Positions 1 through 39,908 of a DNA stretch of 39,908 bases are shown here, in pieces. The stretch lies in the IMG/VR virus record IMGVR_UViG_3300030116_006740, positions 1-39,908 of that record; one strand, 5' to 3'. A model generated the notes under the pieces. That model had not been told where the DNA came from. It searched no databases and worked only from the letters and a program-made list of their open reading frames with translations. The stretch comes from a virus. Both the position numbers and the translations under genes were made by a program. The stretch's first letter is position 1, and the number at the start of each line of letters is the position of its first letter.

Positions 1-1400
1 CCAAAAGCAAGATGGGATTCGGCAGCAATAGAGCCACCGTTCCAGTAAATCATTCCTGCATCGCATTCATCTCGTAAGACTCTAGCCTTACGAAAATCAT
101 TTGTAAGGACACCGACTGCTAATCCGTAATCTGTATCATTATAGATACGGATGGCTTCTTCTAAAGTATCAAATGGTATAATGGCTACATGGGGGCCAAA
201 AACTTCATTCTTTAAATACTCCGCATCCCGCCACTCCGTTTTATAAACCATCGGAGTACAATAGTATGATCCATTTTCTCCGGTATACACAGGAGAAAGT
301 AAAACCTCTGCTTGAGGGTCATCATTAACCATTTTATTGTAGTGTCTAATTTTTGAATAGCCTTGATTATTAATAATCGGCCCATAATATATTTCTTCGT
401 TAGGTACAATCTCATCCCAACAAATAGCAGCGGGAGTACCACAGGTTCCAATATTCTTTTTGAATGGGTTGCCTGTTTTTAACTTAGAAGCTTCTTCGGC
501 AAATCTTGCAGCAAATTCATCATAGATGGTTCTTTGAACTATCATGCGCCCAGAAGATACGCAGCGTTGACCCGAAAGCTTGAATGCACTTGCAATACCT
601 GCTTCAAGTGCTAAATCCATTTCTACATCATCGAAAACAATACAAGCTGATTTACTACCTAATTCGCAAGAGGTAGTTTTATTCCAAGATTCAGCAGCCA
701 CTTTACGAATATGTTGTCCGACTGCGGCACTACCAGTAAAACAAATATGATCGACATCACCGTGAACCAAACTGTCACCAGTAGAACCACCGCCATGAAC
801 CAAACCAATGACCCCATGAGGCAGACCAGCTTCCTCATAAATTTCAACAGCCATTTGAGTTGACATTGGGGCATCTTCACTTGGTTTTATTACAACGGTA
901 TTTCCTTCAACGATAGCAGGGGCAGCATTCCAAAACATGCCAATAGCTAACGGAAAATTAAATGGAGTTACTATAGCTATTACACCTTTTGGCTTCCTAA
1001 GCATGTAAGAATCTTTATCTTCAATTTCTGAAGCCACAGCTTCACCATGACTATAACGGCCAGAGCCAAAAGCAAACTGTGCCATATGTAAGGCTTCATT
1101 AACTTCTGCGATGCTTTCGTTGTAGTTTTTTCCGGTTTCAAGTGAAATAACCTTTGCTAGTTCTTCTTTACGGCGTTCAATTATTTGCGCCACCTTGTTC
1201 ATATAGTCAGAGCGAACAAACCGACTAACTTTTCTCCACTTTTCAAATGTCTCACGAGCAACATCAATCGCTTTTTTAACACCCTCTTCTTTAGTTTCAG
1301 GAAAAATACCCAGTACGTCGCCTGTTGCTGGGTTTATCTTACTGTAACTTTCTTGTGTGGTTTCCCACTGTCCATTAATATAATTTTTACCTTTAAACAT
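1..1400 (-). CDS. Aldehyde dehydrogenase, 3'-truncated by window edge
   Basis: NAD(P)-dependent aldehyde dehydrogenase superfamily enzyme, oxidising an aldehyde to an acid; the substrate cannot be read from sequence. About 466 codons are visible from the ATG at 1400 and the C-terminus runs off the window. All core motifs are present: the oxyanion Asn in TPFNFP (N148), the cofactor Lys in IKPSE (K172), FTGS (221-224), the general base Glu in CELGS (E246) and the nucleophile in SGQRC (C280). The start overlaps the end of the upstream VOC gene by 8 bp and has a GGAAAG Shine-Dalgarno, so the two are probably co-translated. The frame is open throughout, so the gene appears intact. ALDH genes are unusual in phages; with the neighbouring HPPD-like gene a small aromatic or aldehyde pathway is conceivable, but this is inference. 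Confidence 0.9.
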   Translation of the reverse strand, partial: MFKGKNYINGQWETTQESYSKINPATGDVLGIFPETKEEGVKKAIDVARETFEKWRKVSRFVRSDYMNKVAQIIERRKEELAKVISLETGKNYNESIAEVNEALHMAQFAFGSGRYSHGEAVASEIEDKDSYMLRKPKGVIAIVTPFNFPLAIGMFWNAAPAIVEGNTVVIKPSEDAPMSTQMAVEIYEEAGLPHGVIGLVHGGGSTGDSLVHGDVDHICFTGSAAVGQHIRKVAAESWNKTTSCELGSKSACIVFDDVEMDLALEAGIASAFKLSGQRCVSSGRMIVQRTIYDEFAARFAEEASKLKTGNPFKKNIGTCGTPAAICWDEIVPNEEIYYGPIINNQGYSKIRHYNKMVNDDPQAEVLLSPVYTGENGSYYCTPMVYKTEWRDAEYLKNEVFGPHVAIIPFDTLEEAIRIYNDTDYGLAVGVLTNDFRKARVLRDECDAGMIYWNGGSIAAESHLAF

Positions 1401-1947
1401 TTTTAGTGCTTTCCATTAAAGCCTTGACATTATCTTTGCAAAAGCCTTCTCCTTCGCGATTAATAAGTTCATAAATTACCCCAGTCAGTTCTGATGGTTT
1501 TGTGAACACCTGAACCAAACCGGGGCAACTTAGTGGTTTATCTGAGTAGAATTCAGCATAGCCTTTTTTCTTCCACTCTTCCATTGTTTTTTCTACATCA
1601 CTTACTTCATAAGCCATGTGGTGAACTCCACCTATGCCACCTCTTTCTTTTACCCAATCTCCTACAATTGACCCATCAGGGCCATCACTCACAAAAATTT
1701 CAGGAGATGCATGAAACTCAAAAGACTCTTGGCGTTTAGCATCAATCTGTATTACATTGAACCGCCTCCAAAGGGCGGTAAAGGGCGGTCTTTCTTCGGG
1801 TGGAATTAGAGCCAAGCAGTCAGCGGTACTTTCATCATCAAATTCTATCTGAAACTCTGTTCCAAGCTTATAGCCTAGTGTATCCTCGAAAAATTTCGCT
1901 GTTTTATAGCGATTTTTAACTCTGTAAGCAATGTGATCGAGTCTCAT
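1393..1947 (-). CDS. VOC-fold dioxygenase-like protein related to HPPD C-terminal half
   Basis: 184-residue protein of the vicinal-oxygen-chelate (glyoxalase/bleomycin-resistance/dioxygenase) superfamily. Two beta-alpha-beta-beta-beta halves are visible. The metal-ligand pattern of 4-hydroxyphenylpyruvate dioxygenase is present: H5 in RLDHIAYRV, H110 in GGVHHMAYEV and E160 in GVIYELINR. The tail (EGFCKDNVKALMES) resembles the GFGxGNFxALFESIE end of HPPD. It is only about half the length of HPPD (about 350 residues), so it corresponds to the catalytic C-terminal domain alone. It starts at ATG 1947, downstream of the phosphomannomutase gene and overlapping the ALDH start. It could also be an epimerase or lyase of the same fold; dioxygenase activity is a family-based guess. 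Confidence 0.75.
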   Translation of the reverse strand: MRLDHIAYRVKNRYKTAKFFEDTLGYKLGTEFQIEFDDESTADCLALIPPEERPPFTALWRRFNVIQIDAKRQESFEFHASPEIFVSDGPDGSIVGDWVKERGGIGGVHHMAYEVSDVEKTMEEWKKKGYAEFYSDKPLSCPGLVQVFTKPSELTGVIYELINREGEGFCKDNVKALMESTKNV

Positions 1948-1965
1948 ACCACCATTATATTTTAT

Positions 1966-2682
1966 TTAATATTTATTTTCTAATATTTCTAGAGTGTGGT
2001 TGTAAGATTTAACATTGTGGTAGGTTCCGCATCCTCGCTGGATTATGTCATTAGCGATTGGGTAATCATTTCCTCCTTGTTGACATTTGTCACCAAAGAA
2101 AACCATTTCTTTTTTTAAGTTTTCTGTTACCCACATGCTCGCCTGAGACTTGTCTTGCCCCTTTGGATAAATGTCTATACTTATCTGCCCCCCAACACAA
2201 GCTTCAATATCAGGAAATTTTGATTTTATTTGCGAGGCAAAATTTTGTCTTTCTTTATTTTTGTTGTCCCATTTATTATATATGTCTCTTTGTTCAAATA
2301 CAGCTTCGCGTCCAACAACCGAAAAGTTAAGCATACCCGTTCTTATTTCTATAAAGTTTTTACCCTTCGGAGTAAAATGAGAATCGTGATACAGTTTTGA
2401 AAGGTAATCCAAAAGATTATTACTCGGAGTCCAGTCATTCTTATAGATGAGAGTATTTTGATCCCAAAGCTCATTTGCTGACGAACAAAAAACACCCATT
2501 ACCCTAGAAAGAATACTGGCTGGCAGTTGTTGGTTTACCTTTTTTTTGTCGCTACCAGCTACTATGTAAACCTGCTTATCTTTCATCCAGTTCAAAAAGC
2601 GCATCGTACCACCGCTCTCCATCTTTTTCATTGGAGGTGTTAGTGTGCCATCTACATCAAAAAGGTATATCAGTCTCTCCAT
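1966..2682 (-). CDS. Phosphomannomutase, eukaryotic type (HAD IIB)
   Basis: Interconverts mannose-6-phosphate and mannose-1-phosphate for GDP-mannose synthesis. The 238-residue protein matches the eukaryotic PMM1/PMM2 family rather than the bacterial ManB/PgmA fold. The N-terminal FDVDGTLTPP carries the phosphorylated Asp (D9) and acid/base Asp (D11). GSDKKKVNQQL (43-53), an ELW box near residue 72, and FFGDKCQQGGNDYPI (D198, D206) match the Mg-binding motif FFGDKTxxGGNDYEI. Length is close to the usual 245-260. It overlaps the 3' end of the cupin gene by 13 bp. Together with that cupin it suggests mannose or GDP-sugar handling for the adjacent glycosyltransferases. Acquisition of a eukaryotic-type PMM by a phage is noteworthy; some bacteria also carry this type. 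Confidence 0.92.
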   Translation of the reverse strand: MERLIYLFDVDGTLTPPMKKMESGGTMRFLNWMKDKQVYIVAGSDKKKVNQQLPASILSRVMGVFCSSANELWDQNTLIYKNDWTPSNNLLDYLSKLYHDSHFTPKGKNFIEIRTGMLNFSVVGREAVFEQRDIYNKWDNKNKERQNFASQIKSKFPDIEACVGGQISIDIYPKGQDKSQASMWVTENLKKEMVFFGDKCQQGGNDYPIANDIIQRGCGTYHNVKSYNHTLEILENKY

Positions 2683-3023
2683 ACTCTATAGCTATCTTCG
2701 TCGCGGTGAAATGTGCTGCTTTCAATGATGTCGCAGTCGGTTAAAGCTTCAACTTGGTGGGGCACAAGCCTATCAATTACATAGCAATCACCTTCATACA
2801 AGTCAGTAACAATGTTAGTGGTTGTGCTAGTGTCAATAGTCGTTAACCTGCAATGCCCATTTAATACATAGAAATTTTCGTGCTTCTCAGAATGAAAGTG
2901 CATACTAAAGCGATTGCCAGCTTTTACATGTAATATTTTTCCGCAGTAATTATTTTCTTCATCATTAGCAAGCCAAAGCTCGTAACCCCACTGCTTTTGG
3001 ACTTTTTTAGGTTTAGACTTCAT
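2670..3023 (-). CDS. Cupin, mannose-6-phosphate isomerase type II-like
   Basis: 117-residue single-domain cupin. The metal-binding motifs are clear: H-x-H then E in FSMHFHSEKHENFYV (about residues 39-53) and the second-motif His in RLVPHQVEAL. The opening KKVQKQWGYELWLAND is typical of the C-terminal isomerase domain of bifunctional mannose-1-phosphate guanylyltransferase / mannose-6-phosphate isomerase (WGxxE). It ends overlapping the phosphomannomutase start, so the pair probably acts on mannose phosphates. No guanylyltransferase domain is attached. Alternative: a sugar-binding cupin without isomerase activity. Confidence 0.78.
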   Translation of the reverse strand: MKSKPKKVQKQWGYELWLANDEENNYCGKILHVKAGNRFSMHFHSEKHENFYVLNGHCRLTTIDTSTTTNIVTDLYEGDCYVIDRLVPHQVEALTDCDIIESSTFHRDEDSYRVWRD

Positions 3024-3032
3024 AATCTTATC

Positions 3033-3641
3033 TTAGTCTAGATTTTTTATTTTTTCAATATATTCGTACTCAGAGAGAATAATATCTCTACTATCTTCTA
3101 AAAAAATCTTCAGGTTTTCAGGATCAATAGAAAAGCCCTTGTTAATCATTTTTAACAGTCTTTTTATTTCTGTTATTGCGTGTAGCTTTTTAATCTTAGA
3201 ACGGTTTTCAATACATTTCTGATTTCTAACTATTTTTCTACAATTTAAATGAGTAAAATAGTCTGGGTGGCACTTCCATTTGCCTTTACAGTCCAAGTAA
3301 GACATGCAAATAGTGTAGTCGAAGTTTTCAAATATTTGGTTTGGGTTATTAAATTCATGTATAACATCGTAAGTCAGTTGAGATTTTTTTAAAACTCTAT
3401 TATTTTCCCACTCGTGTTCGATTTTGAAACCCCTTTTCTTAAGTAGGCCAACTGCTTGATCAGACATTTTTTTTGTGGGAAAATAAACGTCTATATCACT
3501 AGGTTTTTGGCCAGCAAAAAAACTGAGTATAGCCCCACCAGATATCCAAAAATAAATATCTAAATCTTCAAAAGTTTCAAAGTGTGGAGCTAGGAAGATT
3601 TTTAGCTCTTCAACTCTCTGGTTTTCGTAATTACAAGACAT
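3033..3641 (-). CDS. Nucleotidyltransferase-fold protein (pol-beta superfamily)
   Basis: 202 residues. Residues about 30-55 read WISGGAILSFFAGQKPSDID plus VYF, the GG-x(n)-DxD signature of pol-beta-type nucleotidyltransferases (as in CCA-adding enzymes and minimal NTases). The two acidic metal ligands (DID) are intact. The C-terminal third is helical and lysine-rich. It sits between GT25 and cupin genes with an 11-bp overlap to the former, so a role in modifying a sugar or surface polymer is possible, but the substrate is unknown. A tRNA- or RNA-nucleotidyl transferase role cannot be excluded. Confidence 0.65.
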   Translation of the reverse strand: MSCNYENQRVEELKIFLAPHFETFEDLDIYFWISGGAILSFFAGQKPSDIDVYFPTKKMSDQAVGLLKKRGFKIEHEWENNRVLKKSQLTYDVIHEFNNPNQIFENFDYTICMSYLDCKGKWKCHPDYFTHLNCRKIVRNQKCIENRSKIKKLHAITEIKRLLKMINKGFSIDPENLKIFLEDSRDIILSEYEYIEKIKNLD

Positions 3642-4236
3642 TATCGTAGTAACGCTGTAGGGTATTGCTTCCCTTATCTGGTTGAATTGCCATTATCGGT
3701 TTTATCATGTATTTAAGAGTCTTTTCTGCTAAAAAAATATCAATACTCCCCCTGCTCCAAACCCTTTTTCCGTCATCATAATATCTGTTGTTGTCTCCCT
3801 CGAAAGACAAAACAGTATCAAAAAATTTTCTATTGAGTGCATGAGCATGGGTATGATAAGCATTAACTAAACACAGATTTTCAGTAACATGCGATTTTAC
3901 CTCTTTTACCACTCCACCAAGAAGAAACTGGTCCCAATCAGTTTTTGATAAATCATCCAAGCACTTTTCTAAAGCCTTGTGGTCTTTGTGCAAAAAAAGA
4001 ACATCCTCTTCAAAAATGAGAACATTTCTGGCCCCCTTTTCCTTAGCTCTTCTAACGCATTCTTTGTGAGACTCTCTACATCCGTCCCAATAAGGTTCGC
4101 TTAGAATGGCCTCAAAAAATTCTACCCTATCAAAAATGCCAAGCTGTTTAAATTGTTGTTCTGCCTTTCTTTTCTTTTCTTTTCTGGAAGAAATACAAAT
4201 ACAGTAAATGTCATCAAAAAAATCAAATGGATTCAT
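3631..4236 (-). CDS. Glycosyltransferase family 25 (LPS biosynthesis type)
   Basis: 201 residues from the ATG at 4236, chosen because AGAGGA lies 8 nt upstream and the ATG falls just after the stop of the preceding gene; an in-frame ATG at 4254 would overlap that gene. The family-25 hallmarks are visible: an N-terminal YCICISSRKEKK strand, an ERF/FEAI-like region, and VLIFEEDVLFL, where EED is the metal/sugar-nucleotide acidic cluster. HTHAHALNRKFFD and the later RGSIDIFLAE region match the conserved acceptor-side motifs. It likely adds a galactosyl or glucosyl residue to an LPS-like or protein-linked glycan. No transmembrane segment is seen; probably cytoplasmic. Confidence 0.85.
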   Translation of the reverse strand: MNPFDFFDDIYCICISSRKEKKRKAEQQFKQLGIFDRVEFFEAILSEPYWDGCRESHKECVRRAKEKGARNVLIFEEDVLFLHKDHKALEKCLDDLSKTDWDQFLLGGVVKEVKSHVTENLCLVNAYHTHAHALNRKFFDTVLSFEGDNNRYYDDGKRVWSRGSIDIFLAEKTLKYMIKPIMAIQPDKGSNTLQRYYDNVL

Positions 4237-4240
4237 AAAT

Positions 4241-4906
4241 TTATCCTCTATCATCGTTTATAATTTCAGTATACTTAACTTTGTCAATTTCGTACCCCAA
4301 AAAATTAAACAATTTTTCCATTTCTTTTACATCAAACATGTTTTCAAAGCTGCTGTAGTAATAATTTACTGGATTACTTAATTGTTTAGCTTTCATTTCA
4401 GCGTTTCTACGCTTTAAAATTTCTTCGTCTTCGGGTTTAAGCCAATTTGCTTTACTCTCAGAATGAGTCTGGCTGTAAGTATCCTCTTTGCAATGTAATA
4501 TTATTTTAGTATTAGGAAACAATTCTATAAATTCGTCAAGTAAATCTAGTTTAAGAAAGCGAATCTCTTTAAAGCCTAAGATTTTTTTATGTTTTACATA
4601 TAGAAAATCATAAATTATTTTTTTTAAGTTATATTTAAATTCTTTAAAAACAAAGTTATTCTCCCAACAGGGTTTGTAAGAGGGGTGCTTAAAGTATTTA
4701 GCTTTCCTAGAAAATTTTACATCACGAGACATTTGAAGCATTTCCTCAGTTTTTTTAAGACTTTTGTATGCACGTAACAATAAGCCAATAAAATTGGCAT
4801 TCTCACCGTTTATATTTGCATCAGGTGTAGTGGATACAATTCTTTGCATGGTTGTGCTTCCAGAACGAGGCGTGGCAGCTATTATGATGAATTGAACATC
4901 ATCCAT
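4241..4906 (-). CDS. Sulfotransferase (PAPS-dependent), Stf0/Sulfotransfer type
   Basis: 221 residues from ATG 4906. The frame extends upstream only to a TTG inside the previous gene, so the ATG 10 nt after that gene's stop is preferred. The 5'-phosphosulfate-binding loop is IIIAATPRSGSTTMQRI close to the N-terminus, and the 3'-phosphate region is represented by FPNTKIILHCKEDTYSQTHS. These features place it in the P-loop sulfotransferases that transfer sulfate from PAPS to a carbohydrate or lipid. It is the first of three sulfotransferases in the window and is embedded among glycosyltransferases, suggesting a sulfated glycan product. No PAPS-synthesis gene is visible, so PAPS would come from the host. 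Confidence 0.82.
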   Translation of the reverse strand: MDDVQFIIIAATPRSGSTTMQRIVSTTPDANINGENANFIGLLLRAYKSLKKTEEMLQMSRDVKFSRKAKYFKHPSYKPCWENNFVFKEFKYNLKKIIYDFLYVKHKKILGFKEIRFLKLDLLDEFIELFPNTKIILHCKEDTYSQTHSESKANWLKPEDEEILKRRNAEMKAKQLSNPVNYYYSSFENMFDVKEMEKLFNFLGYEIDKVKYTEIINDDRG

Positions 4907-4916
4907 TTCCGTAAAT

Positions 4917-5975
4917 TTAAATTGATTTATAAATTTCTGTTTCTTGAAAATCTTCAAGAAAATACTCTCCTGTTAGCTTTTTCCTCATCTCACAAGTTTT
5001 TAAATACTCATGAGCTTGTCGTATCAGTTCCATGTTAAAAGCCTTATCAATAGCTTCTTCAACGCTTCTAAAATAGAATGGATATTCCGCACCTAAATAT
5101 TCAATAGCTGGTGGTATTGGGTTTACTAATATAGGCGTGGCTCTAGCAATGGATTCTATAATAGAATTACTAGCACTACAGGTATACATGTCTAAAAATA
5201 TTATGTTGTCACAAAAAATGTCATCATATTCATCATTTGAAAGCCCGAAAAGCTCCTCTACATAGCCAATTGATTCGCTGTAATAGTAGTTATATTCAAG
5301 TGCTGTTTGGTGTTCAAAGTCTAGCTCTTTTTGTCTTAGGTTATTAACAAATTTATGAGGATCACTACCCTCTTTGTATGGAAGTAGTTTGGTTTTAGTA
5401 TAAATGTTATTATCTATGGGTAAATAATAAATTGAGTTTACCTTTCTTAGCCAGTAGCCCACATTAAGAATTCTTTTTTGGGCATTCTTCATGAAGGCGT
5501 CAAAAGAAAACTGCTTTTCTGGAATTTCGCTGGGGTGATAAAGCACATTAACGGGAACATTAAGAGTCTCTCTCAGGAAACTTGCGTGATGCTCTGTAAG
5601 GGTGTACAACCCCTTACAGTATTCTAAGCTATCTTGGAACTCCCAAGAGTTAATAATCACCTCTGGCAAACCCTTGGGACCAAACCACCAAGGGTAATTC
5701 TGAGGGTTGTGAAGAAAGCCAACCCATGAATTTTGAAATGGTAAAATAGTATTTTGCTTTTGCCAATAAAACTCGTTTTCTAAAAAGCCGTAAAAGTTTA
5801 CACCCGCCGAATTATGAATCGAGGATAGTGCATTTATAGCATATGCCCAACCACTTCGGTGTGTGGAAAACGTAGGTTGCTCTGTTAACTTGATTTTACC
5901 TTTGGGATTCTCGTATATGTAGCTGGTAGAATCTTGGCCCCAATCATTAACCTTTTTTATATTGGCTTCAGGCAT
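4917..5975 (-). CDS. Glycosyltransferase, group 1-like (GT-B)
   Basis: 352 residues from ATG 5975. That ATG follows the stop of the small upstream ORF by one base (TAA-A-ATG), supporting this start over a TTG 24 nt upstream. The N-terminal half has GWAYAINALSS and VNFYGFLENEF. The middle has VLYHPSEIPEKQF and RILNVGYWLRKVNSIYYLP, a GT4-like start of the second Rossmann domain. The C-terminal half has IFLDMYTCSASNSIIESIARATPILVN, equivalent to the E-x7-E donor-binding region of group-1 transferases. The acceptor is unknown. The gene lies in a minus-strand cluster with a sulfotransferase and GT25. Confidence 0.75.
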   Translation of the reverse strand: MPEANIKKVNDWGQDSTSYIYENPKGKIKLTEQPTFSTHRSGWAYAINALSSIHNSAGVNFYGFLENEFYWQKQNTILPFQNSWVGFLHNPQNYPWWFGPKGLPEVIINSWEFQDSLEYCKGLYTLTEHHASFLRETLNVPVNVLYHPSEIPEKQFSFDAFMKNAQKRILNVGYWLRKVNSIYYLPIDNNIYTKTKLLPYKEGSDPHKFVNNLRQKELDFEHQTALEYNYYYSESIGYVEELFGLSNDEYDDIFCDNIIFLDMYTCSASNSIIESIARATPILVNPIPPAIEYLGAEYPFYFRSVEEAIDKAFNMELIRQAHEYLKTCEMRKKLTGEYFLEDFQETEIYKSI

Positions 5976-5976
5976 T

Positions 5977-6132
5977 TTATACTGACGATTGTTTTTCAAC
6001 TATGTCTACAGCCCTCATCAACCCCAGCTTTTGAGTTTTTAACGAGGCTTGGGCAGCGGCTTTGCGTAGGTTGCGTTTTTTTCTAAACTGTCTTGCAGTT
6101 TGTCTTTTTTTTATATGTTTTGATATAGGCAT
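5977..6132 (-). CDS. Small basic protein, 51 aa
   Basis: A short open frame from ATG 6132 to TAA 5977-5979, fitting exactly between its neighbours: 2 nt after the upstream gene and 1 nt before the glycosyltransferase ATG. About a third of its residues are Lys or Arg, with KKRQTARQFRKKRNLRKAAA near the N-terminus, followed by an amphipathic helix-like tail. It could bind nucleic acid. No family is recognised. The snug spacing on both sides is the main evidence that it is real. Confidence 0.6.
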   Translation of the reverse strand: MPISKHIKKRQTARQFRKKRNLRKAAAQASLKTQKLGLMRAVDIVEKQSSV

Positions 6133-6134
6133 AA

Positions 6135-6326
6135 TTATTTTTCAGTTAGTGATCTTACATTATAAATATCTACATGAATGATTTTACTGGACAGTTTTCT
6201 TTGTACAGCAAAAGTATTTTCATCCACAATATCTACAACGACAGCTTCATAAGAAGGCTTAGAAACGACCATGATCTTTTTGCCGATCATTTTCTTGTTG
6301 TACTCTATCTTTTCTTTAGAACTCAT
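6135..6326 (-). CDS. Hypothetical protein, 63 aa, SH3-like barrel pattern
   Basis: Unrecognised. After a lysine-rich N-terminus, the sequence IGKKIMVVSKPSYEAVVVD and the following strands alternate hydrophobic residues in a pattern expected of a small beta-barrel (KOW/SH3-like). ATG 6326 overlaps the end of the next upstream gene by 11 bp and the stop is 2 nt from the following small gene, so it belongs to the minus-strand operon. Function unknown. Confidence 0.6.
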   Translation of the reverse strand: MSSKEKIEYNKKMIGKKIMVVSKPSYEAVVVDIVDENTFAVQRKLSSKIIHVDIYNVRSLTEK

Positions 6327-6594
6327 GTATTAATTCTCCATTAAAATAAAATTTAATCGTGTTAACATTTCTTACTTGTTTAAGTTTAGCTTTCTGAGTT
6401 TCAGTAAATGAGGTTGATATATAATGATAACCCCTTATGGCTTCTTGTTTTCTTTGTGTTCTGTTGCAGTTACAACCATACGGTAAACCCGCAACTAAAT
6501 TCATAAATTGTTTCTGCACATCGGTAGGAGCTTCTCCCATTTGTTGTAATAACTCTAGTAGTTCTCCCAAGGTTGAGATTGATAGCTCATTCAT
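6316..6594 (-). CDS. Hypothetical protein, 92 aa
   Basis: Unrecognised. The N-terminal part is a leucine-rich amphipathic helix (LGELLELLQQM). The middle has AGLPYGCNCNRTQRKQEA with two closely spaced Cys (CNC), and the C-terminus looks like a beta-hairpin (IKFYFNGELIHEF). ATG 6594 overlaps the stop of the membrane-protein gene (ATGA), indicating translational coupling. Function unknown. Confidence 0.6.
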   Translation of the reverse strand: MNELSISTLGELLELLQQMGEAPTDVQKQFMNLVAGLPYGCNCNRTQRKQEAIRGYHYISTSFTETQKAKLKQVRNVNTIKFYFNGELIHEF

Positions 6595-6950
6595 AAGTCA
6601 CCTATTTTAACAACCGTGAAATACATTATAAGACTCAAAATATAAAGAGGACAAAAGTGAACAATTCCCATAGGTATACTAGCAAATAGACAATACCAAA
6701 CACCAAGGCATAATGGACATGTGATTAGTCTTATTAAAAAATTATTATGCTTACAAGCCAAAAATGTTATGTAATCACCATCAAGATTATCACAAATATA
6801 TTTTTCATAATCCTCTATCCATAATAAATTCTTAAATCCTAACAATTTACCGTACTCTACTACCGCATTAGTTTTAAACCACACTATGAACACAGTGGTA
6901 ATAAAACAACTAAAAATTAACAAAAGCTCTATATTTAAAAGCTTAAACAT
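6591..6950 (-). CDS. Membrane protein with CPLCLGVW motif, 119 aa
   Basis: Integral membrane protein with three likely transmembrane stretches: about residues 5-25, 75-95 (around TCPLCLGVWYCLFASIP) and 98-115. The CPxCxGxW motif at the membrane edge recalls small phage and bacterial membrane proteins of the DUF1360 kind; function unknown. The start ATG at 6950 is preceded by TATATTATTGATAAT, which could hold a promoter -10 element, making it the first gene of the 6950-to-1 minus-strand operon. Confidence 0.65.
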   Translation of the reverse strand: MFKLLNIELLLIFSCFITTVFIVWFKTNAVVEYGKLLGFKNLLWIEDYEKYICDNLDGDYITFLACKHNNFLIRLITCPLCLGVWYCLFASIPMGIVHFCPLYILSLIMYFTVVKIGDL

Positions 6951-7008
6951 ATTATCAATAATATAAAGTTTTTAGTGATTTAACAAAATTTTGTTTTTAA
7001 AAGTCTTA

Positions 7009-7400
7009 ATAACTCTTTTAGGAAGATTAAAGACACAGTACCCCCACTAGGGGGATACCGTGATTAGTGTCTCTAAACTCTTTTTAGGCCCCTTTATTTT
7101 TAATGTAGAGAGGATTTGAAACTCTACGACACGAATACGGACGATTAAAAATCGTAACAATCTACCATTCAGATAAATGGCGGGAGAGACTGTGCTCAAA
7201 AACTCCACTTACGACTGCCTACCACAACACGCTGGGCATTGCCATAGTAACTAACTATGCGTCTTTGTTTCCTATGTATTTGCTATAGGAGGCTGTCCCT
7301 TGATTTGGAAGTAAGCCAACTTCCACCCTACTGATTTCGGTTATCTCAGGAAAACTCCACTGATTACTCTCAGCGAGCTTAAAAGGGGTTCTGCCCTTTT
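7009..7400. ncRNA. Candidate structured noncoding RNA region
   Basis: Roughly 450 bases (6951-7401) carry no plausible gene in any frame but are unusually rich in perfect short inverted repeats. Examples on the plus strand: AGACAC (7031) / GTGTCT (7067) enclosing CCCCC (7041) / GGGGG (7050); GTAGAG / CTCTAC near 7105-7128; ACGAT / ATCGT near 7141-7157; CCATT / AATGG near 7165-7181; GGAAGT / ACTTCC near 7308-7325. ACTCTTTTAGG and AACTCCACT each recur as direct repeats. G+C is higher than in the flanks. Both neighbouring genes are on the minus strand, so a minus-strand transcript ending at the 7031-7072 hairpin is favoured, but direction is uncertain. It does not match tmRNA, RNase P or SRP RNA as far as I can see. 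Confidence 0.4.
7379..7400 (+). terminator. Possible bidirectional terminator hairpin
   Basis: AAAAGGGG, a short loop, then CCCTTTTT form a stem with a T-run, and the complement reads equally well on the minus strand just after the gene ending at 7402. It may terminate the small minus-strand gene or bound the candidate RNA. Confidence 0.45.
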
Positions 7401-7401
7401 T

Positions 7402-7611
7402 CTAAGTATTATCTCTTAACCAAGCTGCTGTCAACTCTTCTTTTACCCGAAGCACATCACCCCCAATAAAACTAATAATAGTTCCTTGACCCTCTATGAC
7501 TTGGTAATGAAGAACGTTTTCCATGTTTATAAGCACTGGGCCAACATTATTATCAACCTCTTCAAGTTCCAGCAACAAGATTGGCGGATTTGATTTAAAT
7601 ACGTCAGACAT
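7402..7611 (-). CDS. Hypothetical protein, 69 aa, FlbD-like strand pattern
   Basis: No firm family. The pattern (VLINMENVLHYQVIEG, then TIISFIGGDVLRVKEEL) resembles the short beta-rich FlbD-type or related phage proteins with a 'N-x-x-x-I ... T-x-I-x-F-x-x-G ... V-K-E' layout. ATG 7611 is preceded by AT-rich TAATTAATATATTAAATATT, which includes a -10-like TATATT 7 nt before the ATG. A hairpin follows the stop. Confidence 0.55.
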   Translation of the reverse strand: MSDVFKSNPPILLLELEEVDNNVGPVLINMENVLHYQVIEGQGTIISFIGGDVLRVKEELTAAWLRDNT

Positions 7612-7648
7612 AATATTTAATATATTAATTACTTTCTAAAATTCTATT

Positions 7649-8143
7649 TTAAATTCCACTACTACCAAATCCACCCTCCTGCCTTACGGAGTCAGAAAGT
7701 TCATCAACCTCTTGCCATTCGGCATTGTAACATCTTTCGATTATTAATTGTGCCACTCTTGAACCCGCAGGGAGATCAACATTTTGACGAGAACCAAATA
7801 AAGCTTCATAAGATTGAACGCCCCCTTTCATGTGGTTTGGGGTAAATAACTCTTGTGGAAAATTTAAATTAATTAAAACTACGCCTAAATTACCACGATA
7901 GCTTGAGTCAATTACCCCAGCTAACACATCAATGCCTTGTTTTACTGCAAGACCGCTTCTTGGAGCTATCCTGCCATAAAAGCCCTGTGGAATTTCTATG
8001 TTTAAACCAGTAGAGACACAGGCTCTATTCATTGGCCCGATAATAGCCCTTTCTACTGAAAATAAATCGTAAGCAGCGTCTCCTTCAGAATTTTTTGTTG
8101 GTATAATTGCGTCTGGATGATTTTTTTTAAAGTTAATTATCAC
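7649..8143 (-). CDS. dut: dUTP diphosphatase (dUTPase)
   Basis: Hydrolyses dUTP to dUMP and PPi, keeping uracil out of DNA and feeding dTMP synthesis. All five trimeric-dUTPase motifs are visible: DAAYDLFS (22-29), PRSGLA (61-66), GVIDSSYRG (76-84, catalytic Asp), GSRVAQLII (127-135) and RQEGGFGSSG (154-163). At 164 residues it is slightly longer than usual because of an insertion of about 28 residues between motifs III and IV (about 94-122). The start is GTG at 8143 with AAGGAAGGG upstream, overlapping the dehydrogenase gene by 11 bp. It is grouped with dCMP deaminase, so both supply dUMP. Confidence 0.95.
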   Translation of the reverse strand: MIINFKKNHPDAIIPTKNSEGDAAYDLFSVERAIIGPMNRACVSTGLNIEIPQGFYGRIAPRSGLAVKQGIDVLAGVIDSSYRGNLGVVLINLNFPQELFTPNHMKGGVQSYEALFGSRQNVDLPAGSRVAQLIIERCYNAEWQEVDELSDSVRQEGGFGSSGI

Positions 8144-8993
8144 TTACAGCCCTTCCTTTATCCTGTTTCCAATCTTTTTCTGGCCTGTCTACTATTTCAT
8201 TTCGGTAAACAGCGGCACTAACTATGTGACTATTAGATGCGCTTTTAATTTGGTTTAGAAGAGAATTCATGTCTTTTGGAAAGCACGTTCCTCCATATCC
8301 TCTTTTACCATCTGGCCCCGGAACTGAAGTATGAGACGTACCAATCCGTTCGTCCATACCCATAAGCTGTGCTATCGCATCATAATTAATATTCAATTCC
8401 GAACACCAATCATAAATTTCATTACAAAATGAAACCTTTGTGGCTAAAAACGCATTCCTTACTAACTTAGCAGCTTCAGCCTCTTTGGTGGATGCCCAAA
8501 CAAAATTAGCCCCCTTAATTCTTCCATTTCTTTTTGCTGTAACAAATATTCTTTTCATTACAGTTTTAAAAAGCTTGTCATCCTGATGGTCACATCCGAT
8601 AATCCAGTCTTTTGTGTTTTTGGTATCGTTTTCCCAATTTCTTTCCGTGAGAAATTCAGGCATGAAAGCTACACCAAGCCTTTCGCAAGTGCCAACAGGC
8701 ACGGTTGACCTAACTACAATACTAGTGATATCCAAGTCTTTAAGGTCGCTTATTACAGTCTCTACTATACGGGTATCACAAGTGCCATCTGCCCTTGCTG
8801 GCGTAGGCACACAGACGAAGACAACATCACACATTTGAAGATCAGACATTTTTAAATCTGGCGGCACACGCTTAGATTCATCAATATCATAAACTAAAAC
8901 TAAATTATCATCTAGGTCATTTGCTTCGTCCTTGCATCCTAAAATTTTAGTTGCTTGACCCACATATCCGTTACCTATAATTCCAATATTCAT
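8133..8993 (-). CDS. UDP-glucose/UDP-HexNAc 6-dehydrogenase-like (short form)
   Basis: NAD-dependent four-electron oxidation of a UDP-sugar C6 alcohol to the uronate. Start ATG 8993 forms an ATGA overlap with the deaminase stop and places GIIGNGYVG (residues 4-12) at the N-terminus. PTPARADGTCD, FMPEFLTERNW and the Lys in EAAKLVRNAF (about K177) are family signatures, and the catalytic Cys is in GYGGTCFPKD (C237). At 286 residues it lacks most of the C-terminal UDP-binding domain of cellular enzymes (about 390-430 residues). Whether this short form is active alone is open. With the Gfo/Idh, aminotransferase and acyltransferase genes at 35-38 kb it could supply a UDP-uronic acid. Confidence 0.88.
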   Translation of the reverse strand: MNIGIIGNGYVGQATKILGCKDEANDLDDNLVLVYDIDESKRVPPDLKMSDLQMCDVVFVCVPTPARADGTCDTRIVETVISDLKDLDITSIVVRSTVPVGTCERLGVAFMPEFLTERNWENDTKNTKDWIIGCDHQDDKLFKTVMKRIFVTAKRNGRIKGANFVWASTKEAEAAKLVRNAFLATKVSFCNEIYDWCSELNINYDAIAQLMGMDERIGTSHTSVPGPDGKRGYGGTCFPKDMNSLLNQIKSASNSHIVSAAVYRNEIVDRPEKDWKQDKGRAVSDN

Positions 8994-9409
8994 GAGAATT
9001 TTAAAATGTGTTTTATATTTATATTCAATTCCTGACAAATTTCTAAAGAAGAAAGGTCTTTATCATATAATTCACCAAAAACTACATCAGTAATTCCATA
9101 AGAGGCGATACTCCTTAAACAGTCATTGCACGGTAAATGTGTGCAAGCTAGTAAGTAACATTCATAAGGCTTAACGTATCGAAGGGCATTGATTTCAGCG
9201 TGTACAACGCGCTTTCTTCTTTCATCTCGATTGGTCCAATCTATTTCAATATTTGGAGGTGCGCCGTTATAACCAACAGCAGCGACACTATTATCGTGTC
9301 TGAGAACACAGGCCCCCACTTTTAAATAGGGGTCTTCACTCCTTTTTGCGGCAACACTAGCTAATTGAAGAGCGTATTCTTGCCAGCTTAATCTTTGTGA
9401 TTTTTTCAT
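8990..9409 (-). CDS. Deoxycytidylate (dCMP) deaminase
   Basis: Zinc enzyme converting dCMP to dUMP. The 139-residue form starts at ATG 9409, as deaminases usually begin close to the first helix (RLSWQEYALQLA). HAEINAL (H70, E72) and PCNDC (C94, C97) supply the zinc ligands and proton shuttle. The adjoining GYNGAPPN and TNRDERRKRVVHAE segments are typical of phage dCMP deaminases. Translation is coupled to the dehydrogenase by ATGA. No Shine-Dalgarno is present: the bases before the ATG are the U-tract of a strong hairpin terminator, so expression depends on read-through or on a promoter inside that hairpin region. Confidence 0.92.
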   Translation of the reverse strand: MKKSQRLSWQEYALQLASVAAKRSEDPYLKVGACVLRHDNSVAAVGYNGAPPNIEIDWTNRDERRKRVVHAEINALRYVKPYECYLLACTHLPCNDCLRSIASYGITDVVFGELYDKDLSSLEICQELNINIKHILKFS

Positions 9410-9410
9410 A

Positions 9411-9440
9411 ATAAAAATGGGGGCGACAAAAGCCGCCCCC
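9411..9440 (-). terminator. Strong intrinsic terminator abutting the dCMP deaminase start
   Basis: On the minus strand GGGGGCGGC pairs with GTCGCCCCC (nine pairs, one G-U) across a TTTT loop, followed by ATTTTTAT. It ends the regulator transcript (9724-9467), and its U-tract runs to within one base of the deaminase ATG at 9409. Confidence 0.85.
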
Positions 9441-9466
9441 AAGCACCAGCTAATACATAGACTGTT

Positions 9467-9724
9467 TTAGCTTTCTGAGTGCTGTGTTGGGCTTACCATG
9501 CGGTAAACAACTGTGGGACGCCCCATCGACTGACGTTTTTGACCGACCCTTTCTAGCTCACCACTCTTTACAGCCCTGTTGATTTTAAGCTGTACAGAAA
9601 CGGCAGACAATTTTCCATCCAATGTTTGATATACATCTTTGGCCGTGAATTTTTCTTCAGGCCACTGAACATTGTACGGAGGACGGCCCCGACGCTTTGT
9701 GGGGGTATTATTCTCAGTATTCAT
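9467..9724 (-). CDS. Small DNA-binding protein with AT-hook, winged-helix-like
   Basis: 85 residues. TKRRGRPPYNV (residues 9-19) is an AT-hook core (RGRPP), and QSMGRPTVVYRM near the C-terminus resembles a second GRP-type minor-groove contact on a wing. The middle (FTAKDVYQTLDGKLSAVSVQLKINRAVKSGELERVG) has the helix-turn-helix/wing spacing of small phage regulators. It has its own sigma70-like promoter, so it may be expressed early from host polymerase, and a strong terminator follows. Likely a transcription regulator or nucleoid-associated protein; the target is unknown. Confidence 0.65.
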   Translation of the reverse strand: MNTENNTPTKRRGRPPYNVQWPEEKFTAKDVYQTLDGKLSAVSVQLKINRAVKSGELERVGQKRQSMGRPTVVYRMVSPTQHSES

Positions 9725-9732
9725 ACGATGAT

Positions 9733-9761
9733 AGTATATTATTTTTCTTTTTATAAGTCAA
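9733..9761 (-). promoter_or_regulatory. Sigma70-type promoter for AT-hook gene (leaderless)
   Basis: Minus strand: TTGACT at 9761-9756, a 17-nt spacer, TATACT at 9738-9733, then exactly 8 nt before the ATG at 9724. The expected start of transcription falls about 1-2 nt before the ATG, implying a leaderless mRNA. The same 8-nt geometry is seen at 26731 and 26970. Confidence 0.75.
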
Positions 9762-9769
9762 ATTTTTTT

Positions 9770-9798
9770 TTGCTTTTTTATATAAAATATACGATATT
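9770..9798 (+). promoter_or_regulatory. Weaker divergent sigma70-like promoter
   Basis: TTGCTT (9770-9775), 17-nt spacer, GATATT (9793-9798), then 8 nt to ATG 9807. The boxes match poorly, but the spacing equals the three better examples. It would drive the long plus-strand operon. Confidence 0.4.
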
Positions 9799-9806
9799 AA
9801 CATGCT

Positions 9807-10226
9807 ATGACAGTTCTTGAGGGTTCCAATAAGCTTTTTGAGTGGTTTTCTGTAAATCAAAAGTTTAATTTTGATGAAGATATGGAAAATCTTATACCAA
9901 ATGCAGAAAAAGCTGACAAAGCAGCCGTGAAATGTGCTTTGGAAGAATTTGAAAAACTTGAGATCGTCAAAGGAACTGAAATTAAAAATGACTATTATTG
10001 GGTGTTAAATAAAAACTTTGAGTCCTTTGGTCAAGATGTCAAGCTTTCCCCCAAGACAGCAATGCTTATTTCTCAACTTCTTAATAGTTTCTGTGAAGTT
10101 TTGAATGTTAAAGATGATGAGTGCGACCCCAAAGACATTAATGAGTCTGATATAAATAATTTACTTTTAATATGCTATCATTTCATAAATGAAGCTAGTG
10201 AAGAAATAGACCCCTCAAAAAACTAA
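9807..10226 (+). CDS. Hypothetical acidic protein, 139 aa
   Basis: Unrecognised. A mostly helical, acidic protein; the N-terminal half (FNFDEDMENLIPNAEKADKA... LEEFEKLEIVKG) looks like a small winged helix, with a strand hairpin around DYYWVLNKNF. The C-terminal half contains two helices and ends DPSKN. First gene of the long plus-strand operon; its TAA overlaps the kinase ATG (TAATG), so the two are probably co-translated. A regulatory role is possible but unproven. Confidence 0.6.
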   Translation: MTVLEGSNKLFEWFSVNQKFNFDEDMENLIPNAEKADKAAVKCALEEFEKLEIVKGTEIKNDYYWVLNKNFESFGQDVKLSPKTAMLISQLLNSFCEVLNVKDDECDPKDINESDINNLLLICYHFINEASEEIDPSKN

Positions 10227-10867
10227 TGAAAGACTCAGCGTTACTAGGATTGGCTGGTGTTGCAGGTTGCGGCAAAGATACATTTTTTACCCACCTAAAA
10301 CAAGCCCTTGAAAAAAGGTCTATAACAATTAAAAGATACTCATTTGGCGATGAGTTAAAGTATGAAGTAAACAAATGGACAACCAATCAATACGGCATTG
10401 ACGCAGTTAACTGTGATCGCATCGACAAAGAAAAAATAAGGCCGTTTTTGATAGCACACGGGGTCATAAAAAGAAATAAGACAGAAGGTCAATACTGGAT
10501 AAACAAAACAAAAGAAAGAATTAAAAATGATACTGAGCGACCAGACATAGCTTGTATCACAGATGTTCGTTATAATCAGTACAAAAATGATGAAGCTTCA
10601 TGGATTAAAAATAATGAAGGTATTGTTGTATACATCCAGCGTTTAGTGAAAACAGACGAAGCCGCCGAATTAAGAGTTCCTCTTGAAGCGAAAAATACAG
10701 AAGAGCTTAAAAACGACCCGCTTGTAAAAGATTCCGCAAATTTTATAGCATCAATTAAAGATGTGCATGAATCACTAATCGAAGAAACTGTTACCGAAGA
10801 AATTGAAACATTTCTTGGATGGCTAAAAGAAAATGGGGGAGAGCAGTGGAAAAAATTACTGATGTAG
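10226..10867 (+). CDS. Deoxynucleoside monophosphate kinase (T4 gp1-like)
   Basis: Phosphorylates dNMPs to dNDPs. The 213-residue protein opens with a Walker A loop, LGLAGVAGCGKDTFF (7-21). IRPFLIAHGVIKRNKTEGQYWINK corresponds to the dNMP-binding lid region of T4 gp1, and RPDIACITDVRYNQYKNDEASWI to the conserved 'TDVRYxxE' segment. Neighbours and length fit the family. It complements the deaminase, dUTPase and NrdAB in the nucleotide supply set. The downstream sigma-factor gene starts inside its 3' end. Confidence 0.85.
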   Translation: MKDSALLGLAGVAGCGKDTFFTHLKQALEKRSITIKRYSFGDELKYEVNKWTTNQYGIDAVNCDRIDKEKIRPFLIAHGVIKRNKTEGQYWINKTKERIKNDTERPDIACITDVRYNQYKNDEASWIKNNEGIVVYIQRLVKTDEAAELRVPLEAKNTEELKNDPLVKDSANFIASIKDVHESLIEETVTEEIETFLGWLKENGGEQWKKLLM

Positions 10868-11439
10868 AACTAGTAGCAAAGATACAATTAGAATCCTGCA
10901 ACAACAGTCTCAAAGAGCTAATAAATCGACACTCGGCTCTTTGTGTAGACATATACAAAAAGTATACCCCCGCGCTATGCGCTTCTGGTGTGCCTTTTAA
11001 TGACATTTACGAGGACAAAGACTATATTGTTTACAAATCAGCTTTGTCTTTTAAGCCAGAAAAAAAAGTAAAATTCTCTACGTGGCTAGGCAATCAGGTT
11101 CGATACCATTGTCTTAATGCTATTAATAGTAAAGGCTACTTGATAAATGTCGAAACCAACGATGATTTAGATTTTTTTATAGATCAATCAGACGACAGAA
11201 AAGATGAAGAAAATAAACTAGAAGTGCAATATATATTTTCAATACTAGCTCAACTTAAAGACCCGCGTATAAAAGAGGTTTTTAACCTTAGATATTTTAA
11301 GACTGACAAGAAAAAAATGCCTTGGTCAGAAATAGGGAAGAAGATGAATGTAAGCACACAAACAGCGATTAATTTACATCATCGGGGCTTAGAAATCTTA
11401 AATAAAAAAATGAAATCTAAAAACCCAGACATGATATGA
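10846..11439 (+). CDS. RNA polymerase sigma factor, sigma-70 family, phage type
   Basis: 197 residues from GTG 10846, chosen because GGGGGAGAG lies just upstream; an in-frame ATG at 10819 has no such site. Region 2 is recognisable (KFSTWLGNQVRYHCLNAINSK, the core/-10-binding helix with the typical aromatic FxTW), and region 4 forms the C-terminal helix-turn-helix (MPWSEIGKKMNVSTQTAINLHHRGLEIL). Regions 1 and 3 are reduced, as in T4 gp55-type late sigma factors. A plausible role is to direct host polymerase to the AGTGTAATTA-type boxes found before many genes here; that link is inference. Confidence 0.85.
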   Translation: MEKITDVELVAKIQLESCNNSLKELINRHSALCVDIYKKYTPALCASGVPFNDIYEDKDYIVYKSALSFKPEKKVKFSTWLGNQVRYHCLNAINSKGYLINVETNDDLDFFIDQSDDRKDEENKLEVQYIFSILAQLKDPRIKEVFNLRYFKTDKKKMPWSEIGKKMNVSTQTAINLHHRGLEILNKKMKSKNPDMI

Positions 11440-12584
11440 ACAATAATCATGGAAAAATTTCCCTAAGACCTCTTCTCCATGAAGAAGATGGAAAAAGAGA
11501 AAGCAAAGATACCCTAAATAAAGAAAAAGATTTATCAGGTAGATTTTGTAGCAAGCCATTTGATTACTTTGAGGCTCAAGACCTAGGAGATGGAAAAGTT
11601 TTTGTCTGCTGTCCTACATGGCTAAATGTTGTCGTGGGCAAGTTAACGACACAATCTGTTTCGGAAGCTTTTAATTCCAAGATAAACCAAGAAATAAGAA
11701 AAAGTATTTTAGATGGAAGTTATAAATACTGTAATAAAAAACTATGCCCAGTCATACAAAACGATAGCTTACCCAAAACATCCGAAATAACTGATACGCG
11801 CCTTAGAAAGATAATAGACAACAAACAGATACGCGATTTAACCCCGCTAACTTACAATTTGTGCTACGACCCTTCTTGCAACCTTGCTTGTCCAAGCTGC
11901 CGCATCAATAAAATATACATAACAGAAGGCCCCATTCACAAGAGAAAGATGCTCATACAGCACAAGATAATTAACGAGGCATTCGGTGAACCGCATGATA
12001 GAGAAGTTTTTATTAATGTAACAGGTTCAGGTGATCCATTTGGTTCAAAAATATTTAGAGAGCTATTGTTTAGTATTGATGGTGACAAGTATCCAAATGT
12101 CAAAATAAACCTACAAACAAATGGTGTTATGTTTACCCAAAGCTACTGGGACAAAATGCACAAGATACATAAAAACATAAACAATGTTTTAATATCTTTA
12201 GATTCTTGCCGAGAAGAAACTTATGACATAGTGCGGCGTGGGGGAAATTGGTCTGCGCTCATGAAAAATCTAGAACACACCTCAAAACTTAGGCAGGAAA
12301 ATAAAATTAATTTTCTTAGATTAGATTTTGTAGTACAAAAAACAAACTACAAAGATATGGTTGGCTTTATAGAACTAGGAAAAAAACTTAAAGTTGATCA
12401 GTGTTACTTCTCTTTGGTTAGCGATTGGGGCACTTGGACAGTTGAAGAATATGAAAAACATGCTATTTGGAAACAGACTCATGAAAAATTTAATGACTTT
12501 ATGGATGTCATGAAAGACCCAATCTTTGATGATCCTATTGTAAACTTGGGAAATGTTACGGAGTACAGAAACAATGCAAGATAA
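11436..12584 (+). CDS. Radical SAM protein with N-terminal SPASM-like domain
   Basis: 382 residues. The 4Fe-4S cluster motif CNLACPSC (C148, C152, C155) is followed by VTGSGDPFGSK and INLQTNGVM, the usual radical SAM strand motifs. The N-terminal 110 residues carry a SPASM-like auxiliary-cluster pattern: C38-SKPF, C58-C59-P, and YC-x4-CP (C99, C104). SPASM domains normally follow the SAM barrel, so the order is inverted. SPASM proteins modify peptides, proteins or sugars; with glycosyltransferase and sugar-nucleotide genes downstream, carbohydrate or protein modification is equally possible. ATGA coupling to the sigma factor. Confidence 0.85.
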   Translation: MNNNHGKISLRPLLHEEDGKRESKDTLNKEKDLSGRFCSKPFDYFEAQDLGDGKVFVCCPTWLNVVVGKLTTQSVSEAFNSKINQEIRKSILDGSYKYCNKKLCPVIQNDSLPKTSEITDTRLRKIIDNKQIRDLTPLTYNLCYDPSCNLACPSCRINKIYITEGPIHKRKMLIQHKIINEAFGEPHDREVFINVTGSGDPFGSKIFRELLFSIDGDKYPNVKINLQTNGVMFTQSYWDKMHKIHKNINNVLISLDSCREETYDIVRRGGNWSALMKNLEHTSKLRQENKINFLRLDFVVQKTNYKDMVGFIELGKKLKVDQCYFSLVSDWGTWTVEEYEKHAIWKQTHEKFNDFMDVMKDPIFDDPIVNLGNVTEYRNNAR

Positions 12585-13017
12585 TCAAAGAGTTTTATAT
12601 ACAGGTGGTACTTTTGATTTATTTCATTTTGGCCACCAAAACTTTCTAAAGCAATGCAAAAACATTGCTGATAAAGTAGTGGTAGCACTTAATAGAGATG
12701 ACTTTGTTGAGAGGTTTAAAGGACAAAAACCAGTTTTGAATTACAAAGAAAGAGAACAGTCTTTACGTTACTGTAAATTTGTAGATGAAGTAATTCTAAA
12801 CGGAGCAGGAGAAGATAGTCGATCATGTATATTAACAGTTAAACCCAATATAATTGCTATTGGTGATGATTGGGCAAAAAAAGACTATTACAAACAAATG
12901 TGTTTTGACCAGCAGTGGCTAGATGATAATCAAATAACCCTAGTTTATATTCCTTATACAAGAGGTATTAGTGCAACAGAAATTAAAAAAAGGGTTATAA
13001 ACGCTCATGGACAATAA
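12574..13017 (+). CDS. Cytidylyltransferase-like nucleotidyltransferase (TagD/RfaE type)
   Basis: 147 residues from ATG 12574 (GGAG about 13 nt upstream). The HxGH nucleotidyltransferase motif is in GTFDLFHFGHQNFL. The TRGISATEIKKRV tail matches the RTxGISTT signature of glycerol-3-phosphate or HEP cytidylyltransferases. It transfers a nucleotide to a phosphorylated polyol or sugar, giving a CDP- or ADP-activated precursor. It overlaps both neighbours by about 11 bp. Substrate unknown; the GmhA-like and HAD genes downstream would fit a heptose-type nucleotide pathway. Confidence 0.85.
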   Translation: MQDNQRVLYTGGTFDLFHFGHQNFLKQCKNIADKVVVALNRDDFVERFKGQKPVLNYKEREQSLRYCKFVDEVILNGAGEDSRSCILTVKPNIIAIGDDWAKKDYYKQMCFDQQWLDDNQITLVYIPYTRGISATEIKKRVINAHGQ

Positions 13018-13930
13018 AAGAATAGCTGTAATCTTCGCAGGGCAACCCAGAACATTTAGGTACTGCTATAAAAGTCATTTGGACTTTTTTAAAATGGATG
13101 GATATGAATTTGATTTTTTTATACATGCGTGGAGCGATCAGTGGTATAGAGTTAAAACCTGTTCAGAGTATACTGTTGATAATGAATTTTTAGAAGATGA
13201 AGAACAGCTTAAAAAAGAACTAATAGAAATTTATAAACCGAAAGCAATTGTCGTTGAAAGACAAAAAGAATGTGAAAAACTAATAGGAGATATGGAAGCC
13301 TTAATCCTTTTACAGAAAGCTACAAACAATCAATGCTGGAGTAATAAAAACAAGTCATACACCGCAGGGAGGTGGAGCAAAAATGATGGGATTGGTCGTT
13401 GGCTTGATGGAACACACTCTGGACAAATATATTCTTGGGAACAAGCAGCAAATTTAAAGATAGATTATGAAAAAGAAAACGATTTCAAGTATGATGGGGT
13501 AATTAAATTTAGGCTCGATAACATTCTAGGTATGCATAACGAAAGTCAAAAAAAAGATATCTTTCAAAAAGCCTGTACGCCACGATTAAAATTTCAATGG
13601 CAACACGTACAAAAGAACGGCTTTTGGACAGTTGGTGATATGTTCTTTTGTGGGCAAAGCGAAGAGTTTGATATTTTACTAAAAGATATTTATACCTTTC
13701 TTATTAGACAGTATTGTAATGTTCTTGGTAATATAGATGGTCACTGGAGCCACGCTGGCCCCCCAGAAGCAATTTTATCAAAAAAGCTTGTGCATGAAAA
13801 AATACCAACCCACGGCGTGGGCGTGTCGCAAATCCCTTATAGAGAATATCATATAGACTTAAAAGATCAAAGTTATAGAAACCTAAAAATAGTTAGGCAG
13901 CAAGCTGATGAGGGGGGTGTTCAAAGATGA
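13007..13930 (+). CDS. Putative glycosyltransferase, GQPRTF family (copy 1)
   Basis: 307 residues. It opens with IAVIFAGQPRTFRYCYKSH and has FDFFIHAWSD at about 40-49 and YDGVIKFRLDNILG in the middle, the signature of a poorly characterised glycosyltransferase-like family common in aquatic phages and in polysaccharide loci. RLDN may act as the DxD-type metal site. Paralogous to the next gene, which it meets by an ATGA overlap. Acceptor and donor unknown. Confidence 0.65.
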   Translation: MDNKRIAVIFAGQPRTFRYCYKSHLDFFKMDGYEFDFFIHAWSDQWYRVKTCSEYTVDNEFLEDEEQLKKELIEIYKPKAIVVERQKECEKLIGDMEALILLQKATNNQCWSNKNKSYTAGRWSKNDGIGRWLDGTHSGQIYSWEQAANLKIDYEKENDFKYDGVIKFRLDNILGMHNESQKKDIFQKACTPRLKFQWQHVQKNGFWTVGDMFFCGQSEEFDILLKDIYTFLIRQYCNVLGNIDGHWSHAGPPEAILSKKLVHEKIPTHGVGVSQIPYREYHIDLKDQSYRNLKIVRQQADEGGVQR

Positions 13931-15240
13931 GAATTGCCGTTTGTGTATTTGGACAGCCGCGATTCTATGAGCAAACAGTAGAATCATTCAGGAAAGAGTT
14001 TTATGATTTTCCGGGTCATGATGTTGATGTTTTTATGCATTGCTGGAGTGAGGTTGGCTCAACACCGGACGATGACTGGGACAGCTGCAATAAAAAAAAC
14101 GACACCCAAACCCTAAAAGATGACCTTTGGAATAAATATAATAACCAAAAAAATGGCGGCTACCTAAGCATGGTGGTAGAAGACCCCGAAGAAACATTTG
14201 GTCCCATTTGTGATTCATTAGCTCACGTTCTACAAACAGTCAGGCACGACAAGTGGCTAGATGATACACAAGAAGATTGGAGAAAACATCTAAGTAAAAT
14301 CCCCATAAACACCGCCTACAAAGACTCTGACAAGACTATGATTCGTATAGATAATGGTAGAGTTTTAAGATATGAGATGGGCCAGCTTTATAGTATGGGA
14401 AAAGCCATAGAGTTAAAGTCTTGGTATGAAAAAGAAGAAGACTTTAAATATGACGTTGTAATAAAAGTAAGAACTGATGCTGTTTTTATACCCAAAGAAA
14501 TTTATGATACGGAAGAAGAATACTACAAAGAGAAAGAAGACTACTACCTTCAGGGTGTCAAGAATAATAAGCGGGGTGTATTTGGTTTTGGACTCAATTT
14601 AATTATGGGTTTGGGTAATGGAAGAAGAATGGCTGGAGGAAATCCAGACATAGGCACGATAGTGGGAATGAATGCCATAGAAATAGAAAACGGTAAAATA
14701 ACAAAAATTGAACCTCATGAAAAACAATTTCCTTATGTTGATCTTTTTAAAGATGTTATACTAGACGATACGGGTGCATTTAACTTTCCTTTTAAAATTC
14801 ATCACAAAGATTGGTTGATGTTTGCAGACTCTGAATCTGCTGACATGGCATGGTCAACAATGCTTTCAACCTATATTTCTTTTCTTGCTAGAGATATAAG
14901 TAGATTTATGGGAAAAAAGCAATTACCATATATGCCCGGAGGGGAAGTCCTTCATGCAGGGGCTGCAATTTTTAATGATGTTAATATGTATTATGTTGAA
15001 GCACCACAGAATGAGAATTGCTTTCTAAGACTTTTTAAACATAAAAGGGTATTTAAGATTGTACACCCAGACCCCCAAAAAAGAAAAGGGCCATTTAAAT
15101 CAGAAGATTTAAAAACACAAATGGCAAACGGCTATATACCAGTAGATACTCCTGACAACATGGTAAAGACCCTACTAAAAATACACAATTACAGTGACGC
15201 AGAATACATACGCCCCGAAAACCCAGAAGCGTGGACATAG
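13927..15240 (+). CDS. Putative glycosyltransferase, GQPRTF family (copy 2, longer)
   Basis: 437 residues. The start (RIAVCVFGQPRFYEQTVESF), VDVFMHCWSEVGS and YDVVIKVRTDAVFIP align with the preceding gene, showing tandem duplication and divergence. This copy has an extra central region (NKRGVFGFGLNLIMGLGNG through the PHEKQFPYVDLF segment) and an extended C-terminus with FKIVHPDPQKRKG. The RTD of VIKVRTDA is the likely metal-binding triad. No signal peptide or membrane segment. Confidence 0.65.
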   Translation: MRIAVCVFGQPRFYEQTVESFRKEFYDFPGHDVDVFMHCWSEVGSTPDDDWDSCNKKNDTQTLKDDLWNKYNNQKNGGYLSMVVEDPEETFGPICDSLAHVLQTVRHDKWLDDTQEDWRKHLSKIPINTAYKDSDKTMIRIDNGRVLRYEMGQLYSMGKAIELKSWYEKEEDFKYDVVIKVRTDAVFIPKEIYDTEEEYYKEKEDYYLQGVKNNKRGVFGFGLNLIMGLGNGRRMAGGNPDIGTIVGMNAIEIENGKITKIEPHEKQFPYVDLFKDVILDDTGAFNFPFKIHHKDWLMFADSESADMAWSTMLSTYISFLARDISRFMGKKQLPYMPGGEVLHAGAAIFNDVNMYYVEAPQNENCFLRLFKHKRVFKIVHPDPQKRKGPFKSEDLKTQMANGYIPVDTPDNMVKTLLKIHNYSDAEYIRPENPEAWT

Positions 15241-15243
15241 ATT

Positions 15244-15801
15244 ATGATTGATTTAGAAAATATAGAATCCAAGTTTGCCGAAGTGACCTCTTCCGAAGAG
15301 TGGGGGGAGCTACAATCACTTTACAATAAAAGCACCCATGTTTTTATGTTTGGTCACGGCGGCAATATGGCTATTGCTGATCACGCTGCTATAGATTCAT
15401 CTAGGCTTACAAACAAGAATGTTATAGCCCCCGGAAGTGGCACTCTTTCCACTTCAATTATTGGAGATACAAACTTTAATGATTGGCTAATGAACTGGAT
15501 GGAGATGAGGGTTCGGGGGCTAGACAAAACAAAGTGTCTAGCTATTGGATTTTCATGCTCACTGAACAGCCCGTCTGCCAACGCTCTTGTCACAGCCTTA
15601 AATTGGTGTGATGACCAAGATATCCGTTCAGCGATAGTGTCGGCACAGTATAATCCTTGTGGTAATTCAGATATTATTAAAATTGTTCAAGATGTAAAAC
15701 ATTATCATACATCAGAAATTCTATCGTTAGCTTTAACCTACGAGTTGATTCATGGCGCAGGATTTACTTGTCCATCAATTTTAAAAAAATGTAAAAAATG
15801 A
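15244..15801 (+). CDS. SIS-domain isomerase, GmhA-like
   Basis: 185 residues. The sugar-isomerase fold is shown by VFMFGHGGNMAIADHAAID (compare the GNGGSAADAQH loop of phosphoheptose isomerase) and by GFSCSLNSPSANALVTAL (compare STSGNSPN). GmhA converts sedoheptulose-7-phosphate to D-glycero-manno-heptose-7-phosphate. Several active-site residues differ from GmhA, so the substrate may be another ketose phosphate. It lies between the glycosyltransferase pair and a HAD phosphatase whose start overlaps its end, as in heptose pathways where GmhA and GmhB act together. Confidence 0.78.
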   Translation: MIDLENIESKFAEVTSSEEWGELQSLYNKSTHVFMFGHGGNMAIADHAAIDSSRLTNKNVIAPGSGTLSTSIIGDTNFNDWLMNWMEMRVRGLDKTKCLAIGFSCSLNSPSANALVTALNWCDDQDIRSAIVSAQYNPCGNSDIIKIVQDVKHYHTSEILSLALTYELIHGAGFTCPSILKKCKK

Positions 15802-16268
15802 AAAAAGAAATACACCCATTAGATTACCCTTGGTTCGCCAAAGATCAGGAGATTAAGCATACCCCTCCGGGTCTTGAATCTGAAGAAAATAACTTGGCTA
15901 TAGACTTTGATGGCGTGATTCACACTTTTGACAAAGGTTATCACGACGGGACATGCTACGGCGAACCAATCGAAGGAACTAAGGAAGCTCTACAGCTTCT
16001 TTCTGAAAAGTACACTCTTATTGTATTTACGGCGAAGGTAAAACAAGACAGGCCGCTTGTTAATGGCAAAACTGGTATGCAGTTAGTGTCGCACTGGCTA
16101 CAGAAACACGACTTGTTAAAGTATATATCAAAAATAACTTGCGAGAAACCAAGAGCAAAGTACTACATTGATGATAAAGGAATTCATTTTACATCTTGGG
16201 ATCAAACCCTAGTAGCAATAGGAGAAAAACCTGATCCACGAACTGAGCTTGGTGATATGAAATTTTAA
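15798..16268 (+). CDS. HAD-superfamily phosphatase
   Basis: 156 residues. HAD motif I is LAIDFDGVIHTF (nucleophile and acid/base Asp in DFD), motif II IVFTAK, motif III KPRAKYYIDDKG with the two acidic Mg ligands. The small size, lacking a large cap domain, resembles phage HAD hydrolases and GmhB-like sugar phosphatases. ATGA coupling with the SIS-domain gene supports action on a sugar phosphate. Confidence 0.82.
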   Translation: MKKEIHPLDYPWFAKDQEIKHTPPGLESEENNLAIDFDGVIHTFDKGYHDGTCYGEPIEGTKEALQLLSEKYTLIVFTAKVKQDRPLVNGKTGMQLVSHWLQKHDLLKYISKITCEKPRAKYYIDDKGIHFTSWDQTLVAIGEKPDPRTELGDMKF

Positions 16269-16269
16269 C

Positions 16270-16935
16270 ATGGAAGATACATTTACAGCTATAATTCCTG
16301 TACGCAAAGGATCAGAAAGGGTTGTTAATAAAAACATTAGACCCTTTGGTGACTCTTCTTTGTTGGAATTAAAAATATCTACCCTGAAGAAAATAGATCA
16401 TATAGGTGATATTGTTGTAAACTCTGATTGCGACACCATGTTGGGAATTGCTAAAGACATGGGGGTTTCGACGCACAAAAGAGAAGGCTATTATGCCAGT
16501 TCAAAAGTTAATAATAGTGAGTATTTTGAGCACGTTGCATCAAACACCGATGCTAAGTGGATAATGTACGCACCTGTTACCTGCCCTTTTATTAAGGTCG
16601 CAACTTATAACCATGCAATACAAAAATTTTTCGACAACAAAGAATACGATAGTTTGGCATCGACTTTCTCTGTAAAGCACCATATGTGGCTAGATGGAAA
16701 ACCAATTAATTATGATCCAAGCAATTCCCCAAACAGTCAAGACTTGCCAGATATACAGGCAATAAGCTATGGTATATCCATAATATCAAAAGAGTTAATG
16801 ATTAAACGCAGAAACGTGGTGGGTTATAAACCGTTGCTTTACCCTCTTAGCGAGGTCGAGGCTGTTGACATAGACACTGAGTTGGAATTTGAATTTGCAG
16901 AATACATTTTTGGGAAAGTAGCTCAATTTGGATAG
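16270..16935 (+). CDS. Acylneuraminate-type cytidylyltransferase (NeuA/KdsB-like)
   Basis: 221 residues. The N-terminus TAIIPVRKGSERVVNKNIRPF is the CTP-binding loop of CMP-sugar synthetases. YAPVTCPFIK replaces the usual QPTSPLR, and DIDTELEFEFAEYIF is the conserved C-terminal acidic metal site (DID). It would activate a sialic-, legionaminic- or KDO-like nonulosonate as a CMP-sugar, although no nonulosonate synthase (NeuB) is visible here. Its last eight codons lie inside the tRNA-Arg gene. Confidence 0.87.
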   Translation: MEDTFTAIIPVRKGSERVVNKNIRPFGDSSLLELKISTLKKIDHIGDIVVNSDCDTMLGIAKDMGVSTHKREGYYASSKVNNSEYFEHVASNTDAKWIMYAPVTCPFIKVATYNHAIQKFFDNKEYDSLASTFSVKHHMWLDGKPINYDPSNSPNSQDLPDIQAISYGISIISKELMIKRRNVVGYKPLLYPLSEVEAVDIDTELEFEFAEYIFGKVAQFG

Positions 16936-16989
16936 AGCATCTGCCTTCTAAGCAGAGGGTTGTGGGTTCGAGTCCCACCTTTCCTGCCA
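16912..16989 (+). tRNA. tRNA-Arg (anticodon UCU)
   Basis: A full cloverleaf: acceptor GGGAAAG / CTTTCCT (one G-U at the first pair), D-arm GCTC...GAGC, anticodon stem TCTGC / GCAGA with loop CTTCTAA (anticodon TCT), five-base variable loop, T-arm GTGGG TTCGAGT CCCAC, discriminator G and encoded CCA. It reads AGA/AGG codons. The 5' 24 nt overlap the 3' end of the NeuA-like gene. Confidence 0.96.
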
Positions 16990-17003
16990 CTTAAAGGAAA
17001 ATC

Positions 17004-17306
17004 ATGAATGAAAAACAAAGAAAAGGGTGTGAATCACAACTAATTGCTGAAACATACTTTGTTCGCAAGGGATACCGCATTTATGCGCCCCCAAACAGCA
17101 CTGGTGGCCCAATTGACTTCGTGGCGGTTAATGATGAAACACTAGACATTAGATTGGTTGAGGTTAAAACCAAATCTGTTAGGTCGATGGCCTGTAAAGG
17201 CAGATGGCGAGGAAAAAGAATCAATAGGGTTCTAAGTGAAACTCAGAAAAAACTTGGCGTAGAAATGATTTATGTAGACTTAGAAAAACAAGAGGTAGAA
17301 ACTTAA
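17004..17306 (+). CDS. PD-(D/E)XK nuclease-fold protein, ~100 aa
   Basis: An N-terminal helix with Glu (KGCESQLIAETYFVRKGYRI), then NSTGGPIDFVAVN (metal-binding Asp) and IRLVEVKTKS (ExK) give the complete active-site set of the PD-(D/E)XK superfamily in a minimal fold of the Holliday-junction resolvase/VRR type. The remainder (KGRWRGKRINRVLSETQKK) is strongly basic, fitting DNA binding. It follows the tRNA by 14 nt with AAAGGAAA upstream of the ATG. Likely DNA-repair or recombination nuclease; substrate unknown. Confidence 0.72.
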   Translation: MNEKQRKGCESQLIAETYFVRKGYRIYAPPNSTGGPIDFVAVNDETLDIRLVEVKTKSVRSMACKGRWRGKRINRVLSETQKKLGVEMIYVDLEKQEVET

Positions 17307-17308
17307 AA

Positions 17309-17977
17309 ATGCAAGTAGGAGTTTTATATTTAGCTTGGCTTCAAGATGATAACACAGCTGTTATGAAACGGCTTGTAAAAAGCATTTATAGTTTAAGAAA
17401 GTTCTGCGACCTCCCAATTACAGTAAGGGTGAACACAGAAGGGCTTGAGTGGCTTAAAAAAATTCCTTTTGAAAATGTTCATTTGGAAGAAATTTCACTA
17501 ATAAATACAAAAAAACTTAAGTTTAAAACAAAACTAAAGACGTTTACTAATTTACCATATTATATAACAATTTTTTGTGATACGGATACAGTTTTTTATG
17601 ATAGTCCAGAAAAAATAATAGACGAAAAAGTAGATTTAAGTATTTGCAGACAGCAAGACTGGATCGGATACAGAGAAAATCGAAAACCAAAGGTTGACAA
17701 ACATATTAATACTGGTTTTTTTATAGCAAAAAATTCAAAACCATTTAAAAATTTAATTAAAAAAGCTTGGGAAAAATCTGAAGAACACGAAAACAATAAA
17801 ACTTCAGAGGAATGTTATGGAGACGGGCGGTTTATTAACTTGGTTCTTGATTATTCTTTTGACTTAACAATAAAAATTTTACCCCAACAATGGAATGTGA
17901 ATGAAGTTATAATTAATGAAATAGAAGATATTAAATTGATTCACAGCAAAAACATGGATTTAAACCCTATATGTTAG
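17309..17977 (+). CDS. Glycosyltransferase, GT8-like (GT-A)
   Basis: 222 residues. The DxD metal site is in ITIFCDTDTVFYDSP. Downstream, KHINTGFFIAKNSKPF is the acceptor-side 'NtGvf' motif, ECYGDGRFINLV corresponds to the conserved Asp region, and the C-terminal IKLIHSKN strand carries the His found in glycogenin/galactinol-type GT8 enzymes. It overlaps the next sulfotransferase gene by 7 bp. Confidence 0.78.
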   Translation: MQVGVLYLAWLQDDNTAVMKRLVKSIYSLRKFCDLPITVRVNTEGLEWLKKIPFENVHLEEISLINTKKLKFKTKLKTFTNLPYYITIFCDTDTVFYDSPEKIIDEKVDLSICRQQDWIGYRENRKPKVDKHINTGFFIAKNSKPFKNLIKKAWEKSEEHENNKTSEECYGDGRFINLVLDYSFDLTIKILPQQWNVNEVIINEIEDIKLIHSKNMDLNPIC

Positions 17978-18678
17978 TTATTGATAAATTTAATTGCGCT
18001 TTTATGCCAATTTGCAAGGCTGGTTCAAGCAGTTTAATACTGTCTTTAGCCGAAGAGGTTTATGACGAAGAATACATACAAATCCAAAAAACAGAACACG
18101 AGAAAAGGTACAATGGTGTTATAAGAAAAAAAATGCACATAGATTTTATAAAATCTCCATGCAACGTAGAAATAAAAGAAAAAATTAAAAACTATTTTAA
18201 ATTTGCATTTGTAAAAAACCCTTGGCACAGAATGGTTTCTGCCTGTCTTCAATTTAGAAGATGGATTGACAATGATGCAGTTAAAGATGATTTTAAAGGG
18301 TTACATTTATTAAAGCTTTATGATTTAATGAACAAAGATTATTCTTTTGAAAATTTTGTACACTTTGTAAAAAACATAGAAAGAAATCACACAGAATATG
18401 TCAATCAGCACTGGAGATCACAGGTTGGAATTTTACAAATGGAAGCACTACCAAATTGTAAAACTGAATACGATTTTATCGGAAAGTTGGAATCTGCACA
18501 AGAAGATTATTCTTATATAGCTGATAAATTAAAATTCAAAAATAAATTTCTTCCAAACATTAACCACCCCGAAGATTATGACTATAAAGACTTTTACACG
18601 AACACGAAGCTCATAGACGATGTGGGGGATTACTACACTAGAGATATAGAGGTGTTTAAATATGAGTTCGATAAATAA
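17971..18678 (+). CDS. Sulfotransferase family 2-type
   Basis: 235 residues. Membrane-associated eukaryotic-like sulfotransferase family: the PAPS 5'-phosphosulfate loop is AFMPICKAGSSSLILSL and the 3'-phosphate site is FAFVKNPWHRMVSACLQFRRW, the hallmark (F-V-R-N-P-W-x-R-x-V-S) of carbohydrate sulfotransferases. QHWRSQVGIL is also typical. No signal anchor is present, so it is probably cytoplasmic. The next gene begins within its last codons. Likely acts on the glycan made by neighbouring transferases. Confidence 0.85.
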   Translation: MLVIDKFNCAFMPICKAGSSSLILSLAEEVYDEEYIQIQKTEHEKRYNGVIRKKMHIDFIKSPCNVEIKEKIKNYFKFAFVKNPWHRMVSACLQFRRWIDNDAVKDDFKGLHLLKLYDLMNKDYSFENFVHFVKNIERNHTEYVNQHWRSQVGILQMEALPNCKTEYDFIGKLESAQEDYSYIADKLKFKNKFLPNINHPEDYDYKDFYTNTKLIDDVGDYYTRDIEVFKYEFDK

Positions 18679-19135
18679 AAAATATTTAGATGATCCACAT
18701 TTTCATCGCGTACTAAACAGCCTTATGAATATAGAACTTATAACAGTAGCTGTGAGTGGGTATTTTGACCCCCTTCACGTTGGACACTTAGAGATGCTTG
18801 AAAAGGCTAAGTCTTTAGGTGACAAGTTAATTGTAATTGTTAATAGTGACGAACAAGCTGTACTAAAAAAAGGAAAGTCTTTCATGAATCAATATGACAG
18901 ACATAGAATAGTTCGGGCGTTGCAATGCGTAGACGAAGCATTTATATCAATAGACACTGACCGATCTGTATGTAAATCACTAAGGCTATGTAAGCCGCAC
19001 ATCTTTGCTAATGGTGGTGATAGAACCCAAGGTGAAGTACCAGAGGCCAAGGTCTGCAAAGAGTTGAATATTGAAATGGTAGATGGGCTGGGACAAAAGA
19101 TAAGATCATCATCAGACTACACAGGACTAAAATGA
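18662..19135 (+). CDS. Cytidylyltransferase-like nucleotidyltransferase (RfaE-C/TagD type)
   Basis: 157 residues. GYFDPLHVGHLEML holds the HxGH motif, and FANGGDRTQGEVPEAKVC resembles the ADP-heptose synthase nucleotidyltransferase domain (NGGDR). The closing KIRSSSD replaces the ISTT signature. The second such enzyme in this operon, so at least two different activated precursors may be made. An internal ATG at 18725 would remove a 21-residue N-terminal extension and also fits the family; the longer start overlaps the previous gene by 17 bp. Confidence 0.82.
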   Translation: MSSINKKYLDDPHFHRVLNSLMNIELITVAVSGYFDPLHVGHLEMLEKAKSLGDKLIVIVNSDEQAVLKKGKSFMNQYDRHRIVRALQCVDEAFISIDTDRSVCKSLRLCKPHIFANGGDRTQGEVPEAKVCKELNIEMVDGLGQKIRSSSDYTGLK

Positions 19136-20169
19136 GCGAAATGGAATTAATGCAGTGTGTGGGGCGGTGGAAAAACAAAATTTATCGCTTCAACATAAAT
19201 AAACTTGGGGATACTCCTTATCAAATGTATCAGGATGAAACTGATGATTGGAGCGAAATTAAATCAATTCCACAAAACCCCCATTATAAACAATCTCCAG
19301 TAGAAAACACTACTTGTTTAAGTTTGTATAAAAGACCTATTTCAGATATAAATAAAATACTAATAATAGGTTTTCCCCATTCAGGCACTACAGTTTTACG
19401 AGCCAAAATGGGTGACTGTGAAAACGTCATAGAGCTAACGAATGAAACTGATTATGTTGATGCTGTTTTAGCAACAAATATTCCAGATCAAACCATAATT
19501 GCGAAAACGACTAACGTCCCAAGGAGCCAAGTGGTTAAAGAAGCATTAAAAGACAACGGGGTAGCTCCCGAAAACATTCCTCTTTACCATGACTATCACA
19601 TTGTAGCAATTATAAAAAACCCTTATGAAATTTTTGGTTCACTTTCGAGAAGGTTTGGTGCTCAATATATTAATAACTTTGATTCTCAAAATAAAGAAAT
19701 AAAAATGAGAGTTAATCAAGCTGGGTTTTCAGGAGAACACTGCGCGAGTCACAGTCTTTCAACATTTGAAAATTTTGCTAAATTTTGGTTAAAGTATAGA
19801 AGTGGCTCTGAACCAAGATATCATTGCATACAATATGAAGAAATTTTTGATAATAATTTTTCTTGTTTAAAAAATTTGTTTTCTAAAATCGGCCTAACTT
19901 ATGACGAAAATATTTTTCAAGAAAGACAAGGCGATTATTGTTTACAAGACATTCCTATAAGCAAAGCAAAAGATATAGAAAAGTTTTACAAAGAACACAA
20001 CGCAAAACCCCCCGACAGTGATAATAGTATACATAGAACGTGGCAGATTTATCAAAGCTTCAAGCCAATGACTAAACCAGAGTCTTATAAAGACATATCT
20101 CAAAAGCTTTTAGAAAGAATTAAAAACTCAGAAGCAATCAAAGAACTTGGGTATTTACCTCCAGAATAG
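19132..20169 (+). CDS. P-loop sulfotransferase, 345 aa
   Basis: After an N-terminal extension of about 75 residues, ILIIGFPHSGTTVLRAKM forms the 5'-phosphosulfate loop, IVAIIKNPYEIFGSLSRRFG the 3'-phosphate site, and CIQYEEIFDN the family's conserved acidic/Tyr region. Its substrate cannot be inferred. ATGA overlap with the preceding nucleotidyltransferase. It is the last gene of the long plus-strand operon; a promoter-like AGTGTAATTA box overlaps its stop codon. Confidence 0.78.
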   Translation: MSEMELMQCVGRWKNKIYRFNINKLGDTPYQMYQDETDDWSEIKSIPQNPHYKQSPVENTTCLSLYKRPISDINKILIIGFPHSGTTVLRAKMGDCENVIELTNETDYVDAVLATNIPDQTIIAKTTNVPRSQVVKEALKDNGVAPENIPLYHDYHIVAIIKNPYEIFGSLSRRFGAQYINNFDSQNKEIKMRVNQAGFSGEHCASHSLSTFENFAKFWLKYRSGSEPRYHCIQYEEIFDNNFSCLKNLFSKIGLTYDENIFQERQGDYCLQDIPISKAKDIEKFYKEHNAKPPDSDNSIHRTWQIYQSFKPMTKPESYKDISQKLLERIKNSEAIKELGYLPPE

Positions 20170-20197
20170 TGTAATTATAGGCATAAAAACTTATGCC
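20168..20197 (+). promoter_or_regulatory. AGTGTAATTA-type promoter plus 5' hairpin over the start codon
   Basis: AGTGTAATTATAGG at 20168-20181, followed by GGCATAA (20180-20186) and TTATGCC (20191-20197), which form a perfect 7-bp stem with a 4-nt loop. The ATG at 20193 is inside the 3' arm, so the message of the zinc-ribbon gene would begin with a hairpin hiding its start codon. Confidence 0.55.
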
Positions 20198-20369
20198 ACA
20201 TTATTATGCATGTCCATACTGCGTACCCAGCGCAGACAGTCGCTTAAGCTACAACCGTCTACACGGTGGTGATGGTAAGCCCATGTACAAATGCAAAAAG
20301 TGTGGAGAAGAATTTCTTTTAGACACAGATTTCCAAAAAGCCCAGAAAAGAAAAGATAAAGACGGTTGA
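20193..20369 (+). CDS. Small zinc-ribbon protein, 58 aa
   Basis: MPHYYACPYCVPS at the start and MYKCKKCGEEF in the middle supply two CxxC pairs (C7/C10 and C34/C37) separated by 23 residues, a classic treble-clef/zinc-ribbon arrangement. The C-terminus is a basic, charged tail (QKAQKRKDKDG). Likely a zinc-binding nucleic-acid or protein-interaction module. No Shine-Dalgarno; see the hairpin and promoter just upstream. Confidence 0.7.
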   Translation: MPHYYACPYCVPSADSRLSYNRLHGGDGKPMYKCKKCGEEFLLDTDFQKAQKRKDKDG

Positions 20370-20399
20370 TTTTTTTTAGAAAACTATATTTTAATTATT

Positions 20400-20405
20400 T
20401 ATAAT
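20400..20405 (+). promoter_or_regulatory. TATAAT -10 box 5 nt before the protease ATG
   Basis: TATAAT at 20400-20405, then ATAGT, then ATG 20411; no convincing -35. The spacing equals that at 34465 and the AGTGTAATTA promoters, predicting a leaderless message. Confidence 0.5.
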
Positions 20406-20410
20406 ATAGT

Positions 20411-21394
20411 ATGAAAACTCTACTGTCTTCCGCGTTTTTAATGGTTTTTCTTTCTTTTTCCGCTAATTCTGACGAAAAAGCAAAAGCACCGAGCACTGCA
20501 GACCATCTACAAAACGTATCTGTAACCATTAGATCAGAAGGCCAGTGGTCAAATGGTGAAGGTTCTGGGGTTATTTTTACAAGAAAAGACGCAAAAGGTA
20601 ATCAAGTCAACTTTGTTTGGACTGCCGCTCATGTAATTGACAACCTTAGATCAACAAGAGAGGTTTTGGTAAACGGCTCCAAGAAAACAGTTGTTGAGTT
20701 TAAAGACCCAATGATTGTAAAAGAAATTCGACAAAACGGGCGTACCGTAGGCCGACTGCAAATGGACGCCGAGGTTTTAAAATACAGTAACGCAGATGAT
20801 GGTCACGATTTAGCTCTTTTGCGGGTTAGGAAACTTAACTTTGTCAACGACACTGTAACTTTTCACCTTAAAGATGAAATTCCAAAATTAGGCACAGACC
20901 TTCTTCATGTTGGTTCTTTGCTGGGTCAGATGGGCGCAAACAGCATGACAGATGGAATTTACTCTCAACATGGTAGACTGATTAAGTCCCTCAACAAGCA
21001 CGTTTTTGACCAAACAACCGTAACAGCTTTTCCCGGTTCTAGTGGTGGCGGTGTTTACTTAAAGTCCAACGCCCAGTACATTGGTATGCTTGTACGGGGT
21101 GCGGGAGAGGGTTTTAATCTAATTGTTCCCGTTCGCCGTATGCAGGAGTATTGCGAAAAGCATAAGATCATGTGGGCCTTAGACCCCAAGCTTCCAATGC
21201 CAACAGAGGATGACCTTAAGAAGCTCCCTATCGAACACGAGCCAAAGGAAAAGGAAGATTCAGAAGACGAAGAAAAGGAAGCCGCTAAAAAGAAGTTTCC
21301 GTTTATGATTAGAATTTACCCAAAGCATGACGATGGTCGTCCAGACTTTTTGAAGATTGGGCCACAGCCATTTAAAACGATGGAAAAACACTGA
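20411..21394 (+). CDS. Secreted trypsin-like serine protease
   Basis: 327 residues. An N-terminal signal peptide (KTLLSSAFLMVFLSFSANS) predicts export. The chymotrypsin-fold triad is complete: H74 in VWTAAHVID, D133 in GHDLALLRV and S211 in AFPGSSGGGVYL. There is no PDZ domain, unlike DegP. The C-terminal 75 residues carry a highly charged stretch (EHEPKEKEDSEDEEKEAAKKK) and end near PDFLKIGPQP. In a phage a periplasmic protease is unexpected; it could modify the host envelope, mature a virion protein or act in lysis. The phage-encoded signal peptidase I at 33655 could process it. Confidence 0.85.
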   Translation: MKTLLSSAFLMVFLSFSANSDEKAKAPSTADHLQNVSVTIRSEGQWSNGEGSGVIFTRKDAKGNQVNFVWTAAHVIDNLRSTREVLVNGSKKTVVEFKDPMIVKEIRQNGRTVGRLQMDAEVLKYSNADDGHDLALLRVRKLNFVNDTVTFHLKDEIPKLGTDLLHVGSLLGQMGANSMTDGIYSQHGRLIKSLNKHVFDQTTVTAFPGSSGGGVYLKSNAQYIGMLVRGAGEGFNLIVPVRRMQEYCEKHKIMWALDPKLPMPTEDDLKKLPIEHEPKEKEDSEDEEKEAAKKKFPFMIRIYPKHDDGRPDFLKIGPQPFKTMEKH

Positions 21395-21399
21395 TTTTA

Positions 21400-21409
21400 A
21401 GTGTAATTA
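21400..21409 (+). promoter_or_regulatory. AGTGTAATTA promoter, leaderless, for Cys-rich lipoprotein
   Basis: AGTGTAATTA followed by CTTAT and then ATG 21415. Hexamer-to-start spacing is 5 nt, identical to the boxes at 24271 and 25306. Confidence 0.6.
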
Positions 21410-21414
21410 CTTAT

Positions 21415-21564
21415 ATGAAAAATCTTGTGATAATTTGTACTGCACTATTTGCAATTGGTTGTAACTGGGGAAATTCCGGTTGCTCAGACTGTTCCTGCGC
21501 GGAGGGCTGTTGTTCAACCGACACTTGCCCCGCAGCCGATTGCACCTGTGCATGTAAATCTTAA
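21415..21564 (+). CDS. Cysteine-rich lipoprotein, 49 aa
   Basis: A gene under 60 codons. The N-terminus KNLVIICTALFAIGC is a lipoprotein signal peptide with lipobox AIGC (lipidated Cys at 16). The 34-residue mature part contains ten Cys including that one, in pairs such as CSDCSC, GCC and CTCAC. This could bind metal (metallothionein-like) or form disulfides. No family recognised. A strong terminator follows. Real-gene evidence: own promoter box, coherent lipobox and terminator. Confidence 0.7.
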   Translation: MKNLVIICTALFAIGCNWGNSGCSDCSCAEGCCSTDTCPAADCTCACKS

Positions 21565-21582
21565 GGAAGCCTATGGGTGGAT

Positions 21583-21617
21583 AAGGTGGTAAAACATTTA
21601 GTTTTGCCACTTTTTTT
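21583..21617 (+). terminator. Intrinsic terminator after Cys-rich lipoprotein
   Basis: A 13-bp stem, AAGGTGGTAAAAC / GTTTTGCCACTTT (two G-U pairs), with an ATTTA loop and a run of T at 21611-21617. Confidence 0.85.
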
Positions 21618-21637
21618 ATGTTTTTTTGGCTAGAAAG

Positions 21638-21647
21638 TGTGTAATAA
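21638..21647 (+). promoter_or_regulatory. TGTGTAATAA promoter box
   Basis: GTGTGTAATAATATAAA directly precedes ATG 21654; the TAATAA hexamer (21642-21647) is 6 nt from the ATG, a variant of the AGTGTAATTA class. Confidence 0.5.
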
Positions 21648-21653
21648 TATAAA

Positions 21654-21965
21654 ATGAACATCAAATGGAACAAGTATCAGTGGGAGATTGATTTCTTCGG
21701 TTTTGAAGAAGAAGAGTACAATGAAGCCCAAGATAGGTTTGGTGGCAAAAAGCGCGGCGACCTAAAAGATAGTGATTTTCTAGATTCAAAAAAGCGGTCT
21801 TTCCCTGTTATGTCCTGTCAAGATGTTCGTGATGCAGTAAGTAGCTGGGGCCGTTATACTGGCTCTATGAACTTTGAAGAGTTCAAAGGGAAGTTGACAC
21901 GCCGCGCCAAAAGCTTGGGGTGTGAAGCCTCTCTACCAAAAAAATGGAAAGAGTCTGAAAAATAG
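21654..21965 (+). CDS. Hypothetical protein, 103 aa
   Basis: Unrecognised, with two visible parts. The N-terminus (WNKYQWEIDFFGFEEEEYNEA) is acidic and aromatic. The C-terminal 60 residues (KKRSFPVMSCQDVRDAVSSW then GRYTG, FEEFKGKLTRRAKSLGCE) resemble a small helical domain seen in phage structural or prohead-associated proteins, where 'R-x-F-P-x ... DVR-A' recurs. It converges with the minus-strand deoxyhypusine-synthase-like gene, leaving 1 nt between stops. Function unknown. Confidence 0.6.
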   Translation: MNIKWNKYQWEIDFFGFEEEEYNEAQDRFGGKKRGDLKDSDFLDSKKRSFPVMSCQDVRDAVSSWGRYTGSMNFEEFKGKLTRRAKSLGCEASLPKKWKESEK

Positions 21966-21966
21966 A

Positions 21967-22941
21967 CTACCAACCTAATACGTACGCAAATACAAGCGGA
22001 GCAACAATCGTGGCATCGCTTTCAATAATATGTTTAGGTGTGTCAGTTTCAAGTTTTCCCCAAGTAATTTTCTCATTAGGTACAGCACCTGAATAACTAC
22101 CATAGCTAGTGGTTGAGTCACTTATTTGACAAAAGTATGCCCACTTTCTTATGTCTTTACGAAGCATGTCCTGTTCAAGCATAGGAACAACACAAATTGG
22201 GAAATCACCAGATATTCCTCCTGCTATTTGAAAAAAGCCCAGCGGGTTTTTAGCTACTGTTGATTCGTACCAACTAGCTAAATCAACCATGTAATCTATA
22301 CCTGCTTTAACAGTTCTTGTATTTTTAATTTGTTTTAAAATAAGCTGACCAGCAAACATATTACCAAGGGTACTATCTTCCCAGCCGGGTACAAAAATAG
22401 GCAAATTTTTCATAGCCGCCGCAAAAAGCCAGCTATTTTTGGGGTCTATTTGATAATACTGCTCTAAGTCACCGCTCAAAAGAATATCGTATAAATATTG
22501 ATGTGGAAATTTTTCTTCTTTATTTTCATCAGCACTTTTCCAAAGAGGAAGTATCTTAGATTCTAAACGTCGCATAGCTTCTTCTTCGGGAATGCATGTA
22601 TCTGTAACTCGGTTTAGCTTTTTATTTAGTAACTCTTTTTCGTCTAAAGCTGTAAGGTCTCTATAATTTGGAATACGCTTGTAATAGTCGTGAGCCACCA
22701 AGTTAAACACATCTTCTTCAAGATTGGCCCCTGTACAACTAATGGCTTGAACTTTATCTTGTCGAATCATTTCAGCTAGTGACACTCCCAACTCTGCTGT
22801 ACTCATAGCCCCACCCATAGTTAAAAACATTTTGCCACCATTATCAATGAGCTTTTTATAATCTTCAGCAGCGTCTAACAGAGCCGCTGCATTAAAGTGT
22901 CGATAGTGAGTTTTTATAAAATTTTTAATAGGACTGCTCAT
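21967..22941 (-). CDS. Deoxyhypusine synthase-like protein (homospermidine synthase type)
   Basis: 324 residues, same length class as bacterial DHS-family proteins. NAD-binding and catalytic signatures are present: KMFLTMGGAMSTAELG, SCTGANLEEDVFNLVAH, LPIFVPGWEDSTLGNMF and SGAVPNEKITWGKLE, whose WGK contains the Lys that forms the enzyme-imine intermediate. The enzyme moves the aminobutyl group of spermidine to an acceptor. Phages and bacteria lack eIF5A, so a polyamine acceptor (homospermidine-like chemistry) is more likely. It forms an ATGA-coupled pair with the agmatinase gene, pointing to polyamine metabolism. Confidence 0.9.
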   Translation of the reverse strand: MSSPIKNFIKTHYRHFNAAALLDAAEDYKKLIDNGGKMFLTMGGAMSTAELGVSLAEMIRQDKVQAISCTGANLEEDVFNLVAHDYYKRIPNYRDLTALDEKELLNKKLNRVTDTCIPEEEAMRRLESKILPLWKSADENKEEKFPHQYLYDILLSGDLEQYYQIDPKNSWLFAAAMKNLPIFVPGWEDSTLGNMFAGQLILKQIKNTRTVKAGIDYMVDLASWYESTVAKNPLGFFQIAGGISGDFPICVVPMLEQDMLRKDIRKWAYFCQISDSTTSYGSYSGAVPNEKITWGKLETDTPKHIIESDATIVAPLVFAYVLGW

Positions 22942-23759
22942 TTACTTTGGGCTCCTATCACATGTCTCATAATTCTAGCTGCTAATGAAGATGTGTTACC
23001 GTTGTCAAGTGGAGGACACGCCTCAACACAGTCAAAACCCACCATTTTACTAGATAACCTATCAATTATTTTGATAACCTCTAAAGGTGTTAAACCGAAA
23101 GGCTCAGGAGTGCCGACACCGGGAGCGTAGGCTGGGTCAATCCCATCCATGTCCAAACTTAGATAAACAGGACTACTAATTGAATCTATACTACGGCAAA
23201 AATCAAAACCCATTTCTCCTGCTCTTTGTATTTCTTTTTTTGAAGCTGAACGAATTCCTATTGGGTAGACGTTATCTTTTCCGAGCATCTCCACTAACTG
23301 ATATGCAGTGGTTGCATGTGATTTACTATTTCCTTCGTATTCTTTTCTAAAGTCTAAGTGGGCATCAATAATAACCACTGATAAATCGGGGTATTTTTCT
23401 TTTACTGCCCTTACAACTGGAGGCGTCATTGAATGCTCACCGCCAATTCCAATTGGAAATTTGTTTTTACTAATTATATTTCTTACAGAGTCTTCCAATA
23501 AGATTTCATTTTCTATTTGGTTATCTTTTATTAAAAGATTTCCTTGGTCATGGATAGATAAGTCACACAGGTCTATGCCGAGTTCTAAGAGATAGGTTTC
23601 AAAATTGTAGCTTTCCTCACGAACTTCATCAGGTGCTAAAGCAGTACCTTTTCTAAAGCAAGCAGTACCCTCAAAGGGGTAGCCATATATAACAAAATTA
23701 GCGTCATCAAATGACGATTCACTGTCAGCAAATTTAATCATTTTACCAAAATGGGCCAT
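22938..23759 (-). CDS. speB: Agmatinase/arginase-family ureohydrolase (SpeB-like)
   Basis: 273 residues from ATG 23759 (a GTG two codons upstream also fits). The binuclear Mn site is complete: GGEH, DAHLD and SLDMDGIDP supply the His and five further ligands, and the following PAYAPGVGTPEPFG is the conserved family loop. Agmatinases give putrescine plus urea. The gene overlaps the 3' end of a small membrane-protein gene and is coupled by ATGA to the deoxyhypusine-synthase-like gene, together suggesting synthesis or remodelling of polyamines, possibly for packaging DNA or host modulation. Substrate could be arginine-derived compounds other than agmatine. Confidence 0.87.
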   Translation of the reverse strand: MAHFGKMIKFADSESSFDDANFVIYGYPFEGTACFRKGTALAPDEVREESYNFETYLLELGIDLCDLSIHDQGNLLIKDNQIENEILLEDSVRNIISKNKFPIGIGGEHSMTPPVVRAVKEKYPDLSVVIIDAHLDFRKEYEGNSKSHATTAYQLVEMLGKDNVYPIGIRSASKKEIQRAGEMGFDFCRSIDSISSPVYLSLDMDGIDPAYAPGVGTPEPFGLTPLEVIKIIDRLSSKMVGFDCVEACPPLDNGNTSSLAARIMRHVIGAQSK

Positions 23760-23916
23760 ACTCACCCCAAATAGATTCTCCTGTTATCATGCTCCATATC
23801 AACACGAAAATCGAATAAATAATAACGGCTATAATGGGCAAGGCTGGTATTAAGACAGTAATGCCAATGACAATAAAGATAATAATTAGAATTGCTGATA
23901 GAATATTTTTAAACAT
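23743..23916 (-). CDS. Small membrane protein, 57 aa
   Basis: A short frame from ATG 23916 to TAA at 23743-23745. Nearly all of residues 4-44 are hydrophobic (LSAILIIIFIVIGITV..., ALPIIAVIIYSIFVLIWSM), giving one long or two closely spaced transmembrane helices, followed by GESIWGEYGPFW. It overlaps the start of the agmatinase gene by 17 bp. No family recognised; it may be a small phage membrane protein unrelated to polyamines. Confidence 0.6.
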   Translation of the reverse strand: MFKNILSAILIIIFIVIGITVLIPALPIIAVIIYSIFVLIWSMITGESIWGEYGPFW

Positions 23917-23919
23917 CTT

Positions 23920-24240
23920 TTACCTAAAAATCTTTAATTGGTTTTTTAATAAATGAACATTGTTTAAAGAGATACAGTTAGTTTTTATAGTATTTGTGTA
24001 ATTGAAGTCAATGTCTAGCCTTAGTCCTGATTCATATTCTTCTGGTGTTATATAATAGTCCACATAATCCATTAGGCCTAAATTTTTCATATATGTATAA
24101 TATGAATCTTTAAGTTCTTGCTCAACTTCAATTAAATTATATAATTTTAAATCACACCTAGAAAAAGAGGTTAAATACCTAATCGCCATAGTATCACTTT
24201 TTGGTGTGTCTATTAAGTGCGATGATATAATCAGATTCAC
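23920..24240 (-). CDS. Hypothetical protein, 106 aa, GTG start
   Basis: Unrecognised. The GTG at 24240 is preferred because the minus-strand box AGTGTAAAGA lies 5 nt before it, in the same geometry as other leaderless starts. The longer frame up to 24426 would overlap the divergent gene by 156 bp. The protein has a helical middle (ELKDSYYTYMKNLG) and a strand-rich C-terminus (LRLDIDFNYTNTIKTNC, VHLLKNQLKIF). The stop is 3 nt from the membrane-protein start. Confidence 0.55.
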   Translation of the reverse strand: MNLIISSHLIDTPKSDTMAIRYLTSFSRCDLKLYNLIEVEQELKDSYYTYMKNLGLMDYVDYYITPEEYESGLRLDIDFNYTNTIKTNCISLNNVHLLKNQLKIFR

Positions 24241-24245
24241 ATTAT

Positions 24246-24265
24246 TCTTTACACTAGTGTAAGTA
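24246..24265. promoter_or_regulatory. Divergent leaderless promoter on a 14-bp palindrome
   Basis: TTACACTAGTGTAA (24249-24262) is a perfect palindrome. On the plus strand AGTGTAAGTA ends 5 nt before GTG 24271; on the minus strand AGTGTAAAGA ends 5 nt before GTG 24240. Both genes are thus served by mirror-image boxes. Confidence 0.6.
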
Positions 24266-24270
24266 TAGGT

Positions 24271-24465
24271 GTGAGGACAAAGCCTCAAATTGTTCAGCTT
24301 AATGGTCTTAGGATAGAGGTTTTTAAAACCAAAGTCAAAATTCATGATCTTCATAATGATGTTTCTGCCATCGAAGCTGAAAAGATCGTTGAATATCTCT
24401 ATCGAGAGGGCTTTATCGAAAAACAAAGTATTATATGCGAAATTCTTAGAACAGAAGAGGAATAG
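24271..24465 (+). CDS. Hypothetical protein, 64 aa, GTG start
   Basis: Unrecognised. Predicted beta strands in RIEVFKTKVKIHDL and a C-terminal helix rich in Glu and Lys (AIEAEKIVEYLYREGFI then EKQSIICEILRTEEE). The GTG start is supported by the box AGTGTAAGTATAGGT immediately upstream, nearly identical to that at 25306. It precedes the 218-residue gene by 5 nt. Confidence 0.6.
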   Translation: MRTKPQIVQLNGLRIEVFKTKVKIHDLHNDVSAIEAEKIVEYLYREGFIEKQSIICEILRTEEE

Positions 24466-24470
24466 TTAAA

Positions 24471-25127
24471 ATGGCTCAATTAAATGCAAACACTCCGTAT
24501 ATTCAATGTTACATAAGAAATAAATATATATTCCCCAAAGATGATGGCGGGTTGACCGAAGGCTACATTTTTGGATGCAAGTCTATGCTAAATAGGCCAA
24601 TGCATTTTCATTTTCAATCACATTTTGGCGCAAATTTCTGGATGATGCCGATATCTGCATTTTGCCACAATAAAAAATTTGATTCTTTATCGAGCGATGA
24701 AGAAAAAAGACTATCGCTACTTCAGACTTGGGATTGCCAAAGTAATAATATTGCAGTAACTACCTTCGCATTTTTACAACACAAGCGTGTTGATGTTCAT
24801 TGCAGGGATGGTGTTTGGCGTTCGGGTAAATATATATTTACTATTGATGACTATGAGGGTGACTTAAATGAGCTTAACGTGGGCTATGCAAACGATCAAG
24901 ATAGTAAGTGTTATCAATTCATAGAGTTGGATGATGGAAACTTTTGTATCCCCCCAAACAATTTGTTGCGTTGGCACAATCCCGATTTTATTGTGCCTTA
25001 CGACAAAAATAGTGTGCCTAGAATAAAAATAAATTCTGAAGCCATGAGTTCCGAAGATATTGATAGAAGCTACGGTAACAGTCCTTACTTTTTTTATACG
25101 CACCCAACAACAGGAGAAAAAAAATGA
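24471..25127 (+). CDS. Conserved phage-type hypothetical protein, 218 aa
   Basis: The order of motifs (IQCYIRNKYIF, EGYIFGCKSMLNRPMHFHF, DSLSSDEEKRLSLLQTWDC, WRSGKYIFTIDDYEGD, CYQFIELDDGNFCIPPNN and RWHNPDFI) resembles a hypothetical protein I recall from several T4-like and related phages; function unknown. Many aromatics and paired His; no membrane segment. It has a GAGGAA Shine-Dalgarno in the 3' end of the previous gene and an ATGA overlap with the next one. Confidence 0.6.
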   Translation: MAQLNANTPYIQCYIRNKYIFPKDDGGLTEGYIFGCKSMLNRPMHFHFQSHFGANFWMMPISAFCHNKKFDSLSSDEEKRLSLLQTWDCQSNNIAVTTFAFLQHKRVDVHCRDGVWRSGKYIFTIDDYEGDLNELNVGYANDQDSKCYQFIELDDGNFCIPPNNLLRWHNPDFIVPYDKNSVPRIKINSEAMSSEDIDRSYGNSPYFFYTHPTTGEKK

Positions 25128-25276
25128 AAATGACCAAAAAACAAACAGACCTATCGTTTCCTTTTAAGAGTGAATATATAAAATTTTATAACCCAAGAGA
25201 AGGAAGAGAGCAGGTTATGTTTATATATACTAATGCGTTAAATGGTGAAATCGTTAAGTATAGAATACTTAGATAA
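25124..25276 (+). CDS. Small hypothetical protein, 50 aa
   Basis: ATG 25124 overlaps the preceding stop (ATGA) and has CAGGAG upstream. The sequence (FPFKSEYIKFYNPREGREQV then FIYTNALNGEIVKYRILR) suggests two or three beta strands. No family recognised. The coupling and Shine-Dalgarno support translation. Confidence 0.6.
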   Translation: MKMTKKQTDLSFPFKSEYIKFYNPREGREQVMFIYTNALNGEIVKYRILR

Positions 25277-25290
25277 TTATTATATAATTA

Positions 25291-25300
25291 AGTGTAATTA
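25291..25300 (+). promoter_or_regulatory. AGTGTAATTA promoter, leaderless, for gene at 25306
   Basis: AGTGTAATTA followed by TAGGT and then GTG 25306; identical geometry to 21415 and 24271. Confidence 0.6.
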
Positions 25301-25305
25301 TAGGT

Positions 25306-25620
25306 GTGAACGTACACCTTAAAAAATATATTTTATCTGTTAAGAGTGATGCCATAAAGCTTGGTTTTCGTTTACGTATTGACGAAACAAATATTGACAC
25401 TGTAGTGCTTGCCTCTAACGCTGAAACCAACAAGGTTGGTATTGCTTTAATACAGCCTGATATTTTTGGTGATGTTAAAATAAAATCTTTTATGATCAAC
25501 CAACAGAAATACAATTGGGCTCGTGATGAAGGCTTCAGTATAGATCAAATGATAGAACTAACACAGGAAGGAATTTTTGTAGAAATAGACCCTAAAAAAT
25601 TAGCTAATTATTTATTGTAA
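25306..25620 (+). CDS. Hypothetical protein, 104 aa, GTG start
   Basis: Unrecognised. It opens with a basic helix (KKYILSVKSDAIKLGF) and has beta-strand-like repeats (TVVLASNAETNKVGIALIQP), then WARDEGFSIDQMIELTQEGIF and a helical end. The start is assigned from the promoter box 5 nt upstream. No Shine-Dalgarno. Confidence 0.55.
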   Translation: MNVHLKKYILSVKSDAIKLGFRLRIDETNIDTVVLASNAETNKVGIALIQPDIFGDVKIKSFMINQQKYNWARDEGFSIDQMIELTQEGIFVEIDPKKLANYLL

Positions 25621-25638
25621 TTTTTAAATGTTTTTTAT

Positions 25639-25644
25639 TATAAT
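25639..25644 (+). promoter_or_regulatory. TATAAT box 7 nt before ATG 25652
   Basis: TATTATAATAATATAAATG; no -35 evident. Consistent with a short-leader or leaderless start. Confidence 0.4.
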
Positions 25645-25651
25645 AATATAA

Positions 25652-25819
25652 ATGAAGAAAAGCTTAAATTTACTAGATCAAATAATTGAAAAAGCTGAGT
25701 ATGATAATTTTGAAGAATGTAAAAGAGAAGGTGCTGTATTTGAGAATTTTTACGTTTTTAACTTAAAGCTGTTAAGAGAGTTAATGCAAGAAGAACTCAA
25801 AAATGAAAAGACTGAATAA
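25652..25819 (+). CDS. Small hypothetical protein, 55 aa
   Basis: Helical, charged protein (SLNLLDQIIEKAEYDNFEEC near the N-terminus, LLRELMQEELKNEKTE at the end). No family recognised. It overlaps the next gene by 17 bp and has a TATAAT box upstream. Confidence 0.55.
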   Translation: MKKSLNLLDQIIEKAEYDNFEECKREGAVFENFYVFNLKLLRELMQEELKNEKTE

Positions 25820-26063
25820 AAATTATTTTCAAGAAAACTATCTGATGTCTTATAAAAGTATATCATGGTGGGAAGATGAAATTAATGAATATGTAGAGTT
25901 TTTTGAGAGAGCAGAAAAAGGTACGAAATATAGCCAACGAATAGTTGACCATAATAAAGAAGCATATGGAGCACTAGTTGCAAGAGGAAACGTAGAAGCT
26001 AGAATTTTAGATGGAATAGAAATTGAATTTGAAAAGTATAATGCCAAAAAAAAGAAAAAATAA
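25803..26063 (+). CDS. Hypothetical protein, 86 aa
   Basis: Mostly helical with aromatic pairs (SISWWEDEINEYVEFFERAEK) and a lysine-only tail (AKKKKK). No family recognised. It starts inside the preceding small gene, so it is in the same transcript. The Lys-rich end suggests nucleic-acid contact, but this is a guess. Confidence 0.5.
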   Translation: MKRLNKNYFQENYLMSYKSISWWEDEINEYVEFFERAEKGTKYSQRIVDHNKEAYGALVARGNVEARILDGIEIEFEKYNAKKKKK

Positions 26064-26064
26064 A

Positions 26065-26205
26065 ATGTATTTAGTTCTTTGCAAAAAGAATCATTATACA
26101 CAAGGAGCATTCCCCTATACTGAAGAGGGTAAAAAACTGGCTGAAAATTTTATTAAAGTTGCAAAGAAAAAAAACAAAGAGGAATTTTACATAACAGAGA
26201 AGTAA
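26065..26205 (+). CDS. Small hypothetical protein, 46 aa
   Basis: ATG 26065 follows the previous stop directly; in-frame ATGs upstream (26023, 26041) lie inside that gene. YLVLCKKNHYTQGAFPYTEE followed by a lysine-rich helix. No family recognised. A hairpin and terminator follow. Confidence 0.5.
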   Translation: MYLVLCKKNHYTQGAFPYTEEGKKLAENFIKVAKKKNKEEFYITEK

Positions 26206-26256
26206 TGACACACATTTATTGAGACAGATGGTCACGTTGTCTCCCCCTACCCCCTG

Positions 26257-26287
26257 AAAACCCCTGAGAAATCGGGGGTTTTCTTTT
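26257..26287 (+). terminator. Intrinsic terminator
   Basis: AAAACCCC / GGGGGTTTT stem with a TGAGAAATC loop, then TCTTTT. A second hairpin, GAGACA / TGTCTC, precedes it at 26221-26242. Confidence 0.85.
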
Positions 26288-26316
26288 GGCACACCCGATG
26301 CTTAAACCTAGGCACT

Positions 26317-26685
26317 ATGAATACTTATAGACATACAAACAAATTATTTAATGATATTTTTGCCGATTGGGACAATGCTTTTTTCGATGGAGATTACGCC
26401 TACTGGAGAAGAACCGCAAATGACGTAAAAGCTTCTTGTGAAAATGATTCTTACATTTATAAGGTAGCATTGGCTGGCTTTAAAAAAGATGACATCAAAA
26501 TTCAAGCGCAGGATGGACAAGTAAATGTTATAGCTAAACATGGCGACAGATCAAGATACAACTCATTCTTACTACCCAAGGACTCGGATGCTTCAACGCT
26601 TTCGGCTAGTCATGTAGATGGGATGCTTACTATTAAATTAAATAAGAAAGAAGAAGCAAAAGCAATCAATGTCGAAATAACGTAA
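26317..26685 (+). CDS. Small heat-shock protein (Hsp20/alpha-crystallin)
   Basis: 122 residues. An alpha-crystallin domain with the pattern DSYIYKVALAGFKKDDIKIQ (first strands), GQVNVIAKHGDR and the SASHVDGMLTIKLNKKEE strand that carries the conserved G-x-L. The N-terminal arm (RHTNKLFNDIFADWDNAFF) is short. ATP-independent chaperone that protects folding proteins; T4-like phages of aquatic bacteria often encode one, presumably for virion assembly. It follows a terminator and has no clear promoter box immediately upstream. Confidence 0.87.
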   Translation: MNTYRHTNKLFNDIFADWDNAFFDGDYAYWRRTANDVKASCENDSYIYKVALAGFKKDDIKIQAQDGQVNVIAKHGDRSRYNSFLLPKDSDASTLSASHVDGMLTIKLNKKEEAKAINVEIT

Positions 26686-26693
26686 AAAAAAGT

Positions 26694-26722
26694 TTGACAA
26701 AATAGTAGCCCACTCGTAAGAT
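26694..26722 (+). promoter_or_regulatory. Sigma70-type promoter, leaderless
   Basis: TTGACA (26694-26699), 17-nt spacer, TAAGAT (26717-26722), 8 nt to ATG 26731. Perfect -35, moderate -10. Confidence 0.7.
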
Positions 26723-26730
26723 GGTGTTCT

Positions 26731-26937
26731 ATGACAGATACTACAGATAATAAGTCAAATATGATGACCGTAAAAACCGGATATGCACGTGCTGCCCTTA
26801 TGATTATGGCTGCAAACCTGTGCCTCACTGGTTATGCGATCATTGCCTTGGCTAATCTCCAGTTCCCTCCGACTGAGGGAGAGAGGACTGAACCAACAAC
26901 GACAACCGTAACAACCCCTCAAGAAAATAATTCTTGA
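26731..26937 (+). CDS. Small single-span membrane protein, 68 aa
   Basis: One transmembrane helix (ARAALMIMAANLCLTGYAIIA, about 19-39) between a polar N-terminus and a Thr/Glu/Pro-rich C-terminal tail (TEGERTEPTTTTVTTPQ). Its higher G+C and codon choice differ from its neighbours, and it carries a sigma70-like promoter, suggesting early expression or recent acquisition. Function unknown. Confidence 0.65.
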   Translation: MTDTTDNKSNMMTVKTGYARAALMIMAANLCLTGYAIIALANLQFPPTEGERTEPTTTTVTTPQENNS

Positions 26938-26961
26938 CAGTTACCAATATTAAACTATATT
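26934..26961 (+). promoter_or_regulatory. Sigma70-type promoter, leaderless
   Basis: TTGACA (26934-26939) overlapping the previous stop, 16-nt spacer, TATATT (26956-26961), 8 nt to ATG 26970. Confidence 0.7.
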
Positions 26962-26969
26962 GACATATT

Positions 26970-27239
26970 ATGAGTGAAGATACAAACACTAGTCAAAACA
27001 CAAACATCGGTGCTCTGTGGGCACGGGAGAGTCGCAACGGTGGCCAGAAATATCTGGCTGGCAATGTAAAGCTCGACATTGATGGTGAAGAGAAAACCGT
27101 CAAAGTGGTTGTTTTTAAGAACAACCGGAAAGAGCGTGATAATCAACCTGATTATCAGATTTACAAGGCCCGTGAGGCACAACCTGCCACTACGGAAGCA
27201 CAGACTTCCTCAAGTCAAGGGGGTGATGACCTTCTTTAA
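26970..27239 (+). CDS. DUF736-like small protein with acidic tail, 89 aa
   Basis: NIGALWARESRNGGQKYLAG, VKLDIDGEEKTVKVVVFKNN and PDYQIYKAREAQP form a pattern of short beta strands, like DUF736-type small proteins common in phages and integrative elements. The tail (SSSQGGDDLL) is acidic and hydrophobic, resembling the C-terminal tip of single-stranded-DNA-binding proteins that recruits partners. Its function is unknown; DNA-related activity is a guess. It has its own promoter and an intrinsic terminator. Confidence 0.6.
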   Translation: MSEDTNTSQNTNIGALWARESRNGGQKYLAGNVKLDIDGEEKTVKVVVFKNNRKERDNQPDYQIYKAREAQPATTEAQTSSSQGGDDLL

Positions 27240-27263
27240 TAAAGAAGTCTTCATATAAAACAT

Positions 27264-27295
27264 AATCGGGAGATTAATTTCTTCCGATTTTTTTT
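27264..27295 (+). terminator. Intrinsic terminator
   Basis: A 10-bp stem, AATCGGGAGA / TCTTCCGATT (one G-U), with a TTAATT loop and an eight-T run. Confidence 0.87.
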
Positions 27296-27326
27296 GTGCT
27301 TTTTAAGAAAATTTTATATATTAAAC

Positions 27327-28421
27327 ATGGAATTTGCAGTAAACGTACCTCTTAACACTGTGAGCTTTGGGCAGGTGTCCACAGCCATTTTAAGAGAGAT
27401 GAAGAAAAAAGGTCATAACCCAGCTATTTTTCCAATTGGTAATACTGTAGACCTATCTAGCCAAAAAGATGACAGGGATTTTGTTCAGTGGGTTACAGAG
27501 GGCGTAAACAAATCTTTAAATACGCATGATAGAGACACTCCGATTTTTAAACTATGGCATATAAATGGGTCATTAGAATCCTTTAGTAAAAATCAATTCC
27601 TTTTTTCGTTTTACGAATTAGATCAACCCACCAAAGAAGAAATTAACATTGTTAAAAACAATGCGGGGGTTGCCTTTTCAAGCAAAGAGTCTGAAGATGT
27701 TTATAAGCTTTTTGGAGCCAACAATGTATGTACAATACCGCTTGGTTTTGATAATTATAATTTTCATAGAACTAACAAAAAATACTTTAGTGATGAACGA
27801 ATCACTTTTAATGTAGTTGGTAAATTTGAAAAAAGAAAACACCACCAAAAAATGATTCAAGCATGGATCAAAAGGTTTGGTAATCAAAAAGAATATTTTT
27901 TACAAGCTGCTATTTACAACAGCTTTGTGAGTGAAGAAGATAATCAAAAAATTACGGCAGCTATGACCCAAGGCCAAAAATTCTTCAATGTTAACTTCTT
28001 TGGCTACATGACAAAAAATACACTTTACAATGACTTCTTAAATTCTGGCGATGTTATACTTGGCATGTCAGGAGGGGAGGGTTGGGCTTTACCAGAATTC
28101 CAATCAGTAGCTATGGGTAAACACGCTGTGATTTTAAATGCCTCTGCATATAAAGAGTGGGCTAATGAAGGCAATTCTGTTTTAGTAAATCCATCTGGAA
28201 AAATTCCTGTATACGACAATATGTTTTTCAAAGAAGGGACTCCTTACAATCAAGGAAACATTTACGACTTTAATGAAGATGAATTTATCTCTGCATGTGA
28301 AGAAGTAATTGAAAAAGTAAAGGCCAATAGAATAAATGAAGAGGGTCTTTTGCTTCAAGAAAAATTTACTTACGAAAAAACTACAGATTCTATTTTAGAA
28401 AAAATGCAGGAGATCGAATAA
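27327..28421 (+). CDS. Glycosyltransferase group 1 (GT4-like)
   Basis: 364 residues from ATG 27327; upstream in-frame codons lie in the terminator. The second Rossmann domain begins with ITFNVVGKFEKRKHHQKMI, a GT4 donor-binding strand. GDVILGMSGGEGWALPEFQSVAMGKHAVI contains the E-x7-E motif (E-GWALPEF). The N-terminal domain has SFGQVSTAILREMKKKGHNP. Followed by the FmdB-like gene with a stop-start overlap. A -10-like TATATT lies 4 nt before the ATG. Confidence 0.82.
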   Translation: MEFAVNVPLNTVSFGQVSTAILREMKKKGHNPAIFPIGNTVDLSSQKDDRDFVQWVTEGVNKSLNTHDRDTPIFKLWHINGSLESFSKNQFLFSFYELDQPTKEEINIVKNNAGVAFSSKESEDVYKLFGANNVCTIPLGFDNYNFHRTNKKYFSDERITFNVVGKFEKRKHHQKMIQAWIKRFGNQKEYFLQAAIYNSFVSEEDNQKITAAMTQGQKFFNVNFFGYMTKNTLYNDFLNSGDVILGMSGGEGWALPEFQSVAMGKHAVILNASAYKEWANEGNSVLVNPSGKIPVYDNMFFKEGTPYNQGNIYDFNEDEFISACEEVIEKVKANRINEEGLLLQEKFTYEKTTDSILEKMQEIE

Positions 28422-28804
28422 TGCCTTTCTATATATTTGAACACCCAAAAACCAAAGAGACAATAGAAGTGCAACAGCGCATGACAGACAGTCATGTTTA
28501 TGTTGATGAGTCTGGTGTAGAATGGAATAGAATTTTTACCAATCCAAATGCAGCTATTGATACGAGGCCAGATATTTATTCTACAGCACAAATGGCCCGA
28601 TCAGTAGATAACAAGAAAGAAACCTACGGAGAACTTCAAGACAGGTCAAAAGAAGCAAGCGAGAAGCGTGTTCAGCAAAACGGATATGACCCCCTAAAGC
28701 AGCAGTGGTTTGATGATTATGCCAAAAAACGAAAAGGAAAAAGGCACATACAAGACCCGAAAGCTGGTGAAGCAGGGGCCAAGATAGTAGGAAGAGACTT
28801 GTAA
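28421..28804 (+). CDS. FmdB-like domain protein that has lost its zinc cysteines
   Basis: 127 residues. The start MPFYIFEHPKTKETIEVQQR then TDSHVYVDESGVEWNRIF follows the FmdB regulatory-protein layout (Y-Y-C-x2-C ... Q ... C-x2-C ... R), but all positions expected to hold Cys are substituted, so it is unlikely to bind zinc. The second half is charged and helical (KKETYGELQDRSKEASEKRV) and ends with a basic linker. Its ATG overlaps the glycosyltransferase TAA. Function unknown. Confidence 0.65.
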   Translation: MPFYIFEHPKTKETIEVQQRMTDSHVYVDESGVEWNRIFTNPNAAIDTRPDIYSTAQMARSVDNKKETYGELQDRSKEASEKRVQQNGYDPLKQQWFDDYAKKRKGKRHIQDPKAGEAGAKIVGRDL

Positions 28805-28808
28805 ACAT

Positions 28809-28828
28809 TCCCAATACACTTATTGGGA
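28809..28828 (+). other. Hairpin after FmdB-like gene
   Basis: TCCCAATA / TATTGGGA with a CACT loop, perfect 8 bp, but no T-run immediately after; possibly an RNA-stabilising hairpin or a weak terminator. Confidence 0.5.
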
Positions 28829-28916
28829 TTGCTCTGGATAAAAAATTCATTCTTGAGTTTTTTTACTTTTTTTTTCTTAAAAAAGATGTAATGTTAGTAG
28901 ACTTAAGGCTTTCAAG

Positions 28917-31388
28917 ATGTCAAAAAACGAGATTCAAGTTAAAAAGAGAAACGGTAGACTTCAAAAACTAGACATAAATAAAATCAATATCTGTGCCGAA
29001 AGAGCATGTGAAGACATTGATAATGTTTCTCCTAGTGAGGTTGTATTAGATGCCCATGTTCAGCTTTACGATAAAATCACTACCAAAGAAATAGATAAGG
29101 CACTCATCATGAGTGCAAGGCAGAAAATCGAAAAAGAATCAAACTACTCATATGTAGCATCAAAGCTTCTTTTGTTTAATATCCATAAAGAGGTTTTTGG
29201 AGAGAGTCGCGACAGTGACGTTTTCGAGCATCAGTACAAACTTTCTTTTGTAAGAAATATCAAATTACTTGTTAAAGAAAAAGTCTTAAATAAAGAACTT
29301 TTAAACTTTGATTTAAAAAAGCTGTCTGAAGCGATGGTTTTGGATAGAGATTTTAAATTTAAGTATTTAGGTCTACAAATTTTATATGATCGCTATTTTC
29401 ATCACCTCGATGAAAGGCGTTTAGAAACTCCACAGGCATTTTGGATGCGTGTGGCAATGGGGCTTGCATTAAATGAAAAAAATAAAGAAGAAAGAGCGAT
29501 TGAGTTTTACAACGTGCTTTCTCAGTTTCATTTATGCTGTTCAACTCCTACTCTGTTTAATAGTGGCAGTACCCATAGTCAGCTTTCTAGTTGTTACCTT
29601 AATACTTTCGATGATTCCATTGATGGTATATTTGAAGGTCTTTGGCAAGAAGCCCGAAAAAGTAAATTTGCTGGAGGTCTCGGTTTCGATGTTACTAACT
29701 TCCGCGCTGCTAATTCTTATGTTAAAGGCACTAATGGAAAATCTTCTGGGTTAATTCCGTGGCTTAAAATCTATAATGATACGCTTGTAGCAGTTGACCA
29801 AGGGGGTAAAAGGCCCGGTGCTGGCTGTGCATACCTAGAGCCTTGGCATTTAGATATTGAAGACTTTCTTGATCTTAAAAAGAATACGGGCGACGAAAGA
29901 CGCCGTTGCCATGACATGAATACAGCCAATTGGCTTCCTTCTTTGTTTCTTAAAAAGGTTTTAGCTAATGAGGATTGGTATTTGTTTTCTCCATCTGATG
30001 TGCGCGACCTACATGAATTGTATGCACAAGACTTTGATAAGAGATACAAAAAATACTGCAAGATGGCTGATGATGGCAAAATTCAAAACTTTAGAATTAT
30101 AAAAGCTAAAGACCTTTGGAAAAAAATGCTTAGGGTACTTTTTGAAACTGGTCATCCTTGGATGACTTTTAAAGATAATGCCAATCTAAGGTACTCTAAT
30201 GGTCATGAGGGCGTAGTGCATAGCTCTAATCTCTGCACAGAAATCTTTTTGCACACGAAACCTTCAAAGTTTGATGAAGGTGAAAAAACTGAAGTTGGAG
30301 AAACTGCCGTATGCAATCTAAGCTCCGTCAATCTCAAAGAACACATAAAAGAAGATGGTAATTTAGATTTTAAAATGCTTGCAAAAACCATAGCAACGCA
30401 AATGCGTATGTTGGATAATGTAATTGATTTAAATTTTTATCCAACCAAAGAAGCTGAAAAAGCCAACATGAGTCATCGACCTGTTGGTGCGGGAACTATG
30501 GGGTGGGCAGATGTTTTTCATTCTTATAAAGTTAATTTTTCTAGCGATGATGCTATTAAATTTTCTGATGAGCTTTATGAGTTTATCTCATATCATTGTA
30601 TTTTAAATTCTAGCAAAATTGCTAAAGAAAAAGGAACATATTCAACTTATGATGGCTCTCTTTGGAGTCAGGACATTTTGCCTATTGATACTTATAAAAA
30701 CCTTATGGAATACTTGGGTGAAAAACCCTTGGTTCACAGGGGTAAAAAGTTTTGCCCCGAATTAGATTGGAAAACACTTAGAACCCACATAAAAGATCAT
30801 GGAATGCGTAATAGTAATACTATGGCAATTGCTCCCACTGCTACCATATCATATATTCAGGGTTGCTCGCCTTGTATTGAGCCAGATTTTTCTGTGCTTT
30901 TTGTATATGAAAATAAAAGTGGTAATCTTACAATCATTAACGAGTGGTTTATTAAAGAATGTAAGGAAAGAGGGCTTTGGAACCAAGGCATGATTGATGC
31001 CATAAAGGCCGTAGATGGCGATCTGAGCCGTTTAAATGGCGATATCCCCCCAGACCTCAAGGAAAGGTTCTGTACGGCATTTGACCACGATCAATTCAGG
31101 CTGGTTGACGGTGCTGCCGCCAAGCAAAAATGGATTGATATGGGGCAATCTTTGAATTTATTTAATAAATCTACCTCTTTAAAATATTTGCATGATTTAT
31201 ATATCCATGCTATGAATAGAGGGTTAAAAAGCACATACTATTTAAGGAACAGAAGTGCGAGCGAAATTGAGAAATCGACTCAGGGTGGTGGTAACTCTGA
31301 TAATACTAACCCAAGTGGTGATAATGATAGCGGGTCTTCTCCTAAAGCTTGCTCGATCTTAGACCCAACTTGTGAAAGTTGTCAATAA
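28917..31388 (+). CDS. nrdA: Ribonucleotide reductase class I, alpha subunit (NrdA)
   Basis: 823 residues, full-length and without an intein. An ATP-cone domain (about 1-95, IQVKKRNGRLQKLDINKI at its start) implies dATP/ATP allosteric control. Catalytic residues are intact: C226 in LSSCYLN and C466 in AVCNLSS (redox pair), the radical triad N438-L-C440-T-E442, and the radical-transfer tyrosine pair in LKSTYYLRN. The C-terminal CESCQ is the redox-active tail that accepts electrons from a thioredoxin or glutaredoxin, none of which is in this window. A Shine-Dalgarno-like AAGG precedes the ATG. It is followed by nrdB with a promoter-like box between them. Confidence 0.97.
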   Translation: MSKNEIQVKKRNGRLQKLDINKINICAERACEDIDNVSPSEVVLDAHVQLYDKITTKEIDKALIMSARQKIEKESNYSYVASKLLLFNIHKEVFGESRDSDVFEHQYKLSFVRNIKLLVKEKVLNKELLNFDLKKLSEAMVLDRDFKFKYLGLQILYDRYFHHLDERRLETPQAFWMRVAMGLALNEKNKEERAIEFYNVLSQFHLCCSTPTLFNSGSTHSQLSSCYLNTFDDSIDGIFEGLWQEARKSKFAGGLGFDVTNFRAANSYVKGTNGKSSGLIPWLKIYNDTLVAVDQGGKRPGAGCAYLEPWHLDIEDFLDLKKNTGDERRRCHDMNTANWLPSLFLKKVLANEDWYLFSPSDVRDLHELYAQDFDKRYKKYCKMADDGKIQNFRIIKAKDLWKKMLRVLFETGHPWMTFKDNANLRYSNGHEGVVHSSNLCTEIFLHTKPSKFDEGEKTEVGETAVCNLSSVNLKEHIKEDGNLDFKMLAKTIATQMRMLDNVIDLNFYPTKEAEKANMSHRPVGAGTMGWADVFHSYKVNFSSDDAIKFSDELYEFISYHCILNSSKIAKEKGTYSTYDGSLWSQDILPIDTYKNLMEYLGEKPLVHRGKKFCPELDWKTLRTHIKDHGMRNSNTMAIAPTATISYIQGCSPCIEPDFSVLFVYENKSGNLTIINEWFIKECKERGLWNQGMIDAIKAVDGDLSRLNGDIPPDLKERFCTAFDHDQFRLVDGAAAKQKWIDMGQSLNLFNKSTSLKYLHDLYIHAMNRGLKSTYYLRNRSASEIEKSTQGGGNSDNTNPSGDNDSGSSPKACSILDPTCESCQ

Positions 31389-31413
31389 AAAGTGTATATA
31401 TATTGTATAAGTA

Positions 31414-32424
31414 ATGAGTAAGAGTGGATTATTATTGGATGAGAATGTAGCGGGTGTAAATCAAATTTTACCCCACAAACATGAATTTGCTTGGGATTTG
31501 TTTCTAAAAGGCGTAGCAAATAATTGGTCGCCAGCCGAAATAAACATGAGCGATGACGTAGACCAGTGGAAAAATGGAACTTTAAGCAAAGATGAAAAAT
31601 TACTCGTTAAAAGATGCCTTGGGTTTTTTGCTGGAAGTGAGTCCTTGGTTGGCAATAATTTACTTCTTAATGTCGCGAAGTGGATAACGGACGCTGAATG
31701 CGGCCAATACATCATGCGGCAAGCATATGAGGAGTCTTTGCACAACTGGACTGTTGTAACGTGCTGTGATTCTTTTTCATTAAAAGTTGGTGAGGTTTAT
31801 GAAGCTTATTTAAACATTCCTTCTATTAAAGCCAAAGACGACTTCCTGATGCAAATTACAACTGATATTAATCGTCAGGATTTTTCTACAAAAAGCACAG
31901 AGGGAAAAAGAGAATTTTTAAGAAATTTAATTACATATTATATTGTTTGTGAAGGTACATTTTTCTTCAGTGGCTTTGCTATGCTTTTGGCCCTAGGTCG
32001 GCAAAATAAGCTGCCCGGACTTTCTGACCAAATTAGGTATACCCTCCGAGACGAGAGTCTACATATCCAATTTGGTACGTATTTAATAAATACGATTAAA
32101 GAACAATATCCATCGGTGTGGACAAAAAAATTCGAGGAAGAAACTGTTGAGCACATCAAAAAAGCTGTTGAACTTGAAATAGCTTATGCTCATGACGTTC
32201 TTCCACGAGGAATTCTTGGCTTAAATGCTGAGATGTTTGTCGATTACATGCAATACATTGGTAATCGGCGTCTTGAAGGCATTGGCATCGACTTCCGTTT
32301 TGACAGCGATCAGAACCCATTTCCGTGGCTTGCTGAAGTTGTTGACACGGGAGCGATGACCAATTTCTTTGAAAGAAAAGTTAAAGATTACCAAAGCTCT
32401 GGAGTTCTTGAAGATGACTTCTAA
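31414..32424 (+). CDS. nrdB: Ribonucleotide reductase class I, beta subunit (NrdB), radical Tyr replaced by Val
   Basis: 336 residues, strongly like the chlamydial (class Ic) R2 proteins in FLRNLITYYIVCEGTFFF, LALGRQNKLPGLSDQ, PRGILGLNAEMF and NPFPWLAEV. All six metal ligands are present: E76 (Glu rather than Asp, as in class Ic), E107, H110, E180, E214 and H217. The residue four after H110, normally the radical Tyr, is Val (V114, codon 31753-31755); Chlamydia has Phe. The protein therefore presumably uses a metal-based oxidant such as a Mn/Fe centre instead of a tyrosyl radical. The metal choice is inference. TATATA and TATAAG boxes lie just upstream. Confidence 0.96.
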   Translation: MSKSGLLLDENVAGVNQILPHKHEFAWDLFLKGVANNWSPAEINMSDDVDQWKNGTLSKDEKLLVKRCLGFFAGSESLVGNNLLLNVAKWITDAECGQYIMRQAYEESLHNWTVVTCCDSFSLKVGEVYEAYLNIPSIKAKDDFLMQITTDINRQDFSTKSTEGKREFLRNLITYYIVCEGTFFFSGFAMLLALGRQNKLPGLSDQIRYTLRDESLHIQFGTYLINTIKEQYPSVWTKKFEEETVEHIKKAVELEIAYAHDVLPRGILGLNAEMFVDYMQYIGNRRLEGIGIDFRFDSDQNPFPWLAEVVDTGAMTNFFERKVKDYQSSGVLEDDF

Positions 32425-33208
32425 AAACGTAATCTATACAATCAACGCAAAATCCAGAAACGAAGAAAATTGCCCCAATAACACTTGGGAGCTTGCACCG
32501 CTATACGCATTCAAGGCGTATGCAGAAAAAGTTCAAGCAGATTTGGTGGTTATTGATGAGGACTCAATTCCAGCGTTGAGTTTACCATCAACACTTAATT
32601 TTTTCCAATGTGCTTGTATGTTAAAGTTTTCTATTTTTGATCACTTTGTTAAATCTGAATATGAAAAAATGATTCTTTTAGATTTAGATATACTTGTGAG
32701 AGCAGAAGCTAGGGATGTATTTAAGGAAGAGTGTCATGGTATTCACATGATGCCGCAGCCCAAAAAATCACAAAGAGAGGCTTTTAAATATTTTTTAAAA
32801 CAAAATTTTAAATTTAAAGGTGATATGCCCGAATACTATAATGGGGCTATGATTTACGCTAATAAAAAAGCGATCACTGATTTTTATAATAAAGTTCCAA
32901 AACTTGGCGAATGGTTTGGCTTTTATAAAAAATATAACCTACACAAAAATCCAGTAACCTCATTTGTGAACGAAGACAACCTTCATGAAGAGTGGAATGA
33001 ACAATGTCTTTTAAGTTTTTTCTTTCACGAGCAACAAATTAAAATTCATCCACTTTATCCAGACCTTGGAAATTTAAAGTATTGGCTTGTGGGCTGGAAA
33101 AACAAACGTCCCTACGATGACGATAGAGAAGGTGGAGATGCAATTCATTTTTGTGGCCCAGAAGGCAAAGCACATTTGACCAAAATGGGTTTGATGACTA
33201 AATTTTAA
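32414..33208 (+). CDS. Glycosyltransferase-like protein (GT8-like, GT-A)
   Basis: 264 residues from ATG 32414, which overlaps the nrdB stop by 11 bp; an earlier ATG (32369) is inside nrdB. A DxD-like motif is in KMILLDLDILVRAEA. A later EYYNGAMIYANKKAI is the N-x-G motif of nucleotide-sugar transferases, and DAIHFCGPEGKAH resembles the C-terminal His region (compare GT8 'HxxGxxKPW'). Acceptor unknown. Co-transcribed with nrdA-nrdB. Confidence 0.72.
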   Translation: MTSKNVIYTINAKSRNEENCPNNTWELAPLYAFKAYAEKVQADLVVIDEDSIPALSLPSTLNFFQCACMLKFSIFDHFVKSEYEKMILLDLDILVRAEARDVFKEECHGIHMMPQPKKSQREAFKYFLKQNFKFKGDMPEYYNGAMIYANKKAITDFYNKVPKLGEWFGFYKKYNLHKNPVTSFVNEDNLHEEWNEQCLLSFFFHEQQIKIHPLYPDLGNLKYWLVGWKNKRPYDDDREGGDAIHFCGPEGKAHLTKMGLMTKF

Positions 33209-33236
33209 TTGATTAAATTTTATTTTTGTGTATAAT
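33209..33236 (+). promoter_or_regulatory. Promoter of the tmRNA gene
   Basis: TTGATT (33209-33214), 16-nt spacer, perfect TATAAT (33231-33236), then 7 nt to the first G of the tmRNA at 33244. GTG immediately precedes the TATAAT, as in the AGTGTAATTA boxes. Confidence 0.7.
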
Positions 33237-33243
33237 ATATTAA

Positions 33244-33651
33244 GGGAGCGTACTGGTTTCGATTTAGGGCCTTACGCAAGATTGCAAGTAGAGGATGATG
33301 GTTGGCCTCTTTAAAAATCCGTCAAGGCTATTCAACTGCCAAAAATAATGTTGATATGGCCCCTTCTCTGGCCGAAGCTGATGCGATTCTCGCTAAGTTC
33401 GGTTGGGCTGAAGAGGCTGCTGTAGCTGCGTAAGCTACCCGTCCTACTCTGGATGCTCGTTAAGGAGCTAGGGCGTCGATAACGGGCAAAAAAAACTAGG
33501 AAGGGTGAGGAGTCTAGTATAAATAAAGTGCCTCCAGCCTCGTGTGTAGTTGTCAGTGACGAAGCGCGGGACAAGTAACACTGACTAAGCTTGTAGTATA
33601 TCTGAGCAGATGGTTTTAAAGACGCGGGTTCGACTCCCGCCGCTTCCACCA
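33244..33651 (+). ncRNA. ssrA: Transfer-messenger RNA (tmRNA), one-piece
   Basis: 408 nt. The tRNA-like part is formed by the 5' GGGAGCG and 3' CGCTTCC (one G-U) with discriminator A and encoded CCA (33649-33651). The 5' end shows the invariant GGTTTCGA, and the 3' half has a T-arm CGGGTTCGACTCCCG. The mRNA-like domain resumes at GCC 33338 and ends at TAA 33431-33433. The tag is about 31 residues, beginning AKNNVD and ending AEEAAVAA; its hydrophobic C-terminus (AVAA) fits ClpXP-type degradation signals. Tags of about 10-20 residues are usual. It rescues stalled ribosomes and tags products; the gene presumably supports translation late in infection. Confidence 0.95.
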
Positions 33652-33654
33652 TTT

Positions 33655-34116
33655 TCATTGTAGCTGGCCTACGATTTCATCATTCCAGACCAAACCAAAC
33701 CAAGTATCATCTCGATTATCACCTATTACCCAGCATTGGCCCTCTTGAACTATTTCTGGTTCCCAAGTTGAACCTTCGCTTATATTTATGTGGCTAAATT
33801 CATCAATATATAATTTATTGTTTTTAAATATGTAGCCATTTACAATCTGAATTACATCGCCCGGAACCCCTATTACCCTTTTTATTAAAAAGTCTTCTTC
33901 TTCATAGTCCCAAAAGACCACCACATCGCCCTCTCTGGGTTCTGAAAAATCATAAGAAAGTTTATTAACTAATACAATATCAAAATTATCCTGAGAAGGA
34001 TTCATAGAATCCCCCACAACAATAAAAAACTTATAACCAAAGGTAAAAATGCAGACAAATATAATAAAAAGAATTAATAGTCTTATATTTTTTAAAATTT
34101 TTTTGTACACGTTCAT
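33655..34116 (-). CDS. lepB: Signal peptidase I (LepB-like)
   Basis: 153 residues. One N-terminal membrane anchor (LLILFIIFVCIFTFGYKFFI, about 13-32) is followed by the Ser/Lys catalytic dyad: S37 in VVGDSMNPS and K79 in FLIKRVIGVPGD. The third signature GDNRDDTWFG is near the C-terminus. The enzyme is much shorter than E. coli LepB (324 residues) and about the size of short bacterial SipS-type enzymes. It would cleave signal peptides at the outer face of the membrane. It converges on the tmRNA, with stop and tmRNA 3' end 3 nt apart. Phage-encoded signal peptidases are rare; the secreted protease at 20411 is a candidate substrate. Confidence 0.9.
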   Translation of the reverse strand: MNVYKKILKNIRLLILFIIFVCIFTFGYKFFIVVGDSMNPSQDNFDIVLVNKLSYDFSEPREGDVVVFWDYEEEDFLIKRVIGVPGDVIQIVNGYIFKNNKLYIDEFSHINISEGSTWEPEIVQEGQCWVIGDNRDDTWFGLVWNDEIVGQLQ

Positions 34117-34123
34117 TTATAAG

Positions 34124-34133
34124 AGTGTAATTA
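34124..34133 (+). promoter_or_regulatory. AGTGTAATTA box between lepB and the membrane/coiled-coil gene
   Basis: AGTGTAATTA (34124-34133) is 9 nt from ATG 34143. The complement contains TATAAT, which could serve lepB on the other strand. Confidence 0.5.
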
Positions 34134-34142
34134 TATTTGACG

Positions 34143-34430
34143 ATGGATACTCAACTTCTAATCAATGTGGCCTTCGGACTTGTTTCGTTCCTTGGAGGGT
34201 GGTTAATTAAGATGGTTTTGGGCCATATTAACGAGCTAAAAGCAAGCCATGAGAGGCTGCTTATAAAGCATATAGAGGACATGGAAGACCTCCTAGAAAA
34301 GCACACGAATTTAGCCCTTTCTATGCCTGAAAAATACGTATCTAAAGACGACTTCCAATCATTTGTAGAGAGAATCGACCACCGCTTCAATAGACTAGAA
34401 GAAAAACTAGACGACGCACTTAAAAAATAG
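34143..34430 (+). CDS. Membrane-anchored coiled-coil protein, 95 aa
   Basis: Start ATG 34143; TTG 34137 is also in frame. One transmembrane helix (INVAFGLVSFLGGWLIKMVLG) then a long charged coiled coil (HINELKASHERLLIKHIEDM through DHRFNRLEEKLDDAL). Small proteins of this layout occur in many phages, sometimes near lysis genes; a spanin- or assembly-type role is possible but not shown. No Shine-Dalgarno. Confidence 0.65.
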   Translation: MDTQLLINVAFGLVSFLGGWLIKMVLGHINELKASHERLLIKHIEDMEDLLEKHTNLALSMPEKYVSKDDFQSFVERIDHRFNRLEEKLDDALKK

Positions 34431-34453
34431 TTTTAATTTCTCAAAAAAATAGC

Positions 34454-34459
34454 TATAAT
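34454..34459 (+). promoter_or_regulatory. TATAAT box 5 nt before ATG 34465
   Basis: TATAAT, GAGAA, ATG. No -35 is seen. This would start the sugar operon to the right end. Confidence 0.55.
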
Positions 34460-34464
34460 GAGAA

Positions 34465-35280
34465 ATGTTTTCGATTTATAGCACTGCCTTCAATGTAATC
34501 AAAAATAGCTTCGATTATAAAGAGGCGGTGCATAATTTCTGTACCTTTGCAGAAGAAGTTGTAATTTCCATAAATGAAAGCGAAGACGCCACCCTTCAGG
34601 CTTTTGAAGAGCTTTGTAAAGAATATACTAATCTTAAATTGGTAAAAGCCAATATAAGCTATGAAGACCCATGCCTAGACGGAAAGCTTTTTAATATAGC
34701 TTTACAAAACACGACTCAAGAATTCAAAATTTTACTTGGCTTAGATCAGCGCATACCCCTATATCAACGTGGTGAGTGGGAAAGGTTAGCTTACCAAATG
34801 AGGTTCAGTGATTTCGATGCTTACATGATACCTATTTTAGACCTTTGGGGAACCACAGAAAAAGTAAGATGGGACAAAGAAAATAATGTTAATTTTATGT
34901 GGGCTCTTCACGGGGGTGACTTGTATCGTGGGCCTGTTGATTTTGCACGACTTGATAATGGCAAATACGACCCAGCAAAAAGTGACTCTAACGAGCTTAT
35001 CTATGAAGATGGAAGCTTGGTTCGTAGCCAGCAATACCTGCTTGGTCAATGTCAAACACTAGAAAAGTATTTGGACACTTTAAAAATGCAAAACGTATTT
35101 CTTTATCACATTGGCTATGTGAATTTTGAAAATAGAATCAAAGTTAATAAAGACATATGGCAAAAGCAGTGGGAAGAAATAAGGCCAATAGAAAAAAAAC
35201 AAAATCAAGTAGCAATAACAGAAAAACAATTAGAACAATACGAAACATTTAAACACGGATTAAAACTTTGGAACGAATAA
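34465..35280 (+). CDS. GT-A-like glycosyltransferase, 271 aa
   Basis: It opens with a short strand-helix unit, then EEVVISINESEDATLQAFEE and NLKLVKANISYEDPCLDGK, the layout of GT2 nucleotide-sugar binding, with FKILLGLDQRIP in place of the DxD strand. The rest is unique: DAYMIPILDLWGTTEKV and MWALHGGDLYRGPVDFA. No signal peptide or membrane helix. First gene of the sugar operon; the dehydrogenase starts 2 nt after its stop. Family assignment is tentative. Confidence 0.55.
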   Translation: MFSIYSTAFNVIKNSFDYKEAVHNFCTFAEEVVISINESEDATLQAFEELCKEYTNLKLVKANISYEDPCLDGKLFNIALQNTTQEFKILLGLDQRIPLYQRGEWERLAYQMRFSDFDAYMIPILDLWGTTEKVRWDKENNVNFMWALHGGDLYRGPVDFARLDNGKYDPAKSDSNELIYEDGSLVRSQQYLLGQCQTLEKYLDTLKMQNVFLYHIGYVNFENRIKVNKDIWQKQWEEIRPIEKKQNQVAITEKQLEQYETFKHGLKLWNE

Positions 35281-35281
35281 A

Positions 35282-36265
35282 ATGAAAAAACTAGGATTAA
35301 TAGGTTGTGGCTACTGGGGGCCAAACATTGTAAGAAACATACAAAAAGTTAAACATGCTTCGTTAGATTTTATTGTTGATACTAATCCCGAAGCTTTAAA
35401 CAAGCTTCCGGTTGTCACATCTTTGTACGACAATCTAGAAACAGCACTAGGCAGACACAGTGATGTTGATGGGATTATTATAGCGACACCCATTTCTACA
35501 CATTTTGAATTGGCTAAAAAAGCTCTTGAGGCAGGTAAACACGTACTCATCCAAAAGCCAATGACAATGGATGTAAATGAATGTGACGTTCTTAATGAGA
35601 TTGCTAAATCAAAAGGCTTGACTATAATGGTTGCCCACACGTTTTTGTTTACAGGGGCAGTCAGAAAACTAAAAGAGCTAATTGATTCAAATCACCTAGG
35701 CAATCTAAAACATTTTGATTCGTGCAGGATTAACCTTGGTTTATTTCAAAGAGATTCTAATGTCGTATGGGACTTAGCTCCTCACGATTTTTCTATTTTA
35801 AGTTATCTTATCGGAGACAAAAAACCCATGTTCTTATCAGCCGTGGGTTCTACCCACACCCCAAAGGGTAATGCTGATGTAGCTAATATATCTATTCAGT
35901 ATGAGGATAACTTTTCAGCACACATACATATTAGCTGGTTTTCACCCATCAAGGTAAGAAATCTAATCTTAAATGGCGATGAAAAGATGGTTGTTTATAA
36001 CGATAATAAACCTTCAGAAAAAATAATGATATATGACAAAAGCGTTAGCTATGATGAAAGCGTTTTTGATTATAGATCGGGTGATATGTTTTGCCCAAAA
36101 CTTGAACACACTGAAGCTATTGAAGAAGAAATTAGACACTTCTGCGATTGCATGGATGGAGCAGAGTGTATTTCTGGCCCAGAACTAGGTAAAAAGGTTG
36201 TACAGCTTATTGAGGCTACAAACAAGTCAATAGGGCTTAAAGGAGAACCTTTCGATGTACAGTAA
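35282..36265 (+). CDS. Gfo/Idh/MocA-family oxidoreductase (WbpB/WlbA-like)
   Basis: 327 residues. The NAD(P)-binding [15 protein letters not shown] (GxGxxG) is at the N-terminus, and [13 protein letters not shown] contains the conserved Lys of the E-K-P motif (here Q-K-P). In the second domain [16 protein letters not shown] carries the D-x3-H-D acidic/His motif. Such enzymes oxidise the sugar C3 hydroxyl of UDP-GlcNAcA (WbpB/WlbA). Its context with an aminotransferase and a hexapeptide acyltransferase strongly suggests this role. Confidence 0.85.
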
Positions 36266-36713
36266 TGTAAAAGATACCAAAATGGGACGGGCAGTAACCG
36301 TTCACAACTATGTAAATGTTTATGGCTGCGAAATTGGAGAGCGCACAACACTTGGTTCTTATGTCGAAGTCCAAAAAAACGCAACTATAGGCAAGAACTG
36401 TAAAATATCTAGCCATTCTTTTATTTGCGAGGGGGTAACAATTGAAGATGAAGTTTTTGTAGGTCATGGAGTTATGTTTATTAATGACAAGAAGCCAAAA
36501 GCCTGTAACGAAGACGGCTCTAAGCAGCAAGACGGTGATTGGCAACTAGAAAAAACAATTGTAAAAAAAGGAGCCTCAATTGGATCAAATGCTACAATTT
36601 TATGTGGAATAGAAATTGGTGAAAATGCAATTGTCGGTGCAGGATCAGTGGTAACAAAAAATGTTCCTGCGAATACAACTGTTTATGGTAACCCAGCAAA
36701 ACCAAAAGTATGA
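36255..36713 (+). CDS. Hexapeptide (LbH) acyltransferase, WbpD/WlbB-like
   Basis: 152 residues. Repeated hexads (I-G-x-x-x-x and V-x-I-x-x) run from [20 protein letters not shown] through [26 protein letters not shown]. The catalytic His region is [18 protein letters not shown], and the end [10 protein letters not shown] is the WlbB-type closure. These enzymes N-acetylate a 3-amino-uronic acid. It overlaps the dehydrogenase by 11 bp and the aminotransferase by 4 bp. Confidence 0.9.
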
Positions 36714-37804
36714 ATGTTAAATTTTTAGATTTAGAAAAACAGAACAGACGTATCAAGAAAAAATTAATGTCTGAGATTTCAGATATTATTGATAGTTGCG
36801 CGTTTGTGTCTGGAAAAAGGGTTGAGGAGTTTGAACAAAGATTCGCTGAGTATTGTGACGCAAAATACTGTGTGGCCACAAGCAGCGGCACATCAGCCCT
36901 TCATGCCGCATTATATTGCTATAAGTATTCTGGAGAGGTTTTAACAACACCAAATAGCTTTATAGCAACCAGCGAGGCCATTTCTTATTGTCCAAATTTT
37001 AAACACAAATTTGTGGACGTAGACTCAACCTGTAATATGAGTTTTGATAGCGCGGTTAAAGCTGCTGGCTCTAAAACTAGGATTATATTACCAACAAGCC
37101 TGTACGGAAACCCCTGTGACTTGCTAGGGTTAAAAGTTGTAGCGAACCAAACCAATTCAATACTAATAAATGATGCAGCACAAGCGCATGGCGCACTTTT
37201 TAATAAAAAACCAATCACCAATTATGCCACAATGACTTGTTTCAGTTTTTACCCCGGAAAAAACTTAGGAACTTGTGGAGAGGGCGGTGCGGTAGTCACC
37301 AATTCTAAACGCCTTTACGAATTAATGAAGTGCTTTATTAATCACGGCCAATCCAAAAAATACATGCATGATATAGTTGGCTGTAATCATAGGATGAGTG
37401 AAATAGAAGCTGCTGCTCTGAATATCAAACTTCCTTTTTTAGACGAGTGGACAGAAAAAAGAATAGAAGCTGCTCATAGATACAGACTCAACCTATCTGA
37501 AAATCCAAAAATTAAAATGATGGAAGTAAAAGAAGGAAATAAGTGTGTGTACCACATATTCCCAGTGTTTATAAGAAACAGGAATAGAGTCCAGCAAGAA
37601 CTTTTATCTCATGGAATTCAAACAGGATTACATTACCCAAAGCCAATTCATCTTCAAAAAGCGTACAAAGAACTTAAGCACAAAAGGGGAGACTTTCCAG
37701 TTGCAGAAAAACAAGCGTCTATGGAACTAAGCTTGCCGATGTACCCCGAAATAACAAAAAGAGAAGTTGATTATGTATGTAAAAAACTAGAATCAGTATT
37801 ATGA
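36710..37804 (+). CDS. DegT/DnrJ/EryC1 sugar aminotransferase (WbpE/WlbC-like)
   Basis: 364 residues, the standard family length. [15 protein letters not shown] binds PLP phosphate; [13 protein letters not shown] gives the conserved Asp/Gln; [19 protein letters not shown] contains the PLP Lys; [12 protein letters not shown] is the specificity region. It would transaminate the 3-keto sugar made by the preceding dehydrogenase before the acetyltransferase acts. Coupled by ATGA to the next glycosyltransferase. Confidence 0.93.
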
Positions 37805-38691
37805 AAGTAAAAATTTTAGGATGGAGAGACGAAGAAATTTCTATCGTCAATAGGCTTGAAAAAGGTTTTGAAGAACTAGGTCATGAGATTGTTGTTTTTG
37901 ACAACAAGCCTGATCTGCTTATCGCAATAAATCCCGACGTTTATGATGAAGCCATTAAGCATGAAATGTTAACTGGTGGCTTAAAAATTTTTAACATTCT
38001 TGACGTTCCTGAACACCTTATTGACACTTATCCGGTTGAAGAAATAAAAGACCAGCTTAAACATGCAGATGTAATTACTTGTATTTCTGAATCTACAAAG
38101 AAACAAGTAAAAAAATACTTTAAGAAAAAAGCCCACGTAGTTTATACGCCATCGTTAGAAGTGGAAAACGTACCTAAAACAAGAGATGTTGATTTTTTAT
38201 ATGTGGGCCGCGCAGGAGACCCAAACAAAAGATTTAGTTTGGTTTTACAATCACTTAGAGATGCGGGAATGCCCCACAACAGTCTTCATGTGTGCGGCCC
38301 AGAACCAACGTCTCATGGGGTTTACCACGGGGTTGTAACAGCTTCTAAATTAAATGAGTTATATCACCAAACCAAGGCAGTATTACTGCCATCAAAAGTC
38401 GAAGGCATAGGGCTTAGTATGATAGAAGGTGCAATGGCTGGTGCAGTACCAATCACATGTACAGATAATCCAACAGCCAAAGAATTTGGATTTGAAGAGT
38501 TTTCGGTAGAGCCTAGTATTGATAGCTACTCTAGAGCTATGATGATGACAATGATGGACTATCTAGGCAAAAAGCAAAGGGTGTTGGAAATTGTTCAAAA
38601 GCAAAACCTTTTTAATAAATTTAATAAAAAGACCGTTGCTAAAAAATACATAGATTTTTATGAAGATCGGTTTAATAGCATCGGCATATAA
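37801..38691 (+). CDS. Glycosyltransferase group 1 (GT4)
   Basis: 296 residues. The two-domain GT-B fold is shown by VDFLYVGRAGDPNKRFSLVL (donor-domain start), LHVCGPEPTSHG, and VEGIGLSMIEGAMAGAVPIT (E-x7-E). The N-terminal acceptor domain is short. It ends overlapping the next gene by 32 bp. Probably transfers the diacetamido-uronic acid or another sugar made by this operon; inference only. Confidence 0.87.
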   Translation: MKVKILGWRDEEISIVNRLEKGFEELGHEIVVFDNKPDLLIAINPDVYDEAIKHEMLTGGLKIFNILDVPEHLIDTYPVEEIKDQLKHADVITCISESTKKQVKKYFKKKAHVVYTPSLEVENVPKTRDVDFLYVGRAGDPNKRFSLVLQSLRDAGMPHNSLHVCGPEPTSHGVYHGVVTASKLNELYHQTKAVLLPSKVEGIGLSMIEGAMAGAVPITCTDNPTAKEFGFEEFSVEPSIDSYSRAMMMTMMDYLGKKQRVLEIVQKQNLFNKFNKKTVAKKYIDFYEDRFNSIGI

Positions 38692-39424
38692 TTGCTCAGA
38701 GTTTCTACAAGACTGCTTAGACCCTTGGTTGGCTTTTAAACAGGATGGAGAACATGAATTATCATGTAGTTTCATTCATAATTGTTTTTACGAAAACAAA
38801 GAGTTAGGGCTACCCCTTAACTCCTCTGACGATACAGAAAAAATACTAGAATCTTACTATGATAAAGGGTTAATAGATCATTACTGCTCTTCTCAAAAAT
38901 ACTTGAAAGAGCATGAAGCTAGAAACATATGTTTAAAATCTGTTTTAAGTGACAATGTAGATTATGTCTGGACTCTTGGCCTTGATGAAATTTTTACTGT
39001 AGAAGAAATAAATAATATTTTAAATTTTATTAAATTAAATTCTTTTGTAGACTGGTTTAAGATTAATTATAAGAATTATGTTTTTGATGGAACGGTTTGG
39101 GTTGACGGTTTTTGTCCACCAAGGATTTTTAAAGTAAATTGTCATGGAGGATTAAAAGAGCTATACTATGATGATGACTTTGTTTATGCAGATGGTACGG
39201 ACTACAAAAAACTTTCAAGCCTAGAAATCCCAACGGGGGTCGCACATGTAAAACACATGACTTGGCTGCACAGCAATGGAAAAGCCAAGGTAGAATATCA
39301 AAAAGCTAGATGGGGAGAGTCGGGCTGTAGCTATGCGTGGAATTACGATGAAAATAAATTAGAATTTAATAAAATATTTTACAAGAATAAACCCCTACCA
39401 GTTTTACATAATGAACACTTATAG
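38660..39424 (+). CDS. GT-A-like glycosyltransferase, 254 aa
   Basis: GLIASAYNCSEFLQDCLDPW resembles the first strand-helix of GT2 enzymes; YVWTLGLDEIFTVEEI carries the acidic cluster (LDE) at the DxD position; GVAHVKHMTWLHSN is a later conserved-looking region. It overlaps its neighbours on both sides. Family placement is moderate. Confidence 0.62.
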   Translation: MKIGLIASAYNCSEFLQDCLDPWLAFKQDGEHELSCSFIHNCFYENKELGLPLNSSDDTEKILESYYDKGLIDHYCSSQKYLKEHEARNICLKSVLSDNVDYVWTLGLDEIFTVEEINNILNFIKLNSFVDWFKINYKNYVFDGTVWVDGFCPPRIFKVNCHGGLKELYYDDDFVYADGTDYKKLSSLEIPTGVAHVKHMTWLHSNGKAKVEYQKARWGESGCSYAWNYDENKLEFNKIFYKNKPLPVLHNEHL

Positions 39425-39908
39425 AATGCAAACAGTTCTTGAAGACCCGATAAAATCGGAAGAATTTAAGTTACTTAACAAGATAATGACCAAAAGGTTC
39501 GGACGAAAATGGTTTACCAAAGAAGATGACGAACTTAAAATAGTGATAGAGTGTAAATCATTAATAAAAAACGAAAATACAAAACTAGACTCTTATGAAA
39601 AAAAAGTTTTTTCCCAGTTTGGAGAAGACGGAATCACCGAGTATATCTTTGATAAGATAGGAACAGATAGCAAATATTATGTTGAGATAGGAACCCAAGA
39701 CGGAAACGAGTGCAATACGAGGTTTCTTTTGGAAGAAAAAGGCTGGACAGGAATAATGCTAGATGCTATTGCTCCCTCTAATCCTAGTATAAATTTACAC
39801 AAACATTTCATAACAAGACACAACATTGAAGAAGTTTGGGACTTATATAACATACCTAGAGACTTTGATTATTTTTCAATAGATACTGATGGTGTTGACT
39901 GGCATCTC
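39411..39908 (+). CDS. FkbM-like methyltransferase, 3'-truncated by window edge
   Basis: 166 codons are visible from ATG 39411, and the frame runs off the end. VFSQFGEDGITEYIFDKIG and YYVEIGTQDGNECNTRFLL form the SAM-binding loop of FkbM-type methyltransferases, followed by GIMLDAIAPSNPS and DYFSIDTDGVD. Such enzymes methylate sugars or polyketides. It overlaps the preceding gene by 14 bp, and would methylate the glycan built by the operon. Confidence 0.8.
   Translation, partial: MNTYRMQTVLEDPIKSEEFKLLNKIMTKRFGRKWFTKEDDELKIVIECKSLIKNENTKLDSYEKKVFSQFGEDGITEYIFDKIGTDSKYYVEIGTQDGNECNTRFLLEEKGWTGIMLDAIAPSNPSINLHKHFITRHNIEEVWDLYNIPRDFDYFSIDTDGVDWHL

Follow-up and report, generated by a model that had tools for sequence, protein, structure and literature searches.

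Late promoters of bacteriophage T4 (TATAAATA) are read by gp55 together with gp33 and gp45; most lie 24-28 nt before the ATG of a gene that has a Shine-Dalgarno site. The late promoters of the jumbo phages AR9 (AACA-N6-TA/G) and phiKZ (TATG) are likewise short single boxes with a start at a fixed distance, but are read by phage multisubunit RNA polymerases, and the late-promoter leaders of AR9 measure 26-491 nt (PMC5312081). Leaderless 'TA-led' bacterial genes carry the consensus TANNNT, which is read by sigma70 (Zheng 2011, PMC3160421; Deinococcus-Thermus, PMC12340547). Their -10 element lies about 12 bp upstream of the start codon and no Shine-Dalgarno site is present.

The window, a stretch of 39,908 nucleotides of virus DNA analysed at its full length, belongs to a phage for which the terminase and RNR reveal no close cultured relative, and no cultured member of its lineage was found in this analysis. 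Its recurrent box, GTGTAAWTA, is likely the complete single-box promoter of a large lineage of uncultured, aquatic dsDNA phages, probably read by a phage sigma factor and giving leaderless or near-leaderless RNA. RNA polymerase with a phage-made sigma factor would need no -35 element to recognize this -10-like box and would begin RNA at the ninth base after GTGTAA, about one DNA turn downstream. The start base would be the first letter of the ATG or GTG in many genes and lie 1-10 nt upstream in most others, so that the messages would lack a leader or have only a very short one and could dispense with a Shine-Dalgarno site. This would amount to a map of the promoters used by a widespread phage lineage, with the RNA start predicted to the single base.

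Table 1. Promoter boxes and associated features in the window.
Feature	Position	Strand	Predicted RNA start or spacing	Remark
Short phage sigma, 206 aa, sigma2 + sigma4	10819..11439	+		Candidate box reader; PHROG 351, E=5e-14
Box AGTGTAATTA	20168..20177	+	20183 (A); 10-nt leader, ATG 20193	Exact match
TATAAT, sigma70-like -10	20400..20405	+	5 nt before ATG 20411	-35 weak/absent
Box AGTGTAATTA	21400..21409	+	21415 = A of ATG	Exact match, 5-nt gap
Box TGTGTAATAA	21638..21647	+	21653; 1-nt leader, ATG 21654	GTGTAA 9 nt before ATG
Box AGTGTAAAGA	24246..24255	-	24240 = G of GTG	ORF 23920-24240
Box AGTGTAAGTA	24256..24265	+	24271 = G of GTG	ORF 24271-24465
Box AGTGTAATTA	25291..25300	+	25306 = G of GTG	ORF 25306-25620; exact match, 5-nt gap
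Sigma70-like TTGACA-N17-TAAGAT	26694..26722	+	8 nt before ATG 26731	From sequence; family-wide class S
Sigma70-like TTGACA-N16-TATATT	26934..26961	+	8 nt before ATG 26970	From sequence; family-wide class S
Box variant GTGTATAAT	33228..33236	+	33242, 2 nt before mature tmRNA 5' end	
tmRNA gene	33244..33651	+		Rfam RF00023, 128 bits
Box AGTGTAATTA	34124..34133	+	34139 (G); 4-nt leader, ATG 34143	Exact match
TATAAT, sigma70-like -10	34454..34459	+	5 nt before ATG 34465	-35 weak/absent

The sites reported in a first-pass annotation of this DNA (AGTGTAATTA, AGTGTAAGTA and AGTGTAAAGA) are all present in the sequence, as are its TATAAT elements 5 nt upstream of 20411 and 34465 and its related box before the tmRNA, which takes the form of a GTGTAT variant (33228-33233). 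The 5-nt gap that it described is exact for the starts at 21415, 24271, 24240 (minus strand) and 25306, but is 15 nt at 20193, 6 nt at 21654 (counted from the 10-mer) and 9 nt at 34143. The spacing at 21654 falls inside the family distribution, and the predicted start at 20183 is a pyrimidine-purine step, as in the family-wide signal. Exact AGTGTAATTA occurs four times in the window against 0.18 expected, each copy directly preceding a gene. GTGTAA alone is not enriched there (14 against 21 expected), and the 10-mer with up to two mismatches is at chance level (73 sites against 74 in shuffles), so the latter scan is worthless as evidence. The ORF at ATG 20193 encodes a 58-residue zinc-ribbon-like protein and ORF 21415-21564 a Cys-rich, lipoprotein-like protein of 49 residues.

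Related loci were retrieved with RNR and sigma-profile queries, the single window sigma protein having found nothing as a query, and gene starts were called by a simple ORF rule. The first set comprised about 80 related contigs, with some counts made on 50; box sites in these contigs are not independent of one another. A comparison of motif frequency inside genes and before starts, which the first-pass annotation had offered as a possible refutation, was run on these relatives and gave a GTGTAAWTA density of 0.201 per kb in intergenic against 0.012 per kb in intragenic sequence, a 17-fold difference, with scrambled control words at 0-0.019 per kb. GTGTAAT before starts outscores all 209 other permutations of the same letters (77 sites near starts against 6 far; permutation mean 3.2), and GTGTAAWTANNNNNATG is found at 34 places against 2 for its reversed control in 50 contigs. 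Between GTGTAA and the start codon a spacing of 8 nt stands out as a sharp peak; it is seen at 72 of 193 non-redundant sites, and at these the predicted RNA start coincides with the first base of the start codon. The same enrichment (113 near, 3 far) is seen in a second, sigma-only set of 80 loci, for which a gene for a relative of the short sigma factor of the window was the sole selection criterion. The enrichment is absent from both control phage sets (phages with canonical sigma factors and phages with a DHS gene), which have normal Shine-Dalgarno sites.

The first-pass annotation considered plausible, as an inference, a diverged analogue of the T4 late promoters that is read by the sigma factor of the window. 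The register agrees: as in T4 late promoters, an 8-bp box (TGTAAWTA) occupies positions -13 to -6 without a -35 element, a phage sigma factor is encoded in the same genome, both strands are used and structural genes are served. The phage box differs from that of T4 in G at -12, in a fixed G at -14 and in being leaderless; the T4-related phage Aeh1 likewise deviates from the late consensus at -13/-12 (PMC2988020). In the related contigs, where the consensus is TGTAAWTA, the T4 sequence TATAAATA shows no enrichment close to start codons. Kinship with the T4 late system is not supported. Pfam searches yielded no match to gp33 (PF16805, 0 of 21 contigs) or to the T4 capsid Gp23 and gp45 models, but these lacked a positive control, and gp55 and gp45 were therefore searched again with PHROGs. 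Neither gp55 (phrog_234) nor the gp45 sliding clamp (phrog_223) was found in 17 contigs, although a very divergent clamp might escape the search; the T4 and P-SSM2 controls matched in both cases. Alignment of the window sigma factor with gp55 by hhalign was not significant. With gp55 and gp45 not found and the predicted RNA leaderless, the box system is, judged from sequence, not of the T4 family; it would represent a T4-late-like single-box promoter without the T4 late machinery, coupled to leaderless translation.

A candidate reader that can be tested is the virus-only short sigma factor of the window. Regions 2 and 4 are present (Pfam Sigma70_r2 and r4, E<3e-4, just under the curated cut-offs), its profile matches sigma factors in the PDB (E=2e-9), and an AlphaFold2 model (pLDDT 82.6) retrieves mostly sigma factors among its best Foldseek matches, with RpoH first (8hkc, 4e-5). 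It matches the sigma2 and sigma4 regions of the PHROG 351 and PHROG 36 phage sigma factors, but differs from them in its length of 206 residues, the absence of sigma3 and the region 2 signature KFSTWLGN...RYHCLN. No tblastn match to the window protein was found among 50,697 phage records, and the family is absent from 84,980 cellular genomes. It is clear in 33 of 50 contigs, including six of the seven over 100 kb, and wherever it is found the box is found as well. The consensus also shifts with the protein: GTGTAT and GTGTAA occur in a ratio of 8:6 in a divergent sigma clade, which contributes only 14 sites, against 14:120 in the main clade (p=1e-4). This co-occurrence and consensus shift constitute a correlative link, suggesting that the short sigma factor may read the box. 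Two or three sigma factors are encoded in the relatives, however, so that the short one is a candidate among several. The box could instead be read by a canonical-type factor of 270-335 residues or by a third factor of the PHROG 1740 type, as might be supposed from five contigs (G011, G048, G003, G005 and G006) with a canonical-type sigma and no short sigma detected, of which G048 and the 158-kb G011, which may be incomplete, use the box. This seems unlikely: the canonical type retains standard sigma70 region 4.2 residues (TRERIRQIE) that suit recognition of TTGACA, other phages encode distant relatives of it without having the box, and three large contigs (G041, G045 and G049) encode the short sigma factor but gave no canonical-type match.

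Two leaderless promoter classes coexist in these phages, the single-box class and a sigma70-like class, TTGACW-N17-TANNNT, which fits the TA-led bacterial pattern very well. The box too lies about 12 bp before the codon, as shown by its spacing peak and purine signal, but differs from TANNNT in its sequence (GTGTAAWTA), in having no -35 element and in accompanying a virus-only sigma factor. An EM motif search fused TATAAT and TGTAAT into one motif, and the classes were therefore split by -35 content. In the first set a -35 element accompanies 2 of 93 box sites (2%) and 42 of 90 TATAAT sites (47%; p=9e-14), and Shine-Dalgarno sites precede 1% of starts in both classes compared with 19% of operon-internal starts. 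The first-pass annotation was thus statistically borne out in finding neither element. Its grouping of TATAAT and box sites under one motif was not, and of its phage-specific leaderless promoter the lineage-specific box without a -35 and the (nearly) leaderless RNA stand, whereas leaderlessness is not special to the box, being shared by the sigma70-like promoters of the same phages. It is rather improbable that the box is only a variant host sigma70 -10 element, with TGTAAT in place of TATAAT, that the host holoenzyme reads, the phage sigma factor being unrelated to it. Position and leaderless geometry are identical in the two classes, a few hybrid sites exist (e.g. TTTGAC...GTGTAAATA in L221) and a -35-like hexamer is found at 14% of box sites in the sigma-only set. 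Against this, the first set has no -35 at 98% of its box sites, G replaces A at -12 with a fixed G two bases upstream and little intermediate sequence, control phages lack the box, and gene families divide almost cleanly between the classes.

The sigma70-like class serves replication genes and the single-box class the structural block, tmRNA and accessory genes; the ratio of box to sigma70-like sites is 14:1 in the structural block and 26:46 elsewhere (p=7e-5). This distribution suggests middle or late transcription for the box class, although some box sites lie outside the structural block and the role may not be purely late. The RNAs from the box may be translated as leaderless mRNA. A more tentative and somewhat doubtful extension is that the short sigma factor alone reads GTGTAAWTA and sets the start on the codon, so that the second transcription phase of the lineage would be leaderless and bypass Shine-Dalgarno initiation in host takeover. 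The box also offers an easy way to locate gene starts, RNA genes led by a box and probable late genes across thousands of contigs from metagenomes. The gene at ATG 20411, preceded by TATAAT, encodes a trypsin-like protease (Pfam Trypsin_2).

The box appears to mark transcription, with the RNA start at the ninth base after GTGTAA, a position predicted without using start codons. At 69 box sites with a distant start codon this base is a purine in 91%, compared with 55% inside genes (p=7e-11), and is preceded by a pyrimidine in 74%. The sigma70-like class has no single sharp purine position, and a base-exact start is therefore claimed for the box alone. The key evidence comes from tmRNA genes, in which a start codon is lacking altogether. 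Of 14 such genes of the window's type, 10 carry GTGTAW 7-11 nt upstream of the mature 5' end, and 13 of 20 tmRNA genes have a box 8-10 nt upstream of a conserved AGTTCTTT leader. The scarcity of -35 elements at box sites compared with TATAAT sites is a third test that points to transcription. A translation-initiation signal or a repressor or activator site, as the location directly upstream of start codons and some palindromic divergent pairs might suggest, is thus very improbable; the purine signal tracks the box and not the codon, and no -35 or other promoter is visible at box sites. The operator reading was rejected on counts, an inverted copy lying within 14 nt at only 6 of 193 sites. Chance or the shared descent of a few intergenic regions, despite the chance-level two-mismatch scan and the common ancestry of the contigs, is already refuted by the spread of the 193 non-redundant sites over many unrelated gene families, the independent replication and the negative controls.

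In the window, the adjoining minus- and plus-strand boxes upstream of 24240 and 24271 form one such divergent pair, TTACACTAGTGTAA (24248-24261). The gene at ATG 34143 encodes a small membrane protein, and similar proteins make up the largest box-led gene family among the relatives.

All of the sites quoted in the first-pass annotation are present in the window at the coordinates it gave, and exact AGTGTAATTA occurs there four times where 0.18 occurrences are expected; a two-mismatch scan of the window did not place the box 10-mer above expectation. The evidence from the window by itself is modest, and its relatives carry the main weight. Gene starts were called by a simple ORF rule, the first comparison set being the ribonucleotide reductase (RNR) loci L028–L107. 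Among 1,521 starts with non-coding upstream sequence in 170 loci, GTGTAAT occurs 77 times near the start (the 24 bases before it) and six times farther upstream, all 210 letter permutations averaging 3.2. The spacing between GTGTAA and the start codon has its peak at 8 nt, the distance seen at 72 of 193 non-redundant sites; a further 24 have 9 nt. A second set of 80 loci, chosen solely by a profile of the short (206-residue) phage sigma factor, gave 113 near and three far, again with the 8 nt peak. In 50 whole contigs GTGTAAWTANNNNNATG is found in 34 places, against two for the reversed pattern. The first-pass annotation would have counted a motif as common inside genes as before starts against its reading; in related contigs the density of GTGTAAWTA in intergenic DNA is 17 times that within genes, an excess not shown by three scrambled control words. 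The box was not seen in two control sets, phages with a canonical-type sigma factor and phages that share the deoxyhypusine-synthase gene, and Shine–Dalgarno sites are ordinary in both.

Three lines of sequence evidence, namely a start-base signature, the tmRNA genes and the absence of a −35 element, indicate that the GTGTAAWTA box is a promoter. At 69 sites with the start codon 11–19 nt away, the eighth base after GTGTAA is a pyrimidine in 74% and the ninth a purine in 91%, compared with 55% purine within genes (p = 7 × 10−11; the contigs are related and mostly fragments, and p-values here and below assume independent sites and are too small, the effects being large and replicated). A pyrimidine followed by a purine is the usual signature of bacterial RNA starts. 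Because the purine signal comes from sites with distant start codons, the predicted RNA start at the ninth base is found independently of start codons, and the commonest spacing puts the first base of ATG or GTG at this position. A TTGACW −35 element accompanies 2 of 93 box sites compared with 42 of 90 TATAAT sites (p = 9 × 10−14), bearing out the earlier remark that most sites have none, although the second set has one at 13 of its 93 box sites. Mild A/T richness aside, no conserved upstream block appears in the aligned box sites.

In one type of tmRNA gene the box ends 8–10 nt ahead of a conserved AGTTCTTT leader (13 of 20 genes) and in a second type it lies 7–11 nt ahead of the mature 5′ end (10 of 14), these being related genes rather than 34 independent cases. 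The leader (13–14 nt) is conserved in one subgroup (L309, L315, L331 and others) and spans the predicted RNA start to the mature 5′ end. Tags in relatives are long, as in the window, and either similar or very different (e.g. AKTAKYKGHISARVSLVEETVSVA).

The same phages use a second, sigma70-like class (TTGACW-N17-TANNNT). In box-using phages TTGACA peaks 28–34 nt and TATAAT 5–9 nt upstream of start codons; this class is therefore also predicted to be leaderless. As the first-pass annotation had it for the box genes, Shine–Dalgarno words are scarce, preceding 1% of starts in each class compared with 19% of operon-internal starts and a background of 8%. The classes are rarely mixed within a gene family: sigma70-like families of known function comprise clamp loader, DnaB helicase, DNA polymerase, rIIA, dNMP kinase and NrdB, and box-led families include portal protein, PhoH, a tail-related family and small membrane proteins, many being of unknown function. 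In four terminase-bearing contigs, box and sigma70-like starts number 14:1 across the region with homology to the structural block of contig G016 and 26:46 elsewhere (Fisher p = 7 × 10−5), suggesting later timing for the box class.

The short sigma factor is a two-domain protein by profile and structure model, is clearly present in 33 of the 50 contigs and was found in none of 84,980 species of cellular genomes. In a divergent clade (sigma ∼31% identical) GTGTAT and GTGTAA number 8:6, versus 14:120 in the main clade (p = 1 × 10−4), a suggestive co-variation of box variant with sigma clade over few sites. The short sigma factor is somewhat favored as the reader of the box. However, the 158 kb contig G011 uses the box with only a canonical-type sigma detected, and relatives encode two or three sigma factors, of up to three types: short, canonical-type (270–335 residues) and PHROG 1740.

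T4 late promoters have an 8 bp box at −13 to −6, no −35 element and an A/T-rich start region, and those of Aeh1 vary at −13/−12 (PMC2988020). TGTAAWTA occupies the same register, but with G instead of A at −12, and T4 boxes mostly lie 24–28 nt upstream of an ATG with a Shine–Dalgarno site. Neither gp55 nor gp45 was found in the 17 contigs searched, and the positive controls worked. The proposed T4-late analogy thus holds for register and −35 absence but not for gp55/gp45 or leader geometry; the box is predicted to function in a T4-late-like manner but is not classed as a T4 late promoter. Bacterial leaderless genes with TANNNT ∼12 bp upstream are well described (PMC3160421); what is new is the distinct box and its accompanying virus-only sigma factor. 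No prior description of the box was found in the open-access literature searched, the coverage of which is incomplete.

Features of the window and sigma-factor loci of relatives
Feature	Position	Strand	Remark
Short sigma factor	10819–11439	+	
Sugar-nucleotide genes	12553–16268		heptose adenylyltransferase-like, phosphoheptose isomerase-like
Trypsin-like protease	20411–21394		signal-peptide-like N terminus; TATAAT 5 nt ahead of ATG
Deoxyhypusine-synthase-like and adjoining arginase-family genes	21967–23765	−	
Gene flanking palindrome	23920–24240	−	
Abutting divergent boxes	24248–24261		palindrome TTACACTAGTGTAA; comparable pair in locus L074
Gene flanking palindrome	24271–24465	+	
tmRNA	33244–33651		unusually long 31-residue tag, AKNNVDMAPSLAEADAILAKFGWAEEAAVAA
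Type I signal peptidase (Peptidase_S26)	33655–34116	−	phage-encoded; convergent to tmRNA gene
Sigma factor, L182	17040–17993		
Sigma factor, L205	6234–7076		
Sigma factor, L194	1233–1838		others also present in relatives

The window comprises one entire IMG/VR virus contig, a 39,908-base linear fragment, and carries nucleotide-metabolism genes, LPS-type sugar genes, a class I RNR, a tmRNA and the short sigma factor. For the RNR large subunit of the window, identity does not exceed ∼47% with INPHARED phages and reaches up to 84% with many IMG/VR contigs; a relative's terminase shows just ∼25% identity to INPHARED phages, and these two comparisons revealed no cultured member of the lineage. The sugar-nucleotide genes suggest synthesis of a surface polysaccharide. 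Homologues of the deoxyhypusine-synthase-like gene occur in more than 20 other virus contigs, all without box use, and its pairing with the arginase-family gene may represent a polyamine pathway.

Follow-up and report, generated by a model that had tools for sequence, protein, structure and literature searches.

In the class Ic R2 protein of Chlamydia trachomatis (R2c, NrdBzc), O2 reacts with a Mn/Fe pair, an electron arrives by way of Y222, which mediates its injection, and W51, which has an electron-transfer role, and Mn(IV)/Fe(III) then acts as the oxidant (PMC4118035). R2c proteins with Leu, Ile, or Val have also been noted (PMC3824934, citing Hogbom 2010), and class Ic has been assigned by Phe, Leu, or Val (PMC6370689). 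A bioRxiv preprint of February 2026 describes, in the part of its text available to us, a marine viral "subclass Ic-like" clade of 269 NrdA sequences from GOV 2.0 that are closest to NrdAz and whose NrdB proteins carry isoleucine or valine at the tyrosine site (PMC12918982). The same part counts only Phe/Leu proteins as Ic, sets the Ile/Val sequences apart as Ic-like, and leaves open whether their metals are mixed, of another kind, or absent. The locus described here fits that clade by description, as a viral NrdAB pair near NrdAz with Ile/Val in place of Tyr. Residue and phage clade are therefore already known and are not a discovery. What is new is the coupling of the residue to Asp or Glu as ligand 1, the finding that neither the ligands nor the transfer path vary, a tree position on the class Ic side, and the remodelling of the pocket; the available part of the preprint does not describe the ligands, how ligand 1 varies with the site, the pocket, or a tree of beta subunits.

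The gene pair lies in a 39.9-kb IMG/VR virus record (the window, the whole stretch of DNA that was analyzed), and the phage that carried it was probably marine. On the + strand, nrdA (28917..31388) encodes an 823-aa catalytic subunit with one ATP-cone, and nrdB (31414..32424), which starts 25 bases past the end of nrdA, encodes a 336-aa class Ic-like radical-generating subunit. NrdB matches NCBIfam NF005550 (429 bits, cut-off 309) and Pfam PF00268; NrdA matches NF005544 (1058.8 bits, cut-off 965) as well as PF02867, PF00317, and PF03477. C226, N438, C440, E442, C466, Y774, and Y775 are intact in all 70 NrdA sequences compared (window plus 69 relatives), and the C819/C822 pair is intact wherever the C terminus is present. 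No INPHARED record exceeded 44% identity. The nearest match there is labeled as an Acinetobacter phage and carries an Asp/Tyr NrdB. In this locus (L082, CAKLQH020000007.1, labeled Acinetobacter phage MD-2021a), rstAB, LysR, and TetR genes surround nrdAB, and the region looks like bacterial chromosome; the match was left out of the phage evidence.

Several other features of the window deserve mention in their own right. A tmRNA (33244-33651, +; Rfam RF00023, 128 bits) is predicted to encode a tag, AKNNVDMAPSLAEADAILAKFGWAEEAAVAA, that is unusually long at 31 residues; the tmRNA adjoins a signal peptidase I-like gene (33655-34116, −; PF10502, 88 bits). A deoxyhypusine synthase-like gene (PF01916; 21967-22941, −) adjoins a gene of the arginase/agmatinase family (PF00491; 22938-23765, −), a polyamine-type pair that is unexpected in a phage. 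A radical SAM/SPASM protein (11436-12584, +) is encoded amid many glycosyltransferase and nucleotide-sugar genes, a possible phage sigma factor (10819-11439, +) gave weak matches to sigma-70 regions 2 and 4 just below the cut-offs, and there is a tRNA-Arg gene (anticodon tct; 16912-16989, +). As to the host, psbA was not found in 12 phage records. A search with T4 gp23 found no match in the phage records and none in the control genomes either, so it was uninformative.

Residues 7-330 of NrdB aligned to C. trachomatis R2 (1syy) with an E value of 1.3e-106 (phmmer, PDB chains). The segments EESLHNWTV and EEAVHTHTF pair without a gap, placing V114 (GTT codon, 31753..31755; this and the following coordinates are on the + strand) opposite Phe127 at the radical-tyrosine position. 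The ligands are Glu76 (ligand 1, 31639..31641), Glu107 and His110 (31732..31743), Glu180 (31951..31953), and Glu214 and His217 (32053..32064). Along the electron-transfer path, the alignment equates Trp38 (31525..31527) with chlamydial W51 and Tyr209 (32038..32040) with Y222; the C-terminal Tyr326 (32389..32391), common to R2c, serves intersubunit radical transfer. The initial annotation had reported from the window alone that the radical tyrosine is replaced by Val while all six ligands are kept, and both statements were borne out. The interval it gave, 31651-31790, spans residues 80-126, with ligand E76 just outside. It had also proposed an alignment against chlamydial and phage R2 sets as a check, and in that alignment no neighboring tyrosine can enter the site; gapless pairing rules out a tyrosine in an adjacent register.

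Scanning the viral collection yielded 139 further distinct phage NrdB proteins, or 140 with the window; the 80 compared directly share 74-94% identity with the window protein. Val occupies position 114 in 111 of the 140 and Ile in 29; none has Tyr or Phe. The nine residues from H110 occur in only seven forms across the 140 phages (HNWTVVTCC, HNLTVVYIC, and close variants); the Tyr of some forms sits two residues past site 114, where C. trachomatis R2 also has a Tyr besides F127. All six ligands, with Glu as ligand 1, are invariant in the 140 phages, as are second-sphere E106 and D213, Y209 and Y326 of the transfer path, and F184; W38 is invariant wherever it is present. Codon 114 draws on every one of the four Val and three Ile codons, and although 49 of the 140 codons (GTT, GTC, ATT, or ATC) are one base from Phe, Phe never occurs. 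Between the window and one relative (L002), pS is 0.76 and pN 0.037, with synonymous sites near saturation and few amino acid changes. This reading is based on raw pS and pN, since synonymous saturation limited the dN/dS median to four pairs. These patterns indicate that phage NrdB evolves under purifying selection. The codon spread, the absence of Phe, and the scarcity of amino acid changes against saturated synonymous differences imply that Val or Ile is kept in an active gene; the uniform occurrence of Val or Ile, the codon spread, and pS/pN together rule out sequencing error, chance, or a lone mutation.

Among cellular relatives, site 114 proved to be coupled to ligand 1. The cellular sample consisted of NF005550 members and relatives, with seven doubly counted seed loci removed, and in its roughly 165 distinct loci we found Asp with Tyr in 58, Glu with Phe in 106, Glu with Leu in one, and no mixed combination. 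Val or Ile occurred at the site in none of these loci, in a sampling that is nonexhaustive and favors close relatives and high-scoring matches. Class Ia NrdBza proteins, found in many proteobacteria and in Pseudomonas phage vB_PpuM-Peetri, belong to the same NCBIfam family, share the transfer path, and show 43-48% identity, but have Asp as ligand 1 and the radical tyrosine in every sampled case. The phage proteins do not fit class Ia, as the radical tyrosine is absent from the site. Class Ie, which is metal free, loses three carboxylate ligands, and keeps a modified tyrosine, is also excluded, with all ligands present and no tyrosine; that all six ligands are there without variation speaks against an enzyme working free of metal. 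The Cyano SP/class O ferritin-like beta of cyanophages P-SSP7 and S-CBP4 is likewise phage encoded, without a radical tyrosine, and has Glu as ligand 1, but it is much shorter, with Asp before ligand 2 and Phe/Leu at the site, and belongs to a separate lineage (PMC6370689, PMC9531940).

We built a tree without columns 76 and 114 and left it unrooted. The phages form a single clade (support 100/100). A branch with 100/97 support has on one side the phages and the main class Ic group (Chlamydiota, Verrucomicrobiota, Planctomycetota, Chloroflexota, TM6, and several candidate-phylum genomes), a placement to be read with the long phage stem and the lack of a root in mind. On the other side are the Asp/Tyr proteins and, among them, a second Glu/Phe group from Saccharopolyspora, Nocardiopsis, Guyparkeria, and Halothiobacillus (L130, L140, L141, and L160). 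This second group may mean that the class Ic state arose more than once, independently, which the data do not force: constraining all Glu/non-Tyr sequences together gave a log likelihood better by 0.28, and since the grouping carries no likelihood cost, one origin and two are both possible. Placing the phages in a clade with the Asp/Tyr proteins was worse by 9 log units and not rejected (AU P = 0.25). The exact attachment of the phages is uncertain because of their long stem, and rooting with distant phage NrdB outgroups failed through long branches.

We consider it probable that nrdAB specifies a functional, aerobic class Ic-type reductase. Its oxidant would be centered on the metals, which we infer from the chlamydial template to be most likely Mn(IV)/Fe(III). 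In such an enzyme, the reduced Mn/Fe pair would react with O2 to give Mn(IV)/Fe(IV), which would accept an electron through Y209 and W38 and so become Mn(IV)/Fe(III). This center, and not a tyrosyl radical, would be the reversible oxidant of the NrdA cysteine. The phage would thereby obtain deoxynucleotides from an enzyme lacking a stable tyrosyl radical open to scavenging. The characters of class Ic are present throughout the phage set: a redox-inert residue replaces the radical tyrosine, Glu is ligand 1 in the pattern E,E,H,E,E,H with second-sphere Glu/Asp, and the Y222 equivalent and C-terminal tyrosine are kept. With E106 and D213, the phage pattern is that of the C. trachomatis row in Table 3 of PMC6370689. 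The transfer path is intact from W38, D213, Y209, and Y326 of NrdB to Y774/Y775 of NrdA. NrdI was not found in 12 phage records, which may be incomplete and whose hosts could supply it; its absence from these records suits activation by O2. The class Ic-like reading of the initial annotation is thus well supported by the joint change of ligand 1 and loss of Tyr, by Y209 and Y326, by the resemblance to chlamydial R2c structures, and by the side of the tree on which the phages fall. Against it, no sequence feature gives the identity of the metals, Val/Ile differs from the Phe/Leu of characterized class Ic proteins, and the pocket differs too (I207, T210, C179). The first-sphere ligand set, moreover, is also found in class Id (PMC6370689).

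A tyrosine-independent homodinuclear enzyme, with Mn2(IV,III) as in class Id or with Fe2 and the aliphatic residue as an inert filler, strikes us as unlikely. Class Id likewise has Glu as ligand 1 and leaves its tyrosine unused (PMC6370689), and the part of the preprint available to us leaves the cofactor of the Ic-like clade open (PMC12918982). However, ligand 2 is preceded by Glu, the Ic residue, and not by Cys as in the class Id protein of Flavobacterium johnsoniae, and Y209 is kept as in R2c. An AlphaFold2 model of NrdB (mean pLDDT 83.8, pTM 0.83; low confidence at 311-320 and 330-336) speaks against a homodinuclear enzyme as well: in a fold search, thirteen C. trachomatis R2c chains ranked 1-13 with about 50% identity, followed by 6y2n, ahead of other R2 groups, while F. 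johnsoniae class Id came far lower with 22% identity. Class Id itself was set aside, with no Tyr at 114 and Glu106 in place of the Cys before ligand 2 (F. johnsoniae features from PMC6370689).

Against this likeness to R2c, which extends to the ligands, with Glu in first place, to the second-sphere Glu/Asp, the W51 and Y222 equivalents, and the C-terminal Tyr, the phage proteins differ in having Val/Ile for Phe127, I207 and T210 at the equivalents of Y220 and I223, and the phage-specific residues C68, C179, Y223, H21, and H23; V115 is also common to the phages and unlike Chlamydia. Ile207 and Thr210 (32032..32043, +) stand at positions that we take to correspond to I231 and I234 of E. coli R2, part of the tyrosine pocket. 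At residue 207 the phages have Ile (Val in one), where most class Ic cells have Phe or Tyr; at residue 210 they have Thr, where the class Ic cells sampled have Ile apart from one with Val. The phage pocket seems to be repacked around a small residue. A tentative extension, which we regard as rather improbable, would make the Val/Ile phage clade a separate subclass, its remodeled pocket (V/I114, I207, T210, C179, and Y223) supporting an oxidant or metal need unlike that of chlamydial R2c; such a subclass could, for example, be tuned to iron-poor seawater.

Tyr223 (32080-32082, +) is invariant in the 140 phage proteins, whereas the cellular relatives sampled have Asp or Glu there; C179, present in 137 of 140, adjoins ligand E180. 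Both bear on the idea that the radical resides on another phage-specific residue near the metals, such as Y223, Y/W176, or C179, for which we see very little chance. Judged by its helix position relative to H217, Y223 should point away from the tyrosine pocket, and residue 176 is not special, being Tyr in class Ic cells too and Trp in half of the phages. We know of no precedent for a radical on such an alternative residue. That NrdB generates no radical at all, whether as a beta-prime partner without activity, a gene in decay, or an oxidase of the R2lox type, is barely credible: the radical tyrosine is gone, as it is in R2lox, also a Mn/Fe ferritin-like protein, but a complete NrdA adjoins, amino acid constraint is strong, each of 19 long phage records (62-211 kb) has exactly one NrdB, which rules out the beta-prime partner in those records, and R2lox, not a ribonucleotide reductase subunit, is excluded because it lacks the C-terminal Tyr and F184 (Ala at the chlamydial F197 position; PMC3824934, PMC4118035) that are invariant here as Y326 and F184, and because its models score far under their cut-offs (best 67.6 vs. 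194).

Why a class Ic-like phage enzyme lacks the tyrosine is a separate question. Insensitivity to nitric oxide, which the initial annotation raised as a way past radical-scavenging defenses, is not a new idea: it was proposed in 2019 for the tyrosine-less NrdB of cyanophage P-SSP7 (PMC6370689) and has also been published for C. trachomatis R2 (PMC4118035). For the phages studied here, it seems doubtful that the main reason for losing the tyrosine was evasion of nitric oxide or other radical scavengers that a host produces in defense: no nitric oxide-related gene was noticed in the window, and metal supply or class Ic ancestry accounts for the residue equally well. Adaptation to the metals on offer is no less plausible; in the available part of the preprint, the Ic-like group is anticorrelated with iron, and elsewhere no single-metal pattern is said to explain it (PMC12918982).

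The coupling of Asp with Tyr and of Glu with non-Tyr residues amounts to a simple sequence rule for telling class Ia from class Ic within this NrdB family. Class Ic biochemistry rests mainly on Chlamydia, and the phage family offers independent proteins. They could be used to ask whether the Mn/Fe oxidant depends on Phe or also works beside small aliphatic residues, and whether it is metal supply or radical scavengers to which reductases without the tyrosine respond.
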